A stretch of DNA of 64,000 nucleotides from Liolophura sinensis. Lineage: Eukaryota; Mollusca; Polyplacophora; Chitonida; Chitonidae. The notes beneath the pieces were generated by a model. The model did not search any database, was not told where the DNA came from, and worked only from the letters and a program-made list of their open reading frames with translations. How positions within the stretch are numbered: position 1 is the stretch's first letter; each line of letters starts with the position of its first letter. Shown piece by piece: positions 1 through 64,000 of the stretch. The stretch covers positions 36,649,501 through 36,713,500 of the forward strand of contig NC_088303.1 in assembly GCF_032854445.1 (NCBI RefSeq), written 5' to 3'. The translations under genes and the position numbers were made by a program.

Positions 1-1474
1 CATATACAGGCTGCTACTTGTTATATGTTGCCCCTGAAAGAAAACGTGATCAAAGTTAATGGAAACACTGGGTAGGCAGACAGATAAATTGAATTAAAAC
101 CTGTGAAACCTTGAAAACATGCCTTTGATTGAACAGGAGTGAACAGAAAATCTTGAAACATACTCCTTAGCTGATGGCCTGTTTTGTTCTACTTAGTTTG
201 CTGTACATGTGTCACATGCAAAGTCTGGTCTTATTGTCTGTATGGTTAGATGTACATGATGATGGAGCAGATGAAAGCTGTTGATTCGCAGTTACTGCTA
301 GATTTTCATGCAGATATGCGTATATGCATGCGACAATGTCTTTTGGTGTTTTGTGTTTTTCTGCCTATCAGAGTTATTCCCCCTTACAGTGAGCATTTTC
401 ACAAGGAATGTCCATATTGAAGACGTGAATCCAGTACCATTTTAGGCTCCTGCTTTTGTAGATTTGAGTAGAGAATAACTTCCAGATATTTGGTAGTATT
501 TTGTATTTATTGAAAGATATTTACTGATGGAGTGATTTATGCTCCTCATACAAGGCCTCTCTGGCTGCCGCGAGGTGGAACGCTATCACGGGGATTTCAC
601 ATCATATACTTGTATTTCTCTCCTATTTTAACTAAGTCTACCAGTTGTAAAGATTGTTTTACAGACAGGGTGAATCTTTTATCAGTGTGAATTTTTTTTA
701 CATTTAAGTTTCATGTTTACATGATTGCAAAGCTTTAAAAAACGCGAAAATCATGAAAACAGACAAGATAGAGACAAAATATAAAGGTAGATTTGCATGT
801 TATTTTCATTCCATTTTGTTGACATTTTAGTGACGGCTTACCTGTAAAACATAAAACTTGCGTCACCTAAAGTGTTTTTTCCATCGCCTTATCTCGTGTC
901 TGCTAACGAGCATGCGTTCCAATACAATTTTTTAAAGAAATTGATCTCGTAAAAAATATTGGGATGCACCATGAATACTGTCCATGGATTTCTAATTAAA
1001 TGTTTACATATATTAGTGTTCATGACATAGATTTAGCCATCATTGTATTTTCCTCTGAAACATATTTCCATCCTATGTTCCCTCCACCTTAAAAAAAAAC
1101 CTCCCTCCGACTCTTTTTCTCAGTGATTTTTTTAGGAGATAAAATGGATAAGAAAATGTTGAAACATTGATGAAATATTTTAACAGAAACACTCAAACCC
1201 TATCACATAAATCAACATACATTGGTTTGTCAGAGATTTGACAGACGCTCCAGGATCCAGAAGCCTCTCACCAATGTGGTCGCTGAGAGTTCAAGTCCAG
1301 TTCATGCTGGCTTTCTCAGCAGTCATCTGGGAAGGTCTGCCACCAACCCGTGAATAGTCGTGGGTCTCCGAGGGCTCTGTCCAGTTTCCTCGCACCATAA
1401 TGCTACCTGATGTTATACATTGTACGGCATAAAAGATCAGTCAAGTAAATAAATAATGCTTTGTGTTGTTGTAG
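1..1474. other. Intronic DNA upstream of the first visible transporter exon
   Basis: No coding exon is recognisable here. The transporter exon at 1475 opens in the middle of a codon, so this stretch is an intron of that gene. It holds a dispersed repeat (about 715-900, with a diverged relative at 33243-33405) and a degenerate SINE (about 1250-1456) whose tail ends only about 20 bases before the 3' splice site at 1473-1474. Confidence 0.6.
1250..1456 (+). mobile_element. Degenerate tRNA-derived SINE, family 1
   Basis: It contains the family-1 body ('gcctctcaccaatg', a B-box-like 'gagttcaagtcc', 'ccataatgct') and a worn tail ending in 'agtaaataaat'. It ends just before a transporter 3' splice site, so it may have supplied or displaced the branch-point region. 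Confidence 0.7.
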
Positions 1475-1600
1475 GTATTCTTACCTTTGTGAACATCTAC
1501 AGTGTTAGAGCTGCCACTCGCATCCAGGATATCTTCACCACAGCCAAGATTTTGGCCTTGATTATAATCATCATCACAGGCCTGGTTATGATTGGAAAAG
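1475..1600 (+). CDS. SLC7A5-like: Transporter exon a (TM5 region)
   Basis: Acceptor 'gttgtag' ends at 1474 and donor 'gtaagt' starts at 1601. The first two bases finish a codon begun in an upstream exon outside the window. It encodes [18 protein letters not shown] and the following hydrophobic stretch ([12 protein letters not shown]), and ends with one base of a Gly codon. Confidence 0.92.
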
Positions 1601-4600
1601 GTAAGTGACCAAATTGTTTTAACAGTCACAGGGTCCGGGAGTGGATTATGGTATTAATAACAGAGGTCAAGCTTTGAAATGATACGTGAATGTTTGATAG
1701 GTGTTTGACTTATGTCAGTAGGAGGGGCCTCCATGGCTCAGTTGGTTAGCGTGCTAGCGCAGCATGATGACCCAGGAGCCTCTCACCAATGCGGTCGCTG
1801 TGAGTTCAAGTCCATGTCATGCTGGCTTCCTCTCTGGCCGTAAGTGAGAAGGTCTGCCAGTAACCTGCGGATGGTTGTGGGTTCCCTCTGGGCTCTGCCC
1901 AGTTTCCACGCATCATAATGCTGGCCGCCGTCGTATAAGTGAAATATTCTTGAGTACGGCGTAAAACACCAATCATATAAGTAAATAAATAAATATGTTG
2001 GCAGCTTACTCAGTGCATTTAACCTATCCATAAACCTGACCTCCATTTTCAAAGTAAAAAATTCTTTAGCAGGGCTGCTTCGGGGGCTGTAGATCCTGGG
2101 TCAATCCTGGGTCAAGTCACACCTAAGAGGAAGTTTTAGCTTCCTCGCTTGGCATTCAGCATTAAGGGGAAGTGCAACGACTGTGTCAGTAAAATGGCTT
2201 GGGCGTGGCGGCTTACTTGCCTTCGGTTAGTCGTCTCAGTGAAGCCGCACTAAATAAAAGAGTAGTTGAAATTTGTGCTGCAACAAGGAGGAACATTATA
2301 TGCACTCTAAGAACTTGTTTGTTGTTATACAGTATGTCTAAAAAATTGTTAGGTACGACATTAAACCTCCAGCACTCACTCACTCACTCACTCTTTATCA
2401 GGGTATTAAACATCAGTCAGTCAGTCAGATGAATAAATACATAAACTGAGGTAGCTCACTATTTTTTGTGAGTTTGGAATTTGCCGAATATAAAAAATCA
2501 GATGAAGAGTATCACCTTCTTTATATTCTTGTGTTAGACAGAAATTTGTTGAAGAAAAATTTCATTTCTCTTCTTAAATAAAGATTTAATTCATTATTAT
2601 AGTCTGGAAATTGGGAACACTTGTGAATGTCATGATAAAACAGTTTGTACCTTTTGAATCACAGTCTTCATTCTTGGCACACAGTTTTACCATGATAGTG
2701 TAAGAATTAACTTTTGCATATTGCTGGTCTCCATGGATAAGAGTTGTGATTAAGACATGAATTATTTTAAGAATTAAAAGTAGGAAGGACTAATCATATT
2801 GAGAAATTAAATATTCTTTAGCAGAGTGCTTGAAAAATACACAAATAGTTACATTGACCTGTTATTGTTCATATGTTTTCTTCACTGATAGTTAATGTGG
2901 ACGTTGATAGAAATTGATGTTGCCTTGATTCATTGTCATTTTCATAACTATTTTCACAACTGTTCTTTCAGGAGAAATCGAGCACTTTGAGAATGCCTTT
3001 GAGGATCCTGTGAATGAATTATCGGTGGGGAGTGTGTCCATCTCACTTTATTCTGGACTGTTTGCATATGCTGGGTGGTAAGTACATGCATTTAGGATTT
3101 TCTGATGTTTCTGGACTGTTTGCATATACCGGGTGATAAGTGCATGTATTTAGGACTTGCTGGCATTTCTGGACTGTTTGCATATACCGGGTGGTAAGTG
3201 CATGTTTTTAGGACTTGTTGACATTTCTGGATTGTTTGCATATACCGGGTGGTAAGTGCATGTATTTAGGACTTGCTGGCATTTCTGGACTGTTTGCATA
3301 TACTGGGTGATAAGTGCATGTATTTAGGACTTGTTGACGTTTCTGGACTGTTTGCATATACCGGGTGGTAAGTGCATGTTTTTAGGACTTGTTGACATTT
3401 CTGGACTGTTTGCATATACCCGGTGGTAAGTGCATGTTTTTAGGACTTGCTCACATTTCTGAACTGTTTGCATATACATGTATTTAGGACTTGCTGACAC
3501 TCATTACAGTCTTCAAGCTTTGAACAGCCTGGAAATTGGAAGTAACTTTCCCAGGTCTTTGAAAGCCAGGACACATACAGTGTGTTAGTCTAGAAACAGA
3601 ATCAACCTGATTGACCTTCAAAACAGGGCCCTAGTCCTGTGTTTTATTGACAAGTGATATTTCTTTTCTGCTTGTCTTTGTAAGGATTTTAAAAACTGTG
3701 CAAATAGTAACCTTACATTCTCTTAAAGAAAGCTGTTTTTCAGGATGTTTGAATTTGTCTGAAGCAGTGCATTGTAACTAATAAAGTAATTTTACATGGC
3801 TTTAAGCAGGTATGACTGTAGAATAGTTATTCAGTCTACTGCAATTAGCCAAGAAAATGTGAATTTAGTGCCTGGAAATGGCGAAAAATTTGAAACTTGC
3901 ACATTGTGTATTGAACTCGTTCATAGTTGAGTGCGGAAAATGGTCTGAATTTTCATTTGAACTCGATTTGAATTGTATGATGCTGAATTTAGCCCTGAAA
4001 TTCAAAATTACAAGTCTGCTAGCAACCTGTGGGTGGTGGTGGGTTTCCCCCCGGGCTCTGCCCGGTTTCTACCCACCATAATGCTGGTCGCTGTCGTATA
4101 AGTGAAATATTCTTGAGTACGGCATAAAACACCAATCAAATAAATAAATAAATCAATCAAAATTACATTGTAAGCCCATCACGAACACGTAGAAAGGCCT
4201 GTTTTACTGGACATTGCAGTTCTAATATATTTGATACTGTCTCTCTTCCTGAATTGTGAATGTATGTTATCAGAGATAAATCTTCATAATATATCCATTT
4301 GTTTTGAATATTGGTTAATCAAAGGGAGATAATGCATTCATGTTTTAATTGTTACATTATTTTCACTTGCAGGAATTTCCTTAATTTTGTAACAGAGGAA
4401 ATGAAGGATCCATTTAAGTAAGTTCTGCAGGCACTTTTGCATTGATCAAAGTGTGCACGCTTTGTACAGTGTTTGTTAAAAAAGAAATTCTGAACAAGTT
4501 TGTAAAATTCTTGAGGATCATTTGTTTCTAGATAGACACAAAACTGATACTAAGTTCAAATTCTTGCCTAACCATTGTGCAAGTCTCAAGCTTGTTTAAA

Positions 4601-7600
4601 CTTTTGTGCACATTTTTCATGGCGTTTTTTTTCCTGGTTTTCTTTAGTATTGTAGCTTATGGCGTACCATGAGAGTCGGCATCCAATAAAGGAAAGAAAT
4701 GTTAAACACAATGTATTGTGGTATTTCACAAAGTACTGCATGAATTGAGCTCAGGGTTTGCACATATGTAGAGCACAATACCACGAGGGGGATATCCCAT
4801 CATTGATTTCGTGTTTACATATTAATAAAATACCATAAATTACTGCATTCCTGACATAGTATATTTTGTATTAAAATCAGTGTTAAACAAAATGTTAGGG
4901 GTGATATCTCAAAGAGTACTGCATTTATTGAACTTAAGGTTTGCGTGCAGGTAGAGCACAGTAACCCAAGGGAGATGTTCCATTGCTGATGCTCTGTGAG
5001 CAAATTAATTATTGAAGTTTTACATTTATGTCTTTCCTACAGGTGAGCTCTTTGGTAGCCTTGCTATCAAATCTAAGTTCTTAATGGTTTATGCTTTCAA
5101 AAAGAGAGACAAGTGTGGCTTGTTAATAAAGGAGAGATGATTCTGAAACTGTTTTTCTGTAACTCTTTTAGCAGAAACATGCATGTGTTTTTAACATGAG
5201 ATCATATTTTGAGGTCATGTGGGGATTAATAATCCCTTGTAATGATTATTCACAAATAAACATGAATGTCTGTAGTAAAATTTGCCTTTTTGTCATGTGG
5301 ATCAAGGGGGATAACTCCCCAATGATTCCATGCTCCATACTTTGTACTTGCAAAACTGGAGGTTGGGGAGACCATGAATGCATGATTATATATGTGTGTC
5401 AAATTTTCTGCTAATCTTGTTCAGAAACCTACCTCGTGCTATCTACATATCGGTACCACTGGTGACCCTTGTCTACGTCATGGCTAATGTGGCATACTTC
5501 TCTCTGGTGTCTCCTCGAGAGATGATGGAATCCAACGCAGTTGCTGTTGTAAGTCTGGCATTCTAACATGCCTGTTAACTACCGTCATACAACTTTATGT
5601 AAGGCATCACTTATAATGTTGATCTTAACTGGTTCTCTAGCTGCTATTCTGGTTGGTGTTGGAATAACTTCGATAACTTTATGATAAAAGTAACATTGAA
5701 GTTGTAGGTTCTGCTTACACTCTGTATTCATGTTCCACATTTTACTTACTAATTCTGATTGACTATCTTTTGTAGACTTTTGGTGATAAAGTATTTGGTG
5801 TTATGGCATGGATCATCCCAGTCTTTGTGGCACTCTCCACTTTTGGAGGCGTGAATGGTATGCTCTTCACATCTGGCAGGTAAGATTGATAATTCAGGTA
5901 AGGTCTGGGAACTTCGGACACTCTTGGACACTCTGAAATCTACCGAGCAGTGGAAAATTTAAACGTAGGTTTAAGCACCCTTTTTTTTTTTCATAATCAA
6001 CAACTTTTACTATGAACTGATGTTTGTACATATTAAGAAATTCAAGCCCAGAGCTGTTGTACATATTTGGACAGGGGCACTCTCTTGCTCTGGACAGCAG
6101 CAGAGAACTTCAGTTTTCATGATGTTTTTCCCAGTGATATAATATACAATCTATTCAAAGATACTTGAACATCAGAAGTTCCCTAAATTTACTCTACCCA
6201 AATCTTGCTTTCAAAACATTTGGTTGATAAAATCAGATCATAGAGCTTATGCTAAGAAAGGAAAAATGACATGCTTTACTTTTGGACAAAAGCTAGCACA
6301 TAAGTTCAGATTCTGAAATTACATATATGAAGATAATACAGTAATAATTTCATTTACCTTTTAAATGTGTATTCTTTTGATTTCAAATCATATAGCCTTT
6401 ATCTTTTTATTTCAGGCTATTTTATGTTGGTGCTAGAGAAGGTCATCTACCAGATTTCTTTGCCATGATTCAGAGGAAACGGTTCACGCCAATGCCAGCC
6501 ATATTGTTCACAGTACGTCGGGAATCATTTGTTATTTTGAGTGGCTTTTCAGTCATACTTTTTTTTTTTCTTCTTCTAAAGTTGTGTCTTTGTGTTTCTA
6601 GTGAATTAGGATATTGGTTTTGTTTGTAATAGGTCAGGCTCATTCATGACAGCTTTTCCTCGAGGGACAGAATATGTTTTGTCTCTATGATAAAATAATT
6701 GAGATGCATATTTGTGTGCTTTGCAGCTGAAAAATCAGGTCATTCCCTAAATGTTGCTACAGTGGCAACCTGTCAAATGCCCAGAATGAGGACCCCAACC
6801 TCATTATATTGACATCAAGCATTTGTTTCCCAGCTCATCTTTATGATATTTTTTACTAGAAATTAATACATTGTAACAGCGTAGAGGATTAAGAACTATA
6901 CCCTATTTCATTTTACCCATAAAACTGATTGCCATTATTCAGGCAAGTAACATCTGGCAATACTGACATGAAACTTTAATCAAACAAACCAGCGGATGGT
7001 CGTGGGCCCCCCTCCCCAGCCTCTATGCAGTTAATGCTGGGGCCGGTTTTATGAAGCATACTTAGTGTTAAGTAGCCCTTAGCTAAGTGCACTTAATATC
7101 TCTACAACATATGTTGTCATGATAGTTAGGGGCTTTCTTAGCTTAGTGAGCTTCAATGAAACTGGCCCCTGGCCATCGTCTAAATGAAATACACTTGAGT
7201 ATGGAATGAAACACTAAACAAACAAATAAATGAAATTGAATCAAACAGTTAGAGACTTTAAATAATCTATCAGTGGAATGCTGTTGCTGAATCCGTTTGT
7301 TACTAGGTGTTAGACCACTGATTTGTTTGTCACAAGGTGGGACTTTGTTTGTTAGACTGTGATATGTCTGAATGGTTTGTTACTGGGTGTTAGACCAATG
7401 ATTTGTTTGTCACAAGGTGTGACTTTGTTAGACTGTGATATGTCTGAATGGTTTGTTACTGGGTGTTAGACCACTGATTTCTTTGTCACAAGGTCTGACT
7501 TTTTTTGTTAGACTGTGATATGTCTGAATCCGTTTGTTACTAGGTGTTAGACCACTGATTTGTTTGTCACAAGGTGGGACTTTTTTTGTTAGACTGTGAT

Positions 7601-10600
7601 ATGTCTGAATTGTTTGTTACTGGGTGTTAGACCACTGATTTCTTTGTCACAAGGTGTGACTTTGTTAGACTGCGATATGTCTGAATTGTTCGTTACTAGG
7701 TGTTAGACCACAGATTTGTTTGTCACAAAATGTGACTTTGTTTGTTAGACTGTGATATGTCTGAATTGTTTGTTACTGGGTGTTAGACCACGGATTTGTT
7801 TGTCACAAAGTGTGACTTTGTTTGTTAGACTGTGATATGTCTGAATTGTTTGTTACTGGGTGTTAGACCACGGATTTGTTTGTCACAAAGTGTGACTTTG
7901 TTTGTTAGACTGTGATATGTCTGAATGGTTTGTTACTGGGTGTAAGACCACTGATTTGTTTGTCACAAAGTGTGACTTTGTTTGTTAGACTGTGATATGT
8001 CTGAATTGTTCGTTACTGGGTGTTAGTCCACGGATTTGTTTGTGACAAAGTGTGACTTTGTTTGTTAGACTGTGATATGTCTGAATTGTTCGTTACAGGG
8101 TGTTAGTCCACGGATTTGTTTGTCACAAGGTGTGAATTTGTATGTTAGACTGTGATATGTCTGAATTGTTCGTTACTGGGTGTTAGACCACTGATTTGTT
8201 TGTCTCAAAGTGTGACTTTGTTTGTTAGACTGTGATATGTCTGAATTGTTTGTTACACTCTGCGATATCTCTGGATAGTTTGTGACACAATGTGATATCT
8301 GTATTGTCTATTACAGGATGTGTAATTTGTTGTAGGGAGTGATTTTGTTCAATAATTTGTTATGGTCTGTTATATCACTGAATTGGTTGGTACAGGACAT
8401 GATATCTGAAATATTTGGTGTAAGTTGTGATATCTGAATTGTTGGTTGCTACAGGATGTGATATGTGAAATGTTTGATCTAAGTTGTGATATCTGAATTG
8501 TTTGTTTGGTACAGGGTGCGATATCTGAATTGTTTGTTACAGGGTGTGATATCTGAATTGTTTGTTACAGGGTGTGATATCTCTGCTTTACCTGATATCC
8601 AATGACATCTATGCTCTGATCAACTACATGAGCTTTGTTCAGTGGCTGTCAGTGGGCATGTCTATCCTGGGCATGATGATTCTTCGACACACGCGACCTA
8701 ACATCCCCAGGCCTATAAAGGTGAGTGAGCCTATGTTGCCAAGCAGACTTTTTACCAGAAACTACAGAAATGGTCTTAAGGTTGTAGTGAGAGTAGTTGC
8801 TGGAAAAGTTGTCAGAATCGTAATTAACAAAATGTGTCACTTGAAAAAGGCCCAATTTTAGGTGATACCATAGATAACAATAGATTGATACCAATCAATC
8901 TGACACTGCACATGAAATGACGACATGCTCAGAGCCTTGATACCAATCAGTCTGACACTGCATATGAAATGTACGACACGTTCAGTGCCTTGATACCAAT
9001 CAGTCTGACACTGCACATGAAATGTACGACATGCTCAGAGCCTTGATACCAATCAGTCTGACACTGCACATGAAATGTACGACACGCTCAGTGCCTTGAT
9101 ACCAATCAGTCTGACACTGCACATGAAATGTACGACACGCTCAGTGCCTTGATACCAATCAGTCTGACACTGCACATGAAATGTACGACACGCTCGGTGC
9201 CTTGATACCAATCAGTCTGACACTGCACATGAAATGTACGACACGCTCGGTGCCTTGATACCAATCAGTCTGACACTGCACATGAAATGTACGACACGCT
9301 CGGTGCCTTGATACCAATCAGTCTGACACTGCACATGAAATGGACGACACGCTCGGTGCCTTGATACCAATCAGTCTGACACTGCACATGAAATGTACGA
9401 CACGCTCGGTGCCTTGATACCAATCAGTCTGACACTGCACATGAAATGACAACATGCTCAGTGCCTTGATACCAATCAGTCTGACACTGCACATGAAATG
9501 TACGACATGCTCAGAGCCTTGATACCAATCAGTCTGACACTGCACATGAAATGTACGACACGCTCAGTGCCTTGATACCAATCAGTCTGACACGCCACAT
9601 GAAATGTACGACACGCTCAGTGCCTTGATACCAATCAGTCTGACACTGCACATGAAATGTACGACACGCTCAGTGCCTTGATACCAATCAGTCTGACACT
9701 GCACATGAAATGTACGACACGCTCTGTACCTTGATACCAATCAGTCTGACACTGCACATGAAATGTACGACACGCTCAGTGCCTTGATACCAATCAGTCT
9801 GACACGCCACAGGAAATGTACGACACGCTCAGTGCCTTGATACCAATCAGTCTGACACGCCACATGAAATGTACGACATGCTCAGAGGCTTGAAACCAAT
9901 CAGTCTGACATTGCAGATGAAATATGCAATTATTCAAAATGTTTCCAACATTAGTGTAATCTGAATATTGAAGTAAATTTAAGGAAATTTTTGTCAGGAA
10001 TATACCAGTAACAAGAAACTATTTATTAGATATTCATCATTCACCTACTATGCTGAAATATTCAGGCCAGAGGTTGTCTAATAATACTTAAAGTCTTTTT
10101 TGATGACCTTAAATTTGGAACAAAATTTGTGTGGATAAATAAATATCACAGAATATTACTTTTGGTTCTGAACCCTACATATTTCTACTACGACATCATC
10201 ATATGTTGCAGGAAAACCTCAATACATCTTTTTAAGATCATTACAACTCAGACAAAATGTCGAACTTAATAGGGGCAAAATTTTAGGCCTCCACTAAAGA
10301 GATTTGACCTTTCTATTCTATGCAACACATTATTAGCACGAACAAGGGTGGAGACAAAGAAATTTTCTTAGATCTCGGTGACCTAGGCTTATTTTTACGT
10401 TTCTACAAAATTTACCATAAATCAAGAGCCTCCTGTACTTGCATTGTGATGAGTATGGACATGTGTCACCTCTTTTCTTTCTTGTCTACATGTATGACGT
10501 GTGTATCCTCCTTGTCCACATGTATGACGTGTGTATCCTCCTCGTCCACATGTATGACGTGTGTATCCTCCTCGCACACATGTATGACGTGTGTATCCTC

Positions 10601-12265
10601 CTCGTCCACATGTATGACGTGTGTATCCTCCTCGCACACATGTATGACGTGTGTATCCTCCTCGTCCACATGTATGACGTGTGTATCCTCCTCGCACACA
10701 TGTATGACGTGTGTATCCTCCTCGCACACATGTGTGACGTGTGTATCCTCCTCGTCCACATGTATGACGTGTGTATCCTCCTCGCACACATGTATGACGT
10801 GTGTATCCTCCTCGCCCACATGTATGACGTGTGTATCCTCCTCGTCCACATGTATGACGTGTGTATCCTCCTCGCACACATGTATGACGTGTGTATCCTC
10901 CTCGTCCACATGTATGACGTGTGTATCCTCCTCGCCCACATGTATGACGTGTGTATCCTCCTCGTCTACATGTATGACGTGTGTATCCTCCTCGTCCACA
11001 TGTATGACGTGTGTATCCTCCTCGTCCACATGTATGACGTGTGTATCCTCCTCGCACACATGTATGACGTGTGTATCCTCCTCGTCTACATGTATGACGT
11101 GTGTATCCTCCTCGTCCACATGTATGACGTGTGTATCCTCCTCGCACACGTGTGACATCTGTATACTCCTTGCCTACATGTATGACATCTGTATCCTCCT
11201 CGCCTATATGTATTACATCTGTATCCTCCTTGCCTATTTGTATAACTTATGTGTTCTCAGTTGAACCCTCTGATTCCATGGACGTTCCTAGCTGCCTGTG
11301 TCTTCCTGCTGATTGTGCCCCTGTATGCTGCCCCCAGGGACACGGGCATAGGGGTGGCCATCATCTGCTCTGGTATCCCTGTTTACATCATTGGGGTGAT
11401 GTGGAAGAAGAAGCCGAAGTCTATCACAAACTTTGTCAGTAAGTATCACAAACCTTGTTAGTAAGTATCGTAAATCTTGTCAGTAAGTATCACAGATCTT
11501 GTCAGTAAGTATCACAAACCTTGTCAGTAAGTATCGCAAACCTTGTCAGTAAGTATCACAGATCTTGTCAGTAAGTATCACAGATCTTGTCAGTAAGTAT
11601 CACAAACCTTGTCAGTAAGTATCGCAAACCTTGTCAGTAAGTATCACAGATCTTGTCAGTAAGTATCACAGATCTTGTCAGTAAGTATCACAAACCTTGT
11701 CAGTGTTGGAAATCTATAGGTATCGCAAGGGTGGTCTGTGGTCTGTGGTTAGTATTTTAGCACAGCACAATAGCTGAGAAGGCCTGTGACCAATGCGGTC
11801 GCAGGCCATTTTTTCAGGCCATTTTGGGCCATTTTTTTAATTATTAACAACAATTTTGGTGGTTTTATTATTTTGGGAGTTTAACAATTTTCAGGACTTT
11901 TTCGTATTGAATTAAATATCTTCACCATGACAAGCTGCAGATAAAAGTTTGGTCAGTTTCATTTTGAACAAAATTATGCAGGTTTTTTATTCTGTTGTGG
12001 ATACTGACAAAGCCATTATTCTGAAGGCACAAACTGGTTGGGGACATGTATTGCTTTTGCTACACTACCAGAATGCTTGTTAATTCTTACCATGATATTA
12101 CATAACAAGTGATATATTTTCAAATATAGTGTGTAACACGAATCACACATAATTCAAACATCTACAGACTTATTCTGTTGTGATTTTACAGCCAAGCTGA
12201 CAATATTAGGCCAGAAGATGTGCGATGTGGTACCACAGGAGATTGAAAAACCCACAGCCTTGTAG
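1475..12265 (+). CDS. SLC7A5-like: LAT1-type amino-acid transporter light chain (SLC7 family), 3' part of gene
   Basis: Gene span; nine coding exons are visible: 1475-1600, 2972-3077, 4373-4417, 5425-5548, 5776-5879, 6416-6512, 8571-8720, 11261-11438 and 12192-12265 (stop TAG). Together they encode 333 residues, about the C-terminal two thirds of a protein that is near 500 aa in the family; the N-terminal exons lie before the window. All junctions are GT-AG and all phases agree. Visible motifs are [12 protein letters not shown] (TM5 region), [18 protein letters not shown] (unwound TM6 with the gating Phe), [27 protein letters not shown] and RPIK. Family knowledge: these are 12-TM antiporters of large neutral amino acids at the plasma membrane, disulfide-linked to an SLC3 heavy chain. 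Motifs such as VTEEM, LRH and VVPQE favour LAT1 over LAT2 or y+LAT, but exact orthology needs a tree. The introns are unusually rich in minisatellites. Confidence 0.93.
1726..1997 (+). mobile_element. Near full-length tRNA-derived SINE, family 1
   Basis: This is the best family-1 copy. Its 5' head has an A-box-like 'tggctcagttggttagcg' and a B-box-like 'gagttcaagtcc'. The body includes 'gggctctgcccagtttcc', and the 3' tail runs through 'gtataagtgaaatattcttg' to 'aaaacaccaatcat' and an (AAAT)n end. The shared tail resembles the conserved tail domains of the broad metazoan MetaSINE group; that assignment is from memory. Confidence 0.85.
2083..2393 (+). mobile_element. 5'-truncated tRNA-derived SINE, family 2
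   Basis: It matches the full copy at 36628-36982, from the 'gtagatcctgggtcaatcc' B-box region through 'cttacttgccttcggttag' and 'caacaaggaggaacat' to the tail 'gacattaaacc' and 'cactcactcactcac'. The A-box part is missing. Confidence 0.8.
2972..3077 (+). CDS. SLC7A5-like: Transporter exon b (TM6 with gating motif)
   Basis: Acceptor 'tctttcag', donor 'gtaagt' at 3078. It encodes [12 protein letters not shown] and then the TM6 start [14 protein letters not shown]; the last codon (TGG) is split with the next exon. The 3' end of this exon and its donor are the seed of the 58-bp minisatellite that follows. Confidence 0.93.
3078..3485 (+). repeat. 58-bp minisatellite carrying copies of the exon-b end and its donor
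   Basis: About seven tandem copies have an exact 58-bp period. Each contains a copy of the last ~25 bases of exon b ('ctggactgtttgcatatacc') followed by the donor. GTAAGT sits at 3078 (the real donor), 3194, 3252, 3368 and 3426. The copies at 3136 and 3310 have mutated to GATAAGT. Confidence 0.92.
4020..4158 (+). mobile_element. 5'-truncated SINE, family 1
   Basis: The 3' half of family 1: 'gggctctgcccggtttc', 'ccataatgctggtcg', 'gtataagtgaaatattcttg' and an (AAAT)n tail. Confidence 0.8.
4373..4417 (+). CDS. SLC7A5-like: Transporter exon c (45-bp micro-exon)
   Basis: A short exon between acceptor 'cttgcag' and donor 'gtaagt' at 4418. It encodes [14 protein letters not shown] plus two bases of a Lys codon, which the next exon completes. 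The motif is diagnostic for SLC7 light chains. Confidence 0.93.
4719..5090. repeat. Dispersed repeat R-A, two adjacent copies
   Basis: Two diverged direct copies (4719-4800 and about 4893-4990) share 'aagtactgcat', 'tagagcaca' and a GAGGG/GGGAGAT block. Related copies occur at about 29118-29250, 40055-40150 and 55305-55405. No coding capacity or terminal structure was seen. Confidence 0.55.
5425..5548 (+). CDS. SLC7A5-like: Transporter exon d (TM7 region)
   Basis: Acceptor 'tgttcag', donor 'gtaagt' at 5549. It encodes [18 protein letters not shown] followed by MANVAYF and [13 protein letters not shown], which matches the conserved family segment, and ends in phase 0. Confidence 0.93.
5776..5879 (+). 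CDS. SLC7A5-like: Transporter exon e (TM8 region)
   Basis: Acceptor 'ttttgtag', donor 'gtaaga' at 5880. It encodes [17 protein letters not shown] and [17 protein letters not shown], the TM8 signature of LAT-type carriers. The final Arg codon is split. Confidence 0.93.
6416..6512 (+). CDS. SLC7A5-like: Transporter exon f
   Basis: Acceptor 'tatttcag', donor 'gtacgt' at 6513. It encodes [18 protein letters not shown] and the loop [13 protein letters not shown], typical of the cytoplasmic loop after TM8. Ends in phase 0. Confidence 0.92.
6991..7228 (+). mobile_element. Family-1 SINE remnant split by a foldback element
   Basis: The flanks carry family-1 sequence ('ggatggtcgtggg' before; 'ggccatcgtctaaatgaaat' and an AACAAATAAAT tail after). 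They are separated by a 131-bp inverted-repeat insertion at the position where the consensus reads 'aatgctggccgcc'. Confidence 0.65.
7039..7169. mobile_element. 131-bp foldback (MITE-like) element nested in a SINE
   Basis: The outer arms 'ggggccggttttatgaagc' and 'gcttcaatgaaactggcccc' are near-perfect inverted repeats. Homology of the arms continues inward for about 45 bases (a 'ttaagtagccctta' region against 'ttaggggctttctta'), leaving a short central loop. Target duplication is short or ambiguous. There is no coding sequence. Confidence 0.7.
7295..8570 (+). repeat. Compound minisatellite (about 80-bp, then 28-bp units) ending at the exon-g acceptor
   Basis: About twelve copies of a roughly 80-bp unit (key words 'gttagaccactgatttg', 'gactgtgatatgtctgaat', 'tttgttactggg') grade into diverged shorter units and finally 28-bp units. 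The last three 28-bp units each contain 'acag' plus 'ggtgygatatct', which is the 3' splice site and first exon bases. Predicted exon starts are 8515, 8543 and 8571; only 8571 is in frame. Confidence 0.88.
8571..8720 (+). CDS. SLC7A5-like: Transporter exon g (TM9-TM10)
   Basis: Phase 0 at both ends; donor 'gtgagt' at 8721. It encodes [18 protein letters not shown], then YMSFVQWL, and ends [13 protein letters not shown], the conserved loop after TM10. The start at 8571 is chosen because the identical upstream acceptors at 8515 and 8543 would add 56 or 28 bases and break the frame. Confidence 0.92.
8884..9925 (+). repeat. 53-bp minisatellite, about 20 copies
   Basis: The unit begins 'ttgataccaatcagtctgac' and continues with 'actgcacatgaaatg' and 'tacgacacgctcagtgcc'. 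The array is homogeneous in the middle and diverged at both ends. It starts about 160 bp after the exon-g donor. Reading frames that cross it are artefacts of the repeat. Confidence 0.93.
10484..11260 (+). repeat. 30-bp minisatellite, about 25 copies, running into an acceptor
   Basis: The unit is 'catgtatgacgtgtgtatcc' plus 'tcctcgtcca'. It has three main variants, with tcc, cac and ccc in the variable triplet. The first third alternates tcc and cac, giving a 60-bp higher-order pattern. The last three units decay into the tract 'aacttatgtgttctcag', the acceptor of the exon at 11261. Because 30 is a multiple of three, long frames stay open on both strands; they are not genes. Confidence 0.93.
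11261..11438 (+). CDS. SLC7A5-like: Transporter exon h (TM11-TM12)
   Basis: Acceptor 'gttctcag', donor 'gtaagtat' at 11439. It encodes [34 protein letters not shown] and [15 protein letters not shown], matching the last two membrane segments and the basic post-TM12 motif. Ends in phase 1. Confidence 0.93.
11423..11704 (+). repeat. 22-bp minisatellite with twelve consecutive consensus donors
   Basis: The unit 'gtaagtatcacaaaccttgt' plus 'ca' repeats exactly every 22 bases. GTAAGTA starts at 11439 and then at each 22-bp step to 11681, twelve in all. The unit begins with the real donor and includes a copy of the exon-h end ('atcacaaactttgtca'). Confidence 0.95.
12192..12265 (+). CDS. SLC7A5-like: Transporter terminal coding exon
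   Basis: Acceptor 'gattttacag'. It encodes [19 protein letters not shown] followed by PTAL and TAG. The QKM..VVPQE ending resembles the LAT1 C-terminus. Confidence 0.9.
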
Positions 12266-12801
12266 TCCATGGCACGAAATGATGGAGGGAGTGACAGGTG
12301 TGGGCAGATTGAGGCGTGGAAAATGGGAAATCTGCTTTACCCGTCACTGCTGTAGTCAACAGTCCTTCTAGTACAGCTGTTATGGAACAGAGAACAAAAC
12401 TTCTTGCTATCAGTGACCATTGGTCAGTAGCTATCCAGTTAATTTTTTAGGCATTTGTTTTTATGTCTGCATGCATTTTTAACATTGTTATATAATACTT
12501 GACTATTAACCCTCAGAAAGTGACCGATATGCTTAAGCCTTCGGACTGTTCAAGTGGAAATTCTAAACCATAAGGATTTGTTTTGTTTTTTTGTTTTCCA
12601 AACATTTAAAGTTTCAAGATTTCTTTCTTATCAAATTCCATTATGACATTGTTCAAATCTAGACTCATTGTTTATCTCAATTATGTTGATTTGCTTTCAT
12701 TATTCTTTTTTGTATGTAACTGTCAGTGAGGATTTATGTTTTTTTTTGGTCTATTTTTTTAACAAAAATATTGGTCACTTTAAATGGATATACAGTGCTC
12801 A

Positions 12802-12807
12802 AATAAA
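12802..12807 (+). terminator. Candidate polyadenylation signal AATAAA of the transporter gene
   Basis: The first AATAAA after the stop codon, 537 bases downstream. It is followed within about 25-35 bases by a GT-rich stretch ('ggtattgtgtggcc'). Later AATAAA hexamers (for example near 17089 and 18221) are alternatives. Confidence 0.5.
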
Positions 12808-13135
12808 ACCAGTGCTTCAAGACCTGGTATTGTGTGGCCATGTCTAGTTTTACCATCTGGAAGTGCAGTTCCTAAATCTGGCTACATGTTTAAGGGACAG
12901 AACCTCTAGAAGTGCAGTGCTGAGTATAATGTATTGAAAAACACAAAAAAAACCCAATCAACTGACCACGTTATTTATTGCATTCAACAGAATTTATTCT
13001 TCATTAAGCTGTACATGATATGGCGATCTTGTTTTTACTGTAGTTTATTCATTGGTTTGTTTTCCAGTTGGGAATCCGGTATAAATTTATTTGACAGTTT
13101 GCCATTGCACTTGTCATGCTAAGCAGTCTATGAGT

Positions 13136-13138
<3 letters not shown>

Positions 13139-13181
<43 letters not shown>

Positions 13182-13198
13182 TGGGTTTGTATATATAC

Positions 13199-13254
<56 letters not shown>
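13139..13254. repeat. (TA)n microsatellite
   Basis: Two long TA runs separated by a short unique segment ('gtattgggtttg'). Confidence 0.95.
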
Positions 13255-13255
<1 letters not shown>

Positions 13256-13258
<3 letters not shown>

Positions 13259-13387
13259 GCATTGGCTATCATCTATTTACATAATGGGCATTGGCTATCA
13301 TCTGTTTACATGGTGAGCATTGGCTATCATCTATTTACATGATGGGCATTGGCTATCATCTATTTACATGGTGGGCATTGGCTATCA
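13256..13387 (+). repeat. 29-bp tandem repeat, about 4-5 copies
   Basis: The unit 'gggcattggctatcatctat' plus 'ttacatgat' repeats directly after the TA microsatellite. Confidence 0.9.
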
Positions 13388-15369
13388 CAAGACATTTGAT
13401 CTGACTATCAAGATAAATGTATAGTATACACACTTTATGTTTACATTTATGCGTGTAGAGTTTAAGTGATCTGATGCTATAGCTGGCTGGTTGTATGTAC
13501 AGCATTATGTAAATGAATAGATGCACATGCAGTCATGATCACCCATAAGTCAAATGACCCTGGCTACCTGAAATTTTACTTTATGATATACTGATAAAAA
13601 TATTTCTTTATATTTTTCATTTTGAGTCCTGTTAGTGTTTACATCACAGCTCTGATGTCTGGGTAGTAACATTTTGTTTTACATTAGCCACACTCTGCCT
13701 TTGTTAAAGGGGTCAAAAATATTATACATGTATAGTTATATGTAGTTTGCGTACAGCGTGTCAGTTTCATTTATACATGTATGTTGCATGTACCAATATT
13801 TTGAGAATTATAAAATTGTATTTATTGCTGTTTATCAGGAATATCACTTTATAAGATAGTCTGATTCTTTATATGTAAGTTGATGTATTTAAGAGTTCTT
13901 TGTTTATTACAAGGCGAGTTTGAAGAAGAATCTCCAGATCTTTCAACCAGTAATTTCTAAATTACTTTGTACTGTGAAAACATGTTCTAGTGACATCCCT
14001 TGCAAGGTTTGTCAGCATGACCTTATGAACAATGTTTTTTGTAATGTGTGTCAACAGCATTGTTTGTATGAGCAAACTTGAAGCTAAATATATGAACATT
14101 ATTACATGGGTGTATTTATATTTGTACAATGCTGCAAATTGTTTGAAACTTGTGTGGAATGCAAAATATTGAATTAGATTGGATTGTGGACTTTCAGATC
14201 TTAACAGATTTCCACAGATAATTTAAATCTGATGTGTTCAGGGTTTAGTCAAAAGTAATTGTGAATAATTCGAAATGAATTGGTTGTATATAAAAAATTT
14301 TTAAATTTTTTTTTTTTTTTTGGCAATGGGTTGTAGTAGTTTTTAATTTCGGAAAATGATGAATTGTTAGTTAGTGGGTTTATACATTGCTGGGAAAATT
14401 ATGTCTTTGAAGAGGCATCTTTAGGTAGCTTTATACATGTGCTTGGTTTTGTATTGTTAATGCATTAGTCTAATAGACAGACACTAGCTTGGGTAAAAGG
14501 AAGTAGTCTTGGTTCTTTTTAATAGTGATCTATTGTTTAGTTGATATGTGCACTTGATTGTTACAGCTGACTTTTTCCGTGCAATTTTTTAACTGTTGTT
14601 AAATTTTTTGTGTGTGTCTGGCTGTATGGGGAATGTTCTATACATTGTGAGATTTTAAATGGAGTACAAGATGGTAGCAGTGTTCAAATATTATGACCAG
14701 ACACCAGAAGCCAGACATGTTAAGGCCGTTCTGTTGGCAACGTGAATATAAGGAAAACTTGGCCAACACGAAGTAGAAGCACCCCAAAAAAATGGTCTAA
14801 TTATGTGCTATCTAGAGTACTGCATTGTATGCTTCCAAGTTATACAAAGAATGACTTAAAGTTTCCAAATCTCAAAATCCATATTTTGAAGAAAACAAAA
14901 GAAATATTTAATAGTCATGCAAGCTTAAATCAATGTAAAATGACATTGGTTGAACTTTCACACATACAACTGCAGCTCTTCATGCTGAAAAACAAATTTC
15001 TCAACTTTCAGTGTGTGTACATGTGAAGTGACTCAGCTTTTTTTTTTCCTACAGTGCCTCAAAAAGGTTTTTTCATGGCATTTTATAAACCTTGTACATG
15101 CATGCCATCCTGACCCCTGTAGTAGGATGTGCTGTGATGCAACCAACTCTTACCCCTCTTCATATGCAATACTGATTAGCCTTCACAGAATGACACCTGT
15201 TGGTGACAACTTGCATACATGTAGGTAAACCTGGATTGTGTACCATACATACTATATGTACTGTATGTACAATTAGTCTTTTCTTGTTATTCTGTTGTAC
15301 ACAGTTATGTACATTATTTAAATAGAAATTCAAAATGTAACTTACGCATTTAATGCTGTGGGTTTGTCA

Positions 15370-15500
15370 CCTTTATTTTCCTCATGTGAAGAACTATTTT
15401 TGGTCATTGTTACTTTATTTTCCTCATATGAAGCACTATTTTTGGTCATTGTTACTTTATTTTCCCCATATGAAGCACTATTTTTGGTAATTGTTACTTT
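15370..15500 (+). repeat. 42-bp tandem repeat, three copies
   Basis: The unit contains 'tattttcctcatatgaag' and 'ctatttttggtcattgtta'. Its length is a multiple of three, so a 123-codon frame stays open across it. The predicted peptide has no family features. Confidence 0.85.
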
Positions 15501-17159
15501 GTTTACATTATTCAACTGCTCTATACTACAACTTCCAACACTGTTATTTCTTATTGTTACTGTTTATTTTATTCATTGTACTTGTAACATAGGTCAATCT
15601 TGCGACTGGGAGCAACTGGGATTTGGGGACTCAAATGAACTGGAAGCATATGATAGGGCACTGGTTTTAGTGGATGTTCTTGTGATCACTGACAGCTGCT
15701 TTAAATATTCTGGAGTTGCTCAGATTTGAACATGTTCTACCTTTCTGCAACCTGAAGCATCCAGTTGTCTCAAGATGCATCAATCTACACGTGCTCACAT
15801 ATAAAACAGGTCACCTGACTGTCACCTTACTACGTCAAAGCTAAATCTGAATCTAATCAGACACCGCTATGATGCTCACGATTGCAAAGTACCGGTGCTC
15901 TCTAACTTTTAGGTTTTTGAGCATTACTAGTAGGTTGACCTTGTCGAGTTGGACCCAGTTACTTAGGGTCACAAGTTGACCCACGCCTGGCTTGATTTAG
16001 TTGGGTATTGTAAAAGCATTATGGTCGGGTGTCATGATAATCAAATGTTCCTGCTAGTGTATATTCGCATGTGCAGGTACGGTTAAAGCTCCTGAAACTT
16101 TGCCCGTGACTTCTAGGATTCTGAAAGCTCTATAGGGGTGCACTGAATTACCTCCCTTGAGGTCACTTTCCCATTTAAATGGCATGTTATTGTAGTAAAC
16201 TGTGGTTAGTTGGGACCTGATTGTGAGTTTCAAAGTTAAAGTAACATACTTTCAAGAGAGATTTTACATTTGTAAACTGATTTTAAAAGCCTGTTAAGAT
16301 GACATGTAAATTTTTCAAGCCATTTGATTCGAGGCAATTTAAAAATCTTGGCCATGATGGAAAATTACGTGTTGTATTGTAGGCTTTCAAGTAAACTTGT
16401 GAACAAATAAATCAGAAATTGTTATCCATATAGAAATTCTGTAATGCTAACATTTCTCAGACAACGTTTAAATTCGTCTTTATGAACTTATTTAAGATCT
16501 GCAACTCTCGATCTGATGTCATGTTTTTCTACATTCTGTTGATTACGATAAATAGTTAACACTGTTGTGACATAATTACAGGCCTACTTCAGTATAGTTG
16601 AGGCCTCACGTCTCATGGTTTCATGCCTCACAAACCAGTTTTACGTTGGGTCTTAGCTACTGTTATGTGACGAGGGAGGCATAAATTTGGATGAGACCTG
16701 TTGATGTTATAGAGTTTTGAAGTTTGTTTGGTAGATAGGGTATCATTCCAGAAATAAGAGTCAGCATTGATCATGATATTTTATGGCGTTTATTCGCCTC
16801 TAAAAGTGCAACTTTTAAGGCAGAAGTTTATGTTATTTATCATGTCAGAAAATGGTACAAGTTTTGATATTAAAAATGGCATTTGAAGGTATCCTACTGG
16901 TATCAGGTATTTATGGGTTGTTATATTAGGTTGTTTTTATAGAGCTATGGTAACATTATGGGTGGACCTGATAACCTATTTCTTTCAGCCCCAAATGGAG
17001 CAATAGATTTTGTACCAGGGTAATGATGTGAGGTGCAAATCTGTATATCTTCAGTTTTCTTGAATCACAGTTGTACAATGTGCAAAATAAATGGCATGTG
17101 TGCATATATATAGACCTTCATATTTATATACTGTGTACGTATATATTTATACATTTATG

Positions 17160-17199
<40 letters not shown>
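17160..17199. repeat. (TA)n microsatellite
   Basis: An uninterrupted TA run of about 40 bases. Confidence 0.9.
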
Positions 17200-17200
<1 letters not shown>

Positions 17201-17577
17201 CTCTTCAGCCATGAACACTATAAATTAAGGCTTATGTGTATAAATACACATGATACCAGGAATATTTGCTGTAAACAACTTGGAAACCAAATTTGCTTCA
17301 GGCCGAACACTTTACAGGTCATACAGTAGATTTAATTATGATTAAACTTTTTTTGAGTGAAATAAAATGTTATGAAATGAAATCTAACGGGGCTGCATGT
17401 ACTGCTATACAAGAAGTCACACAGGCATATTCTGTATATACTGAAGCTTATTTTGTTTTCTGTCTTTGCTATGTATAAATCTGATGTATGCTCTTTATTG
17501 TGACGACAGTGTATATCTGTATCCTGTTTTCAGATATTTTCTTTTTCAGAAAGAGTGATTAAGTGTGTAGCCCTTAA

Positions 17578-18148
17578 AGGAGAAGAAAACTTAAAAACAT
17601 GACACTATAGGCTGAAAAGAGCACATTTTTTTCTATCTGGTGGTGCCTGCTGCATAAGTTTGCGATTTTTCCTCGCCCTAGGCCTGAAAACAGCAAAGCT
17701 GGCATAAATCGCTGAGTCCATCGCGTCCTCCATCTTTAACACCCTGTAATTTATGCTGCAGGTGTGTTGACTCTCAGCCAATGAGAGTCGTTAAAACTGC
17801 CAGCTGGTTTGTGTAAACTCGGAATCTACGTCCAACATTCTGGTTTCCTGATTGTCAAGTGGAAAACGAACTGTACTGTTCGCTACCTTCTGGGAAGAAG
17901 AGTTTTACTGGAAATGTATGAACTGCACTTCGGAGGTTTCCGTCGGCAATTCTCCTCCTAACCCAGAAGACTTCAGGACTAGTTCTTAGGCAAAATGAAG
18001 TCACCCACAGCAGATTTTGGCGCTGACTTTATTTATAATTTATCAACTTGAGGTACATATTAGAATTTCTTTTATGGCATGCACCTGCAAACAAAGGCAT
18101 ACTCTTTTCAATGTTTTAGTTTGATTAATATTTAAATTTTCTTCTCCT
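17578..18148. mobile_element. 571-bp piggyBac-like MITE with TTAA target duplication
   Basis: The terminal inverted repeats are 'aggagaagaaaacttaaa' (17578-17595) and 'tttaaattttcttctcct' (18131-18148); 17 of 18 positions pair. TTAA flanks both ends (17574-17577 and 18149-18152), the target duplication typical of piggyBac-type elements. The interior has no recognisable transposase, so it is non-autonomous. Its interior is richer in CG than the flanks. Confidence 0.82.
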
Positions 18149-18599
18149 TTAAAACTTTCTCTCTGTTAATGGACCCAAAGGATATGCAGGATACCTCTTT
18201 GAAACTGTCTGTGGAATAAAAGTATTCATTTGATTAATGATTTTCTGTATTACCTATTCAATAAAAGTTCAGGAAGGAATCAAAATAGTTGAAAACCAGT
18301 ACCGTTTGGTGTTGTGCTGTAAATCGTAGTACCTTAAATCAAGCTTAAAAACCAGCTCTACCTATGCAAAAGTTTTGCGTATTTATTTCCTTGGTTTTCA
18401 CACAATTCTGGCTTCTGATCCTGAACTTGTGTGCAGATTCATGCTGCACAACCTCAGAAAATATTTAAAAACCACTCAGATCTGTTGATAGGGATTTCCA
18501 TATAATTATAATAGGTACGTGTACAACTGTCTGCTTCAAATCGTGGCACATGGTTTCTATCCTCATTCATGTTTTTGACACAATTGGGCCGTTTGCACA

Positions 18600-18758
18600 A
18601 TCTAATGGATAATATGGTCTGCCTGTCTGTGGGAAAGACAAAGTTGTCTTGCCAAAGGTCGGTGGTTTTGGGAGAATCCACAAAATTTCCAGTCTTGGGC
18701 TGCATTTGAGGCCACACCTTCTGAAAGGCTTAACCACTCAGCCACTGCCCGCCCCACG
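18600..18758 (-). mobile_element. tRNA-derived SINE fragment, family 3
   Basis: On the minus strand the head reads 'cagtggctgagtggttaagc', a strong A-box of tRNA-Leu/Ser type, followed by 'tcagaaggtgtggcctcaaa' and a degraded B-box region. The tRNA cannot fold fully, so it is not a functional gene. Confidence 0.6.
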
Positions 18759-19310
18759 GTTCTTACAATATGTAATAAAAACACAGAAATCCACTGTGAA
18801 GCATATGTCTAGAGATCTTCCACCATTTATTCCCTTTGTTGGTACAGGAAAAAGTTTCTTGAAATACATCCAAGGTTACAAATCAACAGTTCTCCTTAAC
18901 AACAGAAATACATGTATAATGCTTTTTGATGTACTTATTGGTGATTAGGGTACACATGGAATGTTACACGCACTGAGTGACTAAAAGCAGTAGAGCCAGT
19001 CTTTGTCACATTTCATGTTGTATACAGATCAGATCCCAATACCATTTTGAAAATCTTTGAGAAATCAAACAAAAGAAAAGGAAACAGTATGGGCCAAGTA
19101 CATAAATCACAATCCTGAAATCTTTCTCATGTGAGAATTTGAGAAAAAATCAATACAGGAAAGAGAATTACAAGGGCAATGTATTGACCACAACTACGAT
19201 GTTTTCCTTATTTGACAGTTTTCAAGATAAAAATCAACAATTAAAGAAATGGGGGAAAAAGCATCAATACCAACAATATCTTTCTTACATTACAGTGATA
19301 GATCTTTATA

Positions 19311-19390
19311 TACATATTAATCAATCTTACATACATATTAATCAATCTTACATACATATTAATCAATCTTACATACATATTAATCAATCT
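19311..19390 (+). repeat. 21-bp tandem repeat, four copies
   Basis: The unit 'tacatacatattaatcaatc' plus 't' repeats four times. Being a multiple of three, it keeps short frames open on both strands. Confidence 0.92.
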
Positions 19391-20669
19391 AACAACATGG
19401 CCTCCACATTCTATAATCCGGCCATTGACAATGTGCGGTGGACTGTTTGCTAGTACCAGCATGGTACACTTACCTACATGTAAGGATACTCAATGATAAT
19501 GCAGATCAAAGGTCTTCACTAGTAAATCTATGACCATTTAAATTTAATCATTACAGTACTTGTACCATAATGTATTATCAGCACAATTTAACTACAGTGA
19601 TTTTAGTCTTGAATTAACTTACAAAAAAGGCAGGTGCATGTCCTGCCAGACACAGTCATCACATAATCTGTTCACAAGCACACATAAATGATCACCTTGG
19701 TGAGAATTTTCTAAACAGTCTTCTTTGACTGGGAATAATAAAAGAATGTATTTCCACCCAACATTATAAGTGAATTGTTTTCCTGTCAAGTGACATCATG
19801 TGGGAATCACACTTGATAATTACAGTACCAGTACATGAGCACATGCTTAGCCTACAATACCTATCCAAAATTAGCAACAAAACTTACTGCTGTTTTGGAC
19901 ACCATGTTTGCAGCAACTTTAATGTGGGAGACGGGAAAAAAAATTGGGACAGTCTGCTCTATCATACAGAACTGTTTGGATACTCTCTTTTGCACCTTAT
20001 GCGCATGAGTAATAAAATTGTGGTATGTCCACTACCAACCCATACAATATTATATCATTGTACAACATAAATACTTTAATCCAAAACAGTGTAAATTTTT
20101 ATAAACTCTTCTTGGCAATAAAACAAAACAACAAACATAGATCATCAACTACAAGAATTAATATTGTGAAACATTAATATGTTTGATATCAAAGGTAGAT
20201 GCAGTCTGTTCAAGTTAAGATCTACTGCTTTAGTATCCAAATGTAATGAACAACTCTTTTAAGGGTTTCCACTTTGAACATGTACATGTAGCGTTGCAAT
20301 GTGTTTTCAGGACTATGACAACAGTCAAAGAGGCAAGACTGAAATAAAACTTTGGTGGTAATAAAATTAAAAAAGAAAACAAAAAAATTATAAATTTCAA
20401 AACGCTGATTTCAGTTCACAAAATAAAACATGAAGTTCAAATACAATAAACTTTTTTTTAGTTCATACTTTAACACATAGAGCACTTTACGGTATTTTCA
20501 TGGCTAGAATACAATGGTTAAACATTACGAAGTCAACATAAAAGTCAACTTTGAAAATCTCTTTGTGATATTTGGGTGATATACCAGAAACAACAAGATG
20601 ACCATACTGGAAGTTTTGAAAGATGCCACTCCCTAAATGTTACATATCTCCACGACGATCTTAGCACTG

Positions 20670-20937
20670 CTATGTTACATACATAGGCATATATATTTTA
20701 GCATTTTGATGATTGTTTATTTCTTTAGAAGTGACTTTGACTTTAACACTCCCGATGCGTCTCAGGTACTGTACAATGAATGGAGTTGACGTCAGTGTGA
20801 TGGCTATTCTAGCTGGGGCAAAGACTTTATGTACAGCATAGGCCATCACAAATGTGCTGGCACCTTTAGCCACCTGGGACCCTATAAAGGATTCACCTAC
20901 GCCTAGTTTTCCCAAGAGGGCAGCCACATCAATGCCG
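20670..20937 (-). CDS. FAM210B: FAM210B-like exon 2: rest of DUF1279 and C-terminus
   Basis: The acceptor is a long T tract plus 'cag'. The exon completes a split Ser codon and reads GIDVAALLGKLGVGESFIGS, with TPFIVQYLRRIG near the domain end, then a short basic tail ending in TAG at 20670-20672. Confidence 0.92.
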
Positions 20938-23900
20938 CTGAAAAAAAAAAAAGAGAAAAAAAATCATAATTTTTTTTAAAGAAATTCCCAATAGATGAAA
21001 ATTCATGTACACCATGAATATACATATATAACACTGGACTGTGGATATTACTGCTATATTCTGTACACCGTACTGGGAACGTCTGCCAGCAACCATATCC
21101 CCCCCCCCCCCAAACCATAATGCTGGCCCACGTCGTATAAGTGAAATATTCTTCAGTATGGCGTAAAACACCAATCAAATAAATAAATAAATATATTCTA
21201 TACACCACTTAAAGGATATGTGAAATATAGTTTTCATTTCTTAAAATGATGTATGTTGTGTTACTTGGACTAACATATAAACTACAAAAAACCTTATCAG
21301 TCTTCTTCTTAGGGAGTAAAAATGGCTGTGAACTACATTTTCATAAGATTCCAGCAGCCAGTCCTGAAACTAGCCTGCCGTGGTGACATCAGCAATGATA
21401 GCTGTCAAAACAACTCTGTTTGGTGGTGGTGGTGGTGGTGGTGGGGTTAGACAAAATCAGAAGCTAAGCTAGTAGTGCGTTGTCAGTATGTTCATCAATG
21501 ACAGTCATTTCCAAATATTCCTGACCAATGATGGAAAATTTGCATAAAATAGAAAATCCACCGGGAAACCATCAAAGCTCTGAAAGAAGCTACCTGACAA
21601 ATTTGAGGTAAAGCAGTAGTTGATCTAGACTAATGGAGCTGGATCTGAACATACTACATCGTCCAGAAACTCTACCATACTTTAACCTGAAAATGAAAGC
21701 AAGATGCATGTTCAAAGTAGGGTGAAAATACAAGGGAAAGATACATGTAACTCACCCGAATGGTTAAACCTTATATGTCAATACAGTACCTGCATGCATA
21801 GCACATAAATCGCCTTGGCAGCATAAATCTACTACTTTAACTGTGACAATAAATTACATAGTATGAGAGAAAAACAGCATTCTAGTGAAATTAAATCAAA
21901 CAACAACTCAATGCCAATCACATCTAGTTTGCATACCTAGGAATCACAAGAGATTCAAACTGAAAATGGTCATAGATGGTAAAGCAATGACGTTGTCCTT
22001 TTTTTAAAAATTTTTTTTGGTTGTTGGTTTTATTTGGTAGACTTTTATTATAAACTACCATTATTTCTATATACACGTATATACACCCAATTACAATGTA
22101 CATGTATACAGCACAACATCTTTACAATAAGCCTTAAGGAATTGACTAGAGTTATCCCCCTTTAGAATTCAGCTACATGTACAAGGGTAATTTCAGGTAT
22201 CAAGGTGTAAATGCAAAACAGTTAACAAATAATGATAAATGTTCAGTGTGTCTTCAAGCTGATCATGCTCTATAAAAGGTGTAGTATCTCAAACTTACTT
22301 TTGCTGGTAAAAATCCTGACTTAAAAATTTGTGCAATTCAGATTAAGTTTGCAATGGAATTTTACAGTTGTGTTGGTATAAATACTGTACCTGGGACCAG
22401 TACACTGTACCTAGTCCCAGTATACACAGATGAACAATATTACATGTACATGTATGAGCTCTTCAATTTTGGTGAATTCTATTGTAGGTTTACAAACAAC
22501 ACTTCCCACAATTACAAATACCTACCATGTCGAAAAAAATCTCATGATCTACTATCTACATTTAATATTTACAAATTTGGCACAAAATGAATAAGGCATT
22601 GATTATTACTTAGGAAATGTCCTCGTTAAGATTTCAAAAACATAAGTTCTAATGGCCAAAATCAGATTAAAACGGGCTTATGGATAAACACTTCACCAGT
22701 ACTGATTACGCAACTTTGTGACTTTTAGCATGTGATGGGGCGAATGAGTTTTAGTCAAAAATTCAAAGCTCCAAATAAAATACTTTGCTCCGGAGAGTTT
22801 AAAATTTATCCACTGATTCTTTGCTGCTGAGCAATCTGCTTGTCACAATTTCAGTTCTCTCCTGTTCTGAGTTTGGCTTTTTAAGGATTAGCAATTTATG
22901 ACTTGAGTTGCCTGATAAACATGGTCCCAGCATCAAAAAGCTGTCAGACTTAAGTCTTCAGCTGAAGTATTGTTTCTGAATTTGGATTTGAACGTCACAG
23001 CTAATTTTCATTTTTATCATGAAAGTCAATGACAATTCTTAATACTAAAATTAAAATTTTTGTGACAAATTTATGATACCACCCCGGGCATTTAAACACA
23101 AGATGACACTTAATGTCCTCGTCTGTATTCCTGCACTAGAACCTACTGCAGACATTGCGACAAGCCTGATGGTACGCTGTACATAGTTCTCAGGTAGCCG
23201 GCCTCCACTAGGTAGAGTCTAGTCCCAGTACAATGACTGTTGGTTGAGAAATATTTAGATATATGCCATGTTTATGTCTGCTCAACCCACAGCCAAAAAC
23301 CGACAATGTTTTCTCAATGGTGGGGGACTGAATAACCACTCCACTTACCCCTAGCTGGTCAAATCCACATCGTAACATCACCCCGTCCATTCACCACACA
23401 AAGTTTTGCAATGATAATCCAATTAAGTATCGTTTCGGGCGTAAAATGTATCCTAACATTTCTCAACCAACAGTCAGTGTACTCAGACTAGATAGAGCCT
23501 AACACTGATCTTGTTTAACTTCACACCAGTCTTAATGTATATTACACACTTGAATCCCCAAGTTAGTCTGTTCTCAAAAAGTGTCAAAACTGGAATCAAC
23601 ACACCATCTTTTACCTATAATCTATTCATAGAAGCTTTTGAAACCAATGCCCACAATGTTTCCTTTCTTCCAACAGAACTATTTGTTGGGAATTTCTTTT
23701 GCATTTTAAGGGAAATTTGGAATTCAAATATATGCTCTAGTAATTGGATTTCGTTGTCAACAGCCAATACTTCAAACTACCAGCTTGTACATTTACCTAA
23801 GGTTCGAATTCAAAACACGGCATTGGTTGGTTTTAGTTGTTAGAATCAAAAGTCTGAATTACTGTTAAAAAATGATTTACTTCAAGTTATGTAGGTTTTC

Positions 23901-25413
23901 ACAACTTTAAAACCAGCATGACAAGGGGAATCATTGCAAACCAAACATTCGGAAAGGGTAGAGTTATAAAGGTATGAAGTCCAGGACTCTACAAAACAAT
24001 GGAGAGCCCTGTCAGGCTGGGGCCATCACAACGTCTCAATATATAGTACTTATCACAATAACTTCAAGACATGAATAAGACTTCAGACTATCCAGGGTCA
24101 CCACCACAGTAATGCATTCAAGTAAGCTGACAGGTCTAATGACTATGAAACTGAAGAGGCAAGTACCTGGATACGAGCAAATAAAATCCACCCAAAGAAA
24201 TGAGAGAGATTCCGACATGAAACACAACGACAATGGCACCATAGTCTTTGACAGCTCTCTTCAGCTTTTCCTTCTGAGTCAGGACTGGGACAGGGTCTGG
24301 ATTTGGGGGAGATGTGGGACCCGTGGAAAAGGAGCGGGTAACTCCACTCATACCCACCTGACCTGCCGATGTGCTGTAATATTTTTTGGCGATGTTTCTA
24401 ATCAGGTCGTCTTGTTCCTTTAACACCTGTGAGAGAGACTTTCTCCCTCCTTGTATCCCCTGCAACTGCTCCGCACAGTCTCCGAAACCAAAACGCTGAC
24501 AGTTCTTAAACCACAGTCGAAACTGTTCGCAGTCTTCGCCCTGGATGCCCTGTGGACATGGGTCATCTAATCCCAGCTCTCCCAGCTGAGAATCCAAAGG
24601 TTCAGAAGCCCCTGTCGCCTGCCTGTAGTCAGCCGCTATTTGCCGGATTAACTCCTCTTGCTCTTGCAGGACTTGGGCCAAAGTCTTTCTACCAGTTTGA
24701 ATCCCCTGGAGCTGATCTTCGCAGTTGGCAAGTCCATAACGCCGACAGCTGTCCAGCCACAGCTTGAACTGGACGCAGTCATCGCCTTGAATTCCCTGTG
24801 GGCAGGGCTCTGTTTCATACTCTCCCTGGAGAGACTGCACCATAGCTCCCACTGCATACAACCGTGCCGATGTGGAGAACTGACGTGACGGGTGCATGTT
24901 CTCCAGCTTGTTTGCCACATACTTCTGCTCACTAGAACTGCGTCCCTGTGGCATGTTCAGGTGAACTGGTGACCTTCCAGCTGGGCTGAAAGGCTCTGGG
25001 ACATTGGTCTGCATACAACTCGACAAACTAACATGACCACTGTTGTCATACTCTTGACTGCAACTTTCTTTTTCCTTTCCCTGCTCAGTTTGTCCAGCAG
25101 TTGCATACGGAGGTGGGGTGTCACATATACTGCTACTTTTGCGGGCCACGTAGTGATAGTCCACTGCCGCTGACAGAACTTCCAGCGAATGATTGTGAGC
25201 GAATTCGTGTTCCCCACCCTGGTATCCCTGAACAGACGGTGGAACATCCCAGTGTGCTGAAGAGCCCGTGTTTTTGCTCTGCTTGTCATCCCCTGAAGAC
25301 CGCATTGACATAGCGCGGCCATTACTCGCGCCGCAAACTCTCTCTGGTCTTAAATAATTCAGCAAAACTTTCTTTCCTACCTTAGGAGAAAGCGAAAGGG
25401 ACCGAAATGCCAT
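20670..25413 (-). CDS. FAM210B: FAM210B-like mitochondrial membrane protein (DUF1279)
   Basis: Two coding exons on the minus strand, 25413-24167 and 20937-20670, joined at GT-AG; 1515 bases, 504 residues. The ATG at 25413 opens a presequence-like N-terminus (MAFRSLSLSPKVGKK), rich in Ser and basic residues. Residues about 380 to 475 form the DUF1279 domain: KEKLKRAVKDYGAIVVVFHV, GISLISLGGFYLLVSSGID, and after the junction GASTFVMAYAVHKVFAPARI. The wording is FAM210B-like rather than FAM210A-like. Family knowledge: FAM210B is a mitochondrial membrane protein linked to metabolism and erythroid development. Here the protein is far longer than vertebrate FAM210B (about 190 aa). The extra part carries two copies of a C-X8-C-X9-C-X7-C module (Cys 204/213/223/231 and 286/295/305/313). 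It is head-to-head with ZNF236. Confidence 0.92.
20938..24166 (-). other. Intron of the FAM210B-like gene
   Basis: 3.2 kb with no coding features. It contains a partial family-1 SINE (21076-21195, with a poly-C expansion), a GGT repeat (21421-21444) and otherwise unique AT-rich DNA. Confidence 0.8.
21076..21195 (+). mobile_element. Partial SINE, family 1
   Basis: It has 'gggaacgtctgccagcaacc', a poly-C run in place of the usual 'gggtttccccc' region, then 'ccataatgctggccc', 'gtataagtgaaatattcttc' and (AAAT)n. Confidence 0.8.
24167..25413 (-). CDS. FAM210B: FAM210B-like exon 1: presequence, duplicated Cys module, start of DUF1279
   Basis: A large exon with donor 'gtactt' (24166 downwards). 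Each repeat begins PCPQGIQG and continues with QF.LW...C and QLQGIQ.GRK, then a heptad-like VL.EQ..LIR. The repeats start 82 residues apart. Arg-X-Phe-Ser-Thr motifs, like mitochondrial processing sites, occur at about 177 (RQFSTSA) and 360 (RSFSTGP). Confidence 0.9.
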
Positions 25414-26709
25414 TCTGTCGCCGAAGATTATGAACAAATTACCCCTGCACAATCACTGCACATCAGTACGTCTTCCCAGCGATTAGATAATCTTTAAGGT
25501 GCGAGTGCACGCAAACGTTTCAGCACACATCGGTTTTTTCTTTCACAGCTGGGACAACCTTATAATATGGACGCACACGACCGAGACACGGAGAATGTAA
25601 CTCGCCGAACTAGGTCAAACAGCATGTTTACATCACGTGATAATCTAGCATTCAATATCGACCTTGTGGTTATGTGCGTTGAAGGCACCAAAATATAAAC
25701 GTGAGAAAAAGTTTATAGCAGATGGTTGAGTCTGATGATGTAAATAATAGCACCCATAAAAAACACCCATTAAAGCCATCAATCATGATTGTAGCGCATG
25801 CATCGGTCGGTCGTTGGAAGTTCAGTTCTTGCTTTCGTCGATCGCTTTGTCACTATAGTCACAAGATTAAAATCCATATTAATATGATCCATGCATGTAA
25901 ACTAGCTGGCTATATGTACTAAAGTAGGCCGATAAAATGTGATTACCGCTATATATACAGAATTTACTTATTTTACTACATATTAATAAGATTCGATGAT
26001 TTAATGATGATTGACTCAGTGCCTGGATTTGCAGACAAGCATGCATATGAGAATCATGGATATGTATGCTGTTCAGTAACCTTAGCACTCTTAGCACTAC
26101 AATTTAGTAGTGTAAATAGGTTGTAGCAATTTAATGGAATATATTTATCAGTAGTAGTATCACTTAGGTGTATATACATGTAAGTACGGGTAGTGTATAT
26201 CTTCATCTTTTATGACGCATCTTTTTTTTTTTTAGAAAAACTATGTTAGTGTCTTTCCACAAATCAGTTCTTTATTTTTCTTTTGTCATTTGGCACTCAG
26301 TAAAAAAATGATCATTGAGAAAAACGACAATATTAGAGGTTCTATATGTTCGGCCTTAGCACATACATCTTGCTAAGCAGGTGCGTCTTTCGACCTAACT
26401 CCCGCACTCAGCAGTGCTGTGGCTTCCCTGGACTATTTTGTTATGTTAGCTTCAGCCCTGAGACAGATGAAGTTCAAACGCCTCTAAAAGAGACTTTTTT
26501 TTTGCTTTTGAGATGTACAAATCCCACCAGTCATATTCGATGTTATTAAATCAATGTAGGTATTCTAGAAAATCTATTTCTTCCCACATTTGGCGGCATT
26601 TGGTTGGCAAAGTCAATGCGAGTATCATCCGGGCAACTTGTATGGGAGCCTCGGTTTGGGATCGGTTGTCCAGAATCACCGCCATATTTGTTAACATTTT
26701 CAGGGAATT
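25414..26709. promoter_or_regulatory. Divergent intergenic region, probable bidirectional promoter
   Basis: The start codons of the FAM210B-like gene (25413, minus) and ZNF236 (26710, plus) lie 1.3 kb apart and diverge. The part next to the FAM210B-like gene is richer in CpG than the surrounding DNA and has a CACGTG E-box (about 25635-25640). An in-frame stop (TAA 26692-26694) just before the ZNF236 ATG marks 5' UTR. No TATA box was clearly placed. Confidence 0.45.
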
Positions 26710-26761
26710 ATGTCCCTGGAAACGAACACCGAAAGCCATATTCAAGTTGAAAGTGTATCAG
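26710..26761 (+). CDS. ZNF236: ZNF236 exon 1 (start codon)
   Basis: ATG, then [16 protein letters not shown] and one base of a Val codon; donor 'gtatgt'. An in-frame TAA at 26692-26694 rules out a further upstream start. The phase-1 end fits exon 2, which opens with 'tg' and needs exactly one base before it. Confidence 0.82.
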
Positions 26762-29700
26762 GTATGTCAAGGAAAGGAAATGAGATATTACTCCATCATA
26801 ATAAGTGGAAAAAACAGTAATTAATGGTGGTGAAAATCAGCTGACGTTGTAGTTCCTTTTGGCCAACATTGCGCGCTCTGAACGATGGCGCAGTAATACC
26901 ATCTAACAACAGGCGCAGATATACATTAACCTGGCGGCTGAATCTTTGCTCAGGAATCGTCACTTTGGCCTTATTTCCTCAACCGTGGAAATATAGTGAA
27001 TCTCGCGGTTACATGTTAACTACACTAGCATGACTAAGGCTCGATTACAAGGCTGGACTTCCGCTTGAAGTTAATTTTACTCAGTCAAAATACGTTGTCA
27101 TGAAGATTGAAGGAGGCGACTGGGCTATTTCCATTTGCACTCTAACTTTCCTATAAAACGTTTTCGATGTGTGTCATTTTTTCATTGACGCACTTATTTT
27201 TCCTGTGTGAAACTGACAGGTGACAAGATACTCAAACTTGTAGCTATGAACTAAGCTTTCCATCAGACGGATGTGTTTTCCAACATTTACCACAATAATG
27301 TGGAAACATTGAAGTAAACTAGACAGTGCATGTAGCGAAGTAGCCCCGAAAGACTCCCAACTCCTTTTCTTATACTGGCCTAGCGTCATTGGAGTCTGGA
27401 CGCATACAATGTTAATTTTGTTATCAAGGAAGGTCCAGGCCGATTGTCTTTGTTATCGAACAAGTCTTGCGCAAATAAAAGGCACCAACCTAAACATCAG
27501 CTTTATGTACCCACCGCATCGCCACTGCACATCCTTCCTCGATTCAGAATAGATTAATTATAGCCATGAAGGCGCCCATGGTATACCCTAATCCGCGAAT
27601 GCCACCATTTTCCCACCGCTCCTCTAAGAAGCAGGACGTGCGTAGTTCTTTAACATGGGGGTATTTGCGGAGGAGCATATACCGGGGAAGCCTTCATGGC
27701 AATAATAAATCTATTTTAAGTCGAGTAGACACGTATGGTCATATGACGTTAAACCCCAAGCACTCATTCACTCGCTCACTCGTTCACCAACGACGCTAGG
27801 CCAGTGTAAGGAAAGGAGTTGGGGTCTTTCGGGCTAGTGACGAAGCCATGTTACATGTATCTTCTTTTCCAGTCAGATTGTAGAATGTGTAAGAGTTGTA
27901 AAGAATAGGGTTAGTATTTAAATGTGAATTTCCACATGCATTGTGATGTAATTTTGTTCCCATGGTCACACGCTTTAAATGATTTTTTTTTGTGGTTTAA
28001 ATTGAATGGGGAGATGTTCAATTTGCATTACAAAGAAAAACAGTGGAATAAGACGTTAATCATTTTAGATACTGTCATGTGTCACTGTTACAGATGAGAT
28101 TTCTGCACTGCAGTATTCTCGGTTCATGCATTTTTGAAAGGACTTCGATACTTTGTTGTAAAACGGCCAGGTTTAGAACTTCCATTAGACCGCGTGTCGG
28201 GCCTGTAGCCTGTTTATACCACTACACCACTTATGTAGTTTGTGCTAGAATGTGGTTTTTAGACGTTTGTAAGACATTTATTGACTTGAACATAAATATT
28301 TAAATTCTGCCTATTTCAGTGGAGGAGTATGCCCAGTACTTGGCTCAGGTTCAATCTGTGGGGCAGGGGGTGGTGGAGGGAGAGACTGTTACTCTAGTAC
28401 ATGCTGCCGGGGAGCCAGACTGTCACCAGACAGTACTGGTCACCCAGCACGATGGCACCACTGACCTGGGTCAAGCCATTGAGGCAGTCACAGCCTCCAA
28501 CCCCAATGCCACGGTGTATGTCACCCATCATGCCCTGGAAGGATCAGATGCGGATGCCCAATATGCCCGGGCCATGGGGCTGCAGCCGGGCACGGTCCTG
28601 GTGGCGCACACGGCGACGGATCTGGGGGCGATGGAGGGCCTGGATACAGAGACGCTAACAGCTATTCATCCCACGGGATTGTTCCTCTCCCAGGTGCCAC
28701 AACCTGAGCCACAGCCTCTCAGCAGTCAGATCAAGAAACCAGTGGGAAAGGTGAGCTGTCGTATTTATTCTTCCCTTGCTCTGATTTACAACATCTCGAC
28801 CACATACTGACCTCCATTTTTACCCTCACATGACCGTTTTGCAGCACTGTCGTCTACTAGCCAATTTATACTGTGGTGGTTTATGTATGTAAGAAAAAAT
28901 TGCAACTAGATGTTATATATTTTTTAATTTTATAACTCCAAGCATGACGGAAGAAAAGAATTCAGCAACCTAAAATTCAATAAATAAAGGCTGTTGTTAT
29001 AGGCAAATTGATGTTATAAATATTACTTTTGATGGCTTGGTGCTGAAACTTATTTTTTTCCAGTAGCATATCATGCTTAAAAATTTTTCCAAGAGTATGA
29101 GAATCAATTTTAAGGGAAATGTAAGGGGTGGTATCTCAAAAAGTACTACATGCATTGAAGTTTTACATGACTCAAGGGTGCTCTGTGTAAAATATCAAAT
29201 TCAAGAGTTCAGTGCTTTATGTATTGAGCCGAAGTACCCTTGCTACCAAGTCTAAGTTATTGAACCAAACTACATGGTACAGTGTATTAGTCGCACAGGG
29301 TATTTCAAAATTCCTGTTTCATGTAGGCATTTTCGAATTTGACTGGTTTACTTCAAGTTGCAAGAAAGGTTTGTTTCCATTTCTTGTCATTTATTATTGG
29401 CCAGAAATACACGTTGATAGCTCATCTTAGATATATGACAATTTTTTTGCCCAAAGCGCTACTATAAGGCAGAGAAAAAACCCTCCTGAGGAAACCCTGA
29501 AGTTTCTATAGCGCCACAAGCAAGACTGAGGCCTGTAGTTGCTCATTCTTGAAAGAAGTTGTTTGGGTAAATTACATTTTTAATATGTCTGTGGTTTCTT
29601 TCAGGGCCCCTACACATGCGAAATCTGCTCAAAGGTGTTCAACAAATGGAACCAGCTCCAGAGGCATGTGAAGTCACACGATGAAGATAAACCGTTCCGT

Positions 29701-32700
29701 TGTCATCACTGCTCCAGCTCATTCAACATGGAGGACAATCTTCGGCTCCACCTGGCCACACACGTGGGAGAGAATGAGGAGCCAACATGCCCAGAGTGTG
29801 GCAAAAAGTTCTCGCGTATCGCCAGTCTGAAGGCCCACATCATGTTGCACGAGAAGGAGGAAATCTTGATGTGTCCAGAATGTGGAGATGAATTCAGTTT
29901 ACAGGTAGGTCAGCTTCTGGTTTATGGGTCATATGCGCAGCTTGGTGGTCATTTTACAAAGATACATTCTTGATGTTTATGATGGTTCATTGTACAACTA
30001 TATTTGTTGTCCCAATGTTGAGTAGCCAACCAATGTGAACAGGTGTAGAGATGTGTGTCTGTCCAGGCGGAAATGTAGACACTCAGTTTGAAATAGATTG
30101 AGTTGATGTACTGATGTACTCAATACTTTTGCTGGTTTGTGTATTAGAGTTGTTTCCCCTTGGTTTACTTGGAGTATTATTTTATTTGATTTATGTGATT
30201 GGTGTTTTACGCCGCACTCAAGAATGTTTCATTGACGATGGCCATGGTGGGAGGAAACTGGGCAGAGCCCGGGAGAAACTCAACGATGTGCAGGTTGCTA
30301 GAAGACCTTCACAAATACGTCAAGAAAAACAGCCAGCATGAGCTGGATTTGAACTCACAGCGACTACATTGGTGAGAGGCTCCTGGGTCATTGTATAAAC
30401 ACCTCGGCCACATAGGCCCGCCTGCAGTAATAAAGATTGAAATGTATGAGTTAGGCTATTACATTTATTTTTTATTTTTATGACCTCTGTGTGACCTCCA
30501 TAGACCAGATCTGTTCTGCTATGAGCTCATCATGATGATCACTGGATGAACATTGGATAAAAATGAAATGTTTCTTCAATCTTCAGTAACAGTTGCATTA
30601 ATATTATTGATGATGATCGGTGAATTTACTGGATATTTTCTCAAGGTAGTAACTTTTACTGTTTCTACACTGTCACTGTAAAAGTGTATGTTACAATGGG
30701 TTTTGGTTCACTTAGTCTAGTGGTTAGAGTGTCTACCTCAATGTTGGGAGACCTGGGATCAAACCCGGTTGGGTCATACCAAAGACTTTTAAAATGGTAT
30801 TTCTTGTTGCGTTGACAGGCAAGAGCAAGGAAATGAGAACGGTTGGCCCAATGTCAGTAAAATGTGACTGGGTGGGATGTCAGTGACTGGTGTCTTTGGC
30901 ATGATACTTTAGTTGTTGCAGCACCTTGGTGCCATGGACACCTGACGACTCCTCGTCATTATACGACCAATACAATTGTTAAGTTCGACGTAGAAATCCA
31001 AGCATACATACATAAATGGAGTATTAATGATGTGTTGTAGAGTCAGTTGGACCGTCACATTAGAGAGCACCGTGAGGAGCAGGAAGGAACGAGGACCTTT
31101 CCCTGCAGACAGTGTACCCAGGAGTTCCCACGCCTCACTCTACTGAGGGAGCATATGAAACAGCACTACCGGATCAAGTAAAACTTTATTAATGTCCAAG
31201 TGAATTCTTGACTTCCTTGTAAATGATCTAGCTGACACAGTTTCTGTTTAATCTAAGAAAGAAAAAATAACTCTTGAATGTGGCCTTAAACAACAATCAA
31301 ATAAATAAAACATCAGGTGAAAATAGTCATTAATTGTTTGTATTCCTGTAAGTATTTTATGAAAGAAGCTTGTATAACAGACTTGTTTTGTTACCAGAGT
31401 TAAAACCTGTCGTTTGTTGGTTTGCAGATCATCGTTACACCATCGTTCCTACAAGCGCAATGTGGACCGCTCTGGCTTCAGCCATAAATGTCCCACCTGT
31501 GGTAAAACATTCCAGAAACCTAGTCAGCTGGAGAGACATAATCGTATACATACAGGTAAGTATGTGAAACTGTCCTGAATGATTGATGATGCCATTTTAA
31601 ATCTGTGGAGACCCATTTAAAGTGACCTTAGATCTTTGGGCAATGTTCATACCCGCATAAAAAATTCAAATCATTGATGCACTGAAGTAGTCTTCTTTGT
31701 GTAGCAGTGAAAGAAATGTTAAAGATCTTACAGTCATGGAATAACATATGTTCTTGCATGTAAATTCATCATTACACCATGCCAAATTAACTTGTTTTAC
31801 GGGCGGAATAAATCTTTTTTTTTTTTTCGAGATCTGACGTTAGCCAGTGTCTCTTTAGTGGCAAGGCAAGGTCTGCGCGAGCGAAGCTACATATACTCTT
31901 GCAAACCGAGTCACTTGATTGTGTCACCTGCCACAAAAGTTGATCCAAACATTTGAGTATTGCAGGAAAAATTGAGTAGAGATCTGTAGATATCTGTACT
32001 AGGAGTAGAAGTTTGAAAGCTATTCTATATTTTTAAGTGAACAGTGTTTTATTTTAAAACATTAAAGTGTAAAACATTTTTTTTAGGAGGGTCCAGAAAG
32101 GTCTTTGCACTTCCGTTTTGACGGTCTTTGCTCATGTTTTAGAAAAATCATTGACCTAGTTCTTGTTCCGTGCCATCCATTAAATAAACTTTTAAACTCT
32201 AATCTTTCCTTTTAGAGGTTACAGATTATTGCTAGACAAAACAGGCCTACTTGTTGTATTCTTGTGTGACAGAAGCCAAGTTTAAGTGTTGGGCTTAAAC
32301 TTGGCACAAAGTCACATTCAGAGAAACATTTACCAGACCAGGGAAATAGGAGCCCCACACCCTTTGTAAGATGATCTGTGCCACAGATATGTAACTGAAC
32401 TTTTTGTGCTTGAAGGGTTGTAAAGGCTTGAATTAATCCGTTCCTTGAAACTTTGCTTGATTGTGATATGAGAAAATGTGACGGTGTCTGGGACCTGTGT
32501 TGGTTTGTGGGAGCTATTTCTTTGATGCGCATTTCCATGGCTAAATCTAATAAAGGGGATGTTTAGCAGTCATTTTTAAGGCGCGCGATTGCGCTTACAC
32601 CCCTTGGTGCACGCAAGCATTCAGCAGGGAGCTCATTTAATTGCACCTTAAACTCTTGAGTAGAAATTTTTTTCATTAGAACAGGTGAAGTGCAACTACA

Positions 32701-35700
32701 TCCGGGCAGACAAAATGTCTCTGAAAGGATATTTTCAGGAGGTGAACAACTCACAGCATGAGTGTGTTGTTTTTTTTTTACTCCTCAACTGTCAGGAAAA
32801 TCTTGCGGGCGATCGTCCATCACCGTCAGATTGCATGTGCTGAAGTGACTGGCTCCCCGTCATCAGGGGCAGAGAATCCTGTAGCAAGCATAATGACACA
32901 TGGTGTAGGCATTAGTCATTTAAAGTTGTCAGACTACAAGTTTGTCGATCAAACGTGCTACTCAACTTCAGCCATACATAGTCATTTGTATAATTTTCAT
33001 CAGTACAATATTCATCTGGAAGGAACTTCCTCAGTGGATATGAAGGTAATAAAGAGACATTGTAACTGTTACACATGTCGGGTATTAATGCAAGTTGGAA
33101 CTACATGTATCTACTAATAGGTGTTCTGCATGCCCTTCCAATGTTCACTGACCTAGCCCTTGGGCTCTAGTTTTAAAATAAAACTTGAAAAACATCTTAT
33201 TTGTGGAAAATGTGTAATATCTCAGTTATTTTTCCTGTTGAAAACATATTTACATGATCGGAATGTCTTGAAAAACAGGAAATTCATAAAAACATCATGA
33301 TCTTACAAAATGAAAAGGTGGATCTTCAGGTGTGTTTACATTCCATTTTGGGTGTTTTAGTGTCTGCTCGTCTGTAAAACGCAGAATTGGTGTCGCCTTA
33401 TGATGCATTTCTAACACTTTCTGTAAAAGGTTTTTAAAACCATTTTACCAACAAAGAAAAAAAAACATGAAACGTAAAGGAACACCAAAACAGTTACACG
33501 GTTAACTTCAGGAGTTGCGTGGACCTGATTCGTAATAGGTAGTTAATTTTCCTGTGCCAGAGCTCCCAGATCCTTGCATCAAATTTATTAGTCTTGCTGT
33601 GATTTACAGGAGAAAGACCGTTCAAGTGTACAATGTGTGAAAAGGCATTTAACCAGAAGGGTTCCCTACAGATTCACATGACTAAACACACAGGAGAGCG
33701 ACCTTACATCTGCGACTTCTGTGACGCGGCCTTCTCCCAGAGAGGTAACCTAAGGGCACACATAAAGGTATGTCGTACAATCGCACACGGGGGCTCAATC
33801 CATGGTACAATAAGCTCTGATATGGCAGAGTTTGTATATCGATAACAACTTCGGATTTATTAGTTCACAATGTTTCGAGGCATGTTGTTTCGATGTACAT
33901 TCTATCGTCGCTGTCATATTAAAATGTACATCAAAATGGTGCCAACTAATAATTGAAAAGTATCTAAATAGAAACCCTGTGATGTTCACGACCCCTAAGA
34001 GCCAGTTACATTGACCTATGATATAAGATATATACATTAACAAAATCTTCTAAAAGGTATAAAAACAAGGAAACTGGAAATGTTTTGGAACAGTTCATGC
34101 ATGAGGAGACTCGTGGCTTTTCTGAAGCTTAGCAGATGTGACTTGTGACATCGCGAAAAAAGTGTATAAAATGTACTTTTTGTCTTGTTTTCACGGTAGC
34201 CACGGAACCCATCTCTGAAATAAAAATCTGTATTTTTGATGATGCAATCTTAATCATATTTTCTGCTAAACCATCACACAATGGGGCATCCAAAACTTCA
34301 GCACTGTCGCGAACAATTAAAAGAAATCCCTCATTCAACTGAAGAAGTTTCCAAAGCAAATCAGGGGTTCATAAAAGTCCTCTGGACGAGCAGGTGTTTG
34401 GTCCGTTGATTGAATAAAAAACTCCATAACTTTGCACTTTGCAGTATCAACTAGGAGGCCAGCTTTGAGGTTGTTTCTGGAAAGAAACATTCCAAATTTT
34501 AAATAAACTCAGTTTGAACATATCCAAAGTTCTGTGAAGCAACCTGTTCGCTTCACGAGTTATCTCTTTTTTGCAGAAATCTTTATGACCCTCTGCATTG
34601 ATTAGATTTAAGAAGGCAATTTTTGGAAGCATGGAGGTGTATGAAATCAAACATGACACATAGTAAGCTTCTTTGGTCTCAACCAAATTGGTCCTCACGA
34701 ATAATTTGACCGTCTGCGATTTCCCATCATTCTGTTTTTGACATTAGCTAGTGACTGCATGTGAGCGCAAGCAGTCTGGCTGATTTCCTCCCCCTGACGT
34801 TAGATGGCGCTAATATCTTCAGCTCCTTTCAAAGCAAGCATGCAGTTTGCCCCTTTGGTTTCGTTTTTGAGAGTCTGAAGTTTGATAAATGGCCTATAGC
34901 AGCTAACTTAAAAATTGCTCTGCCAGATATGAACATTTACTAGTGATATCGATTCGCTGTAAAAGCTTGCTTTTTGTTCAAAGACTGAACATGGAGGTGT
35001 GTCCCAGTTAGGACTTCAGGCCGTTGAGACGCAGCCATATTCATCGCAGGAAAAGTGACAATTCATTGATACATAAAGGAGCATTGTATTTTATTTCTTT
35101 AAATATGTAGCCTCTATTTTAAGGTCATTATACAGTAGTTAATACTTCATGGGGTAAATCACTATTTGTGGGTCTCTTAATTTTCTCATTACCATTGGCT
35201 GATTTTCACGGTAAATTTCATGTGATTAGTACCCTGTTAAAAAGTCAAATCAGATTTCGTTTGAACGGCTTTTGTTGATTGAAATCTTTGGTTATTTTGA
35301 CAAGTAAGGATAATATCTCAGGAGAATTTAGATAATGCACAATACAGAGAGTTCATCTGGATGCACTATTCAGATTATTTTCTAGTATACATTTAAAGTG
35401 TTGCTTGAATTTTGATTTTCTCAAATGTTTTTTTCTATCTTTCGATCGTTTTTGACACGTCCTTTGACACACTTGGAGTGACAACCACATAATCCATAAG
35501 CCATAAATGCTTGACCATTCTCTCTTCATTTATGACTATTGAAGATTTTTTAAAAGTCATGTCAAGTCCAAGTGCTCATGTGAGTTTCAGTCAATCTAGA
35601 CTGATGTATTCTGGACAGGTCTTCACACTTCACTGGACTGGTATCCTGAAATACATGGAACAGTAATTGCCATGTGTGCTGATTATCAGTTTGCACTTTG

Positions 35701-38244
35701 CAGTATCAACTTGGAGGCCAGCTTGAGTTTGTATAAAATTCAGTGATAATTATTTTAAACAAGGAAGTATAATAACATACAAAAATATTCAATTTTAGTA
35801 TTTAGGGTCGGCCGAAACAACCGCCCCCCCCTCAATTTCTGTTTTTTTTTTCTGAAAAACACTCAGTTTCACCTAGAAAGTGTTGGTCGTTATATGAAAA
35901 AAAATGTGCAAATACAGGTTAATACACTATTGTCACTTTGTATGAACCCCTGCAAATACAGGTTAATACACTATTGTCACTGTCATGGATTAACTCTCTT
36001 CTGTTTTCTGTCGCCAGCGAGTTCATCCTATGGTGTCTGAGAAAGATCCCAGTGACTTGTATCGTTGTGAAGAGTGTACATGTGTGTTCAGAAAGCTGGG
36101 CAGTCTTAATGCTCACATCAGCCGCATGCATGTTGAGCCAACGGTAAGATCAGATTCTTATTGCTGATGTGGTGACTGTGTTGTGTTTGTACTACAATAA
36201 TCTGATATGATTTTTAGGAAGAAATCTCAAGGCTTCTCGCGTTTGGCCAGGGAACTACACGTAGACTGTTCAAATCCAACTCTGGCTAGGTGAGCTGTAG
36301 TCCTCCTGCAGTAGTGTGAGCAGAATTTAGATAAGTGAGAAACACTGATGCCAGGTGCAAGTTCAGTCAGAGCCTTTTAAATTTCCCACACTCGTCGTTC
36401 ATAGGGCCTTGATGACAACAGCGCTCCTAGCAGAACACCGTTCATTGTAGACCACGTGCCCTCCACCAGTATGGTATGGATATCTCTGCATCAGGCACTG
36501 GAAGATTTGTTTGTACCTTGCTTGTGGCCTGTAATTTACCTAAGTCATTGTGGTTTACTTCACCCATAAAACTGACCTTAAAAACTTAAAGTGAAAATTC
36601 TTGAGTACAGTGTTACACAAGAATCAATGACCGGCCCCGATAGCACAGTTGGTAGAGCGTCTGCTTCAGAAGCGGTAGATCCAGGGTCAATCCTGGGTCG
36701 AGTCATACCTAAAACCTTACGTGTCTAAGACCTTCCTCGCTTGGTGTTCAGCATAAAGGGGATAGTGCAACGACTGGTTGACCCATGTCAGTATAATGGC
36801 TTGGGCAGGACGTCTTACTTGCCTTCGGTTAGGCATCTCAGTGAGGCAGCACTAGATAAAAATCCGTCCTGCAACAAGGAGGGACATAACATGCACTCTA
36901 AGGATTCCTTCCTCGTCATAAGACTGAAAAATTGTTAAGTATGACGTTAAACCCCAAGCACCCACTCGCTCACTCACTCACTCACAAGAATCAAATAAAT
37001 AAAAAAAAAAAATCTAAGAGACTTGTCTGATTGATGTCGTTCCCCAGGAGCTGCCTACTCAGGTAGAGATGCGGCGTGTAGCTGACCCAGGCAAACAGGT
37101 GACAGATGTGATAGAGCAGCTCCTGCAGCTCTCTGGCAACAATGAGACAGACGATCCCACAACGGACCAACCACTGGAGGCAGATGAAGCTCACTCCCAA
37201 CAGCTCGCTCAAGTCAGTGCATCAGTCAAATATGGGGTTTGCTTCTTACCTTGTGTCATGTGCCACTTTACTCAGTAAATCTGCAAAACTTTAAGTTCTG
37301 CTAATATCGTAATATGTATATTTTATAGTGAAAATTCAGTTGATAACTCACTTAGGTTACCCACACAGAAATTTAAAACAACATGTGTAGTGTTTGGATT
37401 TTACAAATCAACAAAACATGTTGTATGTGGTTGTGTTATAAATCAGTGTATGGAGAATATTATATTAACAGCTTACTTGTCACTTACTGCTTAGTTGCAT
37501 AAGAATATTAACGTGGTCACACACACACACACACACACACACAAATGCTTACTTGACCAGTGGTTTTAAACTAATTTAATCAAACCTGGTGTACGTGTAT
37601 ATATCTGCAGTTGTTGAGGGATAGCTTGTCTTTTTTCCACATTGATCCATACATATAAAGGCATTGTGGGAGTAAAATCAGGCTTATGCCTTGTACATAT
37701 GTGAATTTCTTTGTTCTAGGTCGGTGATGTGGCAGAGAAGGCAAGACAAGCATCTGATATACTGCAGCAGGCATTAGAGAATAGCGGGCTGACCCACACC
37801 TCTGCTGCATCAGGCACCAGCACAGTGATTAACTCTGCCATTGCCTCTATAGCCGGGGACGGGGGTATTCCATCAGGCACTGCAGTCACTTCCACTCTGC
37901 AGGTGCACGATTCTGCCACAGGCACCGTGAAAGCGTCACGTTATCAGAAAGGTAATGGGAGTGGACTTCTTAAATTAAGTATGAATGAATGGTTAGGGCA
38001 TAGCACTATGTGAGCCATGTCATGGTGATGTGAAGTTTAAATTGCTGAGTAAAGGAATCTGAAATGTTATGCTCTTCTAATAGCTGTAAGAACATCCCTG
38101 AGAAATTCTTTGGCCAAAACCTGACCCTATTAGAAAAAGTTGAGTTGATTGGTAGATATTGCTTTTTTTGCTGTTCTATTCTGCCTAATTGGGAACTACT
38201 AGCCAAAATCACTGTAAAATGTTAGAGTTGGGTTGTGTTTAAAA

Positions 38245-38287
<43 letters not shown>

Positions 38288-41200
38288 TGGCTAAATAAAT
38301 GACAAGCAACTCTTGTTTTTGTACACATAGTTCACAAGTACACAAGCTCAATATACATTGTAAGCTGTGTTTTTGGCGCAAGCCCGTTCTAGCAGCATGG
38401 AAATGTTAGTTCCAAGTATGAATGGTATCTTGTGACACATTGTTCTTATAGGTGAATGGTATTCGCTGGCACCAGTGCACATACTGCAGTAAGGAGTTCA
38501 AGAAGCCCAGTGACTTGGTACGGCATATCCGTATCCACACTCATGAGAAGCCCTACAAGTGTACTCAGTGCTTCCGTGCGTTTGCTGTGAAGAGCACCTT
38601 GACAGCTCACACTAAAACCCACACGGGCGTTAAGGAGTTCAGATGTCCAGTCTGTGATAAACATTTCTCTACACAAGGCAGTCTTAAGGTGCATCTCCGC
38701 CTTCATACAGGTCAGTGATAGCTCGTGTGCTCTGAATGCAGCTACTGTTTCACATCTAAGGTTAAAACATTGTTTAGCACTGAGAGGTCAGAGCAAGGAA
38801 ACAGGACTGGTTGGCCCAGTGTCGTTATAACGGGGCTGAGTGTCATGTCAGGTGTCTTCGTCATGATACTTTAGTATGGGCAGCACTTTGGGGGAATTGA
38901 CTCGCTCTGCGACAATAAGATACAATATATGTACAGACACCAAATGACTCTTCATTGTCGTATGATTGAAAAATTGTTTGATTTAAAACCCCAAGCATAT
39001 AGACATATATTGTCAGGTACATAACCAGGTGCAAATACAACTGACAGGAATGAAGTACTCTTGAGTATGATGTAATACTTCGGTCTGTTATGTTTTTAGC
39101 GTGGGTTGATAATCACATGCATCAGCTTTACTTTCAGAGTAAACTTGGAGTTATTTCCCTTTAACCGTTACATGTATATATGAAGGCACATACATCTACT
39201 GCTTCCCTCTTAGATTTAGAGTCCATAAATTGAGGGATAATATGTAATCTAACATGGCATTCTGTTATGATGCACTTCACAGGTAAACTGAACATTAACT
39301 TTTGATAATTAATAAAAAAAAATCACTTTTTTTTTGTGTGTGAAGCACAAGTCAATGTTGCAAATGTGTGAAATAATCCTTTGCGTTGCTCAGTGATGTC
39401 ACAAATAAAACTAAACTGTCAGGCATATTGAGCCCTGATCGATTTCTGTGTTTTTCTTTGTGTTAATTTCTCAGGAGCCAAGCCGTTTGATTGTCCTGAA
39501 TGTGACAAAAAGTTCAGGACCTCGGCCCACCTGAAGAGCCATATCCAGTCCCACTACAAGGACGGAGCCAGCGTTCCTCGTACTCTGAGACGCTCGCCCA
39601 GACGAGCCTCCAAACCAGACGTGGCTATCCCAGACATACCACTACAGGAGCCCATTCTCATCACAGACACAGGTGAGGGTCATGAGTGTCACCCAGAATT
39701 GTTAGGATTTCATGAGCCATTTGGAATTAAACAATGTTTTGCAAAATATTGAATGCTGAAATATGGGGTGCAAGAGATATTTATTTTCTTACCTCAAATG
39801 CCTTTTTACGAAGGGCACTAAAACTGCACAAATTGGAGAAAACAGAAGTACAGATGTATAACACACCACTTTTTAGTTCACCTTCACAAAGTACAAAATG
39901 CAGACGTAGGTTATGTCTTACCCCGAGTATCAGCATCCTGCAAGAGGGAAAGCAATGCTTGTTGTACCATTGTTAATTTGCTGTGGACATATTAGATACA
40001 GTAAAGTACAGTGTGTTTGTATATTGTGTATTAGAATCAATATTTACAATATTTCACGGGTGGTACCTCAGAAAGTACTGCATGTATTGAACTGAGATAT
40101 TACATGCTATAGAGTACAATAACATGGTTGTTGTCATCCATCGCTGATTCACTCTGGTCATAGCATATACCCTTCCATATGTATTTAATAGGTGCCTCCG
40201 TGGCTCAGTCAGTTATCGCGCAAGCGCAGCGTAATGACTCCGGAGCCTCTCACCAATGCGGTCACTGTGAGTTCAAGTCCAGCTCATGCTGGCTTCCTCT
40301 CTCGCTGTAATTGGGAAGGTCTTCCAGCAACCTGTGGATGGTCGTGGGTTTCCCCCGGTCTGTGCCCGGTTTCCACTTGAGTGCGGCGTAAAACATCAAT
40401 CAAATAAACAAATTAATATGTATTTAATAATTTTTGGCCTGAATTATGGACCCAGACCAACCCCCAGCTTCAAAGCTCTTCTGTGGCTCTGCAGAGATAT
40501 TGACCATCAACCAATAGAGCTGCTTGCTGCAGCAAAAAATTTGTGTATGGACGTATTATTTTGCATGAAATGATTAACATTTGGATTTTGTTTTGTTGGT
40601 TAGGGTTGATACAGCAGCCAGCACGTAACACCATGTTTCAGCAGTACCTAGGGGAATCTAGCAGCATGGACCGGCCGTACAAATGTGGTTACTGTCAACG
40701 CAGCTTCAAAAAGTCCAGTCACCTCAAACAACACATCCGTTCTCACACAGGTACAGCTGCATGGGACACAGTGTCGATGCTGAACAACATCCTCTTAAGG
40801 GATATTGGCCTCAGATAGTGAATTTTTAACTTCTACCACTCATGGTTGTTGAAGACAATGTGTTTTCCACCAATATGACATACAAGTTTGTACAGTAAAA
40901 AAGTGAAAGTTTGTCAGTAACTGGCCAATGTTTCGTGGATTCCAGCTTCCTCCACCGAGAAATATTGACCAGCATGAAATGTGTGTTCTAGTCTTGAGTA
41001 CAGCCTTAGACAGCCATGAATCAGTCATTCAGTGTCCCATTCCACTTCATTGGTGTTAATGCTTTCTTCACGATTTATGTCAGTATTACAGGTGTTATTC
41101 TCATGTTATCAAAAGTTGGGTGGTCTTTAGCCTGGTTTCCATAACTGGTATAAAACCTATCCATTGTTGTATAAATGTCAACCGCAATATGTGTTTTATT

Positions 41201-44200
41201 ATTACTGATGTGAACTACCCTATTGCTGATGTGAACTACCCTATTACTGATGTGAACGACCCTATTATTGACCCTATTACTGATGTGAACTACCCTATTA
41301 CTGATGTGAACGACCCTATCACTGATGTGAACTACCCTATTATTGACCCCATTACTGATGTGAACTACCCTTTTACTGATGTGAACTACATGTACTACAT
41401 TACTGATATGAACTACAACACTACTGATGTGAACTACTTTTGCATTACTGATACGAGCTGTTTCTACTGTTTCAGGAGAGAAGCCATACAAATGTTTGAC
41501 CTGTCTGAAGGCTTTTGTGTCTAACGGTGTCCTGAAGGCCCACATTCGCACCCACACGGGGATGAAGGCATACAAGTGTCTGATCTGTGACTGTACCTTC
41601 ACTACCAATGGCAGTCTCAAGCGTCACATGTCCACGCACAGCGAAGTGCGGCCGTTCATGTGTCCTTACTGCCAAAAAACATTCAAAACCTCAGTCAACT
41701 GTAAGAAACACATGAAAACACACAGGTGAGTTTCCATGGCATATACTCAGATACCTTAAGTCATGGGCATTGAACAGTTGCTGTGATGAACACTTGATCG
41801 ACGGTGAAGATGTGTTCAGTGCAATTAAATGAATGTCAGTATAGCTGTTGAATAATCTGTATGCATGTATGCTTTTGTGAAAAAGATAACGTCCCTTTTC
41901 TTGAAGATGAAGTTCCCAAGTTAAGGTGGACCCAGCTTTAATTTAGACCATTGTCTCTTAGCCAATGGGGTTTGGAGTCGGGTAGATTGTGAAGTACTGC
42001 AGTGGGTCAACTGCAGTTTCATATGCTAGCTGCTGTCATTTGTGTGAGGCATGTGCACATTTGAACAGTATATGCAAAACATTAGATCAGGCAAATTAAA
42101 CACCATATTTGTACTTGCTATTATAAGTATGCTATGCTGTGTTTTGTGAGTGATGTTAATACGAATAGGTTGCTTGTTATGGCCTGTGCTTTCCATATAC
42201 AGATGCGAGATGAAAAAAGCTCCTAAAAATGTTTTATGTGACTGAAAATTTCCCCCAAAAGAAGTGCTTTTGTAGAAGCAGATAAATGTGAAAAACTATC
42301 TGTTAAAACGTCACATACTGTTCTGTCCATTTTAAATTATGCATTTGCCTGGTCATTAATGGTCGTGACTTTCTTTACCTGTAGACAAGAGCTGGCTATC
42401 CAGGCCATGCAGGAGGGGCGTGACGGGCAGGGTGATCTGGGAGAAGACGGGGCGGAGGGACTGGAGCAGACCACCACAACTGAGCTGACCTCCCTCACCC
42501 AGGGGGATCTGACCACTACCACAACCTTGTCCTCAGAAATTGGTCAGCAGTCTATACTACAGGAGGCCCTCAACCAGACCATAGATCAACAGCTCACACT
42601 CACTTCTCAGGTACATGTGCTACACACTGACACACAGTGTTCTCATGGACTGGCAGGGAATAATAGTCAACACAGTAAAGCACTTAGGATTTTGTGGAAG
42701 TTTTTATGAATTGATCGTCCTGCTGTATGATCTGGAGTGCCGAGGACGTTTACTGGTAGTTTTATAGAGTTTCACGTGACTTTTCACCAACTTACATGTA
42801 GTACAGCAGAATGATCACGTGTTGAAAATTTCCATGGTGAATTAAATGTTTATATAATGTTGCTGTAGTTTTTTCAAGCAGGGAAATACAACTTTTGTTA
42901 TTACACTTTTGGCCCTGGAGAGCCATTATATTTTGACATGAATGTTTTTCATATTTTGAAGAAAGTCATTGTTTTTTTGTGAATAGAAGATTTCATGTTG
43001 ACGTTTGAGTACCAAAAATTGAAAAACATAACCAGATGCTAGTTATCTTTGACCTAGCTCAAACAGTATTGGGATGTTCGGTTCTATGAAATTTCCTATG
43101 TGACATCAAACAGTCTTCCACTGAAGCCAAAGAGAGGTGAAGTGATGTTGATGGATTCTTGGTTTCATTTTAGGTTTTCAACCCCCAGTCTCTACATCAA
43201 CAGAACTTAGACCAGCAATCTCTTACTCAGCCAAACTTAGGGCAGCAGTCACTCAACCAGCAAAATCTAGGTCAGCAGAATTTAGACCAAACAAATCTTG
43301 GTCAGCAATCTTTTACTCAAAGCCTGCTGGGAACACAGTTTGGCGCCTTCAACCAAAACCAGTTCACAGTTCAGGTAAGAGTAATGAGCACTAAGGGGAG
43401 ATAACTTTTCAGAATCATCTTTTCTTGGTGCACTACATGCACTTAGGTTTTTTGTTCTATTCATCAGCTGGCATATAGTCAACGTTTTTTTGATTCTGTG
43501 TTCATTTAGAATTCAGTATTTGTTTAGCAGCTTATGACCAGACTCCGATAATGCAGAGGGTGTAATAATGATATTGTTTTGTAAATTATTTGTGTTTATA
43601 TTTTCAGGGGAATCAGTTACCACAGGCTATTGATATCAACACGCTAACTCCCAGCCTCAGTCAACCTACCAGCGTTTCTGGGAATAATAATATTGCTACC
43701 TCTCTAGCTAGTACTTCCATGCAGAACATACTACAGACCAGGTAAGCCCTGGCTCTTTTTCCCTACGGGATAGCAATTCTCGGTGTGCATCCCGACATAT
43801 CTGAGTTTAGGGGAAAATAAACAACAGCATGTGACACAATGAAACCTTTGGCAGTCTTGCACAATTCAGTGAATTACAACTAATAAATAAAACATTCATA
43901 CATCCTCCAAAGAAAATGAGTGTTTTGAAAAAAAACATCTAGTTGGCAGGTATGTCAGTCAGTTAAATTTTATTTTTTAAGAGAGGTCATTTACTTAATG
44001 AGGGGCCAAGGGTAAGACAACATGGACTTTTGTGTGATGTGGTAGGACAATAGGGGTGTCTCAAGTCCAAACTCTTTAATTGCTTAAGGTTAAAAAAGGC
44101 CAACTGTGTCATTTTGCCAGTCAATAATGTTAGGCAACTGTTTTGATCACATTTATTATAATGTGAGTGTCTGAAAAGAGTTTCACCAAAAGTATTGACA

Positions 44201-47200
44201 AACACTGTAAAAACTCGAGGAGCTGGGCATTTGTGAACTTGTTTTTAATTGTGCCCCAGGAGACTGGTGATCAGGTAATCAGGTAACATGATACAGTAGA
44301 ACTGTTTTTACTTTTAACAAGTCCGCTTCGGGAGCGGTAGATCCAGGATCAATCCTTGATCGAGCCACACCTAAGACTTTAAAAGAGGAAGTTGTAACTT
44401 CCTCGCTTGGCGTTCAGCATGAAGGGGATAGTGCAACGACTGGTTGACTCGTATCAGTATAATGGCTCGAGCGGGGCGGCTTACTTGCCTTCGGTAAGTC
44501 GTCTCAGTGAAGTAGCACTAGATAAAAGAGCGGTGGAAATCCATCCTGCAACAAGGAGGCACATTACACGTACATGCACCCTAATGATTCCTTCGTCGTC
44601 ATATGACTGAAAAATTGTTGAGTACGACGTTAAACCCCAAGCACTCACTCATTCACTCACTTTAAACAACAAAAGAACTTTAAATGAATTAGTTGAAGAC
44701 GGGTTGTTGACGTATGCAATGCTTGTATGTTGTTTGACAGAGAAGCTGAGTACAACAGTTACAGCGCTGTTTCTCCTGAGGCTAACCAGGCTGATGGAGA
44801 TGATGGGAAGAGGTTTGTGTGTCAGTACTGTCAGAAGGCCTTCAAGAAGTCTAGTCATCTCAAACAACACATCAGATCACACACAGGTCAGTAGCTAAGG
44901 GCTGTCTGCAGCTTCTGTGGGCAAATTTGGGTTTAAACCTGATTTACTGATTATGAGTCAGGTATTAATTTCAGTTCTACATCATTGCTTATATCAATTC
45001 ATCCATGCTTCGCAATTTGAATGGATGTGCTGTCTCACTGAATGTATATGGCTGAAGACACCAACCATGACACAACACCATGTCACAGCATACTACATGT
45101 AATACTACGCAGACTGAGCATAGAAGCTTTAAGCATCAAAGCCACATATATAGTTTCAGGGTGATTTGTTTGATTGAACTCCGATTTTGAACATCCCCGA
45201 GCCACGTGTAATTACAGAGTAATGTCCCTTGGTAGTGTGATGTCATAACGTAATAGCATGGTTGTTCAAATCTACACCTTGGTGGTTTGTTGATGGACTT
45301 ATCAGGCTAACTAGTACATCTATCAGTCTAAATAACATGAACAAGGTTGAAGCCTTACCTCTTTCGGGTCTGGAATTTCAGACTTGGTATATGGAATCTT
45401 TCCATGGGCAAATTACATTCCTATGTGAAATGAGATTAAAATTAAATTTGTGCTTTTTTCTTGGCCGCACAGAAATGATGAGTTTAATGAACTCTTCAAA
45501 TTTAAATGATTTGTCTGGTTTTTATTAGGCTTCTCCTTTTAGGGTAGAGATAACAAGTGAAAAAATTGAATTCCAAGTGAAATGGCACTTAATAAAGTCA
45601 TTTATTTTATTATTGTTTTCGCCATACTCAAGAACATTTCACTGACCTAACAGTGGCCAGCATTGGGATGGGAGGAAACCACAACCATCTGCAGGATGCT
45701 GGGATATTAATATACAAGTAACACAGCTATGTGTAAGATGAAGCATTGCAGTTTAAGGCAGGTTTTTCAGATTTGTTATGCTGGCTTTCCTGGTGTAAAT
45801 CTACACTTGTGGGGTTACTCAAATCAAATGTGTCAGTAGTTTTGGTAACAGTCTGTTGCACAGTACCAGTAGTGTGTGAATGTGTCATTACAGCTTTAAT
45901 CTCATTTACTTTGTTCGCTTAGCAATATTGTTAATGGTGTCAGATTGTCCTTCCTTTTTTCACCTGCTGATCCCAGCTGAATGGAATGGAATCAAAAGTT
46001 GGCTAGATATGCCTTTGATACTTCGTATGTTTTAGTGGGAAATGATGTAATCATAAGTTAATCCATGGAGCTATTTTACCTAGAATTATCTGTGGTGGAT
46101 AGTCGTTAACCGGAGCATTACCCGTGTTACAGGAGAGAAGCCATACAAGTGTGTGACATGTAAAAGGAGGTTTGTGTCAACAGGTGTGCTAAAGGCTCAC
46201 CTGAGGACACACACAGGTGTGAAGGACTTCAAGTGCTCAGTGTGTAACACCCAGTTTACCACCAATGGCTCCCTCACCAGGCACATGGCCATGCACAACA
46301 GCCTGCACCCGTTCAAATGTCCGCTCTGCCCAGAGGTGTTCAGGACAGCTATTAACTGCAAGCGCCATCTGCGCACTCACAGGGAGACAGGTGAGTCACA
46401 TGCGTATATATGCTGGTGTCTGGGGACCTTTTGAAAAAATAGTATATTTCCATCTAAGGGTCAGGGGAAATGAACAGTGGGTCAGGACATAATAGTTTTT
46501 GTGTCAGTGTTTAGGAAATGATTATGAAAATAAATATACCTGGAAAACTTTGCTGGTTTATGAAAAAGCATGGTTCAGTAGTCATCTTGTAACATTTAGA
46601 ACACATTTTGTGTTGATGTTGAATATTACATGATCAGGGTAACAGTTTGAAAAGCCTTTGATTACATATGGATTTTTATTGAAGTCTGGACAAGGTAAAC
46701 TTACGTAAAATTGTATTTTTTGAGAAGTGATGACATGAACAAAAATTGTCTTAAGGAGTAGGTCAAAGAAGAAACTCTAACTTTGATGACCATACAATTT
46801 TGAAGGATGGATAACACGATGTGCTTTCGATAGTTTTGTAATGTTATGTTATCGTTTTTGAGGTTTCACCTTGATACAAAACAGTTTGACATGTTGCAGT
46901 TTTTATACAGAATAATGCTAAATTGAAGAGGGACAAAAATCTGGCAGCATCTTTTTTTTTTTTTTTAATATGGTTTAATGATCTTTTATTTCATTGTTTT
47001 CATTATTAATAAAAATCATTTATCAGGCCTGTAAATGCAATGAATTCCTATAGGCATCTGAATTGAAATAACCAAATTGATAATGATTATGAGGTTCGTG
47101 TTCGTCCAATAGGAGGAGAGGATCAGGAAGAAGAGCAGAACAGGAACCGTCCCCGCTGGTCACGCTCTCTCAGCGTCATTCAGATCACAGACGAAGAGGC

Positions 47201-50200
47201 AGCAGCGCTTTCTAAAACACCCGACAAAAACATCTCTGTTTCCGAGAAAATACTGCTGGAGTCGGCATCAGAGAAGAACCGCATCAGTGAAGTCAAGGTA
47301 ACATTTTGTCGCGTCATACATGTTGTTTTTTTTTATCTCCAAGTTTTCGGTAGAGCTCTAAAAATTTTAATGATTGCACCATTTACATTTGAAGACCAAA
47401 TCTTTGCCCAATGTTAATCCACTTACACTAGTAAATAAACTAATAAATGTTTGTCTGGACTTTTTTTTCTTAGATTTGATGTAGATTTTTCTCTCAGTGA
47501 TAAAAAGTTTGAATGAGGACAGTCTGGTGACATCAGTATAAAGGTAGTATGCTGTTATTGGATTTGATCTCATTTCTAGTGTCTTCAGTGTAAAGCCAAT
47601 GTGCTTTAACTGGATGTGATGTCAGGTCTGGTATCTTTCGCATGAAGCCAATATGATATGAGTAATAAAAATAGTATTTAAATTTGGTGAAATTTTGGAG
47701 AATTTTGAAACACAATTGTATTTTTGATCAATGGTGTGCTTGTGCCTTCAGGCAACTGAAGTGTTCATTCGGTCTGACGAGCCCAAATTCCCGCACGAGT
47801 GCGCTCACTGTAATAAAAGTTTTAAAAAGCCCAGTGACCTTGTGAGACATGTACGTATACACACTGGAGAGAAACCCTACAGCTGTGATCTGTGCGGGCG
47901 CTCATTCACCGTAAAATCAACGCTGGACAGTCACATGAAAACACATGGAACAGGTCAGTGACCACCAGTTTTATAAGCCTGCATTATAGGTCCCCTTCAA
48001 TGGGTATGGATGACCATGGGTTTCCCTTGCTGAAACTTCTGCATGCCCGGGGGTTCCCCTGCTGAAACTTCTGCATGCCCGGGGGTTCCCCTGCTGAAAC
48101 TTCTGCATTCGCATTTAGGACCCACAAGGTGCTCACATGATTGAGGCCAGTTTTGGTCTCAAACTGTAAGAAATGAAACCATGAACTTCTCACATTTTCA
48201 GTGGATAATTTAGGAATTAATTTTCTTCTGAAAGACAATTAAAAGTGCTGGAAAGCCCGGTAAAGCGACAGATTTGAGGTAGGGGGGATGGCAGGGAAAG
48301 TCTCACAGCTTTAAATTTATGTTACTTTTTCTTATGAATTGGTTTTTCATGTCAACACTGTATTTGGAGAATTGAAATATCCTGTGCATTTTAATCATCA
48401 ACACCAATCCTGTTATAGCCTGTTATTCTCTCTTTGATATGACCTCTGTGGACCACAGTTGACGTGAAGAAAGCGAAAATACATGATAACTGTGTGTGTG
48501 TGTTTGTGTCTGCTTGTTTGTAGGTGACAAAAATTACAAGTGTCACGTCTGTAGCTCCCTATTCTCCACAAAGGGCAGTCTCAAGGTGCATATGCGGCTG
48601 CACACAGGGGCCAAGCCCTTCAAGTGTCCTCACTGTGACCAGCAGTTCAGAACCTCAGGGCACAGGAAGAGCCATATTGTGTCCCACCTCAAGGAAGACG
48701 CCCCAAAGAAACGCCGCACCTCGCCCAGGATGGCCAACATGCCAGCAGTCAGGCTAGTAGATGAAAATGACCAGCAGATCTTGGCCAATGGCAATTCGGG
48801 CATAGCGCTGAGTCAGGTGATAAATGTAGACCAATCACAGTTGCAGCAGCAACAACAGCAGACAGTGCTTCCAGTGACGCTTGGGGAGGGCGGCACATCG
48901 CTTAACGAGAGTGCATTGGCGGCACATGTTTTACAGGGTCTGGAGGGTATACAGCTGCACTTTACCAGTAACCTGGGTCAGGGGGTGCAGATTGGCGCTC
49001 TGGACACTGGCTTACTACAGCAGACTGTACAGATAGATGGGAACCTTCTCCAGCAGCTACAACAACAAGGTAACCTCAACATCACCATTAACCCTAACCT
49101 TCTGCCTCAGAACTTACCGGAAACCAGCCTCCTGCAGAATGTCCAGATACAGCCTGTGTCTGTCATGGAAAACCTCAACCCTAACGTCATTGTGCAGCCC
49201 ATGTCCACCATTGTCCTGCCGGGATTGGACAACCAGCAGAACGTTGCCAATCAGGCTGCAGAATTGGCCAACTCAGTGCAGCTTGAGCCAGGGCAGGAGG
49301 CGACCTTCCTGGTGGCAGCAGACGGATCTGAGGCACAGGTATGCAAACACCACAACTTGTGCATGAAAGTCATCTGAACTTCATAGTGGTTTATCGTAAA
49401 CCACATTAAATTTCATGTGATTTGTCATGAACTTTATGGAGTAATGATGAGTAGTGTGTGAAAGATTCCAAGTAACTATAGGTGATTAATCAAAGGGCAA
49501 AAGTTCTCATTTGTTGCAGCACATAGAAAGAAAGAGAAAATTGCATGCATGTGTATTTCTCTCCTTAACTCTTCCCTGTATACAAGTCCGTTTATTGTGT
49601 GCAGTTTCAAAAGTTTCATGTCCTGATGTTGAATGAAAATTTGCTTTTGACTTGAATGAGAAAAAAGATTAATGATTGGAATACGTGTGGAAAAAAAATC
49701 ATTAAGTACATATATCTACTCCATGTATTCCTCACCTATGGTTGCAATTAGCTTGTGAAACATTGATTGGTGACAAATTGTGTCTGGTACGGAAATGATC
49801 TAAAGTTTCGCTGGCGGACTCGGAAAGTGTAACCCAGGATTCACTACATTGATTGTGGTTCTTACTGACTGGGCGCCATGGGAGAGCATCGACAGTGGTC
49901 AGAGGATTATATGGACAGTCCCCGAATGTAATAGACAAGCTCACGCTTCACTGAGCAGCCAGTCTATGCTTCTGCCACCAACAGTTCATGTTTTCCTCAG
50001 TTTTAATCATAATGAATCTAGGTTTACTTCACAAAAGGTGCACCATGATTATTTTATGATGGCCAGTTTATGATAAAAGGGAATTCAAGAGAAAACTCCC
50101 TGGAGATTGATGAGCTTAAGCATGACCACCCAGTAACTTTAAACATGTGGAGTGGCACGTCAAATATCCCGTCGTCAGTATGCTTGCAGAGCTCTTCATG

Positions 50201-53200
50201 TACAAAATTATAAGAGAACTTAGCACCATGTAAATGCTTACTTGCCAGTTACCAGCAGATGATCACTGAAACTGTGTTTAAAGCAAGAACTTACAATTAC
50301 AGGGCTCGAAATCTCCATATGTCTGTTATGCTTATTGATAGCATGATTTTTGCCGACGAAAGGCAAAAAAAAATAATCTTACCTTTCGCTGCCGACACCT
50401 GAGCATATTTGCATACTGCTAATCATAAAACATGCGCTTTATTTTGATATATAGCCAGTCAGTGTTGTGCGAACTACACTGTGTGTCAACAACACAGACA
50501 AATACTGTCTAACTCCCGATATGCCAGACTCGCACACAGTGCTACCGTAAAGGGGTCAAAGTTAATCATGGTAGTTTTCGGGAACTGTGTTTAATGTCCG
50601 GGGGGGGGGGGGGGGTACCAATTTCAAAAAGCGGGAAAGCTAACTCTTCTGCAATAGGGCAGTTCCAATTGTAACGAAATGTGCGTGTAGACTGACATAC
50701 TAAAGTGGAATTACATAAACACGGGAAGCTGACATCAGATATTTCTCAGTGGAATTAGTTTTTAGCTGAAACACATTTGTACGCATATTTTTTGTGTATT
50801 GAGGTCTCTTAGCGGACAACCGTTCACCAGATGTGAGGTGACTTCCACATAGGCCTAACCTGAATAATCAGTTCATCTGTAGTGTACATTGTGCATTTTG
50901 GACATTGGAATTTAAAGGTTGTAATACACTTCACCTGTCTTGACACTTTCTTCGATTTCATTTATGGGTACATTTAGAGATGTACATGTAGGCTTACTAG
51001 TCAGGAAACCTGCACACCTCGTTGTCAGTGACTTGATCCCACCTGGCTAGGATTAACAGATAGTGCTGCCAAGTGCCGTGCAGGGTAATGAATCGGGCCA
51101 GGGGCTAATAACTCTCCTCTGTCATCTTGCTACCAGCTCAGATCGTGCTTAACTCACTGTCGAAACTTTGGGTCATTTACCGTAGTTCTACTGATTCTAA
51201 TATGTTCTTTGTGAATATCATTCACCACATATACTTTATAGCCCAGTCAGTAGTGTGAGGGTAGAATGACACCCAAAATCCTACAATTGTCAGCAGGCTG
51301 AAAAGCACATTTACATAAAAAATTCTTGAATGAGGCATTAAACACCAATCAATACATGTAAATAAATAAATTATCCAGTGTCAGTCAAAAACCCTTTTTT
51401 TTACCTTGTGGCTAACAGCAGGTAAGGTTACAGCAGGCTGATGCAACGTCTGGGCCACCCTTGTCCCTACTGCCTGACCCTGCCCCCCAGCCTGGCCAGG
51501 AGACCACCCCTGAGGAGGATACGACCAGCCAGACTAATGAGAACCTGACTCATGAAGACTCGGCTAATGTCAGTCTGGGCTCCACGGCAGCACCTGATAC
51601 CGACCGCATTCACGTCTGCTTGGTAAGCAAGAAAGTATAGATTTGTGTTGATGTTTGTTGATTGTGAGTGAAAATGAGTGTTTTGGTGGCGTACATGGCA
51701 TTTTTAAATAGATTTTTGAACTAGGGCTGAATTTAGCCCTGTCCTAGGTGTCCTGGCATCTTGGATCCACTCAAAATGCATGCTAGCCAAAACACCCACT
51801 ATACCAAAACACTCACTAAATAAGGGCACATTAGTGACACTGTACTTAGTTAATTTTATCTTAATGAAGCTCTTTAACATACATGTAATATGATGTTTTA
51901 ATTAGATAAAGCTGAGCACTTGTGTTTGACCATATGGTGTCTGAAACAACAGGAGATAAACATGGGAGCTAAGCTGATGACACGGAGGTGATTGTTTGAG
52001 ATACCTGCTTTGAAGATAAAGAAAATATGATTAATTTAATGAAATTCAGTTCTCTTTTTTACATACCAAAGGTTGTATTTTATATATTTTATTTTTATTA
52101 AATACAGTAAAATTATTACAGTGCAGTGTACTGAGAGATGAAGTCAATGGTGCTTTAATTTTAGATCCCCAATCATCAGTTTAGTTCAAATTAATTAAAT
52201 GTTGAGGTCTATTTTCTTCAATTTCTGATATTTACTTGCCTCATGTAAAGCAAGAGGTTTTGCTCTACATGGTGGTGGGTTTCCCCTGGGCTCTGCCTGG
52301 TTTCCTCCCACCATAATGCTGGCCGCCGTTGTATAAGTGAAATATTGTTGAGTGCGGCGTAAAACACCAATCAAATAAAGAAATAAATCAGGAGCGTATG
52401 ATTTTCTGACATTAAAACAAGCCCATTTATAAGTTTGCCATTTATTACGTACGATGTATAAATGAATCTATACAAATAATAATAAACCGAAGCGTGGTAG
52501 CCATGTCAGCATTTTTCGGTGCTAATTAAGTATGAAGCAATATTAAAATTGATGGGTTTGCATGCCTGTAGAATTTATCACCAGAAAGACATCCAGTTTC
52601 AGTCTCTGCCCTGTACACAGTCGGCATGAAAATCCTCGAACTTCGTGCAGAATATCTAGAGTAACTCATAATGACATCACAGCGTCATTCGTTCCCAAAT
52701 TATGTTCCCAGTCTGTGCAAGTCTAAAAACTACATTGTATTATATATGCTTGCCGCAGACATGCTTTATCAGAAAAGTCAAAAAAAAAGCATGCTTAAAA
52801 CACCAGTAGGATATTTGGCTAGGATCTGGCTGTGCTTGATAGCACACTGGTATGAGGAGGACTAATTACTGTAAAATGAACAATTCATGGCTTCAATACA
52901 TCGCTTCGATACTGGAGCTGAAGTTTAGCATTCATGTGTCTCCTACAAATGACCTGTTTGTGGCTTTGATGCCAAATATAGGTTTTGTTTTTACTTTCTT
53001 ACAATCTCCTTTGATGCATCACTGTATGAGTTTTAGCATTGTTCTGGCCTTTAGTATTTACTTTGGAGGTTAGCATGTTTGGAACTCTGCAGTCCAGGTG
53101 GATTCATTCATTTAAATGTAATCTTATTGAGTGTATAATTAGCATCATTTAAGGATAAAGAAAATGGCTCAAATAATGTATTTCATCATAATTTTGACCT

Positions 53201-55029
53201 GATTATTTACAGATGTGTCAGAAGGCCTTTAAGCGAGCCAGTCACCTGAAGGAGCACCTAATTACCCATGTGCCTGCTGCCACACTGCGCCGTGTCCGTG
53301 CTACCCCTCATGTGTGCACCACATGTAACAAGTCCTTCCAGAAGCCCAGCCAGCTGGAGAGACATCTCCGTATTCACACAGGTGCTCATTTCACTGTCTG
53401 TTATTTTGTTCCTTCAACCGTAACAGAATATTATTAGTCATATGGTGACTCAACAACAGAATGCGAAAATGTATGGGTCACTGACCCCATATATGTTCAT
53501 ATCTGTCACTGATTAACCATGTAACAAATTTATCCAGCAGAAAACCGATCCATTCAGCACTGAAGGGCTGATGTGTCAATGAATTGCACCAGCGACATCA
53601 AAGCCTGTTCCCACAGCCTGTTCCCCCCTCTCAAAAGTTAACGGAGGCATATGACATCGGCTGCAGGATATGGAATTACACTTATCCTCCCCATGTTGCT
53701 GTACACGAAAACGCTGAGAATTTTATCGGATGCAGGATAATCAGGATTACTGTTTCCCTTGTTCTCTAGCCATTGGTGGAAGTCCAGCAGCTCAAGGCCG
53801 ATGTCTAGGCCATTTTACAAAATGGCCTGTAATGTGCATAAAACTTGCCTAATAACTTAGTAGTAAGATAAACCTGACCAACACACATTGTTCACATTGG
53901 CGGTTGACATGGTAACTGAGATTATCTTAGATTTTCCTAGATTTTGTATTTTTAAGAAATGTATGCAAGATGGTGCAAATTAGCCTATCAGAAATACATC
54001 CACTGGGAAGAGAACTGCTGTGAGCACCTTTTTGCATTTTTAAAATTTAATTAAGTTAGAAATTTTAGAAAATTTTTAAAACAGTGGTTGTCACCTGGTG
54101 ATATAAAACAAAATATTCTTGAATGCAACAAGGAACAGTTGGTAATATCTTATCGCTCCAAGTCATTCCAAGGACTCTTTCTGGGGTAAATGATCTAAGT
54201 TACCTTGGCAGAGATCTCAACCACATTTCCCCACAGGATTGGCAATGGCAACCTGTAGTAGTTTCTCTATGATCTTGTATATTTCTACCCTTAAATTTTA
54301 TTGATTTATTTATTTATTTGATTGGTGTTTTACGCCGTACTCAAGAGTATTTCACTTATACGACAGCGGCCAGCATTATGGTGGGAGGAAACTGGGCGGA
54401 GCCTGAGAGAAACCCACGAGTATCCGCAGATTGCTGGCAGACCTTCCCACGCTACTATTAAATAAGTAAACAAGTAATAAAGAGTGATAGTCTTTCTTTT
54501 AGAAATGTGATTCAGTTTCCAACAAAGAGCTCATTATGTCAAGCATCTTAAAATTATACAGAAAATAAAAATGCTTACAGAAGAAAGTAATGTTCACAAA
54601 CAACAATGTGGGGTACAAACTTTCTTGATTTTGTTCATTGCAGGAGAAAGACCTTTTGTGTGTGAAATCTGCCAGCGAGCCTTTAATCAGAAAAATGCGC
54701 TGATAATTCACCTGAAGAAGCACAGCGGTGACAAGCCACACAAGTGTTCCTACTGTGAGCTGGCCTTCACTCAGAAAGGTAACCTGAAAACACACATCAA
54801 GAGGGCTCATCATGTTGACATGGTGCTGTCAATGAACCTTCCTTCCAGTTCTGTGGGTAGTGTGCCTCAGCCTGCTACCACTATCAGCGTCATCTCTGAC
54901 AGCGGGCAGGACGGCACCGTGGAGGGGGTAGAGGTGGAGGAAGAAACGGTCCTGGAGACGAATGCCTCTGATGACACCACCCCCCAGGACGAGGCCTTAG
55001 ACCTGGAGATCACAGAATTATTTCAGTAG
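26710..55029 (+). CDS. ZNF236: ZNF236 orthologue, 29-finger C2H2 zinc-finger protein (gene span)
   Basis: 25 coding exons (listed separately), 5526 bases, predicted 1841 residues, very near the length I recall for human ZNF236 (about 1845). Every intron is GT-AG, phases agree and the sum is a multiple of three. There are 29 C2H2 fingers: 1-5 near the N-terminus, 6-8 and 9, then four four-finger blocks (10-13, 14-17, 18-21, 22-25), and 26-29 at the end. Recognition words such as [25 protein letters not shown] and KKSSHLKQH, and the linkers ([32 protein letters not shown]), match vertebrate ZNF236 in order. A basic PKKRRTSPR suggests nuclear import. ZNF236 is a probable nuclear DNA-binding regulator; its targets are poorly known. 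Long Gln-rich linkers look like activation domains. Confidence 0.96.
26762..28319 (+). other. ZNF236 intron 1
   Basis: 1.56 kb, no coding exon seen. The last part of a family-2 SINE lies at about 27690-27790. Confidence 0.75.
27690..27790 (+). mobile_element. 3' fragment of family-2 SINE
   Basis: It ends with the family-2 tail 'gacgttaaaccccaagcact' followed by a 'cactcgctcactcg' run; the tRNA head is absent. Confidence 0.65.
28320..28750 (+). CDS. ZNF236: ZNF236 exon 2: N-terminal acidic region
   Basis: Acceptor 'ctatttcag', donor 'gtgagc'. It encodes [16 protein letters not shown] and a long finger-free segment rich in Thr, Val, Ala and acidic residues, with repeated VT/VLVxHxA wording ([23 protein letters not shown]). 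Possibly a protein-interaction or activation region. It is markedly richer in G+C than its flanks. Confidence 0.88.
29118..29250. repeat. Dispersed repeat R-A copy
   Basis: It shares 'ggtatctca', 'aagtactacatg' and 'cccttgctaccaagtctaagt' with the R-A copies near 4719-5090. Confidence 0.5.
29605..29904 (+). CDS. ZNF236: ZNF236 exon 3: fingers 1-3 and half of finger 4
   Basis: Acceptor 'tttcag', donor 'gtaggt'. Fingers: [25 protein letters not shown]...[33 protein letters not shown]; and [11 protein letters not shown], which continues in the next exon. Phase 0 at both ends. Confidence 0.95.
30175..30425 (-). mobile_element. Near full-length SINE, family 1, reverse orientation
   Basis: Reads in reverse from 'gattggtgttttacgccgca' through 'gtgggaggaaactgggcaga' and 'tttgaactcacagcg' (reverse B-box) to 'ggccacataggcccgcct' at the 5' head. 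Confidence 0.82.
30703..31015 (+). mobile_element. tRNA-derived SINE related to family 2
   Basis: The head has an A-box-like 'tagtctagtggttagagtgt' and B-box 'gggatcaaaccc'. The body has 'ggttggcccaatgtcagtaa', and the tail 'attgttaagttcgacgt' then 'catacatacataa'. A 5'-truncated relative is at 38765-39006. It ends just upstream of ZNF236 exon 4. Confidence 0.75.
31041..31177 (+). CDS. ZNF236: ZNF236 exon 4: second half of finger 4, finger 5
   Basis: Acceptor 'gttgtag'; donor 'gtaaaa' is weaker than consensus. It encodes [10 protein letters not shown] (end of finger 4) and [20 protein letters not shown], and ends with two bases of a Lys codon. Confidence 0.92.
31268..31311 (+). mobile_element. 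SINE tail fragment, family 1
   Basis: A short piece, 'ctcttgaatgtggccttaaa' plus 'caacaatcaaataaataaa', matching the family-1 3' end. Confidence 0.5.
31428..31555 (+). CDS. ZNF236: ZNF236 exon 5: linker and finger 6
   Basis: Acceptor 'gtttgcag', donor 'gtaagt'. It encodes [20 protein letters not shown] and finger 6 with [12 protein letters not shown], ending in phase 1 within the TG-EKP-type linker. Confidence 0.95.
31556..33609 (+). other. ZNF236 intron, 2.05 kb
   Basis: No exon recognised. It contains one dispersed repeat (about 33243-33405) with a diverged relative at 715-900. Otherwise unremarkable AT-rich DNA. Confidence 0.7.
33243..33405. repeat. Dispersed repeat R-B copy
   Basis: Shares 'atttacatgat', 'attccattttg', 'tttagtg' and 'ctgtaaaac' in the same order and spacing with the segment near 715-900. 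Confidence 0.5.
33610..33767 (+). CDS. ZNF236: ZNF236 exon 6: fingers 7 and 8
   Basis: Acceptor 'gatttacag', donor 'gtatgt'. Fingers [20 protein letters not shown] and [19 protein letters not shown]. Finger 8 is finished by the next exon (RVH). The linker TGERP is present. Confidence 0.95.
34129..34698 (-). pseudogene. Possible decayed coding fragment of unknown type
   Basis: On the minus strand, reading can be followed through about 190 codons with changes of frame near 34447 and 34360 (segments such as [38 protein letters not shown] and [20 protein letters not shown]). The composition looks protein-like, and the breaks suggest a pseudogene or transposon remnant. No family was recognised, so function cannot be named. 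Confidence 0.3.
35908..35982 (+). repeat. 44-bp direct duplication upstream of an acceptor
   Basis: 'tgcaaatacaggttaataca' followed by 'ctattgtcact' occurs twice, at about 35908 and 35952. Both lie just before the ZNF236 acceptor at 36016-36017. Confidence 0.85.
36018..36143 (+). CDS. ZNF236: ZNF236 exon 7: finger 9
   Basis: Acceptor 'gtcgccag', donor 'gtaaga'. It starts with RVH (end of finger 8) and encodes [20 protein letters not shown] followed by MH. The extra Cys and the S-x-L-N-x-H-I-S wording match vertebrate ZNF236 at the same place. Confidence 0.93.
36405..36473 (+). CDS. ZNF236: ZNF236 exon 8: short linker exon
   Basis: A 69-bp segment between acceptor 'cgttcatag' and donor 'gtatgg', open and phase 0 at both ends. 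It encodes [20 protein letters not shown] and TSM. It fits the linker between finger 9 and the DVIEQLL motif, but lacks independent motifs, so it may be skipped or optional. Confidence 0.65.
36594..36627 (+). mobile_element. Family-1 SINE tail, interrupted
   Basis: 'aaaattcttgagtacagtgt' with remains of the family-1 tail; the continuation (AAATAAAT) lies after 36994. A family-2 SINE is inserted between. Confidence 0.6.
36628..36982 (+). mobile_element. Full-length tRNA-derived SINE, family 2, with 12-bp target duplication
   Basis: The head 'ccccgatagcacagttggta' holds an A-box and 'agggtcaatcctgggtcgag' a B-box. The body has 'cttacttgccttcggttagg' and 'caacaaggagggacat', and the tail 'gacgttaaaccccaagcacc' plus an (ACTC)n end. 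The flanking duplication 'cacaagaatcaa' is at 36616-36627 and 36983-36994. Confidence 0.9.
37048..37212 (+). CDS. ZNF236: ZNF236 exon 9: linker with DVIEQLL motif
   Basis: Acceptor 'tccccag', donor 'gtcagt'. It encodes [14 protein letters not shown], which parallels the vertebrate DVIQQLLELS motif, plus an acidic stretch. Phase 0 at both ends. Confidence 0.9.
37517..37543. repeat. (CA)n microsatellite
   Basis: About 13 CA units inside a ZNF236 intron. Confidence 0.95.
37720..37902 (+). CDS. ZNF236: ZNF236 exon 10: linker with [11 protein letters not shown] motif
   Basis: Acceptor 'ttgttctag'. It encodes [14 protein letters not shown], matching vertebrate ZNF236, then a Ser/Thr/Ala-rich stretch. 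The end at 37902 (CAG, donor 'gtgcac') keeps phase 0 with the next exon. A second plausible donor at 37952 ('gtaatg') would extend the open frame by 49 bases but break the frame downstream. Confidence 0.8.
38247..38284. repeat. (TA)n microsatellite
   Basis: A run of about 18 TA units in a ZNF236 intron. Confidence 0.95.
38452..38710 (+). CDS. ZNF236: ZNF236 exon 11: fingers 10-12 (block A)
   Basis: Acceptor 'cttatag', donor 'gtcagt'. It encodes [20 protein letters not shown] onward: fingers with [25 protein letters not shown] and [12 protein letters not shown]. The linker HEKPYKC has His in place of the usual Gly (THEKP), as in vertebrate ZNF236. Confidence 0.95.
38765..39006 (+). mobile_element. 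5'-truncated SINE, relative of the 30703 copy
   Basis: Shares 'gagcaaggaaacaggactgg', 'ttggcccagtgtcgttataa', 'catgatactttagt' and the tail 'gaaaaattgttt' with 'aaaccccaagcata'. Confidence 0.65.
39475..39672 (+). CDS. ZNF236: ZNF236 exon 12: finger 13 and basic linker
   Basis: Acceptor 'tttctcag', donor 'gtgagg'. Finger 13 is [20 protein letters not shown] followed by H; then a basic stretch ([10 protein letters not shown]) and the conserved motif [14 protein letters not shown], present also in vertebrate ZNF236. Confidence 0.95.
40055..40150. repeat. Dispersed repeat R-A copy
   Basis: It has 'ggtacctcagaaagtactgc', 'atgtattgaact', 'tagagtacaataacatgg' and 'tccatcgctga', matching the R-A copies at 4719 and 55305. 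Confidence 0.55.
40190..40422 (+). mobile_element. SINE, family 1, with internal deletion
   Basis: The 5' head is complete ('tggctcagtcagttatcg', 'gagttcaagtcc'). The segment containing 'ccataatgctggccg' and 'gtataagtgaaatattc' is missing, so 'cggtttccac' joins directly to 'ttgagtgcggcgtaaaac'. Confidence 0.8.
40604..40750 (+). CDS. ZNF236: ZNF236 exon 13: finger 14 (start of block B)
   Basis: Acceptor 'ggttag', donor 'gtacag'. It encodes [19 protein letters not shown], then finger 14 [20 protein letters not shown] followed by H, and ends in phase 1 after TG. Confidence 0.95.
41201..41455 (+). repeat. About 21-bp tandem repeat ending about 20 bp before a ZNF236 acceptor
   Basis: The unit 'actgatgtgaactaccctat' plus 't' is repeated with length variants; some carry 'gaccctattattgacc'. 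The last diverged unit abuts the polypyrimidine tract of the acceptor at 41474-41475. Confidence 0.88.
41476..41725 (+). CDS. ZNF236: ZNF236 exon 14: fingers 15-17 (block B)
   Basis: Acceptor 'gtttcag', donor 'gtgagt'. Fingers with [26 protein letters not shown] and [13 protein letters not shown], linked by TGMKAYKC and SEVRPFMC. Ends in phase 2. Confidence 0.95.
42385..42610 (+). CDS. ZNF236: ZNF236 exon 15: acidic and Thr/Gln-rich linker
   Basis: Acceptor 'cctgtag', donor 'gtacat'. It starts [11 protein letters not shown], close to the vertebrate RYELAQQLQ, followed by an acidic stretch and [13 protein letters not shown]. Probable activation or interaction region. Confidence 0.9.
43174..43374 (+). 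CDS. ZNF236: ZNF236 exon 16: Gln/Asn-rich repeat linker
   Basis: Acceptor 'tttag', donor 'gtaaga'; 201 bp. It encodes about seven degenerate copies of a six-residue unit of the form Q-Q-N/S-L-x-Q (for example QQNLDQ, QQSLTQ, QQNLGQ), then [12 protein letters not shown]. Low-complexity and prion-like in composition. Confidence 0.9.
43608..43741 (+). CDS. ZNF236: ZNF236 exon 17: Ser/Asn/Gln-rich linker
   Basis: Acceptor 'tttcag', donor 'gtaagc'. It encodes [20 protein letters not shown], then [19 protein letters not shown] and two bases of an Arg codon. Confidence 0.88.
44323..44661 (+). mobile_element. 5'-truncated SINE, family 2
   Basis: Runs from 'gcttcgggagcggtagatcc' through 'cttacttgccttcggtaagt' and 'caacaaggaggcacat' to 'gacgttaaaccccaagcact' and a 'cactcattcactcac' end. 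It ends about 80 bp before the exon-18 acceptor. Confidence 0.82.
44741..44886 (+). CDS. ZNF236: ZNF236 exon 18: finger 18 (start of block B')
   Basis: Acceptor 'gtttgacag', donor 'gtcagt'. It encodes [18 protein letters not shown] and finger 18 [20 protein letters not shown] followed by H. The recognition word and the phase-1 end equal those of exon 13. Confidence 0.95.
44887..46132 (+). other. ZNF236 intron, 1.25 kb
   Basis: No exon seen. It contains a reverse partial family-1 SINE (45600-45702). Confidence 0.7.
45600..45702 (-). mobile_element. Partial SINE, family 1, reverse orientation
   Basis: Reverse tail 'ttgttttcgccatactcaag' followed by 'cagtggccagcattgggatg' and 'ggaggaaacc'; diverged. 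Confidence 0.65.
46133..46390 (+). CDS. ZNF236: ZNF236 exon 19: fingers 19-21 (block B')
   Basis: Acceptor 'gtgttacag', donor 'gtgagt'. Fingers with [26 protein letters not shown] and [13 protein letters not shown], a one-to-one match to fingers 15-17. Ends in phase 1. Confidence 0.95.
47113..47297 (+). CDS. ZNF236: ZNF236 exon 20: linker between blocks B' and A'
   Basis: Acceptor 'ccaatag', donor 'gtaaca'. It encodes an acidic start, [16 protein letters not shown], and [20 protein letters not shown], paralleling the vertebrate segment with VSEKVLVQSAAEKDRISE. Confidence 0.93.
47752..47953 (+). CDS. ZNF236: ZNF236 exon 21: fingers 22-23 (block A')
   Basis: Acceptor 'ccttcag', donor 'gtcagt'. 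Finger 22 has [13 protein letters not shown] and finger 23 [12 protein letters not shown], the same recognition words as fingers 10 and 11. Ends in phase 1. Confidence 0.95.
48012..48110 (+). repeat. 32-bp tandem repeat, three copies, near the exon-21 donor
   Basis: The unit 'ctgctgaaacttctgcatgc' plus 'ccgggggttccc' is found three times, starting about 60 bp after the donor at 47954. Confidence 0.9.
48524..49338 (+). CDS. ZNF236: ZNF236 exon 22: fingers 24-25 and long Gln-rich region
   Basis: 815 bp, the largest exon. Acceptor 'tttgtag', donor 'gtatgc'. Fingers 24 ([13 protein letters not shown]) and 25 ([13 protein letters not shown]), then a basic PKKRRTSPR that may be a nuclear localisation signal, then a Gln/Leu/Asn-rich region ([49 protein letters not shown]). 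The region corresponds to the vertebrate LEGIQLQLAANL segment. Confidence 0.95.
49339..51421 (+). other. ZNF236 intron, 2.1 kb
   Basis: No exon recognised. It contains a G homopolymer (50598-50615) and a family-1 SINE tail (51312-51372). Confidence 0.7.
51312..51372 (+). mobile_element. SINE tail fragment, family 1
   Basis: 'aaaattcttgaatgaggcat' followed by 'taaacaccaatcaatac' and an AAATAAAT end. Confidence 0.6.
51422..51622 (+). CDS. ZNF236: ZNF236 exon 23: linker and first residues of finger 26
   Basis: 201 bp, phase 0 at both ends, donor 'gtaagc'. It encodes [19 protein letters not shown], a Pro/Thr/Glu-rich stretch, and RIHVCL, whose Cys begins finger 26. The acceptor reads 'cag' directly followed by 'gtaagg', so exon start and a donor-like sequence coincide. 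Confidence 0.88.
51623..53212 (+). other. ZNF236 intron, 1.6 kb
   Basis: No exon recognised; one 5'-truncated family-1 SINE at 52264-52391. Confidence 0.7.
52264..52391 (+). mobile_element. 5'-truncated SINE, family 1
   Basis: 'ggtgggtttcccctgggctc', 'ccataatgctggccgccg', 'gtataagtgaaatattgttg', 'aaaacaccaatcaaat'. Confidence 0.82.
53213..53381 (+). CDS. ZNF236: ZNF236 exon 24: fingers 26 (rest) and 27
   Basis: Acceptor 'atttacag', donor 'gtgctc'. It continues finger 26 ([19 protein letters not shown]) and encodes finger 27 [20 protein letters not shown] followed by H. Finger 27 repeats the word of finger 6. Ends in phase 1. Confidence 0.95.
54300..54452 (-). mobile_element. Partial SINE, family 1, reverse orientation
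   Basis: Reverse tail 'gattggtgttttacgccgta', 'cttatacgacagcggccagc', 'gtgggaggaaactgggcgga', ending near 'cagaccttcccacg'. Confidence 0.82.
54644..55029 (+). CDS. ZNF236: ZNF236 exon 25: fingers 28-29, acidic C-terminus, stop
   Basis: Acceptor 'cattgcag'. Finger 28 ([13 protein letters not shown]) and finger 29 ([14 protein letters not shown]) mirror fingers 7 and 8. An acidic tail follows ([18 protein letters not shown], then [10 protein letters not shown]), ending in TAG at 55027-55029. The acidic amphipathic end resembles a transactivation segment. Confidence 0.95.
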
Positions 55030-55247
55030 GGTTCCAAGGATACTGTACCAGGGATTTGATGGTTGGTTGCTCTGGTTCTACAGAGCATCACAACAACCTG
55101 CACACTGTAAACTTGATTATTGCATTAAGTTATTTGTGAATGAATGTGTCGAGCCATTTCAAACAATTTGTGTTGTTGAAACCCTTTTCTTGCCAAGACG
55201 CACAAAAGATGGGTCTTCTTGTATGGTGCATGTACATTTTATGACGT

Positions 55248-55253
55248 ATTAAA
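55248..55253 (+). terminator. Candidate polyadenylation signal ATTAAA of ZNF236
   Basis: ATTAAA lies 219 bases after the stop codon and is followed about 30 bases later by a GT-rich element ('ctggtgttttgtggtgtg', 55283-55300). Confidence 0.5.
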
Positions 55254-55304
55254 ATCATTATGTTGATTACATGACCAGTTTCCTGGTGTTTTGTGGTGTG
55301 AAAT

Positions 55305-55405
55305 CTTACAAAAGTATCTTGAAAAGTACTGCAGGTATTGAGCTCAGGGCTTGCACACATATAGAGCACAGTACCATGAGGGGGATATTCCATCATTGAC
55401 TGGAT
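55305..55405. repeat. Dispersed repeat R-A copy
   Basis: 'aaaagtactgcaggtattga', 'gctcagggcttgcacacata', 'tagagcacagtaccatgag' and 'ggatattccatcattga', closely matching the segment at 4725-4805. Confidence 0.65.
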
Positions 55406-58400
55406 GTGTTCAGAAAGTGCCATAAATTACTGAATTTTTGACTAGGTGTATGTTAAACAGTGTTAGGGGTGGTTTGTGGGGTTGGTGGTGGGGGGGGGGG
55501 GGTATTTTGTCAAGCACTGGGTGGCTGCCACTATCAAGCCCTCGACCAATCACGATGTCTATAAGAGCTAGTTAGGCTGTGGCTTTAAGTCAAGGAATTT
55601 GTCAGACATCTGGCAGGCTGGTGGTTTCCTCCACTCGTAAACCTGGCTGCTGTTGTGTAAGTAAACATGCCGACCAACACAAATCAAATAATCGACACCC
55701 CGGTATTAATTTAGTATCTGTTCAAGTCCATCTTTGGGTCATACCCTACAAGTGGCGATTTTGGTACATGTATTGCTTGCCACTCAGTAAGCTACAAGGT
55801 GCCAACGTTGATGAAAAATGATGAAAAAAACGACAGCTTTCAGAAGGTTTGTCAGGCACTGGTGCTTTCTACTGGTCCCCCTGCCCGTAACAGTAAATAA
55901 CTGCGACATCACTGAAATGCAACCATTCAAGAATAAATATGCCTAGACTTGGCGGGAGATTTCACTATCGTCTTAACCTTTTTTTGCAAGAGGCGGATCA
56001 ATGAAAATAGGTTCATCTAATTGGTCAATGTTGAATTCTGTAAGCTGTTATTTATCAAAAAAATGTAAGAATAGATTTAGCCATGCATCAACATATTTAC
56101 AATTGTGGCAATATGAAACTGGTAATGGGCATCCATTTTCACACACGCGAACACAATGTTCATTCTGTGCATGTTCAGTTTATGATCGCCATTTTATGAC
56201 ATTGGGAGATTGTTATCGTCTACCTATATGGACTCAATGCAAATTTTCTGATGTACAGACATGGCAGTGGCCTGTCACAATAATGTGAGAACGAGGTTTG
56301 AACATGTGTTAGTTTAGGAAACCTTGTCTCTAGTATGTTAACGTGCCTAACTGACGGTTTCCGAAATGAAATTGCAGGAACATAGAATGCTTCTGAAATG
56401 GGATGACGAAACATCATGTGTGTGAGGGTCGGAAAACTTTCCCTTACATTTTACGGGAGCTTAACGATAGATAATTGTCAGTCAGGTCTTTATCGCTGAA
56501 TATACTTTTACATGCTGATTTGTTACGTTTATTTATGGGGCTTTCTTCATTTTAATTCATGGATAAAAATAAAGGTGTTGTCTGAAACTCTTCACACCTG
56601 TATCCCCTGGACTACAATCATCTCGCCAAGCATGTGCACTGCGCTCCCGTGGCGATGTTTGTCTAGCCATCGGTCGAGGCAAGAAAACAATCACCTACCC
56701 CACCATTGCAAAACCGTTTTAAGTTTCAATCATGTATTGTACATCGATAAAGAACAATAACATCGGGTAAGGTCCATTGCTGACACCCGGTGTATGTGCT
56801 ACAATACCCTTAATGACAAAATTCACGAGTATTGATCTCGTGTATTAGAATCCATGTCAACATATACGGTTAAGTAATTTGTGTATTAAGCTGAAGTTTT
56901 GAGGGCAAACTTTCTCTGTATTTTAAAGGTGATATTTAGTGAGGAGCAAGCTTGCTCACAAAAACCAATTGTTATCTCCCCTCAGTGTTACCTTCAATGC
57001 TATCTTCACAATTCTTGTGCATTGAGCTGGTTTGCATCAGAAGCTGTAAATGTACATGTCACACAGCCAGTAGTAGATTTTTGTCAAGATGTGAATCGTC
57101 AACTCTTTGTAATCCCTGGGTAAGATCTTAGACAAATATCCGTCTTACCAAATCTGAACTTTTGGGCACTCCTGTTTCCTTCATCCAAAACCTAACTTCT
57201 CAGACATATTGTAAGTGAAACCTTGTGTAGTTTGTCATTTAGCACTGATGAAATAAGGAGTAAATACTCAAAACTGAGCACCTTAACAGTCCAGGCTAGA
57301 TACTTCTTAATGTCATTAATGTCATGACCTCTTTGTGTGAGTTGTCATGTGGACATTGAAACATCATGCTGAAGACACCAATCCTGACACCCTGTTTGGT
57401 CACTCGTTGATCAGTGATAACTCACTTAGCCATTATCTCAATGGTCAAAAATTTGCATTCTGGTGAAATACCAGTGCCGAAGGTGTTATTCCAGATTCCA
57501 TAATATTCTAGCTTCTAATTGTGAGACCTGTAATGTTCAGATTTTTCTACATTTGGTAATGGGGATCTGAAAAATACTTGCAAGCACGGCTCTTGGCATC
57601 ATTTTATTAAAGTCAAACCTTCCCTTCCATGTCCTTAAACCCCAAGCACGATGACGATGTCACCTTAAAGACAGAACATTACAGCTGCATGTGGTATTAC
57701 TGAGTCCTGTAGCTATTGTTATTTATGACTCGGTTATGTTTTAGTTGCATATGATATTTGTGAGTCAGCTTATTTAGCTTCAGTTTGTTTTCCACAGGAC
57801 TAACCAAGAAATTCAGCTGCAGCATTTGGACTGGTACCTGGAACATATCATCACTGGAATACTTCTCCCATTATTGTCACTGTTTATCTTTTATACACTG
57901 GCATTCACTCAGACTTTTAGGCCCTACTGGTTCTAAAATGTATATCGCTGTAAAGGACAATTACTGACTCAATGCAATCCAGTCTGCTCCATCCATATCC
58001 CAGATTACCACCATACAAATGAAAAATTCTTCAGTTTGGAGTTCATTATTTATCTGACAAAGAAAAGAAAAAATTCTTTTGGACAAATGAAAAGGCATCA
58101 CAGCAAACAAAGTTGAAATAAACTTTTTACTTTGCAGAGACATGGCATCTGGCCAAAGTTTAGACAATGAAGGAGATAAATAGATAACAAGACTGTACAA
58201 GTCTATACCCAGAGGGTAAATCAACACATACCAGTAGTGGAAAAAACATGAACATGTATATGTGAATGCCGTAACAACTCTCTTTGCCACAGGGACAACT
58301 CTGACACACCACATTATCTGTCGAATCTTGTCATTTACCACAGTACAAAATCTACACAGGCTCAGCCATAGCAATTGTGTTCCAAAAAGAGCTCTTCAGC

Positions 58401-59839
58401 TCACTGATGAAATAGTATGGACGAATGGTGCAAGAATGGAAAAACTATCAAGTAAAGAAATTTGTAGAAGAGTGAGATGGCGCTTGGCAAATGAAAATGA
58501 CAAAAAATGTGGCTCAGAGAAGTTGTAAAAAAAAAAAAAAAACATAAAATAAAAACTATTTCCGAAAACCATGAGTGTATTAACCGAAGACTGTGTCATC
58601 ATAGCCTGCACATACATGTATGCATGCACCTAAAGGTGTACCAACAATACCGCGAAATATACTGAAGTGTGCTGTACTTTTAGAACATACCATCAATATT
58701 AATTTTCAGACCTTAACATCCAATGAACATCAATCCAACACACAGCAGTAGGCCTACACAGGAATAGGGACAATGAAAAGAAAGAATCTGAAAGGTATTC
58801 AAAAGTGAAAATTTTCGACTACATTCTGCTTGTAAAACCTTGAAAGTTGTCCAACACTTCCTGCCAATACACGTACATGTACGCTCTTGGCGTTACAATG
58901 CCCAGTTACCTCCCTTGTGGGGTTATTCACTATTGAGCTATAAATCATGTAGGGGCAATTCTGTGCAATTTAATATTCTCCTTCATATTTAGTACTGGTA
59001 ACGGTAAGTAGTCCAAAAGATAACATTTACAACTTGTGTTGTGAATTTAAATGGTTTGGGATGCAGAAATATCTTCAGATACACATGCTGTGGTTTAGTA
59101 CTAATTCAGATAATATCTAATTACTAACACGCTAAAGAGTTGCTTATTCTGGAAATGCGAACTGACATTACTCCAAGGTATCGTGATTCTGAAAAAAAAG
59201 ATGACACCGATATTCTGAATTTAGGTAGTTCAGGATTATAGATATCCTAAAATATTGCTTATAGTTAACTCTAAACTAATGATCTGTGATGATAAAGGAA
59301 GGAGAAAGGTAGCTCACATCGGAAGAAAGTGGCAATGTTATGTCACTCCACTGTACACGTTACATATATATAGCGAGCAGAGAGTTCTGAATTATGGATT
59401 TTAGCTAGTTCTTGTGTCCTACATGTGTAAAAAAACTGTGAAATAATACAGCAACATGGCATGGTAAGTGGCCATATATAGATGCCACTCAATGAAAATT
59501 TAGCGGTAACAACTCTGGATTCATGAACAAGTATTTGGCCTGTGTGTATGGAATCGTTTCAATGCTCATGTTGTCAGTATTCAGATACTATCAACTACAG
59601 GAAACAATACACTTTTCTCAACACTTTTCCTCTGGCAGGCAGCTCACGATACCCAGAATAAATCAATATTCAATACAAGGAAATTACTTTTGTTAAAACA
59701 TGTACAAAAACATTCTACTCCTGCAATGGTAAAAACTGGGAGTGACAGTTCATTTCTAGACTGAAAAATGAGCTCCCAGTATGCCTACAGTAATAGCCAT
59801 TAACAAAAAAAGTTTATAAAAATAAATAAATAAAAACTG

Positions 59840-59845
59840 TTTATT
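59840..59845 (-). terminator. Candidate polyadenylation signal of the teashirt-like gene
   Basis: The minus strand reads AATAAA here, about 1.4 kb after the stop codon, inside an A/T-rich tract. Other hexamers nearby are possible. Confidence 0.3.
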
Positions 59846-61271
59846 TTTTTTTTGTAAAAAAAAAAAAAAATAAAAAACACAAGGGAGAAACAAACTATAT
59901 TTTATATTGTTACACTTTGCATCATACCAAGAAGGAGAAAGTCATTCAAATTATTCATTATTAATAGTTCCATGCCAAATCCTGTGATCAGGTGGTTAAA
60001 TGGAATTAAGCCTGTTCCCTCCATACAGACATTATGTATAAAAGTATTGAGGCTGTGATACAGGTTTTGAACCAAAAAGATGAAAGGGGATGGTATGGGA
60101 TACATGTACAATATAGGGAATGCATGAAGCAGGATTTGCCGGCTAGATCTACATCGAGCTCTATATTTATAAATAAAAACATTTGGAATGAGAAAATATA
60201 CAGCACTTGACTACAAACTTTTCATGAAAAGGAATGGTTAAACCATTTGGGGGTGGAGTTGGGGTAATGTGAGTTGACAAAAGTGAAGGCAGGGAGGAGC
60301 GGACAACATGCTTTCACTTTAATGCCTCTTTCAGAGGTGAAACTTATTAAATACTTGATGTGTGAACATGTGTCTTGATTCCCACTTGTAGATCTTTTCA
60401 AAGATACCAACTGAAAAATGTACACGCACATAACTGAATGTAAGCTCAACCAGGAAATAATGTACAGTTGTTAAAACTTGAGCCAATCTCTAAAAATATA
60501 ACTGCAGTCAATAAAAAAAAACGAAAAAAAAAGGTCAGGGCTGTGAACTGTATTAAAGGTCTGAAGACTTTAAAATCTCTTCTTAAAAAGTATCATGATA
60601 GGCCATTTTCAACCTAATTCTACAAGTATGAAAATGTAATATTCACAAAACTTCAAGATTAAATAATTCGAAAAGAAATGATGCATGTACATGACTGTAT
60701 AAATCCTTGAGCCTCATCTTAAAACATTCTATACATTATTTTACCTCCATGCTGATCAAGTAGAGCTTACATTCTGTCAGGAAATGTCTTGTGTATACCA
60801 TTAGTATGTATGTCTATATATGTATGTATGGTTGGAGTATTACAGCATACACCATTGGTTGACCCAACAAACTCCAACACCATGTTAAACTACCAAATCG
60901 GTAGCACTGAAAATGGTCATAAACACTGTACAATTTATAATTTACACCACTTAAAACTCTGATATGTACATGTATGTAAGATACTGTAGTCACTGGGTGC
61001 AGAAAAGATGTTTCTTATGAGAAGAGCTCCATGAATTTACAGGTGCCCAATGGAAATGTGACCACAAACTGCAACAGCTGGTCAAGTGACAAGGTGACGT
61101 ATGACTGGCTTAGAATGGCACATATGGTTCAGCATAGCTCCTTACATGTACATTAGAGCTTATTAATTTCAAATGTACCAAGGACTAGAGACACATGTCC
61201 AGTCAACCAAAGAGGTGAAAGTCAAAATTTCACTGAAAATGTTCACAGCTGCTATTGCAGTATGTTCGCAT

Positions 61272-64000
61272 CTATTTATCTTGCTGTTCCTCGGTCAATT
61301 CTTTGCCAGCCAGTTCCTGAGCCATCTCGTAGTACTTGGTGAACTTGGCAGTATGGTCCAGCGGCAAGTAAATGTAAGGACTCATGTGAAACGCCGTGCT
61401 GATGCCGTACTTCTTCACTGTGGACAGGTGGCACCTGCTCAAGTGATAACGATAAGAACCTTTGGTGGCAAAGTGGCGGTTACAGGCTGGGCACTTGTAC
61501 TCCATGAATTCTCCGTCACTGTTTCCAGATGGACTGTCCTCGCTTTTCGGATCGGCCTCAAGCTGGTGCGATGATGATGGACAGTGCTCCTCACTCTTGA
61601 CAGCCTGACATTTGACAGTCAGATTTAGAGGTAAGTCATCCCCATCGGAGCTACAGCCTCCCCCTGAAGGCTCGGGAGTACTAGCAGGGTGTTTGTACGA
61701 GCCTCGGCCCCCAGCCAGTGAGTCAAGGGGCGTGTCTGCCTTCGAAATAAGCCTCTGCAGGCTGTCTAATGGATGTTCACTGGTCAAAGGCTGCCCATAC
61801 ACAAAAGAACTAAGAGAGTCTAAAGCAGATCCCTTAGACTTTTTCCCGTTTTCTGACGAAGTTTCATCAAAAAAGTTCAAGTATTTACAAACAACAGATT
61901 CTCGTTTGACAGGAGTTTCCTCTGAACTACTGCTAACTTTGACTTCTGGAGATCTAGTTTCCATGTTGATATCATCAGTCTTATGTACACCATTTGTCTG
62001 GTTTCCTGCAGCAGGTTTGCTATCATCTGACAGTTTGGGTTTCTCTCTTTGGTTCACCCCTACATGACCAATGTCCTTCTTGAGACCCTGACTGCTAGGA
62101 TATGCCTTGTACATGTCCCTCTGATAGAACCAGCCATACAGGGGCTGTCGCAGCATGTCTATGGGACATAATTTTTTAGGGGTTTTATCACTTTTGGACT
62201 CGAAACTTTTCTGGATGAGATTTTCCATGGCCTTCAAAGCGTTTATCGCTGGTGCTATTGAATCTGAACTGTCAGGGTCGATGATGTCTAACGGTTTGGA
62301 CAGATTACCACATTCCTTGTTTTTCTCGCCCCCATGGTTGTCATGGAGGCTGTGACCAGATTTCTGCAAACCACGGCCATGATTATCTCTCAGTGGTAGC
62401 TTAATTTCTGTCAGTTTCTTCAAATGACTTACAGATTCCTGCATGGAGTTGCTAGAATATTCCAGAATCATCTGTTCTATGGCCGATGGTGACCTTTCCT
62501 CATATGATTTGGATTTGGACTCCTTTATACTGGACTCATCATCAGAGTCTTTTTCATCTTCCACCTTGACATTTGTGGGGAGGTTTAGCTCCTGTGCTGT
62601 GGGTTCAGCCGGATCTGTGGATGATTTCTTATCAGGTGTTGAACTGTAACACCGATCTGGACTCGGGGACTGTGACAAATCAGATACAAACCCATTTACC
62701 ATTATTCTAGGACATATCAATCCCTCAGAGCTCCCGGGGCTCTGTGATCTTGAACTACTTCCAGCAGGAGGAGGAGGCGATGACCTAATTCCAGCAAGAG
62801 GAGGTGACCCTGACCTAAATCCACCAGAAGGAGGTGACACTGACCTACGATCCTGGTCTAAAGAGGAAGAGTCCACAGTGTCCACAGCCTGGATGACAGG
62901 TGGATGATATGTGGTGTCCTCAGAAAGTTTACACTCTCCATTCCTTTCCTCCCGGGGAGAATTAATGCCAGGGTCTGGAGAACACCGAGGATCACTCCCG
63001 TGGGAGGACTGGCTCTCGCGACAATGCGAGAGCAAGGGCTTGGGGGACAGTTCCAGATTAGGGGATTTAGAAAGTTTATCTCTGGAGACAGCTTCCATGA
63101 CATGCTTGCTGGAGACAGGGAATCTGCTTGAACACACGTAGTCACTCCTGACAGAATTGCATGGGGAACTTGGTGCTGACTGACATTTCACTTTTGAATT
63201 ATTTTCAGCTGAAAGGTTGGGACTAGCTGTCACATGATTTGAAGACAGGGCTTTGGTGTTGGTTTTGTGAGAATGTGTAACTTCTCCATTTGATGAGGAG
63301 TTCAAGCAATGTGAAGAATTAAGCTTTCTCTGACTGATGTGTCTGTCCCCAGCAACGTACAACCTCATTCTTTCTGAATCTTTTTGCTTCAGGCCCCACT
63401 TGGCCTTTTTTAGTAAAAGAGAATCATTTCCTCTTGCCTTTCCGTCATCCTCACAAGGGGAAGGCAACTCTGAAAGTCTCAAATGATGAATTTCTTCTAC
63501 CCTTTTTCTTAAACAGTATCTGATATGTTCCACAAACATTTCCATTTCAATCTTATTTCCACAATTTTCACATGCTATCTTTTTGTCACTTGGGTGAACA
63601 GTTCTCAGTACTTTGTTAGCTGGTGATCTTGCCCTAGAACTGTCTCTGTGAAGGTCACCAGCACACAGTGATGGCATTAACAACGTTCGTTTACTTTCCA
63701 AATGAGCAGCTTTGTTCAGTACCACAGACGAGTCATCCAGAAGACGTTTGCGGTATTGTTTGTTCACACTGGCCTCTGTTAAACTGTCGCCACATGAACG
63801 CACACTCTGTTTTCTATGGTGACCCGATATGACCATGTGATTTGCTAAGGCCTCCATGTCGGAGAAAACCTTGTGACATATCTTGCACTTAAAGACACAA
63901 TCACTGTCCGTTGATTCCCTCTCGCAATAAGCTGAACACTTGTGGGCTCGGCGTCCGTGTTCTGTGCTCACGATTTTCGTGTAATGCTGCGTCTCCATCA
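61272..64000 (-). CDS. tsh: Teashirt/tiptop-type zinc-finger transcription factor, 3' exon (cut by window edge)
   Basis: A single open exon, at least 909 codons, running off the window; stop TAG at 61274-61272. Numbering from the Met at 63998, which is internal: residues 1-6 (METQHY) are the second half of a teashirt finger, whose Cys pair lies beyond the edge. A complete finger is at 36-60 (C38-X2-C41-X12-H54-X5-H60, the long teashirt spacing). IACENCGNKIEMEMFVEHIR and Cys162 form a CCHC motif typical of fly Tsh and Tio. Further on are QESVSHLKKLTEIKLPL, NALKAMENLIQKSF and PIDMLRQPLYGWFYQRDMY, then a CtBP-like PLNLT at 790 and a C-terminal C2H2 finger at 834-857. No homeodomain is seen, unlike vertebrate TSHZ. 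Family knowledge: Tsh proteins are nuclear repressors that pattern trunk and appendages. It converges with ZNF236. Confidence 0.85.
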   Translation of the reverse strand, partial: METQHYTKIVSTEHGRRAHKCSAYCERESTDSDCVFKCKICHKVFSDMEALANHMVISGHHRKQSVRSCGDSLTEASVNKQYRKRLLDDSSVVLNKAAHLESKRTLLMPSLCAGDLHRDSSRARSPANKVLRTVHPSDKKIACENCGNKIEMEMFVEHIRYCLRKRVEEIHHLRLSELPSPCEDDGKARGNDSLLLKKAKWGLKQKDSERMRLYVAGDRHISQRKLNSSHCLNSSSNGEVTHSHKTNTKALSSNHVTASPNLSAENNSKVKCQSAPSSPCNSVRSDYVCSSRFPVSSKHVMEAVSRDKLSKSPNLELSPKPLLSHCRESQSSHGSDPRCSPDPGINSPREERNGECKLSEDTTYHPPVIQAVDTVDSSSLDQDRRSVSPPSGGFRSGSPPLAGIRSSPPPPAGSSSRSQSPGSSEGLICPRIMVNGFVSDLSQSPSPDRCYSSTPDKKSSTDPAEPTAQELNLPTNVKVEDEKDSDDESSIKESKSKSYEERSPSAIEQMILEYSSNSMQESVSHLKKLTEIKLPLRDNHGRGLQKSGHSLHDNHGGEKNKECGNLSKPLDIIDPDSSDSIAPAINALKAMENLIQKSFESKSDKTPKKLCPIDMLRQPLYGWFYQRDMYKAYPSSQGLKKDIGHVGVNQREKPKLSDDSKPAAGNQTNGVHKTDDINMETRSPEVKVSSSSEETPVKRESVVCKYLNFFDETSSENGKKSKGSALDSLSSFVYGQPLTSEHPLDSLQRLISKADTPLDSLAGGRGSYKHPASTPEPSGGGCSSDGDDLPLNLTVKCQAVKSEEHCPSSSHQLEADPKSEDSPSGNSDGEFMEYKCPACNRHFATKGSYRYHLSRCHLSTVKKYGISTAFHMSPYIYLPLDHTAKFTKYYEMAQELAGKELTEEQQDK

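Follow-up and report, generated by a model that had tools for sequence, protein, structure and literature searches.

The DNA analysed here, called the window, is a stretch of 64,000 nucleotides of the chiton Liolophura sinensis (G000:C9:36649501-36713500) on chromosome C9 (37,343,639 bases of a genome of 609,464,459 bases), and the 40 kb on either side of it have also been read. The species was first published as Liolophura japonica and its name was later corrected to Liolophura sinensis (PMC12441733). According to the available text of PMC11068029, the chiton assembly comprises 632 scaffolds and 609.5 Mb (609,495,693 bases). In silico analysis of the window revealed four genes, arranged in the order LAT-type SLC7 (+ strand), FAM210B (-), ZNF236-like C2H2 gene (+) and teashirt (-), which agrees with the order proposed in the sequence-only reading, the name ZNF236 being provisional. 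The neighbouring genes are placed as follows: (i) SLC7 and FAM210B tail to tail, with a gap of 8.4 kb; (ii) FAM210B and the C2H2 gene head to head, the FAM210B frame and the first finger being 4.2 kb apart; (iii) the C2H2 gene and teashirt tail to tail (convergent), with a gap of 6.2 kb. No further conserved gene between the four was seen by eye among frames of at least 90 aa in the whole window and of at least 40 aa on the + strand at positions 1-16500, limits which a small gene could escape.

The SLC7 gene is an amino-acid transporter of LAT type, recognized by its spliced open frame, Pfam and PDB ranking, and its coding exons 4-12 occupy positions 1475..12265 of the + strand (1475-1600, 2972-3077, 4373-4417, 5425-5548, 5776-5879, 6416-6512, 8571-8720, 11261-11438 and 12192-12265, with GT-AG borders). 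The exon at 1475, where the gene was originally thought to begin, is real, but it is the fourth coding exon. The whole gene runs from window coordinate -30702 to 12265 and has 12 exons with GT-AG borders encoding 497 aa; nine exons are inside the window and three to the left of it, the first of them starting 30.7 kb away. The domain PF13520 was found in this gene with an E of 1.2e-67. In the comparison with the PDB, the best chain of each transporter scored 592 bits for LAT1, 586 for LAT2, 541 for y+LAT2, 529.5 for y+LAT1, 497 for Asc-1, 476 for xCT and 458 for b0,+AT. Judged by these scores, the gene is a member of the LAT1/LAT2 class. As regards SLC7A10 (Asc-1), the distance is given by the scores (497 bits against 586-592 for LAT2/LAT1), the trees described below having no Asc-1 rows.

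The genome search for SLC7 listed 56 exon matches, and 13 paralogous stretches were retrieved for comparison. Three LAT-type chiton copies have been found, at 36.6 Mb of C9 (the window), at 13.1 Mb of C9 and at 8.4 Mb of C13; the second ranks highest with LAT2 and the third with LAT1, and over the conserved first part both share 65-66% identity with the window gene. The gene at 11.78 Mb of C5 scored 146.5 bits with b0,+AT versus 115 with LAT1. The first tree was built from 11 rows, 6 of them partial, with 2 of its 8 inner branches starred; 6 of the 13 retrieved stretches were left out of it, and one further stretch is a part of the C13 gene. In it, human b0,+AT formed one clade (100/98) with the chiton genes of C6 and of C5 at 11.78 Mb, and human LAT1 grouped with LAT2 (92/93). 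None of the three LAT-type chiton copies took a resolved position beside LAT1/LAT2. The second tree covered the first part of the protein in 17 rows, including the six omitted stretches, with 4 of 14 inner branches starred. Here the b0,+AT clade stayed (97/97) and gained a second C5 gene, four C5 genes were set far apart (100/100), the C9 19.06 Mb gene stood unplaced on a long branch, LAT1 and LAT2 were not grouped, and the three chiton LAT-type copies were again without a resolved position. All SLC7A9 (b0,+AT)-type chiton genes placed in the clade are located on C5 and C6, off C9. The window gene was not recovered as an SLC7A9 orthologue, either by score (458 versus 592 bits to LAT1) or in the trees, which hold a separate human-chiton b0,+AT clade. 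Since the window gene is of the LAT class and this separate clade lies off C9, human SLC7A9 near TSHZ3 is not its counterpart. The link once drawn between the window gene and TSHZ3 through SLC7A9 had been made with the wrong SLC7 class, as indicated by the bit scores, both trees and the C5/C6 locations, and it was dropped as evidence for a gene block.

The FAM210B-like gene is located on the - strand at 20670..25452, with an N-terminal frame at 24136-25452 and a second exon frame at 20670-20963, both containing PF06916. Searching the genome yielded four exon matches, which belong to two loci, both of them on C9. Compared with assumed letters of the human proteins, the gene of the window is 60% identical to FAM210B and 30% to FAM210A, and the other chiton gene is 55% identical to FAM210A and 27% to FAM210B. 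By sequence, the window gene is therefore of B type, and FAM210A was rejected as its comparison partner. The A-like gene is found at 12.39 Mb of C9, head to head with RNMT (C9 12.40 Mb), with 5.7 kb between the coding matches; human FAM210A and RNMT are presumably likewise head to head, at 18p11.21. The presence in the chiton of A-like and B-like loci, the former beside RNMT as presumably in human, makes the A/B split seem to predate the bilaterian ancestor, and the matching FAM210A-RNMT arrangement suggests that old close pairs can survive in the chiton genome. The earlier comparison of TSHZ2 with FAM210B had thus used the right gene and is one between orthologues. No FAM210B relative was found in bacterial/archaeal and viral contigs, and the PDB search for FAM210 gave nothing informative.

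The long C2H2 gene resembling ZNF236 lies on the + strand at 28304..55026. Its extent was obtained from a finger scan, and its first frame (28304-28810) was added by eye. The pattern scan of 27.0-56.5 kb gave 29 matches, two of which are off-frame and were discarded; the remaining 27 fingers are spread over 15 separate stretches that run from 29617 on (about 29.6-55.0 kb). Pfam C2H2 models were found in all three of the 15 stretches that were scanned. ZNF236 was not among the 35 PDB sequences reaching an E of 1e-20 or lower, nor among the Pfam names listed, and we provisionally take the gene to be ZNF236 from the finger number and an expected sequence pattern.

The fourth gene is the C-terminal part of teashirt (tsh/TSHZ), on the - strand at 61272..64000 (frame 61272-63998), recognized by its fingers, the PLDLS motif and a genome match. 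The open frame runs on past the window edge to window coordinate 65345; the first exon was not found in the flank by a search with a presumed N-terminal motif. Three C2H2 fingers were identified by pattern, two of them with a five-residue histidine spacing, which we take to mark the teashirt-type finger; the C2H2 fingers of the gene are set far apart, as in TSHZ. The finger across the window edge shows 51% identity over 39 columns to human TSHZ3 (PDB 2dmi; E 2.7e-10 in a single-sequence comparison), and the window part alone, compared with the whole PDB, has TSHZ3 as its best match but only at E 0.038. The genome search with a 908-aa query and 7 scored candidates returned one match and no second teashirt locus. 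Pfam scans of two parts of the protein, 908 and 448 aa long, showed no homeobox model. The available text of PMC2211742 describes the homeobox as present in vertebrate TSHZ and absent from the Drosophila orthologue. Invertebrate teashirt proteins may be without this domain.

The human side of the comparison depends in part on assumed distances. TSHZ1 and ZNF236 are taken to be about 1.5 Mb apart, in tandem orientation and with two genes between them. FAM210B and TSHZ2 are presumably separated by about 3 Mb and some seven genes, and SLC7A9/SLC7A10 lie presumably about 1.5-2 Mb from TSHZ3. FAM210B and SLC7A9/A10 are assumed to be about 7-9 genes from the TSHZ genes; CSTF1 is assumed to adjoin FAM210B. 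The proposed TSHZ2-FAM210B link stands as a comparison of orthologues, with TSHZ2 at 20q13.2, but not as a close one, the two genes being megabases apart on these distances. The accessible part of PMC2211742 places TSHZ1 at 18q22.3, TSHZ2 at 20q13.2 and TSHZ3 at 19q12. The closeness of TSHZ1 and ZNF236, also proposed earlier, is consistent with one 10.44-Mb deletion of human 18q22.2-q23, which in the available portion of PMC9484224 contains TSHZ1, ZNF516, ZNF236, SALL3, NFATC1 and TXNL4A. In the excerpt available of PMC2180198, the 18q23 critical region consists of four genes (ZNF516, ZNF236, MBP and GALR1), a gene-free 2 Mb precedes SALL3, and chicken-mammal synteny breaks between GALR1 and SALL3. 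A microsyntenic block, as defined in the accessible text of PMC8851819, calls for three or more orthologues with no more than five genes separating them in the compared species. In the chiton the four genes keep within this distance, as no other conserved gene was seen by eye between them. With the human spacings assumed above, TSHZ1-ZNF236 alone is within it, and the FAM210B and SLC7 links reach beyond five genes.

Linkage on a larger scale was analysed with eight markers chosen by the analyst among the human neighbours of TSHZ, FAM210, ZNF236 or SLC7 genes; six were named before searching, and NFAT and MRPL52 were picked later. Four of the eight (SALL, RNMT, PDCD5 and NFAT) are located on C9, which makes up 6.1% of the genome (binomial 0.0008 at p 0.061). 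For the markers named beforehand the count is three of six (0.004), and without NFAT, or without RNMT, which is a neighbour of FAM210A and not of a gene of the block, it is three of seven (0.007). The human neighbours thus share the chiton chromosome above chance, half of them being on it versus 6.1% expected. SALL, at 35.25 Mb, is represented by nine fingers in one frame, with three double fingers 67-78% identical to a presumed SALL motif; the next-best place in the genome, among the matches listed, reaches 54%. Against the PDB, the motif gave single-stretch matches with SALL3 (86 bits) and SALL4 (up to 75 bits), and some multi-finger proteins, ZNF568 for one, reached a higher total by adding up many stretches. 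The distance between SALL and the four genes is 1.37 Mb, a proximity with a chance of 0.0045 genome-wide and of 0.054 given its location on C9. PDCD5 was found at 5.20 Mb by one partial match, and NFAT at 27.85 Mb with 34-39% identity and, by eye, of NFAT5 type. The other four markers are off C9: CSTF1 on C5, TXNL4 on C6 and C7, POP4 on C10 and MRPL52, a weak match (E 3.6e-4), on C12. The human TXNL4A accompanies TSHZ1 in the 18q deletion, as stated in the available text of PMC9484224.

From the observed gene identities (ZNF236 provisionally), the C9 linkage and the SLC7 class, we infer an ancestral linkage and its later duplication. The pattern is probably explained by chromosome-scale conservation of a chromosome of the bilaterian ancestor, which may have contained an ancient tsh-ZNF236 pair. 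The four genes would be a present-day stretch of that chromosome, which would also have carried spalt (SALL), NFAT, FAM210A-RNMT and PDCD5. Vertebrates would have quadrupled it and then lost the copies unevenly, for which reason each TSHZ region would keep a different subset and the sharing with human would be mainly chromosome-scale synteny. Most of this sharing is accounted for by such conservation, with no need for ancestral adjacency. Evidence pointing the other way comes from the four markers off C9, from the chance of 0.054 for the nearness of SALL once it is on C9, from the chicken-mammal break between GALR1 and SALL3 (PMC2180198) and from the heavy rearrangement of chiton genomes (PMC12005716). 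The human LAT-class genes (presumably at 14q11 and 16q22-24, near SALL2/NFATC4 and NFATC3) would then lie in sister copies of these regions, not beside TSHZ3. In human, SLC7A7/A8 and NFATC4 are assumed to lie with SALL2 on 14q11-12, and SLC7A6 to adjoin NFATC3 on 16q22. These regions are part of what we take to be a SALL-NFATC paralogon (18q23, 20q13, 16q and 14q), carrying TSHZ1/TSHZ2, ZNF236, FAM210B and LAT-type SLC7 genes, into which, on these assumed positions, TSHZ3 at 19q12 does not fit neatly. The ancestral linkage groups described in the accessible part of Simakov et al. 2020 (PMC7269912) similarly consist of genes that have remained together on a chromosome in molluscs as in vertebrates, the latter having four copies of it; the present case differs in that C9 was matched to no named group and that half of the eight markers are off C9.

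Compatible with this and other readings is the possibility that the SLC7 gene arose by a duplication within molluscs and landed beside FAM210B, so that the old unit would be FAM210B-ZNF236-tsh only; we regard this as conceivable, though somewhat short of an even chance. It agrees with the presence of three LAT-type copies which neither tree resolves beside human LAT1/LAT2. However, two of the three copies are on C9, and the identity of the other copies to the window gene, only 65-66%, indicates that the duplication was not recent.

The sequence-only reading went further and proposed an ancestral four-gene block, thinned after the vertebrate genome duplication. In this view SLC7(LAT)-FAM210B-ZNF236-tsh would already have been neighbours in the bilaterian ancestor, and tsh regulatory elements within or across the neighbouring genes might have kept them together. 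This we consider unlikely. The B type of the FAM210 gene, the nearness of TSHZ1 and ZNF236 and the four markers on C9 speak for an ancient association, as do the contiguity of the four genes in the chiton, the joint position of human TSHZ1 and ZNF236 on 18q (spacing assumed) and the FAM210A-RNMT pair, presumed in human and intact in the chiton. Against the full block stand the failure of the SLC7 leg, compared in the wrong class, and the four markers elsewhere; moreover, of the three human links only that of TSHZ1 and ZNF236 is close (on the assumed distances), and adjacency is known from one invertebrate, the chiton. According to the available text of PMC12005716, chiton genomes are unusually rearranged, hence adjacency in one chiton species is weak evidence. 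The opposite reading, that chiton or mollusc rearrangement joined the genes and the human links are coincidental, would suit this heavy rearrangement and the four markers off C9, but it is improbable; against it stand SALL at 1.37 Mb (chance 0.0045 genome-wide), the four markers on C9 and the linkage of TSHZ1, ZNF236 and SALL3 in human (PMC9484224).

Within the preferred chromosome-scale conservation, teashirt-ZNF236 is the only pair that can fairly be proposed as close neighbours of ancient standing. It is the sole link close on both sides, and its relative orientation differs, tail to tail in the chiton versus presumably tandem in human, which also counts against the full block. The proximity of the two genes may date back to the bilaterian ancestor and have persisted, for example if tsh enhancers reside in or beyond the neighbour. 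A wider version is doubtful: tsh, ZNF236 and FAM210B, perhaps with the LAT-type transporter, would form a bilaterian-wide regulatory block whose neighbours are bystanders carrying or separating tsh enhancers. This block would be part of a larger SALL-NFAT-TSHZ neighbourhood that has shared a chromosome ever since the bilaterian ancestor. No published statement on the four-gene block, or on gene order around tsh or ZNF236, was found in a literature search among open-access papers.

As it stands, the locus adds another stretch to those known from conserved animal chromosomes, and its main use is to predict a gene order that can be tested. Should the tsh-ZNF236(-FAM210B) neighbourhood be ancestral, it would name the bystander genes in which to search for teashirt developmental enhancers across animals, and it would have a bearing on human 18q deletions that remove TSHZ1 together with ZNF236. 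Two known arrangements can be compared with it. Microsyntenic blocks, in the accessible text of PMC8851819, resemble the chiton locus in having several unrelated genes adjacent, but they need at least three orthologues, and in human only the TSHZ1-ZNF236 pair is spaced that closely, on the assumed distances. The FAM210A-RNMT pair likewise lies on C9 and unites unrelated neighbours, apparently close since the bilaterian ancestor if the assumed human arrangement is right. That pair is divergent, with 5.7 kb between the coding matches and possibly a shared promoter, whereas the C2H2 gene and tsh converge across 6.2 kb.

The introns of the LAT-type SLC7 gene hold three minisatellites, each composed of splice-junction sequence. 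The first (3051-3477) repeats the end of exon 5 together with its GTAAGT donor in 7.4 copies of a 58-bp unit, and a search for the exact donor pattern found it intact in 5 of them. The second (8378-8582) is built from the acceptor and the start of exon 10, with 7.1 copies of a 28-bp unit at 74% match; the pattern searched for is intact in 3 copies. The third (11422-11704) consists of 12.9 copies of a 22-bp unit, the end of exon 11 plus donor, and contains 12 GTAAG sites. Judged from their sequence, these arrays are putative serial splice sites.

A dispersed repeat is present in the window at 1871-1990, 4034-4153, 21073-21192 and 52269-52388, with an inverted copy at 54299-54450. Numerous further copies occur across the 40-kb flanks (L001-L008). 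The repeat is found in both orientations, and one of its frames yields the same 24-residue reading or a near-identical one. The L008 flank also carries a stretch (window coordinate 103403-103690, minus strand) resembling a Tc1/mariner-type transposase, as judged by eye only.

In chiton FAM210B, the N-terminal region (24136-25452, minus strand) contains a cysteine motif, CPQGIQG..C..., in tandem repeats, and scores 28.2 bits against PF25443 (ANG-1-like), slightly below the 28.5-bit cut-off.

Elsewhere on the same chromosome of the chiton assembly, a FAM210A-like gene (G000:C9:12386779-12389560) lies head to head with RNMT, their coding matches being 5.7 kb apart (G000:C9:12386779-12400349, in L021, the stretch at this second FAM210 locus, and beyond). 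Human FAM210A and RNMT presumably share this head-to-head arrangement; the two genes are apparently a conserved bilaterian pair. A second LAT-type SLC7 (G000:C9:13104324-13131538) is located 0.7 Mb from the FAM210A-like gene, an echo of the SLC7-FAM210B pair in the window.
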